Shown here: positions 1-64,000 of the stretch, piece after piece
Layout of the letters: every line of letters starts with the position of its first letter
Position numbering within the stretch: position 1 is the first letter of the stretch
From: Pirellulaceae bacterium
GTDB lineage: Bacteria > Planctomycetota > Planctomycetia > Pirellulales > Pirellulaceae
DNA length: 64,000 nucleotides
Direction: 5' to 3'
Assembly: GCA_026004775.1 (NCBI GenBank)
Contig: BPJU01000002.1
Location: forward strand, 180,435 to 244,434
Made by a program: the position numbers and the translations under genes
The notes under the pieces: generated by a model
Databases searched by the model: none
What the model was told of the DNA's origin: nothing
The model's input: the letters and a program-made list of their open reading frames with translations, nothing else

Positions 1-37
1 AAGTCCGGATGGGCAGAAAATAAGTTCCAGACTTAGT

Positions 38-101
38 GCCTATCCGAAAACTGCCCTTGGTCCCCTTATCGATAGCCCCTCGAATCGGTTTTCGGATAGG
101 C
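38..101. repeat. 14-bp perfect inverted repeat (hairpin element, copy 1)
   Basis: A perfect 14-bp inverted repeat has arms at 38-51 and 88-101 (core CTATCCGAAAA) separated by 36 bases. Similarity between the two sides continues weakly outward for about 15 bases. It lies just beyond the stop of the minus-strand membrane protein at 134, so it could act as a terminator for that operon, but there is no clear T-run. A related hairpin with the same core occurs at 56701-56764, which points to a dispersed palindromic repeat family. Confidence 0.6.
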
Positions 102-133
102 TCTTATTCTGGGATAATAAAAATGAGAGGAAT

Positions 134-859
134 TCAATACATCGAAGGCGGAAAATGTTCGTGGGGTGACGTACCTCTTTCGCGAACCAACGCGCAACTG
201 AAGCATAATGGGCCTATTACTGTTAGGCCATAGGCGGCTTTTACCGACAAAAACAAAACGACGAGGCGTGCTGCCATTTGGCCCAAAACCGAGCTCAGCA
301 CGTAGTACACCAGTTGGTCCAAATAAATTGATAGACTGCGAATTCCGTCAATTGCTGTCGTGAGTGTACGTGAAAACCCTGCTGAAACCACCGCCCCCGC
401 CACGTCAGTTAAGCCCAGGCCGGGCAGCACCAAGTTGTAAACCAGGGAAAAGATTAATCCGCAGGGGACGACACCTTTTAATGCTCCCCATATTTCAGCG
501 CGAATGCCACGACGGCGCGCATACTCAAAAATCCATGCTCCCATCCATCCAGCCGCCGCGAAGGCGGTAGCTCCCGCTATGCGGATGCGCCAGGATGTAC
601 CTCCCGTGGCGACTTCAAACAATCCAGCTACGACAATTCCCGCCGTAACGGACTGAATAGCGTTAAGTAACCGAGTAACCCTACCTAAATGCCGATCGCG
701 ACTGCGCAGGGCCAGATCGATTTCATGTTGAGACCAAAAGACGGCGACGCACGTAAGCGCACCCACGACTATGGCAGTGATTTCGGGCTGCGCAAATCCC
801 AGTAGGGCCAAGCCAGTGCATAACCAGCCTCCAGGGTGGCCAGACAATTTGGCACGCAT
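134..859 (-). CDS. Multi-pass membrane protein of unknown function, last gene of the GTPase island
   Basis: This 241-residue protein is mostly hydrophobic, with several likely membrane segments (about residues 12-40, 70-95, 128-150 and 190-230) separated by short basic loops such as the RRRG near residue 115. I do not recognise its family. It is the last of four genes on the same strand, 167 bases after the P-loop GTPase gene. Its Shine-Dalgarno sequence is weak; a TTG six codons upstream is an alternative start. The context suggests a membrane component or target of the neighbouring GTPases; that is inference. Confidence 0.6.
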   Translation of the reverse strand: MRAKLSGHPGGWLCTGLALLGFAQPEITAIVVGALTCVAVFWSQHEIDLALRSRDRHLGRVTRLLNAIQSVTAGIVVAGLFEVATGGTSWRIRIAGATAFAAAGWMGAWIFEYARRRGIRAEIWGALKGVVPCGLIFSLVYNLVLPGLGLTDVAGAVVSAGFSRTLTTAIDGIRSLSIYLDQLVYYVLSSVLGQMAARLVVLFLSVKAAYGLTVIGPLCFSCALVRERGTSPHEHFPPSMY

Positions 860-1026
860 GGTACAGCTCGCAAAAAATTTCAGGGGAAAAGCACGCTAGT
901 GATGCTTCAATTATGCGCGACCTCGTTAGTCCAGCGTGGACAGCCAACTGCGGCTACGGCAACATTGCTATGCGGTTTTCTAATGCCGATCCGTTCCGCA
1001 AGTATGTGGCTTTTAAGAGCCGAGTT

Positions 1027-2079
1027 TCAGCGCGACGCGCTAATTTCCCTTTTGAGCTCTTCATGGCGGTTTTCGAGTTCGGATAATAGTCTCTTCCATG
1101 CTGCCTCGCGACCGGTTATGTAGTCCCATAATTGCCTCCAACCACTTCTGGCCTCCTTGGCGCATCGGGCGGCGTGTAAAAACGCCTCTATCGCGGGCAT
1201 TGCGACGTTTCGTGGGGAGAACTCCGCATCCACACGTTCAAATACGAAATTCCAACCCGCATCTGCATCCGGTATTCGGCGCACCTCGCGTACCCGGAGA
1301 CAGCCCGTAGTATGGCACATTTGTGGGTCCAACTGAAGCCAGTCACTCGTGAGCGCCGATTGCCCAGTTTGCCTGCAAATAGCGCCTCGCAGGTCTCTAC
1401 ACCAGTTCTCGACTAGATTGTAAAAACGCCGGCGATCCGCTTCGGTAGCCCAATCGGCATTATACGTTTCACATCGGGTTATGCAAGCGCATGGACAAAA
1501 AATTCTAGTCCTTTGAGATAAAGACGCCATCACCTTGGCCATTTTCTCAAATGCCATTCCCATATCGGTATTGCGATGAGAGAAAGGCAGCTCCATGAGC
1601 CGAACCGCATCAATTACTGGTATAAGTAACGCTTCACCATTTCTAACAGAATTAGCGATTCTCTCCGCCAGATCGTCCGGTTTTTGAGTAAGTAGCCCAC
1701 CCGCGAAATCCAAGAAACATATCCCGAATAACCATGTGACGTTTTCAGAGAAATCTTTTTCGTAACCTTGCGAGCCATCATCCATGTTACTCAATCCGAC
1801 CACGAAGTCGCGGCGAAATGGTGTTTGAGACGTTGCGGGAGTGGTTGGGATCAAGCGAGAAATATCTATCGTTTTCCAAGGCTTCAGGTTATCAATTTTA
1901 TTTCGGAGTTCCGACGACACTTTTTGCAGCTCCGCCGCCTCGGAGGCAGTAGCTGGAGATAAACGAATTTGCCGCGGAAGCTGCGCATAGGCAGGGTTAC
2001 ACATAAGCGCCTGCATCGTCGTTTTGCCCACTGCCGAAGGCCCCAGAAGAACGACATAAATGGTTGGACGACTACTCAT
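1027..2079 (-). CDS. P-loop GTPase-like protein (possible DO-GTPase family)
   Basis: This 350-residue protein has a Walker A/G1 motif, GPSAVGKT, at residues 13-20, right after a hydrophobic strand. A second signature, FLDFAGG at about 122-128, fits a G3-like DxxG motif. The rest, including a Cys-containing middle region (CPCACITRC), is not recognised. The N-terminal P-loop and DFAGG motif recall the 'double-GTPase' (DO-GTPase) proteins of NTP-dependent conflict systems, but that assignment is from memory and tentative. It starts 44 bases after the dynamin-like gene ends, with AGGA about 9 bases before the ATG. It probably works together with the two flanking gene products. Confidence 0.72.
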   Translation of the reverse strand: MSSRPTIYVVLLGPSAVGKTTMQALMCNPAYAQLPRQIRLSPATASEAAELQKVSSELRNKIDNLKPWKTIDISRLIPTTPATSQTPFRRDFVVGLSNMDDGSQGYEKDFSENVTWLFGICFLDFAGGLLTQKPDDLAERIANSVRNGEALLIPVIDAVRLMELPFSHRNTDMGMAFEKMAKVMASLSQRTRIFCPCACITRCETYNADWATEADRRRFYNLVENWCRDLRGAICRQTGQSALTSDWLQLDPQMCHTTGCLRVREVRRIPDADAGWNFVFERVDAEFSPRNVAMPAIEAFLHAARCAKEARSGWRQLWDYITGREAAWKRLLSELENRHEELKREISASR

Positions 2080-2123
2080 GGTCAGTATTCCTGTCAGAAT
2101 CGAACCGGCAAAAAACGGCCACG

Positions 2124-4646
2124 CTAGGCTCGTTGCACATCGTACATGCCGACCGCCTGCAACAATGCGTCGGCATGCTGTCCCACGGCCTCTATCGCTG
2201 CTACGACATCACGAGTGCTTTCCCCGGTAAGGTCTTCGTAATAATAGCCGGCTACCAGACGCAGCTCGCGCTCGCTGGAGCGTTCAAAGCGCAACTTATC
2301 CCACAATTCATCTAAGACCGAAAACACCAGCCATTGCAAGTCACCTTGTTCGCAGGCATGGAGTAGTCGCCATCGAAGCATGCGAAGAGTCTGCAAGGCT
2401 TGGCTTAACAACGCGTCACGAGCCAGATGAGCTTGCTGCATCCGCAAATCAGCGCCGGTGCCCCTTGTAGCAAAGGTGCTTTCTTCAGCCTCAACATGTT
2501 TGCTAATTGTCGAAACGGCCTTTTCGTTGCGCGGGTCGATTAAAGTCATTTGCTGTCGTGCCACATAATAGAGTTCCCTGCCTAGGGTCGATTCGCGGCT
2601 ATCAAGATGTTCTATTGCATCAGCAAGCGTTATAGCGCCGGCCTCGCGGAAACGTGTGGCTAAGACAGAAAGCGAGTCGTTGTCTTGTTTGCCAATGAGT
2701 CGTTGAAAGTATGCGATTTTTAGGAGTTCGTGAATTAGTTGTTCACGTATTTTACGAAAAAGCGAACCGAACTCTTTTTCAAAGTATGATCGAAAGGCCT
2801 TTCCCAGTTCGGCACGGGTGGCATGCATTGCCCATTGAACGGTGCTAGGCCATCCAACTAGCCTGTGGAAGGCCTTGCGTATTGATTCAGGGGATGGCAG
2901 CAGGTCTTCCAGGCACGGACTGGGTGACGTGTCTGTCACGCAGGATTTGTTGGTTGGAGCTTCATGATGGCCTGCCAACCCAGCGTAAACGCGCTCAATA
3001 CAGGCTACAATCTCATCGCGCAATGTCGCCCCGGTGAACTCGGGATGCCATGTCCGTGTCAAGGCATCGAGGCACTCGCCGATTCCTTCTTGAAGCTCCT
3101 TGCATAGCTCATCAAGTCGGGCACCGCCAAGCTCGCTTCTTGCTCGTTTACCATTTTTGATCACCCAGGCCTTCAAAGCAGTAGCAAACTGGTCGATATC
3201 TCGAAAAAGTTGGCCGGTAAGGATCCTGTCTAAGCCTTCTCGTGGGAGGGCGCGCAATAAGTCTGCGACGAACTGGTGAACTTGGGCGCGGTTGGCGCAG
3301 TTCACGGAATACATAGAGGCAAACCTGCCGCGAGCCTTGTTAAAAAAATGCTCGCTTAGGTGGCTATTTGCGCCATCTTGCAACAGGTTTATTGTAAATA
3401 CGATAGGCGCGGGCAGCAACTGTCCGTCAGAAATCGGAAATGCTTTGGCAAGAGTATCAGTTACGTTACTGTCAAGTTCATCCCAGTCGTCACCGGTGTG
3501 CTTTGGCATGCGGATCACAGTTACCAGGTCGGCCTGCTCAAGTACCGTCTTGAGCATCCGCACGGCGTAGTCTGGACGAAGATCGCCCATGCCGGGAAGG
3601 TCCACGATTTCCAGTAAAGGCTTCTGTAGAAAAGGAATTGGCATAGTAAGCCTGATTTCGCGAATGAGATGATGTCGTCCATTCGATTTGTCGATCGCTG
3701 CATAGGTTGCCAGTTTGGTTATGGGAATGCGTTCGGTGGTCCCGAACAAATGCGGTAGGCGCTTTACTGCATTAATGACGTCCTTTAAGTGCTGACGGAC
3801 ACGGTCCAAGCGGTCGCTCGGGCACTTGTCGGGAACAGCCAAACGTTCAACCTGTTGAAGTGACGTAGGTGGGCTAAGTTCCAAGTCGGCACAACACGGC
3901 TGGATGACATATTCGAGTAGTTCCGATTGTGTGTAGTAAGTGACTTCCGCTTCGTCTTGTCCAGTTTCTCCCGTGGCCACCACTAAGGTTGTTCCGGTGC
4001 ATGCGCCGCGATTGGACACCGGAATAACCTCTTCATTAAGCCCGGTTAATTCTTGCAGGAAACGGCTTTTCCCTTGTCGCAGGCGACCGACCGCCACAAC
4101 GGTCACGCGAGGACGATTTAACCGTTTGTGAACGGTGGCCGCAAATTTCACAAGCGTGTCGCACTGATATTGAAAACGCTCCAATTCACTGTGTAGCAGT
4201 TGCGCTGTGTCGGAGGCGCGCCCTATCCATTCGATGGCATTGGAAAGCGAGCGACTGGTCTCGCTTAATCGGAGCAATAGGTGCTGAACAGGTTCCCGGA
4301 GTGTTTTTCGGTAATCAATCACTTGCTGGAGCGCTTCCTCCAACAACACACGAGCCGTTTTGGCATCATTCGCGGACATAGTCTGCTTCCTGTCTCGGGT
4401 AAGGGCCTGCTCTTCTGGATGAACATTCGATGAACCGGTGAACACGCTATTATTAGTTGCGGTTGGATGCGGCGGATTAGGAGGAGAAACGTCACCGGGC
4501 CCGTGTTTCGTGCCAGCGGGTGGTGCCTTAGCAGGGCGAGAAGGCGTTGCTTCTTGTGGTTGTGGAATTGACGTTGGCGAACGTGGGGCCGCTGAGCGGG
4601 AAACAAAACGCCTAATCCACTCTAGCAAGTCACGCCAGAATCCCAT
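2124..4646 (-). CDS. Dynamin-like large GTPase
   Basis: The ATG at 4646 is preferred over one 33 bases upstream because AGGAG lies 7 bases before it and the upstream ATG has no ribosome site. The product is 840 residues. A basic N-terminal helix and a Pro-rich linker (to about residue 80) precede a helical stretch and then a GTPase domain with G1 GRLRQGKS at about 187-194 and G3 DLPGMGD at about 349-355. The remainder is long and helical, as in dynamin-family proteins with GTPase plus stalk. Bacterial dynamin-like proteins remodel or guard membranes, and some act in phage defence. Neighbours are two membrane proteins and a second GTPase. GTPase is a confident call; the dynamin assignment is likely; the biological role is unknown. 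Confidence 0.75.
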   Translation of the reverse strand: MGFWRDLLEWIRRFVSRSAAPRSPTSIPQPQEATPSRPAKAPPAGTKHGPGDVSPPNPPHPTATNNSVFTGSSNVHPEEQALTRDRKQTMSANDAKTARVLLEEALQQVIDYRKTLREPVQHLLLRLSETSRSLSNAIEWIGRASDTAQLLHSELERFQYQCDTLVKFAATVHKRLNRPRVTVVAVGRLRQGKSRFLQELTGLNEEVIPVSNRGACTGTTLVVATGETGQDEAEVTYYTQSELLEYVIQPCCADLELSPPTSLQQVERLAVPDKCPSDRLDRVRQHLKDVINAVKRLPHLFGTTERIPITKLATYAAIDKSNGRHHLIREIRLTMPIPFLQKPLLEIVDLPGMGDLRPDYAVRMLKTVLEQADLVTVIRMPKHTGDDWDELDSNVTDTLAKAFPISDGQLLPAPIVFTINLLQDGANSHLSEHFFNKARGRFASMYSVNCANRAQVHQFVADLLRALPREGLDRILTGQLFRDIDQFATALKAWVIKNGKRARSELGGARLDELCKELQEGIGECLDALTRTWHPEFTGATLRDEIVACIERVYAGLAGHHEAPTNKSCVTDTSPSPCLEDLLPSPESIRKAFHRLVGWPSTVQWAMHATRAELGKAFRSYFEKEFGSLFRKIREQLIHELLKIAYFQRLIGKQDNDSLSVLATRFREAGAITLADAIEHLDSRESTLGRELYYVARQQMTLIDPRNEKAVSTISKHVEAEESTFATRGTGADLRMQQAHLARDALLSQALQTLRMLRWRLLHACEQGDLQWLVFSVLDELWDKLRFERSSERELRLVAGYYYEDLTGESTRDVVAAIEAVGQHADALLQAVGMYDVQRA

Positions 4647-4726
4647 CGTTCCACTCCTGGAACTCGTCAAGGGCAGCATATCTGCGGTTTTCTCAGCGAG
4701 GCTTCATAGCTTCAATGCCGGTTGTA

Positions 4727-6214
4727 TCAGTTTTGCTTTCTCCCGACAAACCTAGGCCATGTGCGGACCTCATACAGCCTTTGGCAGGCGGCAAGGCACA
4801 GCCAAAGCAGGATGATTCCCAAAAGTGCAGCGAGTAAGACTCCGTGCCGCAGCAGTCGCCATTTTTGGCTGAAAAAAAATCCTACCGTAAAACAGGCGCT
4901 AAGCGCTCCCCATGCGGTAGCCAAGCGGCCTAACCGGCCCGTCCTAAAGCAGGGCGAGACCACGTACGCATGGATTGTCTCGATCGTCCAGCCTACTAGC
5001 CCCGAGGCCATTACTCCTAGACAGAGGAGAACCAAGGCCAGCCATGCCATGACGGTGTGTAAAGCGGACGTGAGAAGTATGGCTTGAGGATAGAATGTCA
5101 GAAGGCCTAAGATTAATGGGGCCGTAAGCACGTTAACGAGGGAAGCAAAGAGGGATAAGAAAAATGAAAGGGCGAGAATTCGATGCCACGTTATTATAGG
5201 CCGGAGCAAACGTGGCGCCGCGTCACGTACCGTTTCAACAGCCTTAAATAATGTTTTCAACCGTAGGTCGTCACGGCAAGTGTTACTGTTGCTCCACCAC
5301 ATCCAATAGGCAAGAGGTGCCGAAGCGCAAAGACCACCCCACGTAACCTGTAGAGCCTCGTACGCTGCGAACTTAGTGATTGAGGGACCGAATAGCCATT
5401 GCATTGTATAGTGGGTTGACAGTGCCAGCAACATAATAAAAACGGTAACCACCACACAAATAGCCATGAAAATGCGGGAAAAGGACCTGTCCGACTTGGG
5501 CGTTATGGTATCAAACTGCTGGCCAGGTAAAATCAGCGAGCCAAGACCCTTAGCCGGTACCAGCGCGTCCAGGTCACGACAGATTCGGAGTGCCATGTTC
5601 CGGTCAACAGTCAAATCTGTCCACCAGACAAGGGTTGGTTGTTGGGGCAGCATATCCGAAAACCGGTTTAAGTCACCCTCATTGACGGCCTTCGGCCACC
5701 ACCAAACCATGCCGTCAACAGAGGATACCTCATAGACGGTGTCACCCGTTGGCTCGATGTCACTTTCCACACGCGTTGTGTCCTGCCATTGTGCTCTGAT
5801 AGCTTTAACCATATCACGCAGCGGGATATCCCACGTATGGTCACAACTGTAACCGTCTGGCCCCACGCCATCGCTACTGAACGAGTTTGATGAAAAGAGT
5901 CCGCCGGCTACCACCGGGTCGCCGATCCAGTGCTGTCCCACTTGAAATGGTCCGATTCCCATGTATACGGGAGCCGCACCTGTGCTTGTATCACCCGTAT
6001 GGAAAACCAAAAAGTGATCGGGTGATTCTCCTCGTTCCGGATCGGGAAAGTGCTTCAACATTTCAGCTCGTACATCCACCATTAACCGCCGGTACAACCG
6101 GAGCAGCCAACCCGGGTTCTTATCGGTTGATTTCAACCAACGCATATTGTCGCGAGTAGGATCCGTCGGCTTGTTGCCAAATATGGCGACCAGTTGCATG
6201 ACGCGTGCTTCCAT
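4727..6214 (-). CDS. Membrane protein with large soluble N-terminal domain, first gene of the GTPase island
   Basis: This is a 495-residue protein. Residues 1-245 are soluble and not recognised: they are rich in Trp and Asp and include a glycine-rich stretch near 100-122. The C-terminal half has about six membrane segments (near 247-268, 285-307, 345-374, 381-408, 430-449 and 456-477). The gene follows a good promoter at 6301-6328 and precedes the dynamin-like gene by 80 bases. By position it may be the membrane anchor or sensor of the GTPase system. The start at 6214 has only a weak GAG ribosome site; ATG at 6199 is an alternative. Confidence 0.65.
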   Translation of the reverse strand: MEARVMQLVAIFGNKPTDPTRDNMRWLKSTDKNPGWLLRLYRRLMVDVRAEMLKHFPDPERGESPDHFLVFHTGDTSTGAAPVYMGIGPFQVGQHWIGDPVVAGGLFSSNSFSSDGVGPDGYSCDHTWDIPLRDMVKAIRAQWQDTTRVESDIEPTGDTVYEVSSVDGMVWWWPKAVNEGDLNRFSDMLPQQPTLVWWTDLTVDRNMALRICRDLDALVPAKGLGSLILPGQQFDTITPKSDRSFSRIFMAICVVVTVFIMLLALSTHYTMQWLFGPSITKFAAYEALQVTWGGLCASAPLAYWMWWSNSNTCRDDLRLKTLFKAVETVRDAAPRLLRPIITWHRILALSFFLSLFASLVNVLTAPLILGLLTFYPQAILLTSALHTVMAWLALVLLCLGVMASGLVGWTIETIHAYVVSPCFRTGRLGRLATAWGALSACFTVGFFFSQKWRLLRHGVLLAALLGIILLWLCLAACQRLYEVRTWPRFVGRKQN

Positions 6215-6300
6215 TTCGCTCGAAATAAAATCGGACGATGAAATCCGGCCCTAATCGGTTCTTACCACGCATCCCCATTTTAGTCGGAAATACGCTCCTT

Positions 6301-6328
6301 ATTATGACCACCGCCTTTAGGCCGTCAA
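6301..6328 (-). promoter_or_regulatory. Predicted sigma70-type promoter of the GTPase island
   Basis: On the minus strand, TTGACG (6323-6328) is followed after 16 bases by CATAAT (6301-6306), a close match to the -35/-10 consensus. It would start transcription about 75-80 bases before the first gene of the island (ATG at 6214). No operator-like repeat is obvious between promoter and gene. Confidence 0.5.
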
Positions 6329-7623
6329 GATTCTGGGGATTCAAGAACGCCAACGGGTGTACTGCTGCGTAAATGGCGGATTGTCTGCATGAGTAGCAGG
6401 CACGAGCGGCACGCAAATGAGTGGGCGGATATCGGTTACACTTCATGCAACGACGGCGGGCAGGAAACCTCGACATATGCAAGGTCGCCATCCAATGTGG
6501 CGGAAGCCAAGCCGCACTTGGCCGCCGTACCAGCTTACAGACGCTGTACGCAACGATTCTCGGGGCAACTTCAGTGCTGAAAAAGCAACCCACATCCTAG
6601 CGGTAGCCTGTGAGTTGCCCGAATTATCCGGGCGGCCCATTGATCGCGAAACGCAGCGCGAGTCGGCCAGCCCGGTAAGCGGTTGTTCAGCGGGTGCCAG
6701 TGAGCAAGCCGAGTAGCGCCCGCCGGATGTACGCAATGCTTGCGCGTTCCGCGAGCCCATGTACGCCTGGCAAAGTGTTTATTCATTACGCAAAATCTTG
6801 CGGCTTTCGCTACGGTCCCGGCGGCCAGGTCTCGGGAAAGGCAATGAGCCAATTCGAGCAAACTCGCGGCGTGTTTATCAGAGACCACGGCCCACGAAAA
6901 CCGTCGCAGCGCTGGCCGGTAAGTCGGATCAAGCCGATCGACCAATGTGCCGTCCACCTGAACCAATCCCGGTTTGGGGCCACCGTAACGTTCGGCTGCC
7001 CGCCGATGCGCCGTCCATCGATTCGCCCGCGGCCCATGCTGTAGTACCCACTGCCCGCTCCGGCCTCGTGGCAACCGCGGATCCGTTTGCAAAGCCCGCT
7101 ATCCTGGCAACCGTATCATCCTCCGGGGCGCCTTCCCGCCCGCGAAGTGCAATCGAGAAGCGGAAATCACATTGTGGCTTGACTGCCACAGCGAACCATT
7201 GGTCTGTAAAGGGCCTCCGCGATAAGGAAAATCAACCTCAGTCGGAGCTCTCCTCCGACTAGCGGCGCAAACATCTCAGCAGTGGACAGCGGTGCTGGCC
7301 GGGGGGGCTGAATACCGATTCACCCCACAGAATCCGCTCCAACTTTGCCTGTGCACCCGCAACCAATTTCTCGTCTACCTCGGAGTGCTTGCTCCGCGAT
7401 AAAGTACACGGCTGCCAAAGTGGCTCCCACATGGCCCGGCATCGCGTTTACCAAATTGGCCCGACTCGAAGCATTCAAGCCCTCTTTCCAGGTACTCGGG
7501 GGAACCACATTCTCCTCGCCCACAAAGGCCAAACACGTGCAATAATACTGCCCCACCCCAACATCCAGCTTGCGCGGAGGAGACAATTGTCACCCCAGCC
7601 GACGTGCGGGCTTGGAATTGCAC
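6329..7623. other. Stretch without a confident gene, possibly decayed coding DNA
   Basis: All six frames contain only medium-length open stretches. The longest on the minus strand (6571-7092) does not resemble a family I know and its composition is poor in typical hydrophobic core patterns. A minus-strand stretch at 7320-7586 looks more protein-like but lacks a clear ribosome site and family. Several overlapping half-open frames suggest an old, degraded gene or mobile-element remnant between the low-GC island and the cupin gene. I see no inverted repeats marking an insertion sequence. Confidence 0.35.
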
Positions 7624-8016
7624 TTAACGGCTCGGTGCAACCAGCACCGTATCCTCGTGTTCGTACGGCGGACTACAGCAACACAAAAATCGCAGGGGCG
7701 TATCGGGGTCAGCCCGAATCTCGTGAACCGCACCCGGAGGTATCGCTATGGCATCGCCCGGACCTACAGGTCGTACTTCATCCTGCAACCGCATCGTACC
7801 TCGCCCTTCCAAAATGTAGTAAATCTCCTCGGCCGTCCGGTGATAATGCGGAGTGGTCGCTTTTCCAGGCGACAGCCGTGCCTCAGCCAAACTCTGACGC
7901 CGCAAGCACGAGTTGCGATGCGCCAGCAACTCACGGATTTCCGAACCGTCTTTGGTGACAAACGCCGGAACGTCGACGAGGTTGCGCACGTCCACCGCCA
8001 AGGCTCCTTGATCCAA
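7624..8016 (-). CDS. Single-domain cupin protein
   Basis: This 130-residue protein is a classic small cupin. Motif 1 is PHYH followed by EEIYYILEG (about residues 56-71), giving two His and a Glu as metal ligands; motif 2 follows as PGDAIAIPPGAVHEI (about 85-99) with the last His. Such proteins bind a metal and act as small-molecule isomerases, dioxygenases or sensors; the substrate cannot be told. TTG at 8016 is the likely start, with GGAG 5 bases upstream; a GTG seven codons in, preceded by AAGGAG, is an alternative. The gene stands alone. Confidence 0.8.
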   Translation of the reverse strand: MDQGALAVDVRNLVDVPAFVTKDGSEIRELLAHRNSCLRRQSLAEARLSPGKATTPHYHRTAEEIYYILEGRGTMRLQDEVRPVGPGDAIAIPPGAVHEIRADPDTPLRFLCCCSPPYEHEDTVLVAPSR

Positions 8017-8596
8017 TTGTTCTCCGAGCGCAAAAAGTATACCGGCCTCTATGTACCAATCGCTAGTATAGCGACGGGTTGGGAGTGCCTTGCGGGTAGT
8101 ACGGGGCTTGATGGCTTTTCGACTCAGTCTATTCCATCCGCTCTGTTCTCATAGCTGAACAGCGCCACGTGGGAAGAGAGGCAAGGTGGCTCGTTTGGCG
8201 TCTCAGAGCTTGTGGTCGTCAAGTGGTTTGCAGGTTCTGAGAGTGGCGCTGTCCGGACACCGCGGTTTTGGAGGATCCAAGATATGATCCACGAGAAGGA
8301 CCTGCACGGTTTTGCCGGTGGGCAGATGCGGATTATCGCACCGCGGTCTTGGGAGTGTCCGTCGAGCAAGCTCTGGTTGCAAGGAACTTCCGCTTGTTAC
8401 GACCCGACCCTTGGCGCGACAAGTTTGGTTGGACAGTCCGGAGAGGCTCAACGGGCAGGTCCGCGGCTGCCGACGCCTAATAAGAAGCCGGTTGGTATCG
8501 ACTGTTCAGCACCGGAATAATCGTCCCAGACCGTATGCGTCGCCTTACCGAGAGGGGCTACCGGGTTCGGCGTGGCGAAACTATGAGGTTGACCGA
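8017..8596. other. Intergenic stretch upstream of the GMC oxidoreductase
   Basis: About 580 bases lie between the divergent cupin and oxidoreductase genes. Short open frames exist on both strands, but none has a recognisable domain or a good ribosome site. The oxidoreductase frame itself stays open upstream to 8312, yet that extension is Arg- and Cys-rich and unlike a protein, and the Tat signal begins only at 8597. Promoters for both genes should lie here; I could not pinpoint them. Confidence 0.35.
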
Positions 8597-10681
8597 ATGG
8601 AGACGCTGATCGGAAAAATTGGGCGGCGCGACCTTTTGCTGGGTACCGTTTTCGGATCTTTGTCGTGGCTGCTGGGTGCTCCGCTCCGTGCTTCCCAGTT
8701 TGGCCGGCTGGGTTGCTGTTCCGGTGACGATCCGATGGGGTGTTTGCGGTGTCACCGTTATGACGTTTTAGTGGCGACCTTGGAGGCCCAGTTGTGTTGT
8801 CTTTGGGGGGGCGAGCCGGCCGACGACCCCCACGCCGTGGCCCAGGACGTACTGGCGTTTGTGGAGAGTTTGGATTTTCCGCTGCAACGCGGTATATGTG
8901 GGGCGCTTGGCTGGATTGACCTATATGCGGTTCGCCATACGTTCCGGAGGCTTTCGAAGTTAAGCATCGACGAACGGCGAGCGGTACTGAATCAGGGTGA
9001 GTATCCGGTGGGGAGGCGAGGAACCGCCCGCCTGATCCGATGGGAATGTGACTACGTGCTGCACACGGCGATCAGCGCCATCGCCATGCTCGGGCGGCTG
9101 GTGACCCATTCGCGGCACCCCGCACGCACTCTGGTTCGGATGACCTGGTCCTCGGCCTGCCAGGAACCGTCGAGCCTGGTTCACATGCCGGCTCCATCCT
9201 ACCCGGACCTCTCCCAGCCGTACGATGTGTGCATCGTCGGATCAGGGGCCGGCGGAGCCGTTGTTGCTGCTCGAGCCGCACAAGAGGGGTTGCGGGTAAT
9301 ACTGGTCGAGTCCGGAGATTGGGTCAGTCCCGATGCCCTGGTGGATCGAGTGGACGGCGACAAGGGGATGGTGATCCAGCCGGCACGGGATGATCATGTG
9401 CTGATGCGTCTGTACCGAAACTCGGGAGTTCAGATCGCCGGAAACTTGACCGGACTGGTGCGCAGCCGTCTGGACCTGCTCTTGCCATGGCGGCGCCACC
9501 AGATTGCTCCCCGCCAAACGATCAACGTCATCCAAGCGGATGTCGTGGGAGGCGGCCCATACGTCAATAACGCCATCCACCTTCGGATAAAAGAGCACGT
9601 GTGGAACCGTTGGAAGGAGCGCCGTCCGCCAGGCGTGGACTACCAGCAGCTTTGCCAGCGGATGCAGCAGATTGAGTTGGAACTGGGCGTCAACGAAACG
9701 GCAGTCTGGAAAGGAGCGGGTGAGCGGAGTTGGCGTTTCGTCGAAGGGGCACGGCTGCTGGGCTGCGAAGTGAAGCCCACGCCGGTTTCGATCCGCGAAC
9801 ACGGTTTCCCGTGCGGTTCGGATAACTCGGTGGATCCGTTCGGCAACCACGTGGGCGGTTTGCATCCGTATGACCCGTTTGGCCCCAACAGCTACTTGAT
9901 GCGTGCTTTGCATGCGTCACCGCCGGCCGTGGTCGCCTACCGTACTCGGGCAGAGGCGTTCGATCTGGTCGCTTCTACCGGCGGAGTTACCGTCGAAGCT
10001 TTGTTGGCCGAGGACCGGCGTGGCGTCGCCAAAGGGGCAGCCGGACGCCCGGTTCGCATTCGGGCACGCTACTATGTACTGGCTGCCGGAGCCGTTGCCA
10101 GTACACAACTGCTGCGCGCCAGCCTGGACCGCCGCGGCCTGACCGCCCGCGGACTTGGCCAGCGATTTACCGCCAACGTCGTTGCGCCGGTGTACGCCAT
10201 TTACGACCGCCCCGTTCGCTCTCCCGACAGCCAACGGCCCGAACCAGGCATCGCCCAGTGCTTCTTTATCGAACCGAAATATGAGTCCGACGGCCGCTCG
10301 TGGCGCATCGTCGAACCGGCCATCGAAAACTGGTTCCACTATCCCGGTTCACTGGCCATCGCCGTTACCGGATGGTTCGACGAGTACGCGCGACTGATGC
10401 GCAGATACGAAAACATGGTAATCGCCGGAATGGTCGTGCCCACAAAAGTCCGGCCGGAAAATCGTATTCTCCCGGATGGTCGCATCGAACTGGAACTGGA
10501 CAATGAGGAGTTCGAGCTATTGCTGAAAGGCATCGAATGCATCGGTGAAATTTTCCTGGCCGCCGCTACTGCGGATAACGGCGTTGCGCTCTACCTGCCC
10601 ACCAAGGCTATACTCTTGGACGCCTGCCAAAGACCTGTTGAAATTCGGGACTGCCCGGCAATTGCGGTGGGCATTGGATGA
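8597..10681 (+). pseudogene. Tat-exported GMC-type oxidoreductase with gluconate dehydrogenase subunit-3-like N-terminus (frameshifted, N-terminal part)
   Basis: Start at 8597 (GAGG 8 bases upstream) gives a twin-arginine signal, GRRDLLLG, at about residues 8-15. A helical N-terminal region of about 170 residues resembles gluconate 2-dehydrogenase subunit 3. It is followed by an FAD-binding Rossmann motif, GSGAGGAVVAARAAQEG, near residue 215, and then a GMC oxidoreductase body. The reading frame then goes wrong at about 10600-10640 and ends at 10681 without the GMC C-terminal domain, which continues one frame over to 10937. The intact protein (about 780 residues) would be a periplasmic FAD sugar or alcohol dehydrogenase with its small subunit fused on. 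One inserted base, real or a sequencing error, explains the break. Confidence 0.75.
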
Positions 10682-10937
10682 AGTCCGCCGGCGCGGTCCT
10701 GCATTCTTGAACCTCTGCACCGCTCATCCCCAAGGCGGTAACCCGCTCGGCGACGTAGTCGATCCTGCCTCGTTCCGAGTCCAATTGGAAGACGGGCGGA
10801 TCGTTGGCAACTTGTTTGTGGCGGATGCCAGTATTTTTCCTGCCGGCTGTGAGGTTAATCCGCAACTCACGGTCAAAGCTCTGGCCAGCTTCGCCGCCGA
10901 CAGCCTGATTGCGCTGGTCAAGCGCCCAACCACCTAG
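10620..10937 (+). pseudogene. C-terminal domain of the frameshifted GMC oxidoreductase
   Basis: This stretch, one frame ahead of the preceding part, carries the GMC C-terminal signature: LCTAHPQGGNPLGD, with the catalytic-type His, and then NLFVADASIFPAGCEVNPQ and a closing helix. The frame is open back to about 10545, but the residues before 10620 do not look like protein. It belongs to the upstream oxidoreductase and cannot function alone. Confidence 0.75.
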
Positions 10938-10997
10938 CTGCCGCCGGACGATCGCTCCTCGGCCGCAGGCGAAAGCGATGGATATCATGCTACGGCA

Positions 10998-12086
10998 TTA
11001 CTTGGGCTTCAAACCCGCCGGGCATGTTGCGCACACCAGCCGCCGGCATCCCGGCCGCATCAGTTGCCATCGCCATTGGAAAGTAGGGTGGGCACAGTTG
11101 GGGCAGACGGCAGGTTCTACGGAATCGGTCAACGGATCGAACACCGCCTTCAGAGCGACCGGATCGCCTTTGTCAGGCCGAATCAGCAGGTCAACGAGCA
11201 GTTTGGCTTGGTGGATTATGGCCGTCCAGAGCAGTCTCAATTGGACGGCGAGTCGGTACTTGTCGATCAATTCCGCGATGCGTATTTGCGCCTCCCGTTC
11301 GATTGCTGCTACTCGTTTGGCTGTCTCTTCGGGATTGGTCGTGCGCCGCTGTCCGGCAAGCAGTTCCCGTTTCAAATCGTCATAGTAGCAGCGCATCCTT
11401 TCCGTTTGCTTGCGGACGCGCTCCTGAAGCTCGCGCTGGCGGAGGTTAGCCAAACCGGACACGGTGCGTAGAGCGCTCTGCTGAGCGACATCGAATCCCT
11501 GCGCCACCGTTGCACGGCGCACCTCCGGCAACAGGATGGAAGGCTGGCGCGCCAAGGACGCGGGGTCCAACAGCCGCTCCCAATGCCTCATCAACCGCAG
11601 GTAGTGCAGGTCCACAGCCGCCACAATCAGATCGTCTTCCCGCTGGTCACTGGAGAATGTTACCTGGAACCAGTACACCGCCTGGGGAAAGTCCAGGGGG
11701 CGCACGCGGGTGCATTCCCACGTTGAGCCTTCGGGGAACGTAAAAGCGCGGCCGAGACGAGCGTCCAGGTTGTGAGGAATGGCATGTGAGACGAGGCGCC
11801 ATAAATGCAGTTGGCGCGCCCGCTGGATAGCCTGCTGGAGGAAGGTGTCGATCAGCGGCGTACCGAAGCTGGCCAACTGCGCCTGCGGGTGCTCGGGAAG
11901 CGCCTCGGTGTCAAAGACAATCCGGCAAACGTCGATTTCCTCGGGGCGAATGTCCGGACGGTCCGGAGCCACGAGAACGTCGTAAACTTGCGGCTCGATC
12001 TCATCCCACACCCCGCCCGTTACTTCCAGATAGTCGCGCACGAATTGTTCGAGCGGCGTGCGCTGGTTTTCTGTGACAGCAGTCAT
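10998..12086 (-). CDS. Zinc-ribbon partner protein of the SNF2 helicase (intact copy)
   Basis: This 362-residue protein starts 3 bases after the stop of the SNF2 helicase gene, so the two are almost certainly translated together. Residues 1-205 are an alpha/beta domain I do not recognise. Residues about 212-290 are a charged helical, coiled-coil-like stretch. The C-terminus is a four-cysteine zinc ribbon (C328, C331, C352, C355). It is probably a DNA-binding or assembly subunit for the helicase (inference). The gene spans the left end of the tandem duplication (11450), so only its first 213 codons were copied; this left-hand copy is complete. Confidence 0.7.
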   Translation of the reverse strand: MTAVTENQRTPLEQFVRDYLEVTGGVWDEIEPQVYDVLVAPDRPDIRPEEIDVCRIVFDTEALPEHPQAQLASFGTPLIDTFLQQAIQRARQLHLWRLVSHAIPHNLDARLGRAFTFPEGSTWECTRVRPLDFPQAVYWFQVTFSSDQREDDLIVAAVDLHYLRLMRHWERLLDPASLARQPSILLPEVRRATVAQGFDVAQQSALRTVSGLANLRQRELQERVRKQTERMRCYYDDLKRELLAGQRRTTNPEETAKRVAAIEREAQIRIAELIDKYRLAVQLRLLWTAIIHQAKLLVDLLIRPDKGDPVALKAVFDPLTDSVEPAVCPNCAHPTFQWRWQLMRPGCRRLVCATCPAGLKPK

Positions 12087-12089
12087 GGT

Positions 12090-14258
12090 TCAGCGATCCG
12101 GCGCAAAACGGTCTCCAAAAAGGCGGTCGTCATACGCGCGTTGCCGCAGGTACGCTTCCTTGGCGGCCAGCAGCCGCTCACCTAATTCCTCCATCCGCCG
12201 GTGGAATTCCTGATCGTCCGGCGAGTCAGCCCATAGGTCGGCTACCATGTCCGCAAACTCGCGATCCTCGTCCAAGTTGCCCAACACCATGTCGATTTCA
12301 CCGATCACCATTTCGAACATGTTGAGTTTGGCCTGGAGCAGATACAGGATCGATTCTTCGATGGTACCCTGCGACACCAGATTGAATACGTATACGTCAT
12401 GCTTTTGTCCAATGCGGCTGAGCCGCCCGACCCGCTGCTCGATTTTCATCGGGTTCCACGGCAGATCGAAGTTGCAAATCCCATGGGCGAACTGCAAATT
12501 GCGTCCCTCACTTCCCGACTCGGTACACACGAGCAACCGAGCCGATTGACGGAACTGCTGGATCGCCTGCTCCTTGGCCAGGCGATTCAGACCTCCGTGA
12601 AAGACGGCCACTTCATGACCGGCCTCGGCCAGACGTTTGGCCAGCATTTCTTGAGTGGCCCGGAACTGGGTAAAAACCACGAGCTTGTCCGGGAATTCGT
12701 CCAGAAGAGCCAGCAGCCGTTCTACCTTCGAGCTGTTGGTTTGAGCGGCACAGGCTTCGGCCAGCGCTTCTAACTCTTGCCTTTCCTCCGTCGGAAGCCC
12801 AGGGTATTCGGCCAACCGCAGCAACGTCCCTGAGGCGGCGTAGCACGAACTGCCCATCGCGACTTGCAGCGCCACGAGCGCCGTACGCTCAAACCGCTTG
12901 GCGGTCGGGCACGGCGGTCCCGCCTGGCCCGGGGCGCGTTCGAGACTGTTTGCCGCCCTGGCCGCTCTGCTGCGCGATCCGGACGTAAGCTGCCATTGTT
13001 TTCGCACCCATCGGCCGACGGATTTGTACAACTCCGCTTCCGGCTGCCACGGTTCCACAGATTCGGTCCGGGCTATTCGACGTGTAAATTGCAATCCCAC
13101 AGTGCTGCGCCGATTGCGCACCATCACTTCAGCTAACAAAGCGTGCAACTGCCCGATATTCTTGGGCATCATTTTGTCCCGGCTGTCCACAAACCGGCGC
13201 AGAAATTGCTTGGATGTACTGAGTAATCCGGGTTCTAACAGAGTTACCAGGTTAAACAATTCCTCTAAATGGTTCTGCACCGGAGTGGCCGTCAGCAGCA
13301 GCACATATTGCTTGCGGATCTGGCTTGCCAGTTTCCAAACCAAGGTAGAGCGGTTCCGCAAGTGATGCGCTTCATCAATGATCAACATGTCCCAGTGCTG
13401 TTCAGCGATCGCATGCCGGTGCGGCTCCCGCTTGGCGGTGTGGATCGAGGCGATAATGCGATCGAATCGCCGCCAGGCATCCTGTCCTGCGCTGCGGAAT
13501 TCCGGGGCATCATGACTGATGAAGTCCAGCGAGAACTTGCGGCGCATCTCGCCCTGCCATTGTTCGATGAGCGACGGAGGAACCAACACCAGCGTGCGCT
13601 TGGCCAGACCCCGCAAGGTCAACTCCGACAGGATCAACCCCGCCTCGACCGTCTTGCCCAACCCCACCTCGTCACACAACAAGGCTCGGCCACGGAATCG
13701 GCGGAGCACCGTCTTGGCCGTGGCAATTTGATGCTCCAACAGCTCCATGTCGCGGACCAACGGCAGGCAGATCAGCTGATCGAAACCGCCGTGGACCGAA
13801 AGCTGCGCCGCACGCTGAGCCAGCAGAAGGTCGACGGGTTCTCCCCAGCGCGCATGACAACCGGCTGTCCCGAACGCGGCTTGCACATCCACGCCAATCA
13901 CCAACCCTCCCTCGAGAGTCGATTCGGCAGTGACGGGTGGCGAGAATAGTTCGCGGACAAGACGATAGCGCCCCGCCCCTAAATACTCGATGAAGATCCC
14001 AGCCGTGTTCTCCGGACGCCACTGCCAATCGGGAGGGATAATCAGCCGATAGGTTCCGTTAGCGTCGGCTTCAAACTCGAGCGGCTCATTTTCCGGCCCG
14101 ACAAAGCTCACCTCCGGCCCCAGCATTTGGGCCAGCAGTTCCGGCACCGGCAAACAACATGACTCGAGGTCCGCCGCCGAAAAGACCACTTCTACGCGGT
14201 CACCGACTTCCCAATCGGCCAACAATCCTTGTCGAAAGCTCGTTCCTGAAAATTTCAC
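12090..14258 (-). CDS. SNF2/RapA-type DNA helicase-translocase (copy 1)
   Basis: This 722-residue protein has an N-terminal region (about 1-165) of unknown fold, then a SNF2 ATPase: Walker A DEVGLGKT at 196-203, DEAH at 295-298 and TATP at 323-326. The second RecA lobe has VFTQFRATQEML, VFHGGLN, GRNLQ and motif VI QRVGRLSRIGQ. Members of this group, such as RapA, move along duplex DNA to displace RNA polymerase or other proteins; others sit in phage-defence loci. Here it is paired with a zinc-ribbon protein beginning 3 bases after its stop. The copy at 20969-23137 is identical. Confidence 0.9.
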   Translation of the reverse strand: MKFSGTSFRQGLLADWEVGDRVEVVFSAADLESCCLPVPELLAQMLGPEVSFVGPENEPLEFEADANGTYRLIIPPDWQWRPENTAGIFIEYLGAGRYRLVRELFSPPVTAESTLEGGLVIGVDVQAAFGTAGCHARWGEPVDLLLAQRAAQLSVHGGFDQLICLPLVRDMELLEHQIATAKTVLRRFRGRALLCDEVGLGKTVEAGLILSELTLRGLAKRTLVLVPPSLIEQWQGEMRRKFSLDFISHDAPEFRSAGQDAWRRFDRIIASIHTAKREPHRHAIAEQHWDMLIIDEAHHLRNRSTLVWKLASQIRKQYVLLLTATPVQNHLEELFNLVTLLEPGLLSTSKQFLRRFVDSRDKMMPKNIGQLHALLAEVMVRNRRSTVGLQFTRRIARTESVEPWQPEAELYKSVGRWVRKQWQLTSGSRSRAARAANSLERAPGQAGPPCPTAKRFERTALVALQVAMGSSCYAASGTLLRLAEYPGLPTEERQELEALAEACAAQTNSSKVERLLALLDEFPDKLVVFTQFRATQEMLAKRLAEAGHEVAVFHGGLNRLAKEQAIQQFRQSARLLVCTESGSEGRNLQFAHGICNFDLPWNPMKIEQRVGRLSRIGQKHDVYVFNLVSQGTIEESILYLLQAKLNMFEMVIGEIDMVLGNLDEDREFADMVADLWADSPDDQEFHRRMEELGERLLAAKEAYLRQRAYDDRLFGDRFAPDR

Positions 14259-14432
14259 GGCGCTTCCTGCTCAACTGTGGTGCCGAAGCGGCGAGCCATC
14301 CGCCTGCCTTCTTCAGGCCAGGCGCAATCGATTGTCATCCGCCAGCGGCCCAAAGGACCTCCACGTGCATGGAGTGATTGTTTCACAAGAGCAGGCAACA
14401 GTCAATCGGAATTCGAAGAACGCTTGGGGCAT

Positions 14433-15506
14433 CTAGCCGGCCTGGGATTCGACTGTATCGAGTGCCCGCAACACCAGGTCGGTCATCTGTGTGGTTCGCA
14501 ATCGCCCTCCAAGGTCCGGAGTGCGTTCCGCCGAATGGGCAAGAGCGTGCCTGACGGCTTGTTCCAAGCGCTGAGCGGCCGCTACCGTTTCTGGGTGCCC
14601 GAGCCACGTGAGCATCATGCCGGCCGACAGTATCATCGCCAGGGGATTGGCAATCTGTTTGCCCGCAATGTCCGGAGCCGACCCGTGGGCAGGTTGGAAC
14701 ACAGCGTGGCGCTCCCCTACGTCGGCCGATGGTGCCAGCCCCATTCCGCCAACGAGAGCTGCCCCGAGATCGCTCAAGATATCCCCAAACATGTTCTCGG
14801 TAACCATTACATCGAACGACTCGGGCCGCAGCACCATGTGCAGCGCTGCAGCATCGACGTAGAGGCACTCGGTCTCTACATCGGGATACTGTTGAGCGAC
14901 ATCGAAAAACACTTGGCGAAAAAAGGCCATTGCCGGCAGGACGTTCGCCTTGTCCACCAGCGTTACCCGGCCGCACCTGCGGCGAGCCCACAGGAAGGCG
15001 GCATGAAACAACCGCTCACTCCCGGTTCGGCTAATGCGCATCACATCGCGCACTTCCTCGGCGCATCGCTGGGATTCACGGCGAGCCCAGAATAGGCCCT
15101 CCGTGCTTTCGCGGATTAACAGGATATCAATCGACTTCAGCCGCTCACTTCTTAACGGAGAAGCCGCTGGGTCCCACAACCGAACCGGCCGCAAACCACA
15201 GTACAGATCCAGTTCCTCCCGAAGATCCACCTGCGGGGTCACCTCTCGGCCGTCCGGCCAGCGGACCGACGGCAAGCCCATTGCTCCCAACAGAACGGCA
15301 TCGGCTTGCCGGCATGCTTCCAGCGTTTCGGGTGGCAGTGGCTGGCCGCATTTTTGATATGTGGCTGCTCCGGCTTCGTGGTACGAGAGCTCGAGCTTGG
15401 CTTCGGTCCAGTCGCCTTCCAGTCTTTGCAGGACGCGCACGGCTTCGCCCATTACTTCCGGACCAATTCCATCGCCCGGCAGCACAGCGATGCGAAATAC
15501 GTGCAC
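14433..15506 (-). CDS. Isocitrate/isopropylmalate dehydrogenase family protein (copy 1)
   Basis: This 357-residue protein carries the family landmarks in order: GDGIGPE (11-17), RESTEG (132-137), the lysine region DKAN (185-188), ENMFGDILSD with the metal-binding aspartates (about 237-246), and the nucleotide site AHGSAPDIAGK (273-283). It should be an NAD(P)-dependent decarboxylating dehydrogenase of a 2-hydroxy acid such as isopropylmalate, isocitrate or tartrate; the substrate cannot be fixed. No leucine-pathway genes are nearby. It lies 44 bases after the sulfatase gene on the same strand, probably in one transcript. The copy at 23312-24385 is identical. Confidence 0.85.
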   Translation of the reverse strand: MHVFRIAVLPGDGIGPEVMGEAVRVLQRLEGDWTEAKLELSYHEAGAATYQKCGQPLPPETLEACRQADAVLLGAMGLPSVRWPDGREVTPQVDLREELDLYCGLRPVRLWDPAASPLRSERLKSIDILLIRESTEGLFWARRESQRCAEEVRDVMRISRTGSERLFHAAFLWARRRCGRVTLVDKANVLPAMAFFRQVFFDVAQQYPDVETECLYVDAAALHMVLRPESFDVMVTENMFGDILSDLGAALVGGMGLAPSADVGERHAVFQPAHGSAPDIAGKQIANPLAMILSAGMMLTWLGHPETVAAAQRLEQAVRHALAHSAERTPDLGGRLRTTQMTDLVLRALDTVESQAG

Positions 15507-15550
15507 CGAATCACTCCTTGTCCTGGCCCTGCCGCTTCAAGAAAGGCGCC

Positions 15551-17458
15551 TCATTGCTCCGATTCCCACGAGGGAGGGATCACTCCCCATTGCTCGAGCA
15601 AATTCCGCTTCGTACGCGGAAAGTATTGGCTATATCGAGCGGGAGTGCCGGGCACCTCGTCGGGAAGGGATTGGAGAAAGCTGGCGTACGTACTGCCCTG
15701 CGCGCCCAAGGACTCCAGCGCCTGAAGTGCGGCCAACGCGGCAAACAGCCCGTTTTTTCTCGGATCGGCATAATCCAGGAGCAGTTGTCGCGCGGCTGTA
15801 CGAGTCGGCTCGCCGGCGGCCCATTGAGCCAACGCTCGGGCGGCCGTAATCCGCACATCCGCCGACGGGTCCTTCAAAGTGGCACCCAAAGTCGATTCGC
15901 TGGCCTTCACCGCTGCCTCGCCGTGCATCAATACTCCCATAACCGCCCAGTACCGGACCGTCGGATCGGGATCGGACAGCCGTTCGACAAGCTGGCCCAT
16001 TTCGGCCGCCTCCAAGCGGCTGGCCCAGTCAGCCGTTTCCTGGATGCGCTCCCAGGGCAGCGCATCGGGGCGGCGGGCCAAATCGTAGGGCGAACCGCCG
16101 CCGCTCCGCTCGTGCATCTGGCCTTCCGGTAACAACGCCACATCGCGGATCGCCCGCTGGTGTTCCTCTAGCACCCGCCGCATCCTTTCCAGCACCTCCC
16201 GATGTTCCGGGGACCCGGCCAGGTTGTGGATCTCGTGCGGATCATTCGCGAGATCGTAAAGCTCCTCAGGCTCACGAGGCACCTGCCAGAAGCGTGACTG
16301 AGCCGCATTGGTCTTTCCTTCCAGATACATCGCCCGCCAGATGCGCGTGGTAGGAGTGGTCAGTTGGTACGGCAAATACTGGCCGTGGGAAACATGTGTC
16401 CAATAATTGCGCAGATAGACGTAGCGTCCGTCGGTAACACTCCGCACGCAATCTCCACATTCATCCATGCGGGCGCGTTCGCCGAACGTATATTGGGGAG
16501 GATCTTCCTGATAGGGTCCGGCAAAGGCCCGTCCTTGCATCCACGGCGGAGGCTGGATACCCGCAATACTTAAGACCGTGGGCGCCAAGTCGACGAAGTT
16601 CACCAAACGATCCGACTTCCCGCCGATCTGATATTCCCGGGGAGCCAGATGTTGCCATTTGGGAGGGAAATAGACCACCATGGGAACGTGCAAACCTGAT
16701 TGGCCTGCCCACCGCTTGTGTCGCGGCATACCGCTGCCATGATCGGCGAAGTAAAACACGATGGTATCTTCCGCCAAACCATCTTCTTCTAACTCAGCAA
16801 GCCGCCTGCCGGCATCCGCATCAGCCTCGCTCACTTGATCGTAATACTGAGCCCAATCGTGACGCACTTCGGGCGTGTCCGGGTGATACGGCGGGACTTG
16901 CACGGCATTCGGGTCGGTCACCAACCGGTGCGGGCGGCGGCGTATCTGGCTCTCGTGACTCTTCGTGGAATTGAACACCGCAAAAAACGGCTGGCCCGGC
17001 TTGCGGTTGCGCCAATGAGCCCGCTGCGAGGAGTCGTCCCATGTCCCCGGAGGTTTGGGCACGTTGTAATCCTCCTTCACATTATTCGTACAATAATAGC
17101 CGGCTTCGCGAAGAAGTTGCGGAAAAAGTACCACACCGGAAGGCAAGGGAACCATCGAGCGCATGTGGATGGTGCCCGTACTGGAAGGATACATGCCGGT
17201 GATGATCGCGGTGCGGGCAGGAGCACATACGGGCACGCACGACCAGGCATGAGTGAAGATCATCCCTTTACGGGCCAGAGCGTCGACGTGCGGTGTCCGC
17301 GCCAGCCGGTCTCCGTAACAACCCATGTGGGGGCCGTGATCTTCGCTGGTCAACCACAAAATATTAGGGCGCTCCGCCCCCCGCAGCCATTCGTCAACAC
17401 CAACCAACAGGACACTAACAATTATCACCCACCGGCCAGTTGATAGAAAACAGTTCAT
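15551..17458 (-). CDS. Secreted sulfatase with C-terminal HEAT-like repeats (copy 1)
   Basis: This 635-residue protein has an N-terminal hydrophobic signal (about 9-22) and then a sulfatase domain beginning PNILWLTSEDHGPH. The formylglycine motif is C78-x-P80-x-R82, the cysteine being converted to the catalytic residue by a maturation enzyme not present in this window. After the sulfatase fold, about residues 475-600 look like HEAT-type helical repeats (DPDPTVRYWAVMG, DPSADVRITAARAL). That extension may dock substrate or partners. It probably cleaves sulfate esters or N-sulfate groups of sulfated polysaccharides outside the cytoplasm. The copy at 24430-26337 is identical. Confidence 0.88.
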   Translation of the reverse strand: MNCFLSTGRWVIIVSVLLVGVDEWLRGAERPNILWLTSEDHGPHMGCYGDRLARTPHVDALARKGMIFTHAWSCVPVCAPARTAIITGMYPSSTGTIHMRSMVPLPSGVVLFPQLLREAGYYCTNNVKEDYNVPKPPGTWDDSSQRAHWRNRKPGQPFFAVFNSTKSHESQIRRRPHRLVTDPNAVQVPPYHPDTPEVRHDWAQYYDQVSEADADAGRRLAELEEDGLAEDTIVFYFADHGSGMPRHKRWAGQSGLHVPMVVYFPPKWQHLAPREYQIGGKSDRLVNFVDLAPTVLSIAGIQPPPWMQGRAFAGPYQEDPPQYTFGERARMDECGDCVRSVTDGRYVYLRNYWTHVSHGQYLPYQLTTPTTRIWRAMYLEGKTNAAQSRFWQVPREPEELYDLANDPHEIHNLAGSPEHREVLERMRRVLEEHQRAIRDVALLPEGQMHERSGGGSPYDLARRPDALPWERIQETADWASRLEAAEMGQLVERLSDPDPTVRYWAVMGVLMHGEAAVKASESTLGATLKDPSADVRITAARALAQWAAGEPTRTAARQLLLDYADPRKNGLFAALAALQALESLGAQGSTYASFLQSLPDEVPGTPARYSQYFPRTKRNLLEQWGVIPPSWESEQ

Positions 17459-17583
17459 GATCGGTCACCCCAAAATGCTTACATTTCTTGCCCGCACCAT
17501 TTCTCTCAATATTGCAACCATTCAGTTGACAATTCGATTGGCGAAAGTAATTCAAATTTTTTTCCGATTATGTGCGTGCCGGA

Positions 17584-19125
17584 TCATTCCGGTATTGGGT
17601 CGGCCCGCCGCACCGGTTTTCCTTCCCAGACCGCTTCGTCGGTGGCCGGGTCATAGGTGAGCACGCGATGTTGGCTGCCGGGTGCCGGAGGAGCATCGAT
17701 GCGGGGTAACCACCGCCGATGCTCGGCCAGCACCTCCGCCACAGCCGGATCACCAGCCAAATTGTGCCACTCGTGCGGGTCGTTTTCCATATCGTACAAC
17801 TCCTCCGTGCCATCCGCATAACGGATGTATCGCCATCGTTGGCTGCGGACGGCGTGGTTGCCTTGATTGTGCGTGGTAATGGCGGGCCAAGGCCGGCTGC
17901 TTTCCGGATGGCGAAGCTGCGCGACCAGGCTGTGGCCCTCAAGGTCGCCTCGGCCAGCCAAACCACACAATTCGATGAGAGTCGGATACGTATCGAGCAA
18001 TTCGGCCGGGGCTTTTACTCGGCCTCCCTGCCGTATGCCGGGCCCGGCCCAAATGAACGGCACCCGCGTCGATCGTTCCCACAAGCTGTTCTTGCCCGTA
18101 ATGCCTTTTTCTCCCAAGTGCCAGCCATGATCGCCCCATACCACCACGATCGTGTTGTCCTGCAAACCGAGCTCTTCCAAGGCATCCAACAGCCGGCCGA
18201 TCTGCGCGTCGACGAAACTGGTACAGGCCAGATACGACCGAACGAGGTTGCGCCACTGATCCTGCTGCTTCACCCACCGCAGGCGAGGCTCCGGCAAATA
18301 CCAGTGCAAGTGCCAGGAAAAGCGCGGTGTGTCGTCACGGTCGTTTTCCAATACGGGGGGCAGAATCGAGTCGTCATCCGGGTAGAGCGAAAACCAATGT
18401 TCGGTGGCATAGCACGGCACATGAGGCAAAAAATAGCCCACCGCCATGAAAAACGGCTGCCGGCGGTCGTGCTGCCGCAATTGTTCAATAGCCCAACTGG
18501 TGATCTGATAGTCCCCCTTGTCTTCGTCCCGGTGCGGAAACGTCCCCCAATCCATCAACGGGTGGTTGCCCATCGGGGTGGGCGGGATCAGTTTTTGCGG
18601 CGGGCGAACGCCGATACCACCCGGCGGTCCCCATACGTCGAACTCCCGCAATCGAGCCTGCCGGTCACCCACCCCACCGTGATAGACTTTGCCGGTTGTG
18701 TAGGTGCGATAACCATGATCGCGAAAGTGCTGCGGCAAGGTGACTCGGTCCTGCCACTGCGGCACGTTGCGGAACCAGGGAGCCAGCCCGTAAATCCCGG
18801 TGGTACTGGGGCGCAGCCCCAGCATCAAACTGGTGCGCGATGGATTACACAATGGCGATTGGCAATGAGCATTCAGAAATACCACGCCGCGAGCTGCCAG
18901 CCGATCCAGATGCGGTGTCTTGGCCAAGGGATGCCCGCCGAGCGGCCCGACCCAGTCGTTTTGATCGTCAATGGCGATCATCAGCACATTCGGCCTGTCC
19001 GCAGCGAACAAATGGCTCGGTTTCCGAAAATCTAATACAAAAATCAGTAGTAGAAAATAGATTACACACCAATTTACTAAATTGTGGCCGCTAATAGTGG
19101 AATTGGTTGTGGATATTGATTTCAT
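17584..19125 (-). CDS. Secreted sulfatase, iduronate-2-sulfatase/choline-sulfatase-like (copy 1)
   Basis: The ATG at 19125 is preferred: it is followed by a hydrophobic signal segment (about residues 19-32), while the longer upstream frame is Cys/Pro-rich and unlike protein. The product has 513 residues. The fold starts DRPNVLMIAIDDQNDW, with the metal aspartates, and the formylglycine site is C93-x-P95-x-R97. Later motifs include VVVWGDHGWHLGE and ENDPHEWHNLAGDP, typical of iduronate-2-sulfatase-like enzymes. It likely removes sulfate from algal or animal polysaccharides in the periplasm. It lies 125 bases upstream of the HEAT-repeat sulfatase gene. The copy at 26463-28004 is identical. Confidence 0.87.
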   Translation of the reverse strand: MKSISTTNSTISGHNLVNWCVIYFLLLIFVLDFRKPSHLFAADRPNVLMIAIDDQNDWVGPLGGHPLAKTPHLDRLAARGVVFLNAHCQSPLCNPSRTSLMLGLRPSTTGIYGLAPWFRNVPQWQDRVTLPQHFRDHGYRTYTTGKVYHGGVGDRQARLREFDVWGPPGGIGVRPPQKLIPPTPMGNHPLMDWGTFPHRDEDKGDYQITSWAIEQLRQHDRRQPFFMAVGYFLPHVPCYATEHWFSLYPDDDSILPPVLENDRDDTPRFSWHLHWYLPEPRLRWVKQQDQWRNLVRSYLACTSFVDAQIGRLLDALEELGLQDNTIVVVWGDHGWHLGEKGITGKNSLWERSTRVPFIWAGPGIRQGGRVKAPAELLDTYPTLIELCGLAGRGDLEGHSLVAQLRHPESSRPWPAITTHNQGNHAVRSQRWRYIRYADGTEELYDMENDPHEWHNLAGDPAVAEVLAEHRRWLPRIDAPPAPGSQHRVLTYDPATDEAVWEGKPVRRADPIPE

Positions 19126-19475
19126 AATACTATTCCGCGGTATTGGCAGTCGGTATTGGTCCGCACAGCGGACCATGTTCGGATTATTGTTTGCCGGCGG
19201 ACATGGAGGTCGCGCGTTAGTCTCGGCCCAATCGCTCGATCGTCCGCCCCGGCCAGGAGAAGTCGCCGGGATGGCGCGGCAGCCGCAACACTGCCGCAGC
19301 AAAAAACGCATCCTCGGGCAGCCCCCTCCCGCTTTCAGCCGAGCGCGATCCTGTTCCGCGTATGCCTTTTTCGGAAGGTCGCAGAAAGAGCCTCTTCAGT
19401 AATTGCTGGGTACCGTCCACCCTCCTTTCCCTGTCTCCTCGTGGCACCTACTTTGGCATGGGCAGGTCGAGCTGC
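19126..19475. other. 350-base gap between sulfatase genes (copy 1)
   Basis: This gap separates two minus-strand sulfatase genes. It holds short open frames with no plausible product and no ribosome sites. The minus-strand sequence next to 19125 is AT-rich and may contain the promoter of the downstream sulfatase. An identical copy lies at 28005-28354. Confidence 0.4.
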
Positions 19476-20328
19476 CTACGAGTCCAGTTTCAAATCCAAC
19501 GGAAAAACCGGGTTTTCGGCCGTTTCTTGCCGCAAGACTTCCTTGGCCTGCTGGATAATCTGCGGATGCTCTTTGGCGAGGTTTTTCGTTTCACCGGGAT
19601 CGGTCGCCAGGTCGTATAGTTCCCACTCGCCAGGCTGTCGCGCTTTGAGATTGCGGCGGACCACTTTCCAGTCACCCATGCGCACGGCGACCTGGCCGCC
19701 CGATTCGGGAAAGACCCAAACCAGCGGCTTCCGCCGCTGGAAGGTTCCCTGCCCTACCAGTAAAGGCCACAGGCTATCGCCGTCCAAGTCTTCGGGAATG
19801 GTAAAGCCGGCGGCTTCGCACAGAGTGGGGAACCAATCGGCGAAATAGCTGGGCGTGTCGTTGACCGTACCGGCGGGAATACGTCCCGGCAAGCGCACGA
19901 TGGTCGGCACGCGGATACCTCCTTCGTAGACGCTGCCTTTCCAGCCGCGCAGTCCCGCTGTGCTGTGGAAAAACTCCGCATCGACTCCACCCACATGAAA
20001 ATGGTCGCTGCCGGCGTGCGGCAGCGTAGTGCCATTATCACTGCTGAAGATCACCAGCGTCTTATCGGAAATGCCCAGCCGGTCCAGTGCGGCAAGCACT
20101 CTTCCGACATACTCGTCCAGTTCGTTGATCAGCGCCGCATAGGCTGCCCGCGGCCGCGGATGCGGCAAGTACCCGCATTCGCCGCGATAGACCTCCTTGT
20201 CCCACTCGACCGGGAAGCGATTTACCCGCTCGATCGGAGGATGCATCGCCACATGCGGTTCGATGAACGGCAAATAGAGAAAAAACGGCCGGCCGGCGTT
20301 CGCTTCCAGGAAACGAATCGCTTCTTCG
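19476..20328 (-). pseudogene. 5'-truncated sulfatase left by the tandem duplication
   Basis: From 19476 to 20328 the sequence equals the last part of the intact sulfatase at 28355-29893. It begins at about residue 232 of that protein (EEAIRFLEAN) and runs to its stop. Upstream of 20328 the DNA changes abruptly to the helicase-partner gene, in another frame. The formylglycine site, the metal aspartates and the signal peptide are all missing, so the product cannot be an active sulfatase. A frame is open back to 20462, but that part translates partner-gene DNA out of frame. Confidence 0.9.
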
Positions 20329-20965
20329 CCAAACCGGACACGGTGCGTAGAGCGCTCTGCTGAGCGACATCGAATCCCTGCGCCACCGTTGCACGGCGCA
20401 CCTCCGGCAACAGGATGGAAGGCTGGCGCGCCAAGGACGCGGGGTCCAACAGCCGCTCCCAATGCCTCATCAACCGCAGGTAGTGCAGGTCCACAGCCGC
20501 CACAATCAGATCGTCTTCCCGCTGGTCACTGGAGAATGTTACCTGGAACCAGTACACCGCCTGGGGAAAGTCCAGGGGGCGCACGCGGGTGCATTCCCAC
20601 GTTGAGCCTTCGGGGAACGTAAAAGCGCGGCCGAGACGAGCGTCCAGGTTGTGAGGAATGGCATGTGAGACGAGGCGCCATAAATGCAGTTGGCGCGCCC
20701 GCTGGATAGCCTGCTGGAGGAAGGTGTCGATCAGCGGCGTACCGAAGCTGGCCAACTGCGCCTGCGGGTGCTCGGGAAGCGCCTCGGTGTCAAAGACAAT
20801 CCGGCAAACGTCGATTTCCTCGGGGCGAATGTCCGGACGGTCCGGAGCCACGAGAACGTCGTAAACTTGCGGCTCGATCTCATCCCACACCCCGCCCGTT
20901 ACTTCCAGATAGTCGCGCACGAATTGTTCGAGCGGCGTGCGCTGGTTTTCTGTGACAGCAGTCAT
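20222..20965 (-). pseudogene. Truncated helicase-partner gene fused out of frame to sulfatase DNA
   Basis: The first 213 codons equal those of the intact partner at 10998-12086. At the duplication join (20328/20329) the frame enters sulfatase DNA out of frame and adds 34 unrelated residues before a stop. The coiled-coil and zinc-ribbon parts are lost. The start and the 3-base spacing to the second SNF2 copy are unchanged, so a 247-residue truncated protein could still be made and might compete with the intact partner. Confidence 0.9.
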
Positions 20966-20968
20966 GGT

Positions 20969-23137
20969 TCAGCGATCCGGCGCAAAACGGTCTCCAAAAA
21001 GGCGGTCGTCATACGCGCGTTGCCGCAGGTACGCTTCCTTGGCGGCCAGCAGCCGCTCACCTAATTCCTCCATCCGCCGGTGGAATTCCTGATCGTCCGG
21101 CGAGTCAGCCCATAGGTCGGCTACCATGTCCGCAAACTCGCGATCCTCGTCCAAGTTGCCCAACACCATGTCGATTTCACCGATCACCATTTCGAACATG
21201 TTGAGTTTGGCCTGGAGCAGATACAGGATCGATTCTTCGATGGTACCCTGCGACACCAGATTGAATACGTATACGTCATGCTTTTGTCCAATGCGGCTGA
21301 GCCGCCCGACCCGCTGCTCGATTTTCATCGGGTTCCACGGCAGATCGAAGTTGCAAATCCCATGGGCGAACTGCAAATTGCGTCCCTCACTTCCCGACTC
21401 GGTACACACGAGCAACCGAGCCGATTGACGGAACTGCTGGATCGCCTGCTCCTTGGCCAGGCGATTCAGACCTCCGTGAAAGACGGCCACTTCATGACCG
21501 GCCTCGGCCAGACGTTTGGCCAGCATTTCTTGAGTGGCCCGGAACTGGGTAAAAACCACGAGCTTGTCCGGGAATTCGTCCAGAAGAGCCAGCAGCCGTT
21601 CTACCTTCGAGCTGTTGGTTTGAGCGGCACAGGCTTCGGCCAGCGCTTCTAACTCTTGCCTTTCCTCCGTCGGAAGCCCAGGGTATTCGGCCAACCGCAG
21701 CAACGTCCCTGAGGCGGCGTAGCACGAACTGCCCATCGCGACTTGCAGCGCCACGAGCGCCGTACGCTCAAACCGCTTGGCGGTCGGGCACGGCGGTCCC
21801 GCCTGGCCCGGGGCGCGTTCGAGACTGTTTGCCGCCCTGGCCGCTCTGCTGCGCGATCCGGACGTAAGCTGCCATTGTTTTCGCACCCATCGGCCGACGG
21901 ATTTGTACAACTCCGCTTCCGGCTGCCACGGTTCCACAGATTCGGTCCGGGCTATTCGACGTGTAAATTGCAATCCCACAGTGCTGCGCCGATTGCGCAC
22001 CATCACTTCAGCTAACAAAGCGTGCAACTGCCCGATATTCTTGGGCATCATTTTGTCCCGGCTGTCCACAAACCGGCGCAGAAATTGCTTGGATGTACTG
22101 AGTAATCCGGGTTCTAACAGAGTTACCAGGTTAAACAATTCCTCTAAATGGTTCTGCACCGGAGTGGCCGTCAGCAGCAGCACATATTGCTTGCGGATCT
22201 GGCTTGCCAGTTTCCAAACCAAGGTAGAGCGGTTCCGCAAGTGATGCGCTTCATCAATGATCAACATGTCCCAGTGCTGTTCAGCGATCGCATGCCGGTG
22301 CGGCTCCCGCTTGGCGGTGTGGATCGAGGCGATAATGCGATCGAATCGCCGCCAGGCATCCTGTCCTGCGCTGCGGAATTCCGGGGCATCATGACTGATG
22401 AAGTCCAGCGAGAACTTGCGGCGCATCTCGCCCTGCCATTGTTCGATGAGCGACGGAGGAACCAACACCAGCGTGCGCTTGGCCAGACCCCGCAAGGTCA
22501 ACTCCGACAGGATCAACCCCGCCTCGACCGTCTTGCCCAACCCCACCTCGTCACACAACAAGGCTCGGCCACGGAATCGGCGGAGCACCGTCTTGGCCGT
22601 GGCAATTTGATGCTCCAACAGCTCCATGTCGCGGACCAACGGCAGGCAGATCAGCTGATCGAAACCGCCGTGGACCGAAAGCTGCGCCGCACGCTGAGCC
22701 AGCAGAAGGTCGACGGGTTCTCCCCAGCGCGCATGACAACCGGCTGTCCCGAACGCGGCTTGCACATCCACGCCAATCACCAACCCTCCCTCGAGAGTCG
22801 ATTCGGCAGTGACGGGTGGCGAGAATAGTTCGCGGACAAGACGATAGCGCCCCGCCCCTAAATACTCGATGAAGATCCCAGCCGTGTTCTCCGGACGCCA
22901 CTGCCAATCGGGAGGGATAATCAGCCGATAGGTTCCGTTAGCGTCGGCTTCAAACTCGAGCGGCTCATTTTCCGGCCCGACAAAGCTCACCTCCGGCCCC
23001 AGCATTTGGGCCAGCAGTTCCGGCACCGGCAAACAACATGACTCGAGGTCCGCCGCCGAAAAGACCACTTCTACGCGGTCACCGACTTCCCAATCGGCCA
23101 ACAATCCTTGTCGAAAGCTCGTTCCTGAAAATTTCAC
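20969..23137 (-). CDS. SNF2/RapA-type DNA helicase-translocase (copy 2)
   Basis: The 722-residue product is identical to that of 12090-14258, with the same Walker A, DEAH and motif VI residues. The difference lies downstream: the partner gene beginning 3 bases after its stop is here the truncated chimera, so this copy has no complete partner of its own. Confidence 0.9.
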   Translation of the reverse strand: MKFSGTSFRQGLLADWEVGDRVEVVFSAADLESCCLPVPELLAQMLGPEVSFVGPENEPLEFEADANGTYRLIIPPDWQWRPENTAGIFIEYLGAGRYRLVRELFSPPVTAESTLEGGLVIGVDVQAAFGTAGCHARWGEPVDLLLAQRAAQLSVHGGFDQLICLPLVRDMELLEHQIATAKTVLRRFRGRALLCDEVGLGKTVEAGLILSELTLRGLAKRTLVLVPPSLIEQWQGEMRRKFSLDFISHDAPEFRSAGQDAWRRFDRIIASIHTAKREPHRHAIAEQHWDMLIIDEAHHLRNRSTLVWKLASQIRKQYVLLLTATPVQNHLEELFNLVTLLEPGLLSTSKQFLRRFVDSRDKMMPKNIGQLHALLAEVMVRNRRSTVGLQFTRRIARTESVEPWQPEAELYKSVGRWVRKQWQLTSGSRSRAARAANSLERAPGQAGPPCPTAKRFERTALVALQVAMGSSCYAASGTLLRLAEYPGLPTEERQELEALAEACAAQTNSSKVERLLALLDEFPDKLVVFTQFRATQEMLAKRLAEAGHEVAVFHGGLNRLAKEQAIQQFRQSARLLVCTESGSEGRNLQFAHGICNFDLPWNPMKIEQRVGRLSRIGQKHDVYVFNLVSQGTIEESILYLLQAKLNMFEMVIGEIDMVLGNLDEDREFADMVADLWADSPDDQEFHRRMEELGERLLAAKEAYLRQRAYDDRLFGDRFAPDR

Positions 23138-23311
23138 GGCGCTTCCTGCTCAACTGTGGTGCCGAAGCGGCGAGCCATCCGCCTGCCTTCTTCAGGCCAG
23201 GCGCAATCGATTGTCATCCGCCAGCGGCCCAAAGGACCTCCACGTGCATGGAGTGATTGTTTCACAAGAGCAGGCAACAGTCAATCGGAATTCGAAGAAC
23301 GCTTGGGGCAT

Positions 23312-24385
23312 CTAGCCGGCCTGGGATTCGACTGTATCGAGTGCCCGCAACACCAGGTCGGTCATCTGTGTGGTTCGCAATCGCCCTCCAAGGTCCGGAG
23401 TGCGTTCCGCCGAATGGGCAAGAGCGTGCCTGACGGCTTGTTCCAAGCGCTGAGCGGCCGCTACCGTTTCTGGGTGCCCGAGCCACGTGAGCATCATGCC
23501 GGCCGACAGTATCATCGCCAGGGGATTGGCAATCTGTTTGCCCGCAATGTCCGGAGCCGACCCGTGGGCAGGTTGGAACACAGCGTGGCGCTCCCCTACG
23601 TCGGCCGATGGTGCCAGCCCCATTCCGCCAACGAGAGCTGCCCCGAGATCGCTCAAGATATCCCCAAACATGTTCTCGGTAACCATTACATCGAACGACT
23701 CGGGCCGCAGCACCATGTGCAGCGCTGCAGCATCGACGTAGAGGCACTCGGTCTCTACATCGGGATACTGTTGAGCGACATCGAAAAACACTTGGCGAAA
23801 AAAGGCCATTGCCGGCAGGACGTTCGCCTTGTCCACCAGCGTTACCCGGCCGCACCTGCGGCGAGCCCACAGGAAGGCGGCATGAAACAACCGCTCACTC
23901 CCGGTTCGGCTAATGCGCATCACATCGCGCACTTCCTCGGCGCATCGCTGGGATTCACGGCGAGCCCAGAATAGGCCCTCCGTGCTTTCGCGGATTAACA
24001 GGATATCAATCGACTTCAGCCGCTCACTTCTTAACGGAGAAGCCGCTGGGTCCCACAACCGAACCGGCCGCAAACCACAGTACAGATCCAGTTCCTCCCG
24101 AAGATCCACCTGCGGGGTCACCTCTCGGCCGTCCGGCCAGCGGACCGACGGCAAGCCCATTGCTCCCAACAGAACGGCATCGGCTTGCCGGCATGCTTCC
24201 AGCGTTTCGGGTGGCAGTGGCTGGCCGCATTTTTGATATGTGGCTGCTCCGGCTTCGTGGTACGAGAGCTCGAGCTTGGCTTCGGTCCAGTCGCCTTCCA
24301 GTCTTTGCAGGACGCGCACGGCTTCGCCCATTACTTCCGGACCAATTCCATCGCCCGGCAGCACAGCGATGCGAAATACGTGCAC
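23312..24385 (-). CDS. Isocitrate/isopropylmalate dehydrogenase family protein (copy 2)
   Basis: The 357-residue product is identical to that of 14433-15506, with all nucleotide-, substrate- and metal-site motifs present. Spacing to the flanking genes is the same. If the duplication is real, gene dosage of this enzyme is doubled. Confidence 0.85.
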   Translation of the reverse strand: MHVFRIAVLPGDGIGPEVMGEAVRVLQRLEGDWTEAKLELSYHEAGAATYQKCGQPLPPETLEACRQADAVLLGAMGLPSVRWPDGREVTPQVDLREELDLYCGLRPVRLWDPAASPLRSERLKSIDILLIRESTEGLFWARRESQRCAEEVRDVMRISRTGSERLFHAAFLWARRRCGRVTLVDKANVLPAMAFFRQVFFDVAQQYPDVETECLYVDAAALHMVLRPESFDVMVTENMFGDILSDLGAALVGGMGLAPSADVGERHAVFQPAHGSAPDIAGKQIANPLAMILSAGMMLTWLGHPETVAAAQRLEQAVRHALAHSAERTPDLGGRLRTTQMTDLVLRALDTVESQAG

Positions 24386-24429
24386 CGAATCACTCCTTGT
24401 CCTGGCCCTGCCGCTTCAAGAAAGGCGCC

Positions 24430-26337
24430 TCATTGCTCCGATTCCCACGAGGGAGGGATCACTCCCCATTGCTCGAGCAAATTCCGCTTCGTACGCGGAA
24501 AGTATTGGCTATATCGAGCGGGAGTGCCGGGCACCTCGTCGGGAAGGGATTGGAGAAAGCTGGCGTACGTACTGCCCTGCGCGCCCAAGGACTCCAGCGC
24601 CTGAAGTGCGGCCAACGCGGCAAACAGCCCGTTTTTTCTCGGATCGGCATAATCCAGGAGCAGTTGTCGCGCGGCTGTACGAGTCGGCTCGCCGGCGGCC
24701 CATTGAGCCAACGCTCGGGCGGCCGTAATCCGCACATCCGCCGACGGGTCCTTCAAAGTGGCACCCAAAGTCGATTCGCTGGCCTTCACCGCTGCCTCGC
24801 CGTGCATCAATACTCCCATAACCGCCCAGTACCGGACCGTCGGATCGGGATCGGACAGCCGTTCGACAAGCTGGCCCATTTCGGCCGCCTCCAAGCGGCT
24901 GGCCCAGTCAGCCGTTTCCTGGATGCGCTCCCAGGGCAGCGCATCGGGGCGGCGGGCCAAATCGTAGGGCGAACCGCCGCCGCTCCGCTCGTGCATCTGG
25001 CCTTCCGGTAACAACGCCACATCGCGGATCGCCCGCTGGTGTTCCTCTAGCACCCGCCGCATCCTTTCCAGCACCTCCCGATGTTCCGGGGACCCGGCCA
25101 GGTTGTGGATCTCGTGCGGATCATTCGCGAGATCGTAAAGCTCCTCAGGCTCACGAGGCACCTGCCAGAAGCGTGACTGAGCCGCATTGGTCTTTCCTTC
25201 CAGATACATCGCCCGCCAGATGCGCGTGGTAGGAGTGGTCAGTTGGTACGGCAAATACTGGCCGTGGGAAACATGTGTCCAATAATTGCGCAGATAGACG
25301 TAGCGTCCGTCGGTAACACTCCGCACGCAATCTCCACATTCATCCATGCGGGCGCGTTCGCCGAACGTATATTGGGGAGGATCTTCCTGATAGGGTCCGG
25401 CAAAGGCCCGTCCTTGCATCCACGGCGGAGGCTGGATACCCGCAATACTTAAGACCGTGGGCGCCAAGTCGACGAAGTTCACCAAACGATCCGACTTCCC
25501 GCCGATCTGATATTCCCGGGGAGCCAGATGTTGCCATTTGGGAGGGAAATAGACCACCATGGGAACGTGCAAACCTGATTGGCCTGCCCACCGCTTGTGT
25601 CGCGGCATACCGCTGCCATGATCGGCGAAGTAAAACACGATGGTATCTTCCGCCAAACCATCTTCTTCTAACTCAGCAAGCCGCCTGCCGGCATCCGCAT
25701 CAGCCTCGCTCACTTGATCGTAATACTGAGCCCAATCGTGACGCACTTCGGGCGTGTCCGGGTGATACGGCGGGACTTGCACGGCATTCGGGTCGGTCAC
25801 CAACCGGTGCGGGCGGCGGCGTATCTGGCTCTCGTGACTCTTCGTGGAATTGAACACCGCAAAAAACGGCTGGCCCGGCTTGCGGTTGCGCCAATGAGCC
25901 CGCTGCGAGGAGTCGTCCCATGTCCCCGGAGGTTTGGGCACGTTGTAATCCTCCTTCACATTATTCGTACAATAATAGCCGGCTTCGCGAAGAAGTTGCG
26001 GAAAAAGTACCACACCGGAAGGCAAGGGAACCATCGAGCGCATGTGGATGGTGCCCGTACTGGAAGGATACATGCCGGTGATGATCGCGGTGCGGGCAGG
26101 AGCACATACGGGCACGCACGACCAGGCATGAGTGAAGATCATCCCTTTACGGGCCAGAGCGTCGACGTGCGGTGTCCGCGCCAGCCGGTCTCCGTAACAA
26201 CCCATGTGGGGGCCGTGATCTTCGCTGGTCAACCACAAAATATTAGGGCGCTCCGCCCCCCGCAGCCATTCGTCAACACCAACCAACAGGACACTAACAA
26301 TTATCACCCACCGGCCAGTTGATAGAAAACAGTTCAT
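24430..26337 (-). CDS. Secreted sulfatase with C-terminal HEAT-like repeats (copy 2)
   Basis: The 635-residue product is identical to that of 15551-17458, with signal segment, formylglycine motif C78-x-P80-x-R82 and HEAT-like C-terminus. Nothing distinguishes the two copies in sequence or immediate context. Confidence 0.88.
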   Translation of the reverse strand: MNCFLSTGRWVIIVSVLLVGVDEWLRGAERPNILWLTSEDHGPHMGCYGDRLARTPHVDALARKGMIFTHAWSCVPVCAPARTAIITGMYPSSTGTIHMRSMVPLPSGVVLFPQLLREAGYYCTNNVKEDYNVPKPPGTWDDSSQRAHWRNRKPGQPFFAVFNSTKSHESQIRRRPHRLVTDPNAVQVPPYHPDTPEVRHDWAQYYDQVSEADADAGRRLAELEEDGLAEDTIVFYFADHGSGMPRHKRWAGQSGLHVPMVVYFPPKWQHLAPREYQIGGKSDRLVNFVDLAPTVLSIAGIQPPPWMQGRAFAGPYQEDPPQYTFGERARMDECGDCVRSVTDGRYVYLRNYWTHVSHGQYLPYQLTTPTTRIWRAMYLEGKTNAAQSRFWQVPREPEELYDLANDPHEIHNLAGSPEHREVLERMRRVLEEHQRAIRDVALLPEGQMHERSGGGSPYDLARRPDALPWERIQETADWASRLEAAEMGQLVERLSDPDPTVRYWAVMGVLMHGEAAVKASESTLGATLKDPSADVRITAARALAQWAAGEPTRTAARQLLLDYADPRKNGLFAALAALQALESLGAQGSTYASFLQSLPDEVPGTPARYSQYFPRTKRNLLEQWGVIPPSWESEQ

Positions 26338-26462
26338 GATCGGTCACCCCAAAATGCTTACATTTCTTGCCCGCACCATTTCTCTCAATATTGCAACCAT
26401 TCAGTTGACAATTCGATTGGCGAAAGTAATTCAAATTTTTTTCCGATTATGTGCGTGCCGGA

Positions 26463-28004
26463 TCATTCCGGTATTGGGTCGGCCCGCCGCACCGGTTTTC
26501 CTTCCCAGACCGCTTCGTCGGTGGCCGGGTCATAGGTGAGCACGCGATGTTGGCTGCCGGGTGCCGGAGGAGCATCGATGCGGGGTAACCACCGCCGATG
26601 CTCGGCCAGCACCTCCGCCACAGCCGGATCACCAGCCAAATTGTGCCACTCGTGCGGGTCGTTTTCCATATCGTACAACTCCTCCGTGCCATCCGCATAA
26701 CGGATGTATCGCCATCGTTGGCTGCGGACGGCGTGGTTGCCTTGATTGTGCGTGGTAATGGCGGGCCAAGGCCGGCTGCTTTCCGGATGGCGAAGCTGCG
26801 CGACCAGGCTGTGGCCCTCAAGGTCGCCTCGGCCAGCCAAACCACACAATTCGATGAGAGTCGGATACGTATCGAGCAATTCGGCCGGGGCTTTTACTCG
26901 GCCTCCCTGCCGTATGCCGGGCCCGGCCCAAATGAACGGCACCCGCGTCGATCGTTCCCACAAGCTGTTCTTGCCCGTAATGCCTTTTTCTCCCAAGTGC
27001 CAGCCATGATCGCCCCATACCACCACGATCGTGTTGTCCTGCAAACCGAGCTCTTCCAAGGCATCCAACAGCCGGCCGATCTGCGCGTCGACGAAACTGG
27101 TACAGGCCAGATACGACCGAACGAGGTTGCGCCACTGATCCTGCTGCTTCACCCACCGCAGGCGAGGCTCCGGCAAATACCAGTGCAAGTGCCAGGAAAA
27201 GCGCGGTGTGTCGTCACGGTCGTTTTCCAATACGGGGGGCAGAATCGAGTCGTCATCCGGGTAGAGCGAAAACCAATGTTCGGTGGCATAGCACGGCACA
27301 TGAGGCAAAAAATAGCCCACCGCCATGAAAAACGGCTGCCGGCGGTCGTGCTGCCGCAATTGTTCAATAGCCCAACTGGTGATCTGATAGTCCCCCTTGT
27401 CTTCGTCCCGGTGCGGAAACGTCCCCCAATCCATCAACGGGTGGTTGCCCATCGGGGTGGGCGGGATCAGTTTTTGCGGCGGGCGAACGCCGATACCACC
27501 CGGCGGTCCCCATACGTCGAACTCCCGCAATCGAGCCTGCCGGTCACCCACCCCACCGTGATAGACTTTGCCGGTTGTGTAGGTGCGATAACCATGATCG
27601 CGAAAGTGCTGCGGCAAGGTGACTCGGTCCTGCCACTGCGGCACGTTGCGGAACCAGGGAGCCAGCCCGTAAATCCCGGTGGTACTGGGGCGCAGCCCCA
27701 GCATCAAACTGGTGCGCGATGGATTACACAATGGCGATTGGCAATGAGCATTCAGAAATACCACGCCGCGAGCTGCCAGCCGATCCAGATGCGGTGTCTT
27801 GGCCAAGGGATGCCCGCCGAGCGGCCCGACCCAGTCGTTTTGATCGTCAATGGCGATCATCAGCACATTCGGCCTGTCCGCAGCGAACAAATGGCTCGGT
27901 TTCCGAAAATCTAATACAAAAATCAGTAGTAGAAAATAGATTACACACCAATTTACTAAATTGTGGCCGCTAATAGTGGAATTGGTTGTGGATATTGATT
28001 TCAT
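26463..28004 (-). CDS. Secreted sulfatase, iduronate-2-sulfatase/choline-sulfatase-like (copy 2)
   Basis: The 513-residue product is identical to that of 17584-19125, using the equivalent ATG at 28004, with the formylglycine site C93-x-P95-x-R97. Unlike copy 1 it follows a complete sulfatase gene (28355-29893), which is presumably the ancestral order. Confidence 0.87.
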   Translation of the reverse strand: MKSISTTNSTISGHNLVNWCVIYFLLLIFVLDFRKPSHLFAADRPNVLMIAIDDQNDWVGPLGGHPLAKTPHLDRLAARGVVFLNAHCQSPLCNPSRTSLMLGLRPSTTGIYGLAPWFRNVPQWQDRVTLPQHFRDHGYRTYTTGKVYHGGVGDRQARLREFDVWGPPGGIGVRPPQKLIPPTPMGNHPLMDWGTFPHRDEDKGDYQITSWAIEQLRQHDRRQPFFMAVGYFLPHVPCYATEHWFSLYPDDDSILPPVLENDRDDTPRFSWHLHWYLPEPRLRWVKQQDQWRNLVRSYLACTSFVDAQIGRLLDALEELGLQDNTIVVVWGDHGWHLGEKGITGKNSLWERSTRVPFIWAGPGIRQGGRVKAPAELLDTYPTLIELCGLAGRGDLEGHSLVAQLRHPESSRPWPAITTHNQGNHAVRSQRWRYIRYADGTEELYDMENDPHEWHNLAGDPAVAEVLAEHRRWLPRIDAPPAPGSQHRVLTYDPATDEAVWEGKPVRRADPIPE

Positions 28005-28354
28005 AATACTATTCCGCGGTATTGGCAGTCGGTATTGGTCCGCACAGCGGACCATGTTCGGATTATTGTTTGCCGGCGGACATGGAGGTCGCGCGTTAGT
28101 CTCGGCCCAATCGCTCGATCGTCCGCCCCGGCCAGGAGAAGTCGCCGGGATGGCGCGGCAGCCGCAACACTGCCGCAGCAAAAAACGCATCCTCGGGCAG
28201 CCCCCTCCCGCTTTCAGCCGAGCGCGATCCTGTTCCGCGTATGCCTTTTTCGGAAGGTCGCAGAAAGAGCCTCTTCAGTAATTGCTGGGTACCGTCCACC
28301 CTCCTTTCCCTGTCTCCTCGTGGCACCTACTTTGGCATGGGCAGGTCGAGCTGC
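28005..28354. other. 350-base gap between sulfatase genes (copy 2)
   Basis: This matches 19126-19475. No gene, RNA or clear regulatory element is visible; a promoter for the downstream sulfatase is possible in the AT-rich end near 28005. Confidence 0.4.
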
Positions 28355-29893
28355 CTACGAGTCCAGTTTCAAATCCAACGGAAAAACCGGGTTTTCGGCC
28401 GTTTCTTGCCGCAAGACTTCCTTGGCCTGCTGGATAATCTGCGGATGCTCTTTGGCGAGGTTTTTCGTTTCACCGGGATCGGTCGCCAGGTCGTATAGTT
28501 CCCACTCGCCAGGCTGTCGCGCTTTGAGATTGCGGCGGACCACTTTCCAGTCACCCATGCGCACGGCGACCTGGCCGCCCGATTCGGGAAAGACCCAAAC
28601 CAGCGGCTTCCGCCGCTGGAAGGTTCCCTGCCCTACCAGTAAAGGCCACAGGCTATCGCCGTCCAAGTCTTCGGGAATGGTAAAGCCGGCGGCTTCGCAC
28701 AGAGTGGGGAACCAATCGGCGAAATAGCTGGGCGTGTCGTTGACCGTACCGGCGGGAATACGTCCCGGCAAGCGCACGATGGTCGGCACGCGGATACCTC
28801 CTTCGTAGACGCTGCCTTTCCAGCCGCGCAGTCCCGCTGTGCTGTGGAAAAACTCCGCATCGACTCCACCCACATGAAAATGGTCGCTGCCGGCGTGCGG
28901 CAGCGTAGTGCCATTATCACTGCTGAAGATCACCAGCGTCTTATCGGAAATGCCCAGCCGGTCCAGTGCGGCAAGCACTCTTCCGACATACTCGTCCAGT
29001 TCGTTGATCAGCGCCGCATAGGCTGCCCGCGGCCGCGGATGCGGCAAGTACCCGCATTCGCCGCGATAGACCTCCTTGTCCCACTCGACCGGGAAGCGAT
29101 TTACCCGCTCGATCGGAGGATGCATCGCCACATGCGGTTCGATGAACGGCAAATAGAGAAAAAACGGCCGGCCGGCGTTCGCTTCCAGGAAACGAATCGC
29201 TTCTTCGATCATCAAATCCGGCGCATAGTTCTCGCTCACATAATCCTCCATCTTCACCTCGCCTTCCGGCTGTTTCTGGTGTCCGGGGATGGGACGGCGA
29301 TTGATAATGATCCGCTCGCTGTTGCGCCACAGATGAGGCGGGTAGTAGCTGTGAGCTACACTCTGGCAGTTATAACCGAAAAACAGATCGAAACCGTGTC
29401 GGTTCGGATCCCCGGTGCTGCCGACCGGGCCCAAGCCCCATTTGCCCATGGCGCCCGTTGCGTATCCGGCTTTCTGAAAGAGTTCGGCGATGGTTACCGC
29501 TTTTTCCGAAATCGGGTATTGGCCCTCGTCGAACTGAGGCAGCAGGCGGCGAGCCTGCATATTACTGCGGATTTCGGCATGCCCCAGGTGTTTCCCGGTC
29601 ATCAGTACGCAGCGTGACGGAGCACAAACCGGCGCACCGGAATAGTGCTGCGTGAAGCGCATGCCTTGAGCGGCCAGCCGATCGATATTGGGCGTGGGAA
29701 TCTTCTGCTGGCCGTAACATCCCAACTCACCCCACCCCAGATCGTCCGCCAGAATAAACACCACATTCAAGCGGTCCTGGGCTGCGCCCGGCCTAACGAA
29801 AAGCCAGCCCAGCAGAATGGCGGCAAGCATTCCAGCCCATCGACAAATCCGGAGTGCCCTGCGGAGACGCGAACTGTAACGAATTTTTCCCAT
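28355..29893 (-). CDS. Secreted arylsulfatase A-type sulfatase (intact copy)
   Basis: The ATG at 29893 is preferred over one at 29899, because GGGGAGG abuts the latter and sits 6 bases before the former. The product has 512 residues: an Arg-rich N-terminus and hydrophobic signal, then RLNVVFILADDLGWGELGCYG with the metal aspartates, and the formylglycine site CAPSR at C90-x-P92-x-R94. Further motifs, MGKWGLGPVG and FSSDNGTTLPH, fit arylsulfatase A-type enzymes. It likely desulfates carbohydrate esters outside the cytoplasm. Its last 281 codons or so lie in the duplicated unit; the 5' end lies outside it, so this is the only complete copy. Confidence 0.9.
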   Translation of the reverse strand: MGKIRYSSRLRRALRICRWAGMLAAILLGWLFVRPGAAQDRLNVVFILADDLGWGELGCYGQQKIPTPNIDRLAAQGMRFTQHYSGAPVCAPSRCVLMTGKHLGHAEIRSNMQARRLLPQFDEGQYPISEKAVTIAELFQKAGYATGAMGKWGLGPVGSTGDPNRHGFDLFFGYNCQSVAHSYYPPHLWRNSERIIINRRPIPGHQKQPEGEVKMEDYVSENYAPDLMIEEAIRFLEANAGRPFFLYLPFIEPHVAMHPPIERVNRFPVEWDKEVYRGECGYLPHPRPRAAYAALINELDEYVGRVLAALDRLGISDKTLVIFSSDNGTTLPHAGSDHFHVGGVDAEFFHSTAGLRGWKGSVYEGGIRVPTIVRLPGRIPAGTVNDTPSYFADWFPTLCEAAGFTIPEDLDGDSLWPLLVGQGTFQRRKPLVWVFPESGGQVAVRMGDWKVVRRNLKARQPGEWELYDLATDPGETKNLAKEHPQIIQQAKEVLRQETAENPVFPLDLKLDS

Positions 29894-29967
29894 TGCCATC
29901 CTCCCCGATCCGGAACGTCGGCGAAGTAAGTGGAACGGTCCCTGGCGCGGATGTGCGGGCTTGTGGT

Positions 29968-31515
29968 TTACCGCTGTTCTCCGTCGAACGGGCGATTCCC
30001 GTAAGCACTCCGCGGCGGTTCTCGCGTGTCACCTACCTCGTTGCGCAACCGTTCCAGTTCCGCGTGCAGTTCCCGAACTACGTCAGCATAAGCCGGATCG
30101 TTGTAAAAGTTCTTCGTTTCATAGGGATCTACCTGCCGGTCCAGCAGTTCCCACTCATCGATGTCCGGTTTGTAGTAATGCACCAGTTTATAACGTTCCG
30201 TCACCACGCCATAATGAGGGCGCACGTGGTGCGGTACCGGATATTCATAGTAATGGTAGTAGAAACTTTTCCTCCAATCCTGGGGTGCTTCACCGCGCAA
30301 GAGGGGCATCAGGCTGCGCCCCTGCATGTCATCCGGAACCGGCAATCCGGCGGCGTCCAGCAACGTCTCGGCGATATCCAACAGTGACACCAGGTGGTTA
30401 TCGACACTGCCCGGTTTCACTACCTCCGGCCAACGCACCAGAAGCGGCGTGCGCAGCGACTCCTCGAATATCCACCGTTTGTCAAACCATCCGTGTTCGC
30501 CCAGGTAAAAACCTTGGTCCGAAGAGAGTATCACAATGGTGTTGTTGGCGATCCCTTCTTGATCCAAGTAATCCAACAGACGCCCGACCCCTTCGTCGAT
30601 TGCCTTGACGCATCCCAGGTAGTCGTGCATATAGCGCTGATAGCGCCACCGCACAAGATCCTTGCCTTTGAGGTTTGCTTCCCGAAACTTCTGGTTCCTC
30701 GGTTCATAGTACGCGTTCCAGACTTCAAGCTGTTCGGGCGTCATTCCGGGTGGAGGGATGAGCTTTGCATCTCGATCTGTGAATGTGCGATCCAATCCCA
30801 TGTCGTGGTCGCGCACCGCCCTGCTGCGGCCGGCGAAATCATCGAACAGCGTCGGCGGTTCAGCATGCTTTCGGTCGTTATCCCACCCCAGATGCCGCAA
30901 GGCCGGAGCCCACTCGCGATGCGGTGCCTTGTGATGGCACATCAAAAGAAACGGTTTGGAACGGTCACGGTTCTTCAGCCATTCCAGGCACAGGTCTGTA
31001 ATAATGTCCGTCGTATAGCCTTCGTGTTTTACTCGCCGGCCGTTGTCAATCATCGGCGGATTGTAGTAGACCCCCTGGCCCGGCAGTATGTGCCAATAAT
31101 CAAATCCGGTCGGATCCGTCACCAAATGCCACTTGCCGATGATGGCCGTGGCGTAGCCGGAAGCTTGTAGTAGTTTTGGAAAAGTCACTTGGCTGCCGTC
31201 GAAACGCGAATTGGTGTTGTTATAAAAACCGTTCAGGTGTGAGTATTTACCGGTGAGCACCACAGCGCGGCTCGGACCGCAGATCGAATTCGTTACCAGG
31301 CAGCGGTCGAAACGCATCCCCTCCCGAGCCAGCCGGTCCATATGGGGCGTTTCCAAAAGACGGCGCTCGTCGCCGTAACAGCTCATCGCCTGATACGCCA
31401 GGTCGTCGCAGAAGATAAACAAAATGTTCGGACGCTCCTGGTGAGCGTGCCCCACACCCGAAATACAGAAAAAGCTGGCAACCAGAACCGACGCGGCCAT
31501 CATCCAGCGTCTCAC
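29968..31515 (-). CDS. Secreted sulfatase, N-sulfoglucosamine sulfohydrolase/heparan-sulfatase-like
   Basis: GTG at 31515 is chosen because AGGAG lies 7 bases upstream and a signal peptide follows at once (AASVLVASFFCISGVGHA). The product has 515 residues. The sulfatase fold begins RPNILFIFCDDLAYQAMSCYG, with formylglycine site C79-x-P81-x-R83. IGKWHL, SSDQGFYLGEHGWFDKRW and the C-terminal DPYETKNFYNDP fit family S1 polysaccharide sulfatases. It is the first gene of the minus-strand sulfatase block and faces away from the Tat-exported protein at 31767, with 251 bases between them for both promoters. Confidence 0.9.
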   Translation of the reverse strand: MRRWMMAASVLVASFFCISGVGHAHQERPNILFIFCDDLAYQAMSCYGDERRLLETPHMDRLAREGMRFDRCLVTNSICGPSRAVVLTGKYSHLNGFYNNTNSRFDGSQVTFPKLLQASGYATAIIGKWHLVTDPTGFDYWHILPGQGVYYNPPMIDNGRRVKHEGYTTDIITDLCLEWLKNRDRSKPFLLMCHHKAPHREWAPALRHLGWDNDRKHAEPPTLFDDFAGRSRAVRDHDMGLDRTFTDRDAKLIPPPGMTPEQLEVWNAYYEPRNQKFREANLKGKDLVRWRYQRYMHDYLGCVKAIDEGVGRLLDYLDQEGIANNTIVILSSDQGFYLGEHGWFDKRWIFEESLRTPLLVRWPEVVKPGSVDNHLVSLLDIAETLLDAAGLPVPDDMQGRSLMPLLRGEAPQDWRKSFYYHYYEYPVPHHVRPHYGVVTERYKLVHYYKPDIDEWELLDRQVDPYETKNFYNDPAYADVVRELHAELERLRNEVGDTREPPRSAYGNRPFDGEQR

Positions 31516-31766
31516 GATGCGTCTCCTAGTTGAACAACGACCCGTTGGCCGTACTGAGTCAACGCTCGCCCGCAAAACTGAGGGCTCCTCCAAATCGACC
31601 ACCCATCCTGCCGGTCCCATAGGGCATCGGTATGCCATGATTATAGCCGATCGCGCCGCGCTCGGTACCCACTGGCCCTCGGGTTGACGGTAGGTAGGGT
31701 GCGGGTATCCGAATATATTGGGAGTGACCAGGGGCGTGAACGGGCATTCTCAACAGGAGAAAGGCG

Positions 31767-33092
31767 ATGACCAGCCAGCACCGTCACCGAGTAATGGCGA
31801 ATGGGTGGGGAACGCGGTTGGAAAGAGGCACGCGCCGGGCGTTTCTTCGAGCCGTGGGTGCGGCGACCGCAGCAGCCGTGTTCAGTCGATCCGCACGCGG
31901 AGCCGAGGAACGCCGGCGACTGGCCGTGGTCACTACCGAATGGCGCTATCATTCCCATGCCTGGCACATGGCCGAGCGGTTCATTCACGGCTATCCCCTC
32001 CAGGGGCGGTGGCATCGGCCGCCCATCGACCTGGTGGCTGCGTATGTGGATCAATTCCCGGAAAACGATTTGAGCCGCGACCGGGCTGCCGAGTTCGGGT
32101 TCCGGATTTATCCGACCATTGCGGAAGCTCTGCGTCTGGGTACCGATCGTCTGGCGGTCGATGCCGTGCTGATCATCGGCGAGCACGGTCGATACCCGAA
32201 AAATGAGTTTGGCCAGACGTTGTATCCTCGATATGAGTTTTTTCAACAAGTAGTCGACGTTTTCACCAAAGACGGCCGGGCGGTTCCCGTGTTTAACGAC
32301 AAGCACCTGTCGTGGAACTGGCAGTGGGCCAGGCAGATGGTGGAGCAATCGCGGCGATTGGGCTTTCCGTTCCTGGCTGGTTCTTCGCTCCCGGTCACGT
32401 GGCGCATGCCGGCGGTCGATATGCCGTATGGAGCGGAAGTCACAGAGGCGATGTGCGTGGCGTTCGGCGGCGTGGATAGCTACGATTTTCACGCCCTGGA
32501 AACGATCCAGTGCATGGTCGAGCGGCGGCGCGGCGGGGAAACGGGCGTGCGGGCAGTGCAGGCGCTTCGCGGCGACGCCGTCTGGCAGGCGATGCAAGCC
32601 GGCTCGTGGGAAGCCGGCGGTTGGGATCCGCAACTGTGGACAGCCTGCCTTTGCCGCAGCCAGACGCTGGCCCAGCCGGAAACGTTCAGCCACCGCTTTC
32701 CCACCGCCGAACAGATCCGGCAGTGGGTCAAAGATCCGGTGGTATATCGGATCGAGTATCGGGACGGGCTTCGTGCAACGATGGCCTTAATGAATGGCTT
32801 GGTGGCCGATTTCACGTTCGCGGCTCGTCTGAGCGACCGCGATGAACCGCTTTCAACTCTCTTTTATTTGCCGCCGAACCCGAACGTCGTGTATTCGGCA
32901 GCCCTGATGTCGAAGGTGGAGGAGATGATTGTCTCGGGAAAGGCTCCGTATCCCATTGAGCGAACTCTGCTGACGACGGGTATTCTGGCCGCTGCTGTCG
33001 CAGGGCTAACTCGGGTCGGCCAGTGGCAAGAAACGCCTCATCTGGATATACGTTATCAAGCGCCACGCGAATCGCAGTTCTGGCAGACGTAG
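31767..33092 (+). CDS. Tat-exported protein of unknown function
   Basis: This 441-residue protein begins with a twin-arginine signal (GTRRAFLRAVGA, R23-R24, then an Ala-rich hydrophobic stretch), so it is exported folded, possibly with a cofactor. After the signal it continues as an alpha/beta protein starting RRLAVVTTEWRYHSHAWHMAERF. I recognise no catalytic motif; the conserved-looking segment VLIIGEHGRYPKNEFGQTLYPRYEFF may form a core site. The start has AGGAG about 10 bases upstream. It is divergent from the sulfatases and may share their polysaccharide substrate (inference only). Confidence 0.75.
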   Translation: MTSQHRHRVMANGWGTRLERGTRRAFLRAVGAATAAAVFSRSARGAEERRRLAVVTTEWRYHSHAWHMAERFIHGYPLQGRWHRPPIDLVAAYVDQFPENDLSRDRAAEFGFRIYPTIAEALRLGTDRLAVDAVLIIGEHGRYPKNEFGQTLYPRYEFFQQVVDVFTKDGRAVPVFNDKHLSWNWQWARQMVEQSRRLGFPFLAGSSLPVTWRMPAVDMPYGAEVTEAMCVAFGGVDSYDFHALETIQCMVERRRGGETGVRAVQALRGDAVWQAMQAGSWEAGGWDPQLWTACLCRSQTLAQPETFSHRFPTAEQIRQWVKDPVVYRIEYRDGLRATMALMNGLVADFTFAARLSDRDEPLSTLFYLPPNPNVVYSAALMSKVEEMIVSGKAPYPIERTLLTTGILAAAVAGLTRVGQWQETPHLDIRYQAPRESQFWQT

Positions 33093-33343
33093 TCGGTACG
33101 GGATCGTCCAGACGACAGGCCGAATCGACGTCCTTGGGGCCTGACCGTTCGCTCACTTCCGGTTGCCTCTCGGGCCGCCTCACAGAAGCGCAATTACCTT
33201 CGGTTACGGGGGCCAGACCAAACCGGGCGGCGCTTCCTCGCGGACGATTTATCTTTGCAGCATAACACGCTCTAGGGATGATTCTCCGTAGCGCAACACG
33301 CTACGATCCGGCCGATCACGGGTCGTCCAATCCTGGTTCGTAG

Positions 33344-33389
33344 CGGAAGTCGCTAGGCCGACGCGCCAGCGTCGGCCGTAAGACTTCCG
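33344..33389. repeat. Nested-hairpin repeat, element A
   Basis: The outer arms CGGAAGTC (33344-33351) and GACTTCCG (33382-33389) pair perfectly. Inside them GCCGACGC (33357-33364) pairs with GCGTCGGC (33369-33376) around a 4-base loop. Two 5-base unpaired spacers separate the stems. The same architecture recurs in elements B and C, and the outer arms of C are identical. Confidence 0.7.
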
Positions 33390-33476
33390 AACTAGAAATT
33401 CCCCATCGATCGTCCCCGTCCTCTACCACCCCGCAGATGGGGCAAGCGTGCGAGCCGCTCCTTCCCGTTTGAATAT

Positions 33477-33522
33477 CGGAACACTTACGCCGTTCGCTTG
33501 CGCGAACGGCTAGCGTGTTCCG
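33477..33522. repeat. Nested-hairpin repeat, element B
   Basis: Outer arms CGGAACAC (33477-33484) and GTGTTCCG (33515-33522), inner arms GCCGTTCGC (33489-33497) and GCGAACGGC (33502-33510), 4-base loop. It has the same total length (46 bases) and layout as element A, but the arms have changed on both sides so pairing is kept, which indicates selection for structure. Confidence 0.7.
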
Positions 33523-33550
33523 CTACCGTCGGGTGGATCAGGAGTCGTAG

Positions 33551-33598
33551 CGGAAGTCGCCAGGCGGAACGCCCCACTGTTCCGCCGTGAGACTTCCG
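33551..33598. repeat. Nested-hairpin repeat, element C
   Basis: Outer arms CGGAAGTC (33551-33558) and GACTTCCG (33591-33598), identical to element A; inner arms GCGGAAC (33564-33570) and GTTCCGC (33579-33585) around an 8-base loop. It is preceded by GTAG, as is element A, so the repeat unit may be slightly longer than the paired part. Confidence 0.7.
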
Positions 33599-33739
33599 GT
33601 AAGAAAAAAACCTCACGAGGCGTGCTCGTCGCGGAGGAAACGCCGACACTTGGCGCTTCCCTTCTGTTAGCCTGAAAGGAGTGTGACAGGGGCGGTGCGA
33701 GAGCGGCGCGTCAGCAAATGGCAGGTCTTGCGGCGGCTT

Positions 33740-33849
33740 TTAGTTGGACAGCGCCATTTTAAGAAACAGGTAAAATGGCTCACTATCCAATTCAGGGCTT
33801 ACGGTGGGCAAGCCTCGCGCGGTTTGTCAAAATGGCGCTGTCCCATTAG
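33740..33849. mobile_element. MITE-like element with 24-bp terminal inverted repeats and TTAG flanks
   Basis: A 102-bp element (33744-33845) has terminal inverted repeats matching at 21 of 24 positions, with a 14-bp perfect core (33747-33760 and 33829-33842, GACAGCGCCATTTT). It is directly flanked on both sides by TTAG (33740-33743 and 33846-33849), as expected of a target-site duplication. It encodes nothing and would need a transposase elsewhere. It sits about 110 bases before the hisI start and may affect its expression. Confidence 0.6.
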
Positions 33850-33961
33850 CTTGCCCGGAGACAGGCCGCCGGATGGCTCGGCAAAGCCGTGCGCGCAGGC
33901 TCCGCCGCAAGTACAGGTACGACAGTTTGGCTTGAGAGTTTGGCCCAAGGAGGTTCGGCTC

Positions 33962-34441
33962 GTGACCCAAGAGAGCTCGATTTTCGGTACCGATCGCGTG
34001 CCCGATTTCCGGAAGCACCCGCTCATTCCCGTCGTGGCTCAAGATATCCATACTGGCCGAGTGCTGATGGTAGCCTACATGAACGAGGAGGCTTTTAACG
34101 AGACTCTGCGCACGGGGCAGGCTTGCTACTACAGCCGCAGCCGCGGCCGGCTGTGGCGCAAAGGGGAAGAAAGCGGGCACATTCAGCGCGTGCGCGAATT
34201 GTATATCGATTGCGACGGAGATACACTCTTGATAAAAGTCGAACAATTGGGCGAAGCAGCCTGCCACGAAGGATACCGCAGTTGTTTTTTCCGCCGTTAC
34301 CAGATGCCCGAGGGAGTGTGGGGCGTGGTCGAAGAGCGTGTTTTTGATCCGCAGGTGGTTTATGGCTCTGGTGCCACGCCACCGTCCGGTCCCAGTCCGG
34401 AAATGACGCAGAAGGAGAACGGCAATGTGGAATCGGCGTGA
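33962..34441 (+). CDS. hisI: Phosphoribosyl-AMP cyclohydrolase
   Basis: GTG at 33962 is the start, with AAGGAGG 8 bases upstream; the longer open frame runs through a repeat element. The 159-residue protein performs the third step of histidine synthesis, opening the ring of phosphoribosyl-AMP in the cytoplasm. Family motifs are [15 protein letters not shown]-type [28 protein letters not shown] with metal aspartates, and the zinc ligands in [12 protein letters not shown]. The hisE domain is absent, so the pyrophosphohydrolase must be separate. Its last 17 bases overlap the DUF1501 gene, which is odd because the two have no known shared pathway. Confidence 0.93.
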
Positions 34442-35756
34442 ACTGCTGCGTGTCGGGGCGCTTGGGGCTGTGGGACTGAGCTTGCCGCGGTGGCTTCGAG
34501 CCGCGGCTGAAGCCGGTGCGGGGACAGCGCGAGCCGATGCGTGCATCATCATTTTTCTGAACGGCGGCCCCAGCCACTTGGACATGTGGGACATGAAGCC
34601 CGAAGCTCCGGTGGAGATCCGCGGTGAGTTTCGGCCGATTGCCACGAGCGTGCCGGGCGTGTGGCTAAGCGAGCACCTGCCGCGGCTGGCCCAGCAGATG
34701 CATCGGCTTACTTTGGTGCGCTCGATGCACCACAGTGTCAACAACTCGCACGCCGCCGCCGTCTATGCGGCGCTTACCGGCCACGACCGCGGCGAGCAGG
34801 GCGGCGGCGCCAAACCCACCGACCATCCGTCTCCCGGCTCGGTGTTGGCCAAACTTCGGCCGACGCGCCCGGATGTTTTGCCCTACGTGGCGCTTCCCTA
34901 CAAGACGCAAGAAGGTGCGGGTGGACCACTTCAGCCGGGCTTCCTGGCCGGGTTTCTCGGAGCCACTTACGATCCGTTCTGGGTGTTGGACGATCCGAAC
35001 TCTCCGCAGTTCCACGTTCGGAACCTCACCCTGCCCTCCGGCATATCGCTAGAGCGGTTTCTGGAGCGCGGCCAACTGCTGTCGCGGCTCGACAGCGGCC
35101 TGGATCGGCGACTGGACCGGATTTTGGATGCGATGGACGATTTTCAACGCAAGGCGTATCATCTGCTTACGTCGCCCGCTGCGCAAGAAGCCTTCCAGAT
35201 CCAACGTGAACCGGCGCCGGTGCGTGACCGCTATGGACGAAATATCTATGGGCAGAGCCTGTTATTGGCTCGGCGTTTGATCGAAGCCGGCACGCGGATG
35301 GTTACTCTATCGTGGGCACCGGATGCCAATGCTACGTGGGACACGCATGGAGACAATTTCCGCAAGCTCAAAAACACACTGTTGCCGCAATTCGACGCGG
35401 CGGCGTCGGCACTGCTGCAGGAACTGGACGAGCGGGGCATGCTGGACCGGACGGTGGTCGCCATCCTGGGAGATTTCGGTAGAACGCCGAAGATCAACAA
35501 CAACGCAGGACGGGATCACTGGAATGCATGCTATACGATCGCGCTGGCCGGTGGTGGCTTTCGCCGTGGATTTGTCTATGGAGCCAGTGACCGAACCGGA
35601 TCAACTCCCACGGAATCGCCCGTGACACCCGGCGATATTGTCGCCACCATCTACCGAGCCTTGGGGGTGGATCATCGTACGTTGATTTACGATGCGCTCC
35701 AACGCCCGCACCAGGTGGTACCGGAAGCTCGGGTCGTCGACGAATTGCTCGCCTAG
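34425..35756 (+). CDS. DUF1501 family Tat-exported protein
   Basis: This 443-residue protein has a twin-arginine signal ([13 protein letters not shown]4-R5). It continues with the DUF1501 pattern: [19 protein letters not shown] near residue 41, the [11 protein letters not shown] stretch, and [18 protein letters not shown] near the C-terminal third. DUF1501 proteins are sulfatase/alkaline-phosphatase-like, abundant in planctomycetes and without proven function; they often pair with cytochrome-containing PSD or PVC proteins, as here with the next gene. The start has AAGGAG 7 bases upstream and lies inside the end of hisI, so translation is probably coupled. Confidence 0.9.
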
Positions 35757-35870
35757 CCGCCGCGATTCCCCGGTGCCCAGTATTTTTGCATTCGCGAGCT
35801 GCGCTGCGAAAGAGCGTTTCCTAGCGGCTTTCCGTGCAACGCCGGATGAATGTGCTGGAGGTTCATGCTG

Positions 35871-37787
35871 ATGATTGCCCTACTGGTGGCTGTGGTGCTT
35901 TGGGCTGGTTGTCAAGCCGCGTGGGCTGCCCAAGATAACGCCGGCGTGCAGAAAGTATCTCTTGGCCAATCCGTAAAGGATCGTGCCGGCTTTGCGTGGC
36001 AATGCAAGGCGGCTCGCGATGAGGTGGCTCCCGAGTTTTTCTACTGCCCGACCAGCGGAAAAGCGCCTGAGCAATGGATCCTGCGCAGCGTTGGCCCACT
36101 GCCCAGCAAAGGCTGGTGGCAGTCGCAGCGCGATGTCGAGCCAGGAGAAAACTATCGTTTCCGAGCTCGGTTGGAGACGCATGGCGTCGCTTTCCCTCGG
36201 TTGGCTGCGTTTGTGCGCTTGGAGTGGCTTGGCAGGCATGGCGGGCCGGTTCACTGGGACGAGGCAGCCATCGGGCCATACCATCCTTCAGGAACACCCG
36301 TGCCGGCGACTCCGGAATGGCCCAGGGAACAGGGCGTCGACGACCGGGGCGGGCAATGGTTCGAGGGAGTCTACCGAGCGCCGAAGGAAGCGGAGGCGGT
36401 GCGGATCGAATTGCACCTGGAATGGGCCACAGGCGAAGCGCGGTGGTCGGACATTAGCTGGGAGAAGTGCCCGCCGCCGCCAGAGCGTCGCGTGCGACTG
36501 GCTGCCATACACTATCGGCCCGGCGGCAAGAGCCCACAGGCCAATCGCGAAGAGTTCGCCCCTCTGGTAGCCGAAGCTGCTCGACAAGGTGCCCACCTGG
36601 TAGTCCTCCCGGAAACGCTCACCTTCTACGGTACGGGCTTGTCCTATGTCGAATGTGCCGAACCGATACCCGGAGCCTCAACCGATTATTTTGCACACCT
36701 GGCTCGCCGGCACCGGCTGTACCTGGTGGTGGGGCTGCTCGAACGCGACGGCCCTCTGGTCTACAACGTGGCAGTTCTGATCGGCCCGGATGGGGAACTG
36801 ATCGGCAAGTATCGAAAAGTCTGCTTGCCGCGCGGGGAATTGGAAGGAGGCATTACGCCGGGCGATTCCTATCCGGTCTTTGACACGCCGCTGGGACGCA
36901 TCGGCATGATGATCTGCTACGACGGATTTTTTCCGGAAGTGGCTCGGCGACTTGCGGAGGCAGGAGCCGAAGTGATTGCGTTTCCCGTGTGGGGCTGCAA
37001 TCCGCTGCTCGTGTCGGCTCGAGCCTGTGAAAACCAGGTGTACATCGTCAGCAGCACGTACACGGATGTCAGTCAGAATTGGATGGTAAGCGGCATCTTT
37101 GGACACGACGGCCGACTGTTGGCTCGTGCCGAGAAGTTCGGTTCGGTGGTCGTGGCCGAAGTCGATCTTGCCCAGCGCACCCTGTGGGCCGGTCTGGGCG
37201 ATTTTCGAGCCGAGGTGCACCGGCACCGCCCGCCGTCGGCTCGAGAGTATTTTCAAGCAGCCCGGCAGGCAACCGGGACGGACAGCAACGCTTGGCCGAA
37301 GGCTGTCGAGCCGCACTGGACACCAGTGGCTGAACGCCGGTGGAAGCCCGGGCAAGAGGCGTCTGAATCGTCTAGCCGTGCACCGGCGGAAAAAAGTTCG
37401 TTCCGTATCGCCCCGCGCGAACCGCACGACGCCTTGAACAGTTTTCGGACTCATGACGGCTTTCGTATGGAGCTGGTGGCGGCCGAACCGAATGTGGTCG
37501 ATCCGGTGGCGATGGTCTATGACGAATTCGGCCGAGCCTATGTGGCGGAGATGCGCGATTATCCGTATACCGACAAAACCACCGACGTGCCGTTCCAGGA
37601 ACGACTGCACGATGCACCGCTGGGGCGCATTCGATTGCTGGAGGATCGTGACGGCGACGGGAGCTTGGAAACCAGTACGGTATTTCGCCGACGAGCTTTC
37701 TTGGCCCACGGGACTGGCACTGTGGCAAGGCGGCCTGTTTGTCACGGCTACGCCGGACATCTGGTATTTGAAAGATACGGATGGTGA
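35871..37787 (+). pseudogene. Secreted carbon-nitrogen hydrolase, N-terminal part of a nitrilase-PVC fusion (frameshifted)
   Basis: ATG at 35871 (GGAGG 9 bases upstream) starts a signal peptide, MIALLVAVVLWAGCQAAWA. A jelly-roll-like region (about 25-200) follows, then a nitrilase-fold hydrolase with the full triad: Glu248 (LPETLTF), Lys316 (YRKVCLP) and Cys349 (MICYDG). After a linker, the start of a PVC-type beta-propeller follows in the same frame (FRTHDGFRMELVAAEP, LLEDRDGDG). One extra C at about 37686 then breaks the frame, which ends at 37787. The natural protein would run on to 40380, about 1,500 residues. An exported amidase or nitrilase joined to a cytochrome module is unusual. Confidence 0.8.
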
Positions 37788-40380
37788 CGGGAAGGCCGAT
37801 GTGCGCAAGCGAGTCTACACCGGTTTTCGCAAGTACAACGTGCAAGCGGTCATCAACAACCTCCAGTGGGGTCTGGACCACCGTATCTACGGGGCTGGTT
37901 CGAGCAATGGCGGGATGATCCAGAATCTGGAGAATCCAGAGGAGCCGGCCGTCCGCATGGGAACGCACGATTTTCGGTTTGATCCGAAGACGGGTCGGTT
38001 CGAGCTGTTAAGTGGCGGCGGCCGTTTTGGCCTTGCGTTTGATGATTGGGGGAACCGCTTTATCTGTAATATCCGCAATCCGATCCGCCACGCGGTGTTC
38101 CCGGATGAAGCGGCGCGGCGTAACCAGCGCGTGCCGTTTCCGCCGGGAATCGTGGACGTGGCTGAAGCAGGCGATACCATTCCGGTGTATCGTAGCAGTG
38201 CACCCGAACCGTGGCGCATCGAGAATGCGCGGCGGTTAGCTGAAGATCGTACTGCGGCCAGTCCCAGGAGTGAATCCGTGGCGGCCGGCTACATGACCTC
38301 GGCCTGCGGCTTGACGATCTATCGAGGTTCAGCCTATCCGCCGGAATATTATGGCCAGGCGTTCCTGGGCGAAGTGGCCGGCAATCTCATCCACCGCCAG
38401 CGATTGGTCCCCGACGGTGTGACCTTCCGCAGCCGGCGGATCGACACGCTGGGTGAGTTCGTTACATCGGATGACAACTGGTTCCGCCCGGTGAATTTCG
38501 TCAACGCCCCGGACGGCACTCTCCACGTGTTGGACATGTATCGCGAGACGATTGAACATCCGTGGTCAATTCCCGAAGATCTCAAACAGAAACTGGATCT
38601 GGAAAGTGGCCGTGACCGGGGACGCATCTATCGACTGGCCCCCCCCGGCTTTGTCTATCGACAGCCGATCTGGCCCGGTCGGCTCGACACCGAACAACTG
38701 GTAGCCTTGTTCGAGCATCCGAACGGTTGGCACCGCGATACGGCGTTTCGACTGATTTATGAACGGCAAGACCGGCGCGCGATCGAGCCGCTGCGGGCGT
38801 TGTTGCATCGGCCCGCGCAGAAACAGAAAGACGAACGCGATGCGGTGGCTTGCGTTCTGGCTCTTTGGAGCCTGGAAGGGCTGGGTGCGCTGCAAGAGTC
38901 CGACTTGCTGGCTGCCTATGAACATCCGGACCCGCACGTGCGCGAACATGCGGTGCAGTTGGCAGGCCGACATATGTCGAGCCCGGCGATTTGGGAGCTA
39001 CTTCATCGGGCGATCGAAGATAAGGCTATTCGCGTGGCCTACCAGGCCGTGTTGGCGGCCGGCGGGTTGCCCGAGCAAGAGCGGTGGCTTGTGGTATGCC
39101 GCGCCATCGAGCAACCTCACACGGACCGCTGGTGGCACTATGCCATTCTGAGCACCGCCCATGGGCAGGAAATGTCGTTGTTCCGGAAGCTCGTTCGAGA
39201 AAACCTCGTTCGAGAACACATTCACGCATCGAACTGTGTCGAAGGGCAGGATTTCGTCTGGATGCTGGCAGAATGTGTGGCGGCGGCAGGCTCAAGTGAT
39301 GAAATCGCCGCAGTCGTCAGGCAACTCATATCGGGAGCTGAAACCGGTGGATTGCGCGAGCCGAGTTGGCACTTGCTGGCTGCCTTGGACAGCGGAGCGC
39401 GTCGCCGGGGCCGCCGCCTCGTCGACCTGGTATCCGATGCGGAGGTCAAGCAGCAACTGACCCGAGTGGCCCGGCAGGCTGTGGCGATCGCCGGGAGCGC
39501 TCAACAGCCGCTTGCCGTGCGCGTGGCGGCGCTGCATCTAGCCAGCCAGCTTGCGTGGCCAGAGGTGCAGCCGTTGTTTGCCAGACTGGTGTCGGCGGCC
39601 GAGCCATCGCAACTGGAGGGCACTGCCCTGCGGCTTGCACTGGGTTCGGCCGAGCCGAATGCCGTGCAGTGTGTCATCGACCAGTACCGCAGGCTTTCGC
39701 CTGCGGCGCGCAGTGAGGCGCTTTCCTTGTTGGTAGCGCGACCCGCGTCGGCCTCGCGGTTGCTCGACGCGTTGGAAGATGGACGTGTCCCAGTGGCCGA
39801 CCTTTCGCCGGGACAGGCCGGCGTGTTGGTCCGGTCGCGTGACCCAAGCGTGCAAGAGCGAGCGCGCCGGGTACTGCAAGCGCCCCCAAGCGACCGCCAA
39901 GAGGTGGTTCGGCAGTATCGCCACCAGGTCGCGGCATTGGGGGATGCGCGGGCAGGCCGCGAAGTCTTCGCCCAGAGCTGCTCGTCCTGTCACCGATTAC
40001 ACGGTTTGGGGAGCGATGTCGGCCCGCCGCTGGAAACGGTGCTGCATCGTTCGATTGACGAACTCCTGGTGGCCATTCTGGATCCGAGCCGCGAGGTTGC
40101 GCCCAACTATCAGGAATACCTGGCAGTGCTTCGGGATGGCCGAACCGTTACCGGAATCATGGCGGAGGAAAGCCCCTCGGCGATTACACTTCGCCGTGCC
40201 GGCCAACAGCAAGAGACCCTCGCACGCAGCGACATAGAAGAACTGTTTTCCACGGGCAAGTCGCTGATGCCCGAGGGGCTGGAGCGCAACATCAGTCCCC
40301 AACAGATGGCCGACCTGCTGGCCTTCTTGAAACGACCGGAGTGGCACACGGCTGAGGAATCATCGGCTGGCCACCGGTAG
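37687..40380 (+). pseudogene. PVC-type haem-binding protein, C-terminal part of the nitrilase fusion
   Basis: This part continues the preceding protein one frame over from 37687. It opens with FADELSWPTGLALWQGGLF and TDGDGKADVRKRVYTGF, typical of the planctomycete PVC-type propeller, then HEAT-like helical repeats, then a cytochrome c domain with the haem site CSSCH near 39990. The closing IRHxxPxxxP-type tail is replaced by SPQQMADLLAFLKR. Such proteins are thought to be periplasmic dehydrogenases passing electrons to haem. The frame is open back to 37453, but those codons are the wrong frame. It has no start of its own. Confidence 0.8.
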
Positions 40381-40431
40381 GGGAGGCCCTGATTGAGCTG
40401 ACAAAATCCGCAAATTGCGCAGGTTTTACGC

Positions 40432-40460
40432 TTGACGTGCCGCCATCCAACTGCCACAAT
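40432..40460 (+). promoter_or_regulatory. Candidate promoter of the beta-helix protein gene
   Basis: TTGACG (40432-40437) and CACAAT (40455-40460) are separated by 17 bases. The -35 box is strong and the -10 box moderate. It would start transcription about 50 bases before the ATG at 40520. Confidence 0.35.
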
Positions 40461-40519
40461 CCCTACCGCTGCGAACGGCTGCGGGTGCATGTGCCGCGCA
40501 ACGGGATGGCTCAACGGCT

Positions 40520-41485
40520 ATGAAGGCTCAAAGCAATTGCGCCGTGGGATGTACGGTATTGGTTTGGTTGGCCGGCATATGGTTGGCCGCCACGGACACG
40601 GCTCCGGCGTGGGCGCGGGACATTTATGTGAACAACGAGTCGGGTGATGACCGCAACGACGGTTTGGCACAAACCAATGTGGCTCCCGGACGCGGGCCGT
40701 TTCGCACGATCCGCCGGGCTTTGGCGGCCGCTCGGGCCGGCGACCATATTCATGTGGCCGCCACCGGCACGCCGTATCACGAGAGTATCACGCTTCAGGC
40801 CGGCCGCCACAGCGGCGTAGCCTCGCGACCGTTCGTGCTGGAGGGCAACGGCGCTATTCTGGACGGAAGCCAGCCCGTGCCCCCCGATGCCTGGGAGGGA
40901 GTTGGCCCCTCGCTGTTTCGATTCCGTAGTGAAACCAAATCCACGCACGTGTTGTTCCTGGATGGCATCCCGGCCACACGGCGTCGAGTCCCACCCGGCA
41001 GCGGGGCGCCGCCGGAACTTCAACCTCTCGAATGGTGCTTGTTCGACGGCCATGTCTATTTCCGCACCGAGCCGGGCAAGCTGCCTTGGGCATACAACTT
41101 GTCCCATACCGTGTTGCCCGTCGGGATTACTCTGTATGAAGTGCGGCACGCAATCGTACGCGATTTCGTGGTGCAAGGATTCGCGCTGGATGGAGTCAAT
41201 GCCCATGACGGAGTCACATCCGTCTCCCTGGTAGGACTGACGTGCCGCGGTAACGGACGCTCCGGTGTTTCCGTAGGTGGTGCTTCGCGAGTGGTCATCG
41301 AAGCATGCCTGTTGGGCGACAACGCCGAAGCGCAGCTCCGCACCGAAGGTTTCAGCCACACGCGGCTGGTGAACTGCGATCTTATCGACCACCCGGCGGC
41401 ACCGGCTATCGACCGGCAAGGCGGAGAAGTCATTCAAGAGATGCGTACGGTACGTGCCGTGTCGGCGGAAGCGGCACCCCGCTAG
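40520..41485 (+). CDS. Secreted right-handed beta-helix protein
   Basis: This 321-residue protein starts with a signal peptide (CTVLVWLAGIWLAATDTAPAWA). It continues with the usual opening of pectate-lyase-like helices: DIYVNNESGDDRNDG then GPFRTIRRALAAARAGDHIHV. Later rungs are regularly spaced (AIVRDFVVQGFALDGVNAHDG, VSLVGLTCRGNGRSGVSVGG, RVVIEACLLGDN). Such proteins bind or cleave polysaccharides; no catalytic residues stand out, so a binding role is equally possible. It is shorter than most lyases of this fold. Confidence 0.8.
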   Translation: MKAQSNCAVGCTVLVWLAGIWLAATDTAPAWARDIYVNNESGDDRNDGLAQTNVAPGRGPFRTIRRALAAARAGDHIHVAATGTPYHESITLQAGRHSGVASRPFVLEGNGAILDGSQPVPPDAWEGVGPSLFRFRSETKSTHVLFLDGIPATRRRVPPGSGAPPELQPLEWCLFDGHVYFRTEPGKLPWAYNLSHTVLPVGITLYEVRHAIVRDFVVQGFALDGVNAHDGVTSVSLVGLTCRGNGRSGVSVGGASRVVIEACLLGDNAEAQLRTEGFSHTRLVNCDLIDHPAAPAIDRQGGEVIQEMRTVRAVSAEAAPR

Positions 41486-41511
41486 TCCTGCCCTACACCG
41501 TGCCCTTCGCG

Positions 41512-42075
41512 TCACCCAACCGTCGCAACATCCGCTACGCGATACAGTGTCCGCACAGGGCGAAATCCAAATCGCTCGTATAATCGGACGGCACCAGTGT
41601 TTTGCACGGTCACCTCCAGGTAGGCCTCCTTCAGCCCCGCCTGCCAGAATCCGCACAAGGCTTCGAACAATAGACGCGTCCCTAAACCGCGCCCCCGATG
41701 GGCCGGCGTCACACCCAAATTCTGGATCGCACCACACTCTTGCCCGTCGGCTATTCCTTGCACCGTCCCACACGGTTGCCAGCCGTGGTGCGGATCGTAA
41801 TGCTCGGCCAGCCACGTCGCCTGAGGGACGAAGTTCCAGCGACTGCAAATGTCCTGCATCAAACGGCGACACCCATCGCGGTTTCCCAGACAGGGAAACA
41901 CATGCGCGTCCAACTCGTACTGAAAGCTCAAAAACTTTACCTCGGCATGCTTGGCCCACAGCGGCTCCGACCACGCGACCAACCGGTATCCTTCTGCCAG
42001 AGGTGGTACATTGCGCCGCACGACGTCCGTCAAGTCGATCTGCATCCGGTATCGCTTGAAATAAGTAATACCCAT
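41512..42075 (-). CDS. GNAT family N-acetyltransferase
   Basis: This 187-residue protein has the GNAT acetyl-CoA motif A, QNLGVTPAHRGRGLGTRLL (about residues 119-137), preceded by a strand, and the motif B segment NTGAVRLYERFGF (about 159-171). The N-terminal half is a variable substrate-binding region. The acceptor is unknown. ATG at 42045 (MQIDLTDVV) is an alternative start, since neither site has a strong ribosome signal. It is convergent with the beta-helix gene. Confidence 0.85.
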   Translation of the reverse strand: MGITYFKRYRMQIDLTDVVRRNVPPLAEGYRLVAWSEPLWAKHAEVKFLSFQYELDAHVFPCLGNRDGCRRLMQDICSRWNFVPQATWLAEHYDPHHGWQPCGTVQGIADGQECGAIQNLGVTPAHRGRGLGTRLLFEALCGFWQAGLKEAYLEVTVQNTGAVRLYERFGFRPVRTLYRVADVATVG

Positions 42076-42440
42076 AATTTGCCCAGTAATCTGCCCTGCC
42101 CTGTCGCTTTTGGGGCACCAAGACCTCTGCTCGGAACGCCATTTTTCAAGTTTACCCCGCCACTAGAGGAATCCCAAGAGTTTCGTCTGCCTATTTGTAA
42201 CGATGCTTGGCGTGTAGCCGCCGCACCGAGCCGACCGGCGGTGCCGTGCTTTGCCGGCGCCCAACGCCGGAAATCCACCGGTGTTGCGTGGTTTTGATTC
42301 ATACAATAAAATTATTTGGTTGCTCAAAATGTAGCTGAGGACACCTGTGCCGGCGGCAGGCATGCGGATGAGCGGCGGGTGTTGGCCGCTCGGCGATGGC
42401 CGGCCGAGGTTGCCGCCAGGCGGAGGGCTTAAAGGAAGAT
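42076..42440. other. Intergenic region upstream of the metal transporter operon
   Basis: This 365-base gap contains an AT-rich segment at about 42290-42335 inside GC-rich DNA. Within it TTGCGT (42284-42289) and TAAAAT (42307-42312) are 17 bases apart and could be the operon promoter. TTTTGA and TCAAAA flank the AT-rich core and might form an operator, but the arms are short. No gene is visible. Confidence 0.35.
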
Positions 42441-43475
42441 ATGACCAAGATGAATCGTTCAATGGACTTGGCTTGGTGCTGTATCGCGGCTTTTCTTTGC
42501 GCGATGCTATCCGGTTGTGGTAACACTCCTGGTGCGGCAACGGTTCCCAAAAATGCGCCGGCCTCAGGGCTGTGGCAAGTTGTAGCCACCACAGGCATGG
42601 TGGCTGACCTGGTGCGGCAGGTAGGTGAGGGCCGTGTGAAGGTGGAGAGTTTAATGGGTGAAGGGGTGGATCCTCACCTGTACAAGCCGACGGTGCGGGA
42701 TGTGAAACTGTTGGAAAGCGCTGACCTGGTCTTTTACAACGGATTGATGTTGGAAGGCCGTATGCAGGACGTGCTTCAGCGGCTGCAAGCGTCCGGGCGT
42801 CCTGTTTTTGCCGTGACCGATGGAATCCCGCGAGACCGGTTGATCGCTCCTGAAGGTTTTGCGGGCCATTACGACCCGCACGTCTGGATGGATGTGGGCA
42901 TGTGGAGTCTATGCGTGGACTATGTAGCTGAATGCCTGGAAAGGGTGGATCCGCAGGCGAGGGATGTTTATCGAGCCAATGCGGCTCGATACAAGGCGGA
43001 GCTGGAGGAACTGGACGAATATGTGCGGCGGGTGATCGGGTCGATTCCCGAGCCGCATCGCGTGCTGGTGACGGCTCATGATGCGTTCCACTACTTCTCG
43101 CGGGCCTACCAGATTCCGGTACGGGCTCCCCAGGGCATCAGTACCGAAACGGAGCCGGGAGTGAAAGATATCAACGATTTGGTACAGTTTTTGGTTGACA
43201 GGCGCATACGGGCCATTTTTGTGGAGACCAGTGTACCGGAGGCCAACGTGCGGGCGGTGTTGGAAGGCGCGGCCCGGTTGGGTTGGCGCGTGCAGGTGGG
43301 CGGGGCCTTGTTTTCGGACGCCATGGGGCCTCCGGGGACCTACGAAGGTACATATATCGGTATGCTTGACCACAATGCCACGGTGATCGCTCGCGCCTTG
43401 GGTGGGCAAGCTCCGCCAAGAGGTATGAAGGGACGGCTGAGCGTGGGAGAATCTGGCAAGGCCGGTGGACGATGA
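42441..43475 (+). CDS. Zn/Mn-type ABC transporter, substrate-binding lipoprotein (ZnuA/TroA/MntC-like)
   Basis: ATG at 42441, with AAAGGA just upstream, gives 344 residues. A lipoprotein signal ends in LSGC (Cys26 lipidated). The cluster A-I substrate-binding fold shows [18 protein letters not shown] and the His-containing metal ligands [16 protein letters not shown] and TAHDAFHYF, plus DINDLVQFL near the second half. There is no His-rich loop between the lobes, which is more typical of Mn binders than of ZnuA. It captures the metal at the membrane and hands it to the permeases. The stop overlaps the ATPase start by 4 bases (ATGA). Confidence 0.9.
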
Positions 43476-44269
43476 ACGCGGAAAATGGTAGCGGGAAGGA
43501 ATCCGCCTCGCCTCTTGTGATCCGAGACTTGACGGTAGCTTATCACCGCAAGCCGGTCATCTGGGATATCGACTATGAAGCTCCGGCCGGCAGGCTGATT
43601 GCCATTGTCGGGCCGAACGGGGCAGGCAAGAGTACTTTGCTTGCGGCGTGCCTGGATCTGGTGCCCCGTGTGTCGGGGGAGATTTTAGTATTCGGCCAGC
43701 CGTTTCGCCGGCAGCGCGGGCGAGTCGGTTACGTGCCGCAACGAGAATCGGTCGACTGGGATTTTCCCGTAAGTGCCTTGGACGTGGTCGCCATGGGTTT
43801 GTATCGGCGGATCGGCTGGTGCCGGCCCGTGACGGCTCGTTACCGAAAACTGGCTCTGGAAGCTCTGGACCGCGTCGGTATGGCTCATCTGGCTCATCGG
43901 CAGATCCGGCAACTGTCCGGAGGCCAGCAACAGCGTGTTTTTCTGGCACGTGCCTTGGTCCAAGAGGCGGACCTTTATTTGATGGACGAACCGTTTGCCG
44001 GGGTGGATGCCGCCACCGAGCGCGCGATTGTCGAGTTGCTACGCAACATGCGGGCCGCAGGAAAGACAGTGCTGGCCGTACACCATGACCTCCAGACCGT
44101 TGCTGAGTACTTCGATGATGTGGTGCTTTTGAACATGCGGCTGATTGCCGCCGGACCAGTCGAGCAGGTTTTCACGATCGACAACTTGCGCCGGACCTAC
44201 GGCGGGAAACTTGCGCTACTGGACCGTGTGGGCCACCGCATGTCGATGGACGTACAACTGGAACGATGA
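43472..44269 (+). CDS. Zn/Mn-type ABC transporter, ATP-binding protein
   Basis: This 265-residue ATPase has Walker [11 protein letters not shown]-loop [12 protein letters not shown], signature LSGGQQQR, Walker B LYLMDEP and switch His in AVHHD. The VPQ...VDWDFP context is typical of the manganese/zinc transporter branch. Gene overlaps of 4 bases on both sides place it firmly in one operon with the binding protein and the first permease. Confidence 0.93.
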
Positions 44270-45816
44270 ACTGTCCGAAAAGAGGTACGATGAGCCGATC
44301 TGGATCGCCGGCAACGGGGTTCGAACGTAACCGGCTTTTGGGGTCGGCGGCCATCTGCGCTGTGGTGGGGGTCTTGTCGTGGGCCGCTTGGATCCCGTTA
44401 GCGGAAGGCGCCGGCCCATTGCAGGAAACGGGAAACTCGCAATCGAGCGGGGTGGGTGGCAGCACCTCGCCGTTCTGGGGCAGCCATGGGCTGGCCTTTG
44501 ATTACAACACGCTGGTTGTCTGGTCGGGAGCGGTGGCATTGGGAGCCGGCGGGGGAGTGGTGGGTGTTTTCTTGTTGTTGCGCAAGCAGGCGTTATTGGG
44601 AGACGTGGTGAGCCACGCGGCGCTTCCGGGCGTCGGCTTGGCGTTCTTGGTGCTGGAGTTGGTTCGAGCGGGCAGCGGGAAGTGGGTGCCGGGGTTATTG
44701 CTGGGGGCGGCGCTGGCCGGGTTCACGGGCATTGCCGCCAGCACACTGCTTCGCCGCGGGACGCGGCTCAAGGACGACGCGGTGCTGGCCGTGGTGCTCA
44801 GCGTCTATTTCGGTTTGGGGATCGTGTTGCTGACGATTGTCCAGCGTTTGCCCGGCGGCAACCAGGCAGGACTGCCCCACTTCATCTATGGCAAGGCGGC
44901 GGCTCTGCGGATGAGTGACGTTCAAGTGATCTCCGCAGTCGTCACCCTGGCGGTACTGGTGTGCCTGTTGTTGTTCAAAGAGTTGCGGCTGCTGGCATTC
45001 GATGAGCGTTTTGCCGCGGCTCAGGGTTGGCCGGTGGTGGCACTGGACCTGGTGCTGAAAGTGCTGGTGGTGGCGATTGCGGTGGTGGGGCTTCAGGGGG
45101 TTGGGCTGTTATTGGTAGTGGCGGTTCTGATCGTGCCGCCGGCCGCGGCGCGTTTCTGGACCGAACGTCTTGACCGGATGGTGGCTATTTCGGCCGCGTT
45201 CGGAGCCTTAGCCGGGCTGGCCGGTGTAGCCATCAGCGCCAGTTGGCCTCGGGTTGCCACCGGTGCCACGATCGCGCTGTGCGACAGCGTTTTGTTTGCC
45301 CTGAGCATGGCGTTGGGCGTTGAACGCGGACTACTGCGCCGCTGGTGGCACTTGTACGCCGCGCGACGGCGGCAAGATGAACACCATTTGTTGCGAGCCT
45401 GCTACGAACTGTTGGCCGGTGAACGAGGGGGAGTAGCCCCGCAAGAGTTGTGTGATGGCGTCGTGCGGGTGGACGGCCTGGTGCGTTGGCGGGGATGGTC
45501 GCCGCAGAAACTGCGACGACTGCTGGAGCGTGGCCAGCGCCGCGGCTGGATCAGGCCCGACCCGCAGGGCTGGCGGCTGACCCCGGCCGGCGCGGCCGAG
45601 GCATGCCGGCACGTGCGCAATCATCGCCTGTGGGAGCTGTATCTTGTCAAACATGCCGACGTGGCGATCGACCTGGCTGACCGCCGGGCGGACGACATCG
45701 AACATGTGTTGGATCCGGAGTTGGTCGCCATGCTGGAAGAAGAACTGGAGACGGGAGGCGGGCTACCTTCCAGCCCGCATCGGGTGGCGACCGAGCCGAC
45801 GTCGGCGACCGGGTGA
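44266..45816 (+). CDS. Zn/Mn-type ABC permease fused to a DtxR-like metal-sensing domain (1)
   Basis: This 516-residue protein has an ABC-3 family permease with about eight or nine membrane segments (residues about 20-360), including [23 protein letters not shown]. From about residue 365 it changes to a cytoplasmic DtxR/MntR-like region: a winged helix (about 370-440) and a dimerisation/metal domain from about 449 ([25 protein letters not shown]) with conserved His and Glu ligands. A membrane-bound metal sensor could gate transport or bind DNA at the membrane. The start overlaps the ATPase stop (ATGA). No separate regulator is visible. Confidence 0.88.
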
Positions 45817-45832
45817 GCGGAGCTTGGATGGT

Positions 45833-47209
45833 ATGTGGGAGTCGCTGGACAGTTGGATCGCCGCCACCGGAGCGGTGGCGGCTTCGGCCTGCGCTTTGCC
45901 CGGCTGCTTTCTGCTGCTGCGGCGGCAGAGCCTCACCGGCGACGCCATCAGTCACGCGGCGTTGCCGGGAATTGTCCTGGCTTTTCTGGCAGCGCAAATG
46001 GCTCGGCAAGCCGGCTGGCTGTCGGACGCCGGTTACGAAGCCTCACGCCAACTGTTTCTGTTGGCCGGTGCGGTGGTGCTGGGTGTGGGATGTGCCGTCG
46101 GGAGTGAATGGGTACAGCGCCGCGGTGGCGTCGAACCGAGTGCCGCTCTGGGAGTCGTCTTCATCACACTGTTTGCCGTAGGGCTCGTGCTGCTACGCCT
46201 CATTGCCGACCAGGTCGACCTGGATCCGGATTGCGTTCTTTACGGGACGCTGGAAAACTCGGTGCTCGATACCGTGCCGCTCGGCTCGTTGGTTGTCCCG
46301 CGCGCGCTGCTCAGACATCTGGCCCTGTTCCTGCTGAACCTGGTGCTCATCGGCCTGTTCTTCAAAGAGCTGCGCATCGCCTCGTTCGACCCGGGACTGG
46401 CCAACGCCATGGGAATCCCCGCCTGGCTGATGCACTATCTGCTGATGACCATGACCGCCTTTACAGCCGTGTCGGTCTTCGAGAGCGTGGGAAGTATCCT
46501 GGTGATTGCGATGCTGATTGTGCCGGCGGCGACGGCGTACTTGCTGACGGATCGGTTGGTGGTGATGCTGGTGCTGGCGGCGCTGCTGGCTGCGGCCAGT
46601 GCGTGGTTGGGACATGCGGCGGCATTGTTTGTCCCTCGGCTGGTTTTCCCCTGGCTCGGTTATCCGCAGGTGACGGACGCTTCCACCAGCGGCATGATGG
46701 CGGTTGTGGCCGGAGCATTGCTGGTCGCAGCGCTGTTAGCCGGACCGCGCTACGGATGGGTGGCTCAGTTCTTGCGCCGCCGCCGCTTGGCGACGCGGAT
46801 TGCCACCGAGGATCTACTGGCATGGCTGTATCGCAACGCGGAGCGCGGCCAGGCCCTGCTGCCGCTGGAATCCGGCCGGATCAGCCAGGTGACCGGTATG
46901 AGCCGAACGCGCGTGCGGCGCGCTGTCGGGCAACTGGTGAGGCGACGCTGGATCGAGCGGACTCCCGATGGCTTGCGGCTCACGGCGGCCGGACACACGG
47001 CTGCGGTGAACCTGGTGCGGGCCCATCGGCTGTGGGAAAGTTTCCTGGCTGAACGGCTCGATGTGCCGGCTGCCCGATTGCACGAGTCCGCCGAACGGAT
47101 CGAGCACTACCTGGACAGCCAAATGCTCGACGAACTGGAAGCCGAACTCCAACTGCCCGAACGCGACCCGCACGGTTCGCTCATTCCACGCCAGGCCCGC
47201 GACGAATGA
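45833..47209 (+). CDS. Zn/Mn-type ABC permease fused to a DtxR-like metal-sensing domain (2)
   Basis: ATG at 45833, 17 bases after the previous stop, is the likely start; the longer upstream frame overlaps the first permease and is not protein-like. The 458-residue protein again has a permease (LLRRQSLTGDAISHAALPGIVLAF) and from about residue 315 a DtxR-like winged helix (LESGRISQVTGMSRTRVRRAV). A dimerisation/metal domain follows near 393 (RAHRLWESFLAERLDV, AERIEHYLD). Together with the first permease it would form a heterodimeric channel with two attached sensors. Its last 29 bases overlap the convergent NHL gene. Confidence 0.87.
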   Translation: MWESLDSWIAATGAVAASACALPGCFLLLRRQSLTGDAISHAALPGIVLAFLAAQMARQAGWLSDAGYEASRQLFLLAGAVVLGVGCAVGSEWVQRRGGVEPSAALGVVFITLFAVGLVLLRLIADQVDLDPDCVLYGTLENSVLDTVPLGSLVVPRALLRHLALFLLNLVLIGLFFKELRIASFDPGLANAMGIPAWLMHYLLMTMTAFTAVSVFESVGSILVIAMLIVPAATAYLLTDRLVVMLVLAALLAAASAWLGHAAALFVPRLVFPWLGYPQVTDASTSGMMAVVAGALLVAALLAGPRYGWVAQFLRRRRLATRIATEDLLAWLYRNAERGQALLPLESGRISQVTGMSRTRVRRAVGQLVRRRWIERTPDGLRLTAAGHTAAVNLVRAHRLWESFLAERLDVPAARLHESAERIEHYLDSQMLDELEAELQLPERDPHGSLIPRQARDE

Positions 47210-48191
47210 ATTTTTGGAGTCGCTTGCCGATAATGTCCCCACAGTAAAGATTCCCTTTCGAATCAATGGCCAGACAGTGTACCCAGTTCAGCTCGCCGGG
47301 CCGCTCCTGGCCATCGATCCCCTTGGGTATCGTCCAAAGCTGGCGAAGGCAGCCGTGGCTGTCGAACCGCATCACTAACTGATCCTTCGGCGGACAACCG
47401 AGCACCGCATAGTCGTACCAGGGCATGGGAGAAGAGCCGCAGACCCATATCTGGTCATCGGCCGTGACCCACAGTCCCCAGGGTGTGACGACATTGCGCC
47501 ACTCGGTCAAAAATTTGCCGCTGGTGTCGAACACTTGCACCCGCACATTGTTGCGGTCCGCCACGTAAAGACGTCCTTGTGAGTCGGCGGCAATGGCGTG
47601 CGGCAAACTGAACTGTCCCGGTTTCTGCCCCAGCTCTCCCCACTGTTTGACGAATTTGCCGTGCCGGTCAAAATGCACCACGCGATTGTTTCCGTAACCG
47701 TCACTGACAAACACGTCCCCGCTCGGCAAAACCGCCATGTCGGTCGGTTGATTGAAATGCGCCGTGTCGTCCCCTGCTTCCCCAGGAGTACCCAGTGTAA
47801 GAAGGAGTTGGCCGTCGGGTGAGTATTTTCGTACTGTGTGGTAACCGATGTCAGCCAACCACACAAAGCCTTCGTGGTCGATCTTCATGTGGTGCGCCGT
47901 CTTGACGGTGTCTTCACCCCAAGCGCGGATCAACTTCCCTTCCGGAGAATAGACCTGCACGGGCGGGACGCTGCGCGTGAACATCCACACGTTGTCCTGC
48001 CGGTCTACAAAAACTCCAGAAACCGCCTCCCATTGAAAAGCAGCCGGTTTCTGAGGCCAATTCGGATCTATCTCATACCAAATGCACATGTCCACTGCCG
48101 GATACCGCCTGGGCTTGGTTTCCTGGCCGAACAGTAAAACGGCCGAGAGGCAAAGCCCCACCAGTCCAACAGCCGTGATGATGCGATGCAT
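47181..48191 (-). CDS. Secreted NHL-repeat beta-propeller protein
   Basis: ATG at 48191, with AAGGAG 8 bases upstream, starts a signal segment (ITAVGLVGLCLSAVLLFG). The 336-residue product then has a series of NHL blades: VSGVFVDRQDNVWMFTR, AHHMKIDHEGFVWLADIG, PTDMAVLPSGDVFVSDGYG, PHAIAADSQGRLYVADR and others. Such six-bladed propellers bind proteins or carbohydrates; some are peptidyl-glycine alpha-amidating lyase-like. The catalytic identity is unclear. It is convergent with the metal permease gene. Confidence 0.85.
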   Translation of the reverse strand: MHRIITAVGLVGLCLSAVLLFGQETKPRRYPAVDMCIWYEIDPNWPQKPAAFQWEAVSGVFVDRQDNVWMFTRSVPPVQVYSPEGKLIRAWGEDTVKTAHHMKIDHEGFVWLADIGYHTVRKYSPDGQLLLTLGTPGEAGDDTAHFNQPTDMAVLPSGDVFVSDGYGNNRVVHFDRHGKFVKQWGELGQKPGQFSLPHAIAADSQGRLYVADRNNVRVQVFDTSGKFLTEWRNVVTPWGLWVTADDQIWVCGSSPMPWYDYAVLGCPPKDQLVMRFDSHGCLRQLWTIPKGIDGQERPGELNWVHCLAIDSKGNLYCGDIIGKRLQKFIRRGPGVE

Positions 48192-48343
48192 GGGGAGCAC
48201 TCCTTGTACCAATCGTGCAGGATTCTGATCGTGCTCGCCTCAATATAACCATTCGGCGACGCCAAGTGGGTAGCAACCGGCGGCAAATACCCCTTCTGGG
48301 GCATATCATCGGGTGGGGCCCGAATTCGGGCATTTCCTTGCCC

Positions 48344-49708
48344 TCATTCGAAGCTTCCACGCGGCAAAAGCACCTCCACGGTGGTTCCCTGTTCGGGGCG
48401 AGAGCGAACGGCGATGTGGCCGCCTAATCGTTCGATCACATTTCGAGCCAGAAAAAGTCCCAGCCCCATCCCCTGCCCCGGTTCCTTGGTGGTAAAGAAC
48501 GGCTCACCGGCTCGTTTCAGTATCTCCGGCGGCATGCCGCATCCGTGGTCGACGACACGGAATCGCACGGTGTGCTGGTCGGCTGCCACATGGAATTCGA
48601 CAGGTTGTCCGGGTTGGGAGGCATCCAGGCCGTTTTGGAGCAAGTTGCGCAGGGCCAGCGCCAAGGCCTGAAGCGGGACGCGGAGCAACAAGTCCCCGGC
48701 TGTTTCCAAGCCGTATACCATGACGCGTTCACTGCGCCGCAGGCCGGAGATGGTTTCGTCAACGATCCGCCTCAAGGTGAATGCATCGACGCGCTCGCCC
48801 ACCACCTGGCCGGCTTGTGCGGACATGCGGTTGAGGATCGAGCGGCAGTGCTCAAGCTCACTTCGAATAAGAGCCACATCTTCCAGAACCCCTGGCGGGA
48901 CTGACACTCCTTCCAGGTGGCGAGCCAGGTCTTTCGCAATGACGGCGATGGTGGACAGGGGGGAGGCCAGTTCGTGGCCGGCGCCGGCGGCCAGAGTGGC
49001 TAGGGCTTCCAGCCGTTCGCTGTGGGCGCGACGTTGCTCGGCCCGCCGCAATGCTTCCTCACGCTGAGCCAGCGCCGTGGCGACTCGCGAAATAAAATAC
49101 GTGATTACCAGGGCACTGGCCGCAAACGCCACCAGCAGCCCCTGTTTGCGGACGTCCGTCCACAGGTGGCTGTCGGCATGCCACGCCTCTTCAAGCTCCG
49201 CCACCGGCACGTAACCGAACAGGAAAAAACTGGAATAGCCGGTGATCGAGAGCACTGTCAAACCGAGCGCCCAGCGTCCCGGCAACAACACGGCGGCCAA
49301 CGCCAGATTCACCAAATAAAACAGACTGAACGGGTTAGTAGGCCCTCCGGCCAGGTACAGCAAGCCCGTCAGTGACACCAAGTCCACCGTGATCAGGGCC
49401 GCTGTCAGAAGAAGCCCATTGCGAGCCGTGGCCCAGCTTGGGCGGCGCTGGAGAAACGCGGACACCATCAGGTTACTTCCGGCGGTGAAAGCGATGATCG
49501 CAAGCAGGGGCCAGAAGTAACTCAACGACACTTGCCAGACCCACCGCACCAGCGCCACGGTCAGACACTGGCCGAACGTGGCCACCCATCGCAAGCGCAC
49601 CAGCCATTCGATGTTCCCTCGAAAGGCATGCCCATCGGCCAGGTCCGCTTGAGACCTACCCGCGGTGCGGACCGCTCGTTCCTCGGCAGTGGTTTGAGCA
49701 CCTGTCAT
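48344..49708 (-). CDS. Membrane sensor histidine kinase (RegB-like)
   Basis: ATG at 49708 (MTGAQTTAEE) is chosen because the longer frame upstream is Arg-rich and overlaps the aldehyde dehydrogenase gene. The product has 454 residues: about six membrane segments (residues 35-215), a short coiled linker (LAQREEALRRAEQRR), the H-box AGAGHELASPLSTI, N-box NLLQNGLDAS, G1 DHGCGMPPE and G2 GQGMGLGLFLA. The membrane part resembles RegB/PrrB redox sensors, but the redox-active Cys of RegB is not evident. No response regulator lies in this window. Confidence 0.9.
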   Translation of the reverse strand: MTGAQTTAEERAVRTAGRSQADLADGHAFRGNIEWLVRLRWVATFGQCLTVALVRWVWQVSLSYFWPLLAIIAFTAGSNLMVSAFLQRRPSWATARNGLLLTAALITVDLVSLTGLLYLAGGPTNPFSLFYLVNLALAAVLLPGRWALGLTVLSITGYSSFFLFGYVPVAELEEAWHADSHLWTDVRKQGLLVAFAASALVITYFISRVATALAQREEALRRAEQRRAHSERLEALATLAAGAGHELASPLSTIAVIAKDLARHLEGVSVPPGVLEDVALIRSELEHCRSILNRMSAQAGQVVGERVDAFTLRRIVDETISGLRRSERVMVYGLETAGDLLLRVPLQALALALRNLLQNGLDASQPGQPVEFHVAADQHTVRFRVVDHGCGMPPEILKRAGEPFFTTKEPGQGMGLGLFLARNVIERLGGHIAVRSRPEQGTTVEVLLPRGSFE

Positions 49709-49752
49709 TTTCGGCTTCCACGACCGGTGATGCACACCGAGGGGGTACGCTT

Positions 49753-51180
49753 TTACTCGGCTGGTTCGGACAAGTGGACCACCACGGTCTTCAATTCGGT
49801 CATCTCTTCGATGGCGTAGCGCGGGCCTTCTTTGCCCATGCCGCTCTGTTTCAAGCCTCCATAGGGCATGAAGTCGGCTCGCCATTGGGGCCCCCAGTTG
49901 ATGTGGATGTTGCCGCTTTCGACCCGCTGAGCGAACGCCAAAGCTCGATCAATGTCCTGGGTAAACACGGCGGCACTGAGCCCGTAACGGCTGTCGTTGG
50001 CCAGGTGAATCGCCTCGTCAAAACTCGAAGCCCGTGCCAGACATACGGCCGGACCAAACAGTTCGTCGCGATAAACGCGCATATCGGGCCGGACTTCGGC
50101 CAGCACCGCCGGTTCGACGATCGACTGGCGCCGTCGCCCGCCGCACAATAGCCGAGCCCCTTGGCCGACGGCCTCCTGGATCCACTCTTCGACGCGTTGG
50201 GCATCAGCAGAGCGAATCAACGGTCCCACAGTGGTCTGGGGAGAGAACGGGTCGCCGGCAACTAATTTCGATACCGATTCCCGCAAGCGTTCCACCAGCT
50301 CTTCGTACACGGGCTGGCTGGCGATTACCCGTTGGGCAGAAATACAAACTTGCCCGGCATTGGTGTAGCCGCAGACCAGAGTCGCCTCGGTCACTTTGTT
50401 CAAGTCTGCGTCGTCCAGAACGATCAGCGGGCTGTTGGAGCCCAGTTCCATGGTGACGCGTTTCAGACCAGCCACGCGGCAGATCTTTTCTCCCACTTCG
50501 GCGCTGCCGGTGAACGATATCTTTCGGACACGCGGGTCGGCACACAGAGCGTGTCCGACTTGCGGGCCGCGGCCGGTCAGACATTGCACGGCAAGCGGCG
50601 GAAGGCCGGCCTCCAGCAGGATTTCGACCAGTTTCAAAGCCGACAGCGGCGTGTCGGTCGCCGGTTTGACAATCACGGCATTGCCGGCGGCCAGAGCCGG
50701 CCCGACTTTGTGGCAGACCAGATTGAGCGGGAAATTAAACGGCGTGATGGCCACCACGATGCCGCACGGGACTCGAAGCGTAAAGCCGAACTTCCGCTCG
50801 GCGCCCGGGGCACCGTCCATCGGCAGCACTTCGCCGTAGAGCCGTTTGGCCTCTTCGGCCGATACCTCCATCGTGATAGTGGCACGCTGAGCTTCATAAT
50901 GCCCCTCGCGCAGCACTTTGCCTTCTTCGCGGCTGATGAGTTCCCCGAGCATCGTTTGGCGTTCGGCCATCAACTCGGCGGCTCGCCGCAAAATGCGGTA
51001 GCGGTCGTAGGCCGAAAGGCGTCGCATCTGGCGGGCACCTTTTTCGGCGGCCGCCACAGCCGTTTGCACGTCTTCCTCGGTAGCTTGGGGAACGGTATCG
51101 ACCAGCGAGCCGTCGTAGGGATGGCGGACTTCCAGAACTTCGGAGCGTTCCACCCATTGACCAGCCAAGAACATTTTCAT
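49753..51180 (-). CDS. NAD(P)-dependent aldehyde dehydrogenase
   Basis: ATG at 51180, with AAGGAG 11 bases upstream, gives 475 residues; the frame is open further upstream but not protein-like. The fold shows VVAITPFNFPLNLVCHK, KPATDTPLSA, KISFTGSAEVGEKI, the general base in TMELGSNSPLIVLDDAD and the nucleophile in NAGQVCISAQR, with a closing RADFMPYGGLKQSG. It oxidises an aldehyde to an acid in the cytoplasm, probably a lactaldehyde- or glyceraldehyde-3-phosphate-type substrate as in non-phosphorylating enzymes. It could belong to sugar catabolism downstream of desulfated polysaccharides. Confidence 0.92.
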   Translation of the reverse strand: MKMFLAGQWVERSEVLEVRHPYDGSLVDTVPQATEEDVQTAVAAAEKGARQMRRLSAYDRYRILRRAAELMAERQTMLGELISREEGKVLREGHYEAQRATITMEVSAEEAKRLYGEVLPMDGAPGAERKFGFTLRVPCGIVVAITPFNFPLNLVCHKVGPALAAGNAVIVKPATDTPLSALKLVEILLEAGLPPLAVQCLTGRGPQVGHALCADPRVRKISFTGSAEVGEKICRVAGLKRVTMELGSNSPLIVLDDADLNKVTEATLVCGYTNAGQVCISAQRVIASQPVYEELVERLRESVSKLVAGDPFSPQTTVGPLIRSADAQRVEEWIQEAVGQGARLLCGGRRRQSIVEPAVLAEVRPDMRVYRDELFGPAVCLARASSFDEAIHLANDSRYGLSAAVFTQDIDRALAFAQRVESGNIHINWGPQWRADFMPYGGLKQSGMGKEGPRYAIEEMTELKTVVVHLSEPAE

Positions 51181-51431
51181 TGCGGTATTGTCTCCTTGGA
51201 AAACTGCCGCCTTGGATTCCTTGTCGGCACCGCGTGCGGGCAAGACCTTGCTTCTCCTTGGCAATTCTAATGTGACCAGTGAAGATCGAACACCGCCTGG
51301 GCTCGATACAGCCCCAAGATGTTTCGCTCGGCTCACTATCCGCCTGGATCGGATGAATACTTTAGGAAGGTCAAACCGGCTAACCCGGCTGGAATGGTGG
51401 CTGGAAAGTAACGGCGAATCATCCCGGAGAA

Positions 51432-51780
51432 TTACGCGAGCAGCGTGGTGTGCTTAGGAGCCATCTGGGCTAACAAACCGCGGTTCGTGCTCAGTGACGC
51501 ATCGTTCCGCCAGCCGACGGGCGTCGCGTTTTCGACAAGTTCCGGCCATCGCCGATCCCGCACGGGTAAGCGGATCGTGTCGGCGTCCTCGGCGGGCGCT
51601 TGAAGTAACAGGTTGTTTCCGATGGCGAACAGCGGGGTGTGAGGCAAGGCCTGTAAGATCCGGGCTACCGGTGCTCCACAATCCACCGAGGGATCGTTCG
51701 ACTCTACCACCAATCGGTTTGGCGTAATCAACCAGGTGGTTGGTGGGTGTCGGAAATGAAATCGCCAACCGGGCTGAGAA
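51432..51780 (-). pseudogene. 5'-truncated hypothetical protein fragment
   Basis: A minus-strand frame of about 115 codons reads like real protein: a Trp/Phe/His-rich start, then PNRLVVESNDP, LPHTPLFAIGNNLLLQAP and RLPVRDRRWPEL. There is no start codon before an in-frame stop near 51788 except internal ATT-type codons, so the 5' end appears lost. It resembles a conserved uncharacterised family I cannot name. The rest of the gap from 51181 to 52119 shows nothing I can support. Confidence 0.35.
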
Positions 51781-52119
51781 AAGCTGATGTCGATTCAAAG
51801 GTCACTCTGTTCCTGCACTAGACCTTGCGCGACCAGCCACGGCGGCTGGAAGATGGTAGATATTGAAAGTGCCGATAACGACGCAGCTTGCACTCGCAAA
51901 CCGGAATGGCACCTTCTATTCCTCCGCCTGTAAACCCGGTACCTCAGTGACTTCCGGGACGCCTCATATACTGAGAATGGTCTATTAGGAGTGACCAATG
52001 TACCTGGGAAACGTAGTCGAGCGAACTACGCACGACAGTGCCGATCAGATCTGCCAGCCGACTCGTAGATCGGCGTAAGCTGGCGTCCGCTGGTGCTGCA
52101 GAACTTTGAGGCCAGAGCT

Positions 52120-53157
52120 TTAGGGGGCGTTTTCTCGAGCGAAGCCGCGTTTGCGAAGCTCCTCGGCCCGCCGTTTTAGGATATCCTCCAAGGTAGGCGG
52201 GCCTCCCCAATAGCTGATTTTCTCCTCAGGGCCGGAGCCGACAGTGATGATCCGCGTTCCTTTCGGTAAGGGCAATCCTTCCATCCTGAACTGTTGCTCG
52301 GACACAGCGTAATTCAGATCCCATTGATGTACCTCGATCCAGCATGTGGGCTCTTTGGCCGATACCACGTCCGGGCCGAACCATTCTTTTACGCTGTGCA
52401 GAACGGGCAGACCTTGTGGCGTCGTATCCCATCGAGCTTCACCGCGCCGGGCCAAACGATCGCCGGGATTACCAAACTGCCACGACGTTACCACACCCCC
52501 CAAGGCAAAGGAACCTCGAACGGTCGAGCGAACATCCCGCCACGCCAAATCCACCCGGATTTCCTCACCCGAACTGCGGACATGAAAACGAATAGGGTCT
52601 TTACCCTGGCGGGCACGGAGAGGGTTAAGGACTTCCGACCACGGGCCATATCCCCCGGCCAGGGCCCCAAACCAGCTTTCTTGCGGAGTTAACCTCGGCC
52701 ACCCGCGAGACTGAGCGTACGCTCGTTCGACGTATTCGTGAGCGGGCCGATAAGTAATGGTTTCACGAGGAGTTTGTATAATATAAACTTGCTCCCATCG
52801 CTTTTGTGGCGGTTGATCAACCATTACCAATCCTTCCATATAGGTGAGGCTCCCGTCCCAGATGACTGCAAGCTGCTGGAATCGCACCCGATCTTTGCGT
52901 CCGGACACAACTATTCGTCCTTTAGGATATTGTAGCGGCAAGGCCGACAACGCCGCATGAAATCTATCTAACGCAGCCATATCACCTTCGATGGGTGCCG
53001 CCGAGTTTTCATCGGCACGCATTGTGCCCATCGCCGCGAAAATCGAAAATGCCGTATAAAAGAAGAAACTCAGCCATATCCCACGCACGGCCAGACCATC
53101 TGGCCAGACAACAAACCGCGGAAGAATTGGCGAAAGTGGCACGGTAATACTCCACAT
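52120..53157 (-). CDS. Exported hypothetical protein
   Basis: This 345-residue protein has a hydrophobic segment near residues 25-45 (IWLSFFFYTAFSIFAAMG) that is probably a signal peptide, so the true start may be a later codon. The mature part (from about ADENSAAP) is a beta-rich region resembling outer-membrane lipoprotein-sorting or LolA-like folds (FQQLAVIWDGSLTYMEGLVMVD), ending in a charged helix (LEDILKRRAEELRKRGF). I do not recognise a family. It is the last gene of the exported-protein cluster that begins near 57.7 kb. Confidence 0.6.
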   Translation of the reverse strand: MWSITVPLSPILPRFVVWPDGLAVRGIWLSFFFYTAFSIFAAMGTMRADENSAAPIEGDMAALDRFHAALSALPLQYPKGRIVVSGRKDRVRFQQLAVIWDGSLTYMEGLVMVDQPPQKRWEQVYIIQTPRETITYRPAHEYVERAYAQSRGWPRLTPQESWFGALAGGYGPWSEVLNPLRARQGKDPIRFHVRSSGEEIRVDLAWRDVRSTVRGSFALGGVVTSWQFGNPGDRLARRGEARWDTTPQGLPVLHSVKEWFGPDVVSAKEPTCWIEVHQWDLNYAVSEQQFRMEGLPLPKGTRIITVGSGPEEKISYWGGPPTLEDILKRRAEELRKRGFARENAP

Positions 53158-53252
53158 TGCGACGCTTCAAGCCGTCATGGCCTTCCCTATAGTAAAGCAC
53201 CAACTAACCAGGATTGGCACAGCTTGTGACCTTTTATCAAAAGTACCTGTAT

Positions 53253-54314
53253 TCATGGCAGTACGCCGGCCATCTCGGATCCGCTGCGGGTTCCCCAGGC
53301 TCGCCATACCTCCAAGGAAATATCGCTAGAAACGAAACGCACTGCGCCATCAAGAAACAGCCCATTGACACCTCTCGGATGGTAGCTGGAGGCGGAGAGA
53401 GCCTGGATGTTTACGACAGAGAATGGCAAGCAGTCCGGAATGCGAGAATTGGGTGGGAATATGTGGTTATAGGCGGTGGCGTTCATATAGGCGGATCGCC
53501 ATGTCCCACCCGGGAAATCATAAAAAAACGGTGGCCGAGGCGGAGCCGCAGAGCAACGCTTCACCAATTCCTCCATACGGTCGTCAATCGGTGCGTAGGT
53601 AACCGGCAGCCAAAGATCCCAATCGAAAAGCTTGATTCCGCCGATCCACGCGTCGGTATCAGGATTGTACACTCCAAAATGACGCCCAACCTTTTTCTCG
53701 CTTAGCCCAATCGTGTTACTCAACCCATCGCGGATATCTTCGGGACGTACAATGATGGAATATGAGTAAACTGGGAAGGCACCATTTTGTAAGTGTTCAT
53801 AGGAAAAGATCACGTAAGTTGTACCGGCACACGCCCGGTAGTTGATCAGCCCTTCCCCAGGATCTGACGGGCAGCGTGCCTCAGAAAGTCGATATTTTTT
53901 TAGTTCCCTTTGCAACTGTTCATAGGATATGATGTACACACCCGGGGGCCCCGGATACATTTCGCGCTGATACAACGCCTCTTTACCGAGAAACGGAATT
54001 AGGTGTAAAAAGTAGGTTGGGTGGGCAAGATAACGGCCGAATTTAGGTTGTTTTCGTTCGCGGTCGTCCATTCCATTGTCGGGTAGCTTCTTAAAGGCAT
54101 CCACATGGGCATGAATCGCTTGCGCCTGTTGGGCCAGGTGATTTTGGCACTCCAGGCGGCGAGCCACCTCACGGCTCCATTGCACCCCCATGAGAATCAG
54201 CGAGGCCAGAAGCGCCAATATGGCGACGGCCACAGTCAGCTCAAGCAGACTAAAGGCGGGGCGGTACCGGCCGTCAATCGAAGAAAACCGGCGTCTCAAT
54301 AGTCGATACCACAT
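53253..54314 (-). CDS. DUF1559 prepilin-like exported protein
   Basis: ATG at 54314 (MWYRLLRRRF) is the likely start. The 353-residue protein has a type IV pilin-like N-terminal motif, RPAFSLLELTVAVAILALLASLI, with the cleavage-site phenylalanine/Glu pattern. This is followed by the DUF1559 (SBP_bac_10) features CQNHLAQQAQAIHAH and, at the C-terminus, NGLFLDGAVRFVSSDIS. DUF1559 proteins are strongly expanded in planctomycetes and form secreted pseudopilins of unknown role. It lies between a Cys-rich exported protein and a hypothetical exported protein. Confidence 0.9.
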   Translation of the reverse strand: MWYRLLRRRFSSIDGRYRPAFSLLELTVAVAILALLASLILMGVQWSREVARRLECQNHLAQQAQAIHAHVDAFKKLPDNGMDDRERKQPKFGRYLAHPTYFLHLIPFLGKEALYQREMYPGPPGVYIISYEQLQRELKKYRLSEARCPSDPGEGLINYRACAGTTYVIFSYEHLQNGAFPVYSYSIIVRPEDIRDGLSNTIGLSEKKVGRHFGVYNPDTDAWIGGIKLFDWDLWLPVTYAPIDDRMEELVKRCSAAPPRPPFFYDFPGGTWRSAYMNATAYNHIFPPNSRIPDCLPFSVVNIQALSASSYHPRGVNGLFLDGAVRFVSSDISLEVWRAWGTRSGSEMAGVLP

Positions 54315-54534
54315 GCTACGGCCTACCTTTCCTTCGAAAAGTCCAGAAAATGGCGAAAGCGAACATCTCGTCCAGCAGCGCTTTAATCCAATCAAGATGA
54401 TCATGTGGCAGTATGCCTATGTTCCACATTGGTAGCGGCAAATAACGTTAACAGATCGTCCAGTTGTCCCCGTTCGGTTATGGCCGGCACGCCCGTAGAT
54501 GTATGCCGTAACGTGACGGACTCGTCAGCAGCGG

Positions 54535-54999
54535 CTACTTGCAGTTGTCACTACAAGAAAGCGGCACCCTGACATGTTCTTTCTCGTCAAAACTTTCGAC
54601 ACACCTTCCCATAACGACGTCGTACTCGCACCAATATGTTTCCAGGCAGGGCACCCACTGGGCTTCAGATGCAGGTTCATTCTTACAGCTCTTTAGATAG
54701 TGCTTTACAACGTCTATTTCGCATTTCTTGTGATTTGGGACGCTTTTCGCTCGCTGGGACCAACTGAACGGACAATCATACCATGTGAAACTGCTACACG
54801 AGATTTCGGGAAGAAAGCACTCTTGTATAGTGACGCAACATGCATTGGAGATGCTGCCATTTATTTGTTGTCCCTCCTCGCCAGGCTCCCCGCCTTGACC
54901 CAGCGTGTGTCGGGCGTGAAAGTCAAGGCCCATATAGGCGCCCACCGACAAAATAAACCCAAACGATAACACCCGGAACCAGAAAAACGAGTGTTTCAT
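54535..54999 (-). CDS. Small Cys-rich secreted protein
   Basis: ATG at 54999 has AGGAG 7 bases upstream. The 154-residue product has a signal segment (FWFRVLSFGFILSVGAYMG) followed by a domain with a dozen or so cysteines (NACCVTIQECFLPEISC, KKCEIDVVKHYLKSC, CLETYWCEYDVVMGRC, CSDNCK), probably disulfide-bonded outside the cell. I know no family. In this cluster it stands beside a C39-like protein and a pseudopilin, so a secreted cargo or structural role is possible. Confidence 0.75.
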   Translation of the reverse strand: MKHSFFWFRVLSFGFILSVGAYMGLDFHARHTLGQGGEPGEEGQQINGSISNACCVTIQECFLPEISCSSFTWYDCPFSWSQRAKSVPNHKKCEIDVVKHYLKSCKNEPASEAQWVPCLETYWCEYDVVMGRCVESFDEKEHVRVPLSCSDNCK

Positions 55000-55120
55000 A
55001 CAAGCACTCCTGTAGAAAGACCGGTGACCAATCGACTGGCCGAACACTCGCGGTGGAAAGCTGTAGCCGAAACGAGTTGCCCAAACCATGAGTTTGGACC
55101 AGGCTGGTAATCCGTGCAGA

Positions 55121-56125
55121 TCATGGTTGGGTCCTCACGTTCATAGTATAAAACGGAACGCTGAAGTCAAATCGTCCCAGGCGCGTAACGGCGACGACCG
55201 CCAGCGAGCGGGGCACATCACCTGCGGTCGCTGTCTGGTCGATAAAGGCGGTAAGCAGCTTGCCGCCGGCACTATCCCGGACTTCGTAGTCTACCTCCCA
55301 TTGATGGCCGCTTTGGCTCACAATCCGCATTTCCGTGATTTTCACGGTACTCGCCTCCGGCCCACGAAGTTCCAAACAGGTTCTCCACCTATTCATGGAC
55401 GGGTCGAAGTACGCCACTGCCGCCGAAGGATGCAGTTCCAGCAGGTCGGCAACGTTCCAGAAAAGGGCTACCTGAAAATCCCGGGCTTTTGCCTTCGTTG
55501 GTGTGCAACGGATCACGCCCCGGTGGCGCCCCGGAACGTCCTGCTGTGGAAGTTCGATCAGCCAGTACTCCTCGTTCCTGTTGATTCGGGAGCGCTCGAC
55601 GGATGCACCGAAAACCGTCGAGTCCAACTGGAGTTCAGGTAGTTCGGTATCTGAGCGGACGTACAGGAAACCACATGTTTGTTCGCCAGGTGCTACGATG
55701 CCAAGGTCCAGCTCAGACGGTTCAATCTGAAAATCGGCGACGCTTGTCCACTGAACTTTGATCGGCACGACGGGCGTCCGCAGGTCGTTGGAAAAAAGTC
55801 GTATCACCGCTTCGTTCACCCCCAACTTTCGTGGTTCGACGGTGATCGTCAGCCGGATATTATCTCCGGGCATTATTAACGGGCTTGGCAGCCTGATTTG
55901 TAGGCACGTACATGAACTCTCGATGCGATCTATTTTCAACGGGCGGCCGCCTACATTGTGCAAGCGGTACGTGACGTCGAAGGGTGAGAATCTGTTTTCG
56001 ACGGCCGGGACGCGCTCAGGCTCGATCCGCAACTGCGCAGGGGACACTGGCGAGCTAGGAACGTGCGGTTGGCAACCGATCACGATTAGCCCCGCCAGCG
56101 TCGCCGCACGTAGAAGCCACCCCAT
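55121..56125 (-). CDS. DUF1573 lipoprotein
   Basis: ATG at 56125 has GGAGGA 8 bases upstream and starts a lipoprotein signal ending in VIGC (Cys18). The 334-residue protein carries a DUF1573-type immunoglobulin-like domain: VTYRLHNVGGRPLKIDRIESSC, followed by TCLQIRLPSPLIMPGDN. The SSCTC pattern is the family signature. A second beta domain follows. The start overlaps the end of the C39-like gene by 40 bases. Such proteins are anchored at the periplasmic membrane face and may scaffold redox partners. Confidence 0.85.
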   Translation of the reverse strand: MGWLLRAATLAGLIVIGCQPHVPSSPVSPAQLRIEPERVPAVENRFSPFDVTYRLHNVGGRPLKIDRIESSCTCLQIRLPSPLIMPGDNIRLTITVEPRKLGVNEAVIRLFSNDLRTPVVPIKVQWTSVADFQIEPSELDLGIVAPGEQTCGFLYVRSDTELPELQLDSTVFGASVERSRINRNEEYWLIELPQQDVPGRHRGVIRCTPTKAKARDFQVALFWNVADLLELHPSAAVAYFDPSMNRWRTCLELRGPEASTVKITEMRIVSQSGHQWEVDYEVRDSAGGKLLTAFIDQTATAGDVPRSLAVVAVTRLGRFDFSVPFYTMNVRTQP

Positions 56126-56655
56126 ACCAGAAGTCCTCCGCCACACACCGCTGCCACGGCGATCAACAGCCGGCGAAGCCACCCAGCCCAGTCGGCAACC
56201 AACCGGACCGGCTCGGACGACACCAGCACCATCGGCCCCTCAAAACTCTCCTGGAAATCCATAAAGCTGATCGTATGAAAACTCAACCCCTCCAATCCCC
56301 ATAAGTTCCGGCCGTCGGAGGCAAGGCCAGCTACTACTAACCAATGACCGCTCTTCCGCCGGGCCAATCCCAGGAACCGCCCGCGCAGCCGCTTGACCAA
56401 GTCCACGTCGCGCTCCAGCCGGTAGGTGTGCAAGCCCAGTTCCTGAGCCAACTTCTCCACCTGATCCACGGAATGCCCTTGATCGGATATTCCCAAACGG
56501 TTCACAAGCTCCTTCACGTCCGACACATCTTTTCGAAACACGTGGCAGGCTACGAAGAGTGCCCGCGCGGCGCTCTGTTCCGGTACGTCCGGATAAAGTT
56601 CGTCCTGCCATGAAGCGCTCACCAGCCACAGCAGACAACACAGGCTAACGATCAT
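56086..56655 (-). CDS. C39 peptidase-like protein without catalytic cysteine
   Basis: This 189-residue protein has an N-terminal hydrophobic signal, then a region matching the C39 peptidase layout: ARALFVACHVFRKDVSDVKEL, GHSVDQVEKLAQELGL and GHWLVVAGL with the His. A C-terminal membrane helix and basic tail follow (LLIAVAAVCGGGLLVWGG, RRRWRG). Where active C39 enzymes have Cys, Ala or Ser stands here, so it is probably a pseudo-peptidase that binds rather than cuts, like the ancillary domains of some bacteriocin exporters. It overlaps the DUF1573 lipoprotein gene. Confidence 0.65.
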   Translation of the reverse strand: MIVSLCCLLWLVSASWQDELYPDVPEQSAARALFVACHVFRKDVSDVKELVNRLGISDQGHSVDQVEKLAQELGLHTYRLERDVDLVKRLRGRFLGLARRKSGHWLVVAGLASDGRNLWGLEGLSFHTISFMDFQESFEGPMVLVSSEPVRLVADWAGWLRRLLIAVAAVCGGGLLVWGGFYVRRRWRG

Positions 56656-56700
56656 GAACGCGCTCCCGTGAAGCGGTAGGGGCTTGGGTTTTTTCTTACA

Positions 56701-56764
56701 GCCGATCCGAAAACCGTGTCGTGTGCTGTGAACAACGTGGCCGAGGGTGGTTTTTCGGATAGGC
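56701..56764. repeat. Inverted-repeat hairpin element (copy 2)
   Basis: Arms at 56701-56715 and 56749-56764 pair with one substitution and one extra base, and share the core ATCCGAAAA with the element at 38-101. It lies between two co-directional minus-strand genes, just after the stop of the DUF1573 gene at 56767, and could attenuate transcription between them. Confidence 0.5.
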
Positions 56765-56766
56765 AG

Positions 56767-57282
56767 TTATTGCGGCAAGTCTCTCCCGACGTGACGCAGA
56801 AGTTCCGTGAGGTCCCGCTGTTGCTCCTTGCCGATAACCTCTAGTTGAACGGGCAGAGCTAACACCTGCTTGCCCCGATCATCTTCCAACGACACGTCGA
56901 TCCTCAACGCGCCCCGAAACTTTTCTAACTCGTCCATCGAAACGACCACTTCCGCCAAGGTTCGGCCGCCCACAGGAATCTCTGTGTTGCCCACGGCCAC
57001 CCGCACGCAATCGCAGCTTGTCCGGAACCGAGAAATGCGCACCACGTGCGGATGGGGATTCTCCAGCCACACCCGCCGCATGCCGCTTTCACCCACACGC
57101 ACGACTCCCAAGTCTATAACGGTTTCAACTCCGGAACTCGATCTATCTGAGAACGACGCTACTCCATCAGTAACTACCGGACTCCTCAGATATCCCTCAC
57201 ACCCCGCGCTAACAATCAAGCCCAGCACTAACGGGGCGGCCGGAACTCGAATAACCGCAGCAAAACGAGTCCCGAAACGCAT
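56767..57282 (-). CDS. Short DUF1573 lipoprotein
   Basis: This 171-residue protein has a signal ending in SAGC (about Cys28) and a single DUF1573 domain: IDLGVVRVGESGMRRVWLEN, then RISRFRTSCDCVRVAV with the paired cysteines. AAAGGG lies 8 bases before the ATG at 57282. Together with the longer DUF1573 protein it frames the C39-like gene. The family is thought to be a periplasmic binding module. Confidence 0.85.
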   Translation of the reverse strand: MRFGTRFAAVIRVPAAPLVLGLIVSAGCEGYLRSPVVTDGVASFSDRSSSGVETVIDLGVVRVGESGMRRVWLENPHPHVVRISRFRTSCDCVRVAVGNTEIPVGGRTLAEVVVSMDELEKFRGALRIDVSLEDDRGKQVLALPVQLEVIGKEQQRDLTELLRHVGRDLPQ

Positions 57283-57491
57283 AGTGATTGCCCTTTAAGA
57301 AAAGAGGTCAGCCGGCGCGGCGGCACCGTCCCTTCAACAAAATAACGCCAGCCGATCCCCAGCTTGCTTAGGAGCGGCACAACAGGCTCAATGCCCGGAA
57401 CACTTACGCCTGCGAACCAACATGCATAACCTTCGTTTGACATGGTCCGAACGGACCAAAGTTTCCCATCCGGCACGGACAAGCGCTTCAC
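57228..57491 (-). CDS. Small protein, possible remnant of a thioredoxin-like gene
   Basis: The 87-residue frame starts with GTG at 57491, having AAAGGAGG 7 bases upstream, directly after the stop of the previous small gene. Residues 1-60 (PDGKLWSVRTMSNEGYACWFAGVS, GIGWRYFVEGTVPP) resemble the core of a TlpA/peroxiredoxin-like domain, but the CxxC site is absent and the C-terminus overlaps the DUF1573 gene by 55 bases. It may be a decayed redox gene that now yields a short product. Confidence 0.4.
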   Translation of the reverse strand: MKRLSVPDGKLWSVRTMSNEGYACWFAGVSVPGIEPVVPLLSKLGIGWRYFVEGTVPPRRLTSFLKGQSLCVSGLVLLRLFEFRPPR

Positions 57492-57496
57492 GACTA

Positions 57497-57688
57497 CCCC
57501 TCCTTTACCGTAGGAACCGGTTGGTCATTTGCATCTCTCAGTTGGCTCGACTGTTCACCAGACGAGCCCGCCCAGCCGATATGATAGCACATCAAAAAAA
57601 AAATAACCAATGTTGCTATTTGGCAATACACTATTCTGGTCCTCAACGCCCTTTCCGTTGTATCCACCGACGGCACACATCGTAGCAT
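57497..57688 (-). CDS. Small single-pass membrane protein
   Basis: This 64-residue protein has one membrane segment (IVYCQIATLVIFFLMCYHIGWA) and a polar tail (GSSGEQSSQLRDANDQPVPTVKEG). There is no good ribosome site. The DNA for the membrane part contains a run of ten A (57594-57603, plus strand). Function unknown; it is the first gene of the exported-protein cluster. Confidence 0.4.
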
Positions 57689-58003
57689 CACCCAGTTTTT
57701 TTCTTGAGCAGTGGAACGTCGCCGTTCCCCACACGCTACCCCATCGCCTCCTGCCACTCCAAACCCTCCGACTGCACGGGTATGCCAACCGTGGACCTGC
57801 GCCCTTTTTTTGCGGAATCCCAAGCATCCTCTACCTTTGTGGACCACCGTTGTTCCGGGATCGCATCCGGGCCGGCACATGGTCAGGACGGGGGACCACC
57901 CTTGCCTTGGGACAATGGGGACGAAAGGCTAACCGAAAAACCGCCTGCGAACCCGAAGGGAACCTACAGCAACGGTCTTCACCGAGCCGCGCAGCCGGAA
58001 CTT
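57689..58003. other. Intergenic stretch between the exported-protein cluster and the deacetylase gene
   Basis: In these 315 bases I see no gene with a ribosome site or recognisable domain. Both flanking genes are on the minus strand; a promoter for the exported-protein cluster should lie here, but no clear -35/-10 pair was found. Confidence 0.35.
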
Positions 58004-58912
58004 TCAATCAAAAAACGGAAATAGTCGTTTCAGTTCGGCCACATCCGGTTGCCGGCCATACTCGCAGATCTCGAATGCTTCAGCATACCGTACCCGCCGT
58101 CCCCGTTCTTCTCCGTACAACTTGATCAGCACGTCCCGATACCGATCGGCCTCCTGGCTTTGTCGTTGATGCCACCGCTGGCGGAGCCAGGCCAGCCGTG
58201 CGGCCTCGTCTTCCGCCGGCGGCACCGACCGGACAAACTCCTCGCTGCCGTTGGCCCCTCCCTCATACACCTGGCTGGCCAATTGATGAATGGCCTGGAG
58301 TTTTTGTTCGAACACCTCGTCGATCGCTACCACGATGTCCGGTTGGAAAGGGTAGGGTTTTTGGAATCGGTCGCTGGAAAAGAGGAACACCGGATTACGA
58401 GCCAGCGGCGGTACGTCCGGACAAAAGTAGGGAACCGTTACCATAAAGGCAGCATCCTGTACGAGAACTCCGACATAGCGATGATCCGGATGATAGTCCC
58501 AGGGGCGGTGGGATATGACCACGTCGGCTTTCCACTGGCGGATGAGACGCGTAATAAGTTTTCGATTTTCCAAGGATGGTACGAGTTCCCCGTCGTGGAT
58601 ATCGAGCACTTCGGACGTAACACCCAGGACACGAGCTGCGGCGGCCGATTCGGCGGCCCGCCGCTGGGCCAACGGGCCTCCGGCCATTTTCCAGTGCCCG
58701 ATATCTCCATTGGTGACCGACACCAACTTCACCTGGTGGCCTTGGCGGGCCCACAGCGCCGCGGTGCCACCGGCCTTGAATTCGGCGTCGTCCGGATGGG
58801 CACCGAAGACGATGATCCTTAGTTTCCCATCCTGGGGCTCCTGAGCAGTCGCTGGAGCGAAATTCCCCGCCAGCCCCGCCAAAAGCATCGCAACCAGATA
58901 AACGAACCTCAT
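58004..58912 (-). CDS. Exported PIG-L family deacetylase (LmbE-like)
   Basis: ATG at 58912, with AAAGGAGG 7 bases upstream, starts a signal peptide (FVYLVAMLLAGLAGNFAPATA). The 302-residue product has the zinc site AHPDD (residues 38-42) and the second motif YHPDHR, with AESAAAARVLG between, typical of PIG-L/LmbE N-acetylglucosamine deacetylases. The C-terminal half is a helical extension (QRWHQRQSQEADRYRDV). It would remove acetyl groups from amino sugars outside the cytoplasm, in keeping with the polysaccharide theme of the window. Confidence 0.9.
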   Translation of the reverse strand: MRFVYLVAMLLAGLAGNFAPATAQEPQDGKLRIIVFGAHPDDAEFKAGGTAALWARQGHQVKLVSVTNGDIGHWKMAGGPLAQRRAAESAAAARVLGVTSEVLDIHDGELVPSLENRKLITRLIRQWKADVVISHRPWDYHPDHRYVGVLVQDAAFMVTVPYFCPDVPPLARNPVFLFSSDRFQKPYPFQPDIVVAIDEVFEQKLQAIHQLASQVYEGGANGSEEFVRSVPPAEDEAARLAWLRQRWHQRQSQEADRYRDVLIKLYGEERGRRVRYAEAFEICEYGRQPDVAELKRLFPFFD

Positions 58913-59175
58913 ACGATTCCTCCTTTCCGGCAAGCGTTTCTCCCACGGCCCGCAGCACGCGTTCTGGGGGCCGTTTGGCACGGCAGAACATCTTGCTCAA
59001 GTTATCCGGACTACCAAATGCTCGAATCATTCAACCCTACCGCTTCCGATCGACGATAGCGAATATACGGGTTGTAGCGACCGCCGTCACCTGTGCGGGC
59101 TCGTGGCGCCGGTTTTTGGCGAGCGAGCCGCACGGATGCAACTCCAGACGCACCTATGCAAGGAGAGATAATACG

Positions 59176-59556
59176 ATGCGGGCGTTGATGGGCTTGCTGG
59201 CCGTGGGGCTGCTTTTTCCGGCGGCCGGCTGTTGTACTACCTGCCCGGCCCACACGGTTCCGGTGAGTTTGGAAGGGATGTACAATTTCTTGAGATACTA
59301 CGACGTGCACTGTGCCTGGCACTATCCGTATAGTTGCCCGCCCTGTCCGTATCCGGACGCGGCGACGGCAGCGATGTTGGGCTACGGTTATGTGCCGCCG
59401 CCTGAGCCGATCGCCCCGGGAACCCCCGAGGAGCGATCGGATGGTGATCAGCCGCAGCCGGAGGAATCAGCCCCCGATGAGTCCACCCCATCCACCGGTT
59501 TGTATTCGCCGGTATCGGCCCGCAGACAAGCCGGCGATTCTGGAGCTGACTATTGA
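59176..59556 (+). CDS. Small lipoprotein of unknown function
   Basis: ATG at 59176, with AAGGAG 10 bases upstream, gives 126 residues: a lipoprotein signal ending in AAGC, then a Cys/Tyr/Pro-rich region (CTTCPAHT, CAWHYPYSCPPCPYPD) and an acidic, Pro-rich tail (PQPEESAPDESTP). It is probably a surface-anchored structural protein. The GNAT gene starts inside its 3' end in another frame. It heads the polysaccharide operon but may have its own promoter. Confidence 0.6.
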   Translation: MRALMGLLAVGLLFPAAGCCTTCPAHTVPVSLEGMYNFLRYYDVHCAWHYPYSCPPCPYPDAATAAMLGYGYVPPPEPIAPGTPEERSDGDQPQPEESAPDESTPSTGLYSPVSARRQAGDSGADY

Positions 59557-59986
59557 GGCGTTCGAACCGGTGTCGATGGACCGCAATATCGAACGCCGAT
59601 TCGGTTTGATTGCGGGCAAGGATTGGCGGTGGCGGAAAGCGAGGCAGGTAGCGCGTGAATTGGATGCGTTGCCGAGCGGTTGTTTCGTGGCAGAATGCCA
59701 GGGGAAGCTCGTCGGCTACATCACCACCTGGGTGGAGGCGGAGGCGGGGATCGGCTTCATCCCGAATCTGGCAGTCGCCCAGACGCATCGCGGCCAGGGA
59801 ATCGGCTCGGCGCTGATTGAACGGGCCCTGACGTACTTTCGCAGTCTGGGGCTGACCCACGCGCGCATCGAAACGCTCGAGCAAAACCCGATTGGCCAGC
59901 ACGTCTATCCGCAGTGTGGCTTTGTCGAGATCGCTCGGCAGATCCATTATTGCCGTGCCTTGAACGATCAAGTACCGCCTCTATGA
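59477..59986 (+). CDS. GNAT family N-acetyltransferase (RimI-like)
   Basis: The 169-residue form starting at ATG 59477 begins just before the GNAT fold (VCIRRYRPADKPAILEL). ATG at 59441 has a better spaced ribosome site (GGAG, 7 bases) and would add 12 residues. The acetyl-CoA motif is NLAVAQTHRGQGIGSALIE, followed by ETLEQNPIGQHVYPQCGF. It probably acetylates an amine, perhaps an amino-sugar made by the neighbouring genes or a protein N-terminus. It overlaps the rmlA start by 4 bases (ATGA). Confidence 0.85.
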   Translation: MSPPHPPVCIRRYRPADKPAILELTIEAFEPVSMDRNIERRFGLIAGKDWRWRKARQVARELDALPSGCFVAECQGKLVGYITTWVEAEAGIGFIPNLAVAQTHRGQGIGSALIERALTYFRSLGLTHARIETLEQNPIGQHVYPQCGFVEIARQIHYCRALNDQVPPL

Positions 59987-60885
59987 CCGATTCGGCTACG
60001 GTTCCCGGTTCCCCGTTCCGCAAAGCCATCCTGATGGCAGGCGGCTCCGGCTCGCGGCTGCACCCGATGACTCGCGTCATCAACAAACAACTGCTGCCGG
60101 TCTATGACAAGCCGCTGGTCTACTATCCGTTGTCGGTGATCATGTTGGCCGGGATTCGGCAGGTGCTGGTGATTTCGTCCAACCGAGACGTCCCGGCATT
60201 CCGCGAACTTTTGGGGGACGGTTCCCAATGGGGAATGCGTTTTGAATATGCGGTGCAACAGGAGCCGCGTGGCATTGCCGAAGCGTTCCTTGTGGGTGAA
60301 GAGTTTATTGCTGGCGAGCCGGTGGTATTGGTCCTGGGTGACAATATTTTTTACGGGCAGGGGTTACGCGAGAAGCTGCTCGTGGCACTGGGCCGAGACA
60401 TAGGCGCCACGGTGTTTGCTTACCCGGTTCGTGATCCGCAGCGCTATGGGGTGGTGGAGTTCGATGAACAGGGGCGAGCGATCGCGGTGTGGGAAAAACC
60501 ACGGCACAGCCGCTCGCGCTACGCCATTACCGGGCTTTACTTCTACGACGCGCAAGTGACCGCGCTCGCCCGTCAGCTAAAACCCTCGCTCCGTGGTGAG
60601 CTGGAGATTACCGATATCAACCGTTGGTACCTGGAGCAGGGCCGGCTGCATGTGGAACGCTTTGGGCGCGGCTTTGCCTGGCTGGATTGCGGTACGGAAC
60701 ATTCGCTGCTTCAGGCAGCGAATTTCGTGGAGATGGTGCAGGAGCGACAGGGGTTCAAGATCGCCTGCCCGGAAGAGGTGGCGTATCGGATGGGTTTCAT
60801 CGACGCCGCCCAGCTTCGCCAACTGGCCGGCCAGTTCCGCAATCCGTATGGCGAATATTTGACCGAGATCGCGGAGTCGGGTTGA
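59983..60885 (+). CDS. rmlA: Glucose-1-phosphate thymidylyltransferase
   Basis: This 300-residue enzyme makes dTDP-glucose from dTTP and glucose-1-phosphate, the entry step for dTDP-sugars. Motifs: LMAGGSGSRLHPMTRVINKQLLPVYDKP (given here only as AGGSGSR...NKQLLPVYDKP), GDNIFYGQG with the metal Asp, YGVVEFDEQG, ITGLYFYDAQV and GELEITDIN. Length and motifs match the short RmlA type. It starts in a 4-base overlap with the GNAT gene and its stop overlaps the aminotransferase start by one base. No rmlB dehydratase is in the window, so that step must be encoded elsewhere. Confidence 0.93.
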   Translation: MTDSATVPGSPFRKAILMAGGSGSRLHPMTRVINKQLLPVYDKPLVYYPLSVIMLAGIRQVLVISSNRDVPAFRELLGDGSQWGMRFEYAVQQEPRGIAEAFLVGEEFIAGEPVVLVLGDNIFYGQGLREKLLVALGRDIGATVFAYPVRDPQRYGVVEFDEQGRAIAVWEKPRHSRSRYAITGLYFYDAQVTALARQLKPSLRGELEITDINRWYLEQGRLHVERFGRGFAWLDCGTEHSLLQAANFVEMVQERQGFKIACPEEVAYRMGFIDAAQLRQLAGQFRNPYGEYLTEIAESG

Positions 60886-62039
60886 TGGACACGGAACCGC
60901 CGATCCACATCCCGTTCAATCGGCCTTGGATCGGCTCGCGGGAACGAACGTACGTCGCCCAGGCCCTGGAGGCGGGTTGGCTGGCCGGAGATGGTCCGTT
61001 TGGCCAGCGGTGTGCCGCGTGGTTGCAGGAGCGGTTCGGCGTGCGGCAGGTGCTGATGACGCCCTCGGGTACAGCGGCTCTGGAACTGGCGGCGTTGCTG
61101 TGCGATCTGCGGCCGGGTGACGAGGTGCTGATGCCTTCGTTTACTTTCGTCTCCACCGCCAATGCCGTGCTGCGGTGCGGGGCTCGGCCGGTGTTCGTCG
61201 AAATCCGCTCCGATACGTTGAACCTGGACGAGTCGCTGTTGGACCAACAAGCCACGCCGCGAACTCGGGCGGTGATCCCGGTGCATTATGCGGGCGTCGG
61301 GTGTGAAATGCAGGCGATCCTCGATTGGGCGCGGCCCCGGGGAGTGCTCGTCATTGAAGATGCGGCTCAAGCCGTCAACGCCTCCTACCGTAACCGGCCC
61401 CTGGGAAGCTGGGGCGACGCCGGGGTCTATAGCTTCCATGAAACGAAAAACTACAGTTGTGGCGAAGGCGGAGCGCTGTGCATCAATCGCGACGACTGGA
61501 TCCCGCGAGCGCACATTCTTCGAGATAAAGGCACCAACCGCAAACAATTCCTGCGCGGTGAAGTCGATCGCTATACCTGGCATGACATCGGCTCGTCTTT
61601 CGTGGCAGCCGAACTCCTCATGGCATTTCTGTGGGCGCAGCTCGAACAGATGGACGAACTGACAGCCAAACGCCGAACGCTCTTCGAGCGGTACAAGGAG
61701 GGGCTGGCCGATTGCGAAAAAAGAGGCGATTTGCGCTTGCCGTGTTGGCCGGAACATTGCCAGCCGAATTATCATATGTTTTATGTGCTCACGGATTCCG
61801 AATCGGCACGCAATGCTCTAATAGCGCATCTGCGGCGCCATGGCATTCAGGCAGTGTTTCATTATGTGCCGCTGCATATTTCGCCGATGGGCCGGAAGTT
61901 GGGCTATCGCGCCGGAATGCTGGCTATTACCGAACGGGTAAGTAGTTGCTTGCTGAGGTTGCCCATGTACGCTGCACTCCGCAAAGACGAGCAATGCGAA
62001 GTGATTGATGCCATCCGGCAGTTCTTTGGCCTCGGTTAG
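60885..62039 (+). CDS. dTDP-sugar aminotransferase (WecE/RffA-like, DegT family)
   Basis: This 384-residue PLP enzyme starts in a one-base overlap (TGATG) with rmlA. Motifs: FNRPWIGSRE at the start, TPSGTAALELAAL, EVLMPSFTFVSTANAVL, IEDAAQAVNA and SFHETKNYSCGEGGAL, whose Lys carries PLP. The HETKN sequence is characteristic of the WecE type, which converts dTDP-4-keto-6-deoxyglucose to dTDP-4-amino-4,6-dideoxygalactose using glutamate. With the next gene it would feed an acylated amino-sugar to surface polysaccharide. Confidence 0.9.
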   Translation: MDTEPPIHIPFNRPWIGSRERTYVAQALEAGWLAGDGPFGQRCAAWLQERFGVRQVLMTPSGTAALELAALLCDLRPGDEVLMPSFTFVSTANAVLRCGARPVFVEIRSDTLNLDESLLDQQATPRTRAVIPVHYAGVGCEMQAILDWARPRGVLVIEDAAQAVNASYRNRPLGSWGDAGVYSFHETKNYSCGEGGALCINRDDWIPRAHILRDKGTNRKQFLRGEVDRYTWHDIGSSFVAAELLMAFLWAQLEQMDELTAKRRTLFERYKEGLADCEKRGDLRLPCWPEHCQPNYHMFYVLTDSESARNALIAHLRRHGIQAVFHYVPLHISPMGRKLGYRAGMLAITERVSSCLLRLPMYAALRKDEQCEVIDAIRQFFGLG

Positions 62040-62067
62040 CGGGGAGCACACTGTCCGAAAAAGTGCC

Positions 62068-62775
62068 ATGAATCGAGCTGCGGTTCCCATAGTGATTTTC
62101 GGCACAGGTTACCGAGCGCGTACGATCTGGGACCTTCTTTGCTGGTGTTTTGCAGAACAGTACGAAGTAGTGGCCTATTTTGACGATTTTCGTAAGGTCG
62201 GCGAAAGTGGGCCTGGAGGTGCTCCCATCCAAGGCACTTTCCAGGATGGTATCGTGTGGGCAGCCGAAAAAAAGTGTGCAGCGCTGATTGCATCCGGCAC
62301 GCGCCAAAGTCATGTCCGCAGCCAACTGCTCCGGCAGTTGCAGCAGGCAGGCGTTGAAATTCCCGCCCTCGTGCCGGCCGTAGCCCATGTTTCGCCGTCA
62401 GCAAAGATGGGAGCCGGAAGCGTGCTGATGCCGGGAGTCTATGTGGGGGCCAACGCCCGCATCGGGCCGCTTTGCTGTGCGTACGGCGGCGTGGTGATTG
62501 AACACGATTGTACGCTCGGCGAGAACGTGCTGCTTGGTCCTGGGGCGAAAGTTGCCGGATTGTGTACTCTGGAAGACGGTGTGTTTCTGGGAACAGGGGC
62601 CCTGGTGTTGCCGGGACGACGCGTGGGGCGAAGTACGTTGGTGGGGGCCGGCGCCGTCGTGACGCGCGACCTGCCGCCAGCCGTGGTGGCCGTCGGCAGC
62701 CCGGCTCGTGTCCGCCGCCGCATTCGGCCCGACGACGAAGTCCCGTACTTCACGCCCCCAGGGGATACGCCGTGA
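62068..62775 (+). CDS. NeuD/PglD-type sugar acyltransferase (left-handed beta-helix)
   Basis: This 235-residue protein has an N-terminal Rossmann-like domain (VIFGTGYRARTIWD, VVAYFDDF) and a hexapeptide-repeat beta-helix (VSPSAKMGAGSVLMPGVY, NARIGPLCCAYGGV, DCTLGENVLLGPGA, VGAGAVVTRDLPPAVVAVG). The His in VIEHDCTL is the family's catalytic base. It should acylate the amino-sugar made by the preceding enzyme. The ribosome site is poor; the start could be reinitiation 28 bases after the aminotransferase stop. It overlaps the glycosyltransferase start by 4 bases (GTGA). Confidence 0.87.
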   Translation: MNRAAVPIVIFGTGYRARTIWDLLCWCFAEQYEVVAYFDDFRKVGESGPGGAPIQGTFQDGIVWAAEKKCAALIASGTRQSHVRSQLLRQLQQAGVEIPALVPAVAHVSPSAKMGAGSVLMPGVYVGANARIGPLCCAYGGVVIEHDCTLGENVLLGPGAKVAGLCTLEDGVFLGTGALVLPGRRVGRSTLVGAGAVVTRDLPPAVVAVGSPARVRRRIRPDDEVPYFTPPGDTP

Positions 62776-63770
62776 ACCCGTTGGACCTGTCGATCGTGAT
62801 TCCCTGTTATCGAAGCGGGCCGTGGCTGGATGAGCTGGTGGAGGCCATCCACCAGGTTCTTGCATCCTTGCCGTACCGGTTCGAGATCGTGCTGGTCAAC
62901 GATGCTTCGCCGGATGGTACGTGGGACGCGATGAAACGTCTGGTGGAGCGCTACTCTGGCGTGCGGGCCATCGACCTCCAATTCAACGTGGGACAGTATC
63001 GAGCCACCTTGTGCGGTATCGAGCGTGCTCGAGGACATTGGATCATCACCATGGATGACGACTTCCAACACCCGCCGGATCAGCTACCGGTGCTGATCGA
63101 GGCGATCAAGAGCCATCCGGAGTGCGACTGCATCATGGCTCGATTCCGCCGCAAGCAGCACAGCCTGGTGCGCAATCTGGGCAGCGGTTTGATGCGGGCC
63201 ATTTACGTGCGGTTTTACCGGGCGCCGCGGCACGTGGCACCGAGCAGCTTCCGCATCATGACCAGTCAGTTTGCCCGTATCTTATGCAGCCACGGCACCG
63301 CCAACCCGGTGCTGTGCCCGTTGATATTTCAACTGACGCGGCGGGTGGCCAACGTCGAGGTGCAGCATGCAGCGCGTGCGTACGGCAAGAGCGGCTATCG
63401 TTTGGGACGGCTTGCCGGCACGGTCGTGGACACGCTGCTTCGAGCCACCACCTACCCGCTGCACGTGGTGTGCCTTCTGGGCTTGTTGATAGCCGGCGGC
63501 TCGTTGTTGTTCGGCGTTTATCGCGTGATACGCTACTTCGTCGGACCGCAAGTGCTGCCGGGCTTCACCACTTTGGCCGTGCTCGTGACATTCTTCGGCG
63601 GGATGATCCTGTTCGCCGTGGGGCTGGTCGGAGAATACCTGGCTCGGGTGATCGAAGAAGTGCGGGGCCAGCCCCGGTATGTCGTTCGGGAAGAACTGCT
63701 GCCCGGCCAGGAGCCGGCGGCCACCCGCCTCGAAGGATGCTCCGGTTCACAAGCCCAGCCGCCGCCTTGA
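62772..63770 (+). CDS. Membrane GT2 glycosyltransferase (polyprenyl-phosphate type)
   Basis: GTG at 62772, with AGGGGA 7 bases upstream, starts 332 residues. The GT-A catalytic domain shows LSIVIPCYRSGPWLDEL, LVNDASPDGTWDAM and MDDDFQHPP with the metal-binding DDD. Two membrane segments follow (LHVVCLLGLLIAGGSLLFG, LVTFFGGMILFAVGLVGEYLA) and then the RVIEEVRGQPRYVVRE tail. This layout matches ArnC/DPM1-like enzymes that load a sugar on undecaprenyl phosphate. It is the last whole gene of the polysaccharide operon in the window. Confidence 0.9.
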   Translation: MNPLDLSIVIPCYRSGPWLDELVEAIHQVLASLPYRFEIVLVNDASPDGTWDAMKRLVERYSGVRAIDLQFNVGQYRATLCGIERARGHWIITMDDDFQHPPDQLPVLIEAIKSHPECDCIMARFRRKQHSLVRNLGSGLMRAIYVRFYRAPRHVAPSSFRIMTSQFARILCSHGTANPVLCPLIFQLTRRVANVEVQHAARAYGKSGYRLGRLAGTVVDTLLRATTYPLHVVCLLGLLIAGGSLLFGVYRVIRYFVGPQVLPGFTTLAVLVTFFGGMILFAVGLVGEYLARVIEEVRGQPRYVVREELLPGQEPAATRLEGCSGSQAQPPP

Positions 63771-63962
63771 AGCCCAAGTTTGCGGCTCACTCAGAAGGCT
63801 ATTTTCGCTCGGTGCCATGTGCTTTACATTGGAAGAACGGGGCCCGGAATTGCTGGGTGAGTTTCCCGAATCGCGCTTTGCGACGCGATGCAGGTCAGTA
63901 ACGGCATTCACAGCCGGCCGTGTGGACTGACTTGGCAAGTGGCGCAATTACCTTAGGCTACT

Positions 63963-64000
63963 ATGAGCATCACCAGTACAACGACGAACGCCGGCCGAAC
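63963..64000 (+). CDS. Possible start of a further gene, cut by the window end
   Basis: ATG at 63963 opens a frame that runs off the end of the window (12 codons visible, Thr-rich). TTAGG lies 6 bases upstream as a possible ribosome site. Too little is visible to tell whether it is real; the 190 bases before it show nothing else. Confidence 0.25.
   Translation, partial: MSITSTTTNAGR

Follow-up and report, generated by a model that had tools for sequence, protein, structure and literature searches.

An exact 8,879-bp head-to-tail doublet in a planctomycete genome assembly, probably an untrimmed overlap join

A contig of a planctomycete genome assembly carries two identical, directly adjacent copies of an 8,879-bp unit, and we suggest that this doublet is probably an assembly artefact (that is, an untrimmed overlap join), which is the most likely of the readings considered here. 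Two assembly pieces would have had 8,879 bp in common, at the end of one and the start of the next, and would have been set end to end with the overlap untrimmed, such that a single genomic copy was written twice. This reading is favoured by a scaffold gap 11.4 kb away together with an unmerged overlap between two other contigs (C29 and C15) and core-gene blocks doubled at contig termini; by the position of eight of 11 head-to-tail pairs near contig ends or gaps, together with the seemingly read-like sizes of the doubled blocks; and by zero differences over 8,879 bp together with a random-like join. Should the doublet be an artefact, counts of genes, sulfatases and single-copy markers in this genome would be inflated by it and by the doubled sequence at several contig ends; should the pairs be real, this genome would stand out as an unusual natural example of frequent homology-free duplication.

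Structure and gene content of the doublet

Within the window (the whole stretch of DNA analysed, 64,000 bases long and corresponding to C2:180435-244434 of a 30-contig, 6,143,060-base genome), self-comparison matched 11449-20328 to 20328-29207 over 8,880 consecutive bases at an offset of 8,879 with 0 mismatches, which bears out the exact tandem duplication that an earlier, sequence-only reading had claimed at this offset. No other self-offset has any common 24-mers in the window, and the window is free of Ns. As a sequence structure, this is a head-to-tail tandem duplication, with two adjacent direct copies, one novel join and intact outer flanks. The unit measures 8,879 bp, a single G at the join being ambiguous, and the same comparison confirmed the claim that left flank, join and right flank have just this one base in common. 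Given that joins drawn at random in the same sequence (200,000 draws) have 0 common bases in a fraction of 0.553 and one base in 0.281, the one-base homology at 20328/20329 is as a random join would give. Window base 1 directly follows a 100-N gap (C2:180335-180434), and the stretch was therefore scaffolded. The elements of this structure, to which no strand applies, are as follows.

1-11448: left flank, from the scaffold gap to copy 1, with no other long copy found in the genome (best 40 of 89 candidates)
11450-20328 (equally 11449-20327): copy 1 of the unit, identical to 20329-29207
20329-29207: copy 2 of the unit, identical to copy 1
20319-20338: join of both copies, with one base (G) common to both

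The sequence-only reading had held that neither flanking repeats nor an insertion sequence explain the doublet, and our results agree. No border repeat was seen, as flanks and join have one base in common and the unit, apart from its own two copies, has no match of at least 120 bp at 75% identity or more in a 2.75-Mb sample of the genome (defined below). Pfam scans, which covered all four whole genes, both border genes and a cut 247-aa ORF, detected no integrase, transposase or reverse transcriptase. The repeat or insertion sequence at both borders that duplication by homologous recombination or by an insertion sequence would require was thus not encountered in these searches, and an insertion sequence, prophage or integrative element was rejected as the cause on the same grounds. 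A third copy, or a source of the unit elsewhere in the genome, was also rejected: none was found among the best 40 of 77 candidates scored over all 30 contigs (6,143,060 bases), in which the four other matches to the unit span 62-112 bp at 71-81% identity. No Rfam family scored above threshold in the window.

The genes in the unit and at its borders are listed below.

12090-14258 (copy 2: 20969-23137), minus strand: SNF2-family helicase, 722 aa, copy 1 (PF00176, PF00271)
14433-15506 (copy 2: 23312-24385), minus strand: Iso_dh-family dehydrogenase, 357 aa, copy 1 (Pfam; leuB is the best NCBIfam model, below its cut-off)
15551-17458 (copy 2: 24430-26337), minus strand: sulfatase with C-terminal HEAT repeats, 635 aa, copy 1 (CAPAR at residue 78)
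17584-19311 (copy 2: 26463-28190), minus strand: sulfatase, 575 aa, copy 1 (CNPSR at residue 155)
10998-12086, minus strand: intact 362-aa ORF straddling the left border, without Pfam or NCBIfam match
20222-20965, minus strand: cut second copy of the 362-aa ORF (about the first 212 residues, then about 35 unrelated residues past the join)
28355-29899, minus strand: intact sulfatase, 514 aa, straddling the right border (CAPSR at residue 92)
19476-20328, minus strand: cut copy of the 514-aa sulfatase (about residues 232-514), without the CAPSR motif

The four whole genes previously reported as doubled (the SNF2 helicase, the dehydrogenase, which is of the isopropylmalate/isocitrate type, and two sulfatases) are indeed present in both copies. 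Beyond these, each copy has about 212 codons of the 362-aa ORF and the C-terminal part of a third sulfatase, two cut border genes of which the sequence-only reading made no mention. As the complete 362-aa ORF and the complete 514-aa sulfatase remain on the outer sides, the doublet breaks no gene. The proposal that the duplication raises sulfatase dosage is not supported, given that the genome has 46 sulfatase-domain rows (44 above the cut-off), or about 40 loci by count when split rows are merged and both unit copies and the cut remnant are included; two added full genes are a small change against this number, and the third is cut and lacks CAPSR.

Doubled segments elsewhere in the assembly

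The genome was compared with itself over 2,748,050 bases (2.75 of 6.14 Mb). Into this sample went C1-C3, C29 and C30 complete, C4 up to base 160,000 and its final 20 kb, 20 kb from either end of C5-C20, and the opening 20 kb of C21-C28. With pairs defined by an offset of at most 10 kb, an alignment of at least 1.5 kb and an identity of at least 99%, this sample holds 11 head-to-tail pairs, the window's own included, at the following offsets in bases.

C2: 8,879 (window)
C12: 7,145
C2: 6,852
C4: 5,001
C3: 3,538
C11: 2,477
C1: 2,432
C20: 1,958
C11: 1,754
C4: 1,616
C3: 1,384

Eight of these pairs have a contig end or an N gap no more than 12 kb away, as compared with a mean of 2.65 for random placement in the sample (p 0.0007; the 12-kb limit was chosen post hoc, and the count rests on gaps in the sampled stretches, such that any gap in the rest of C4 would go unseen). 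The clustering favours an untrimmed join as the origin of the window's doublet and speaks against a real duplication; however, it could also reflect real repeats that break assemblies, and the remaining three pairs (C1:115331, C4:139916 and C4:144711) are at least 115 kb from known ends or gaps of their contigs. One of the eight, the C11 pair with offset 1,754, has an N gap inside. Both C4 pairs, the C1 pair, the 1,754-base pair of C11 and the 1,384-base pair of C3 have spacers of 100-938 bases or array overlap, like ordinary repeat families. The C12 pair doubles recG and genes for a pterin dehydratase, a glycosyltransferase and an ammonium transporter, and its second copy ends at the last base of the contig, after 7,120 of 7,145 bases, with one mismatch between the copies. 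This recG to ammonium-transporter doublet occupies positions 5736-20000 of the final 20-kb piece of C12.

Substitutions between copies, pooled over seven of the other ten pairs, amount to 23 transitions and 7 transversions, with 7 synonymous and 4 non-synonymous changes in listed ORFs. The 6,852-base pair of C2 supplies 19 of the 30 pooled substitutions (14 transitions to 5 transversions), and 19 of its 22 differing columns fall in the first kilobase, where identity is 98.4% versus 99.95% in the rest. The pool leaves out the window's pair (no differences), the arrays at C3:397849, C4:139916 and C11:15936, and C5:1-8207, a pair at a contig start that at 98.9% identity (33 mismatches, 10 gap openings) is below the 99% limit and whose single-C insertions do resemble errors. 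Random sequencing error was ruled out as the source of the pooled differences by the 23:7 transition bias. As these differences are unlike random base-calling errors, at least some of the pairs are real DNA or strain variants, and the pooled differences are divergence between real copies or between strains.

A side case is provided by C20:345-4260, where two group II introns (unit 1,958 bp, each with an Rfam Intron_gpII match) stand exactly head to tail; one scanned copy has a 448-aa reverse transcriptase/maturase ORF, and the copies differ at three positions, all synonymous transitions. Like the window's copies, these introns are exactly adjacent; they have no bases in common at their join and are a mobile element (a reverse transcriptase with maturase domain and an Rfam match), none of which was seen in the window's unit.

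The same assembly leaves multi-kilobase overlaps between contig ends unmerged. The last 11,832 bases of C29 equal the first 11,832 of C15, terminus to terminus, with one mismatch; the end of C10 overlaps the start of C18 over 3,212 bp, 137 bases short of the C10 terminus; and smaller common ends are found between C27 and C1 (4.3 kb) and between C1 and C2 (1.9 kb). C4:1-10958 is identical to C15:158-11115 (10,958 bases), and in a whole-genome search this 10.9-kb core-gene block (with ScpB, glutamyl-tRNA reductase, sigma-54 regulator and argininosuccinate lyase domains) was listed only at the start of C4, the start of C15 and the end of C29, with no internal copy. A 9.6-kb block with FtsK, ketoacyl-synthase and beta-CASP domains was found by whole-genome search at both ends of C6, in opposite orientation, and nowhere else. 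Housekeeping genes of the kind held by these terminal blocks are normally single, and the doubling of core genes only at termini is as expected where contig ends run on, unmerged, through a repeat or overlap. Near-identity in the C4/C15 and C6 blocks stops at the start of dispersed 2-3-kb elements, whereas the window's join has no dispersed element at its border. The block common to C4, C15 and C29 adjoins a dispersed 2.7-kb element, and the inverted terminal copy at C6:3-11690 (11.7 kb) has its differences mostly in a dispersed 2.1-kb element at the inner border. Doubled blocks above 6 kb measure 6.85, 7.1, 8.9, 9.6 (unique part) and 11-11.8 kb and appear to form a read-like size class, albeit one selected by size, with smaller doubles of 1.4-5 kb also present.

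Origin of the doublet

C29 and C15 written end to end would give exactly the structure seen in the window, and we infer that the window's join has the same origin as the other unmerged end overlaps, in an assembly that was presumably based on long reads of about 10 kb. An untrimmed join would explain the exactness of the copies, the arbitrary borders and the nearby scaffold gap. A comparable situation is described in PMC6966772, which reports circular contigs from Canu and NextDenovo with start/end overlaps of thousands of bases, correlated with read N50. The likeness to the overlaps treated there is a multi-kilobase exact repeat where assembly pieces meet; the difference is that those overlaps join the start and end of circular contigs, whereas the window's doublet lies inside a contig, with no Ns and 11.4 kb from a gap. 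Other observations also count against an untrimmed join. The unit is otherwise single and its borders are repeat-free, which leaves no evident cause for an assembly break at this point, and a real duplication would supply one; furthermore, the join has no Ns, unlike the three 100-N gaps seen, the nearest known of which lies 11,448 bp to the left.

The main rival is a real, recent, illegitimate tandem duplication whose head-to-tail copy has not yet diverged or been lost, which we regard as possible but somewhat unlikely. Its ends would have been joined without homology, through template switching or end joining between sister chromosomes, and the unit would be the latest in a line of such duplications in the genome. 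The sequence-only reading offered a very recent illegitimate duplication or an assembly artefact, which is the correct pair of options. Exact identity alone does not date the event, as an assembler that passes one graph node twice would also emit identical copies. A real duplication is supported by the ten other pairs, three of them deep inside contigs, which span a range of divergence; the evolved appearance of the pooled differences shows that the genome does carry real or strain-level tandem copies. It would also explain why pieces should end in otherwise unique sequence, which an untrimmed join does not, and reads longer than about 10 kb would suffice to lay out an 8.9-kb doublet. On the other side, several unrelated homology-free events of similar size would be needed (6.85 kb on C2, 7.1 kb with recG on C12 and 8.9 kb in the window), and the zero differences and random-like join give no positive sign of biology.

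Spontaneous bacterial tandem duplications that lack long border homology, as treated in PMC7661048, PMC12607827 and PMC3411829, resemble the doublet in being head to tail, with no border repeats and with intact neighbours. Of five Pseudomonas fluorescens isolates with duplications of 45-290 kb in PMC7661048, three have no obvious end homology. In PMC12607827, the loss of engineered tandem duplications (2.6-18 kb) from Pseudomonas aeruginosa is slow, at about 1e-4 to 9e-4 per generation, and at such rates an 8.9-kb doublet could persist. Five of eight Salmonella duplications tested in PMC3411829 were confirmed; these had microhomologies of 11-27 bp, and the unconfirmed ones had 7, 9 and 17 bp. 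The window's join differs in having one base, and these microhomology data bear weakly on it, joins shorter than 7 bp being outside the tests that the study describes.

A broader version of the real-duplication reading, namely that homology-free tandem and segmental duplications (2-12 kb) arise unusually often in this planctomycete and leave near-identical copies of graded age, the window's unit being the youngest, seems to us doubtful. The segments that it would cover are those with RecG; with ScpB, glutamyl-tRNA reductase and argininosuccinate lyase; with FtsK and ketoacyl synthase; and with the sulfatases.

A real join with a copy number other than two, in which the assembled doublet would stand for an array of more units, for a mixed population or for excised circles, is very improbable: identical units are not countable from a consensus, the C12 pair stops within its second copy as an unresolved array might, and short units can amplify to high copy number according to PMC12607827, but the main ORFs of the unit include no integrase or transposase.

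Surroundings and relatives of the window

The best named matches of the SNF2 protein are planctomycete metagenome genomes, with a Pirellulales genome (65%) at the top, and the genus is represented by none of the 59 other relatives searched. A 400-bp query centred on the join matched 51 of 198 other genomes of the family, with no match crossing query base 200 (the join); as the matched genomes seen belong to other genera, a recent event would not be expected in them.

Around the scaffold gap, the 11,448-base left flank matches the rest of the genome only through a dispersed repeat of about 75 bases in its first 112 (window 31-111, with at least 39 other genome matches at 78-95% among the best 40 of 89 candidates). 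Beyond the gap, the matches of C2:170001-180000 to other places in the genome (best 40 of 248 candidates) are confined to a dispersed element of 212 bases and a single match about 120 bases long; this element, at C2:176152-176363, is MITE-like in size and has about 40 copies among the matches listed, at 91-98% identity. To the right of the doublet, dispersed short repeats cluster at about 33300-33850 of the window, with about 70 matches listed in the genome (best 40 of 260 candidates).
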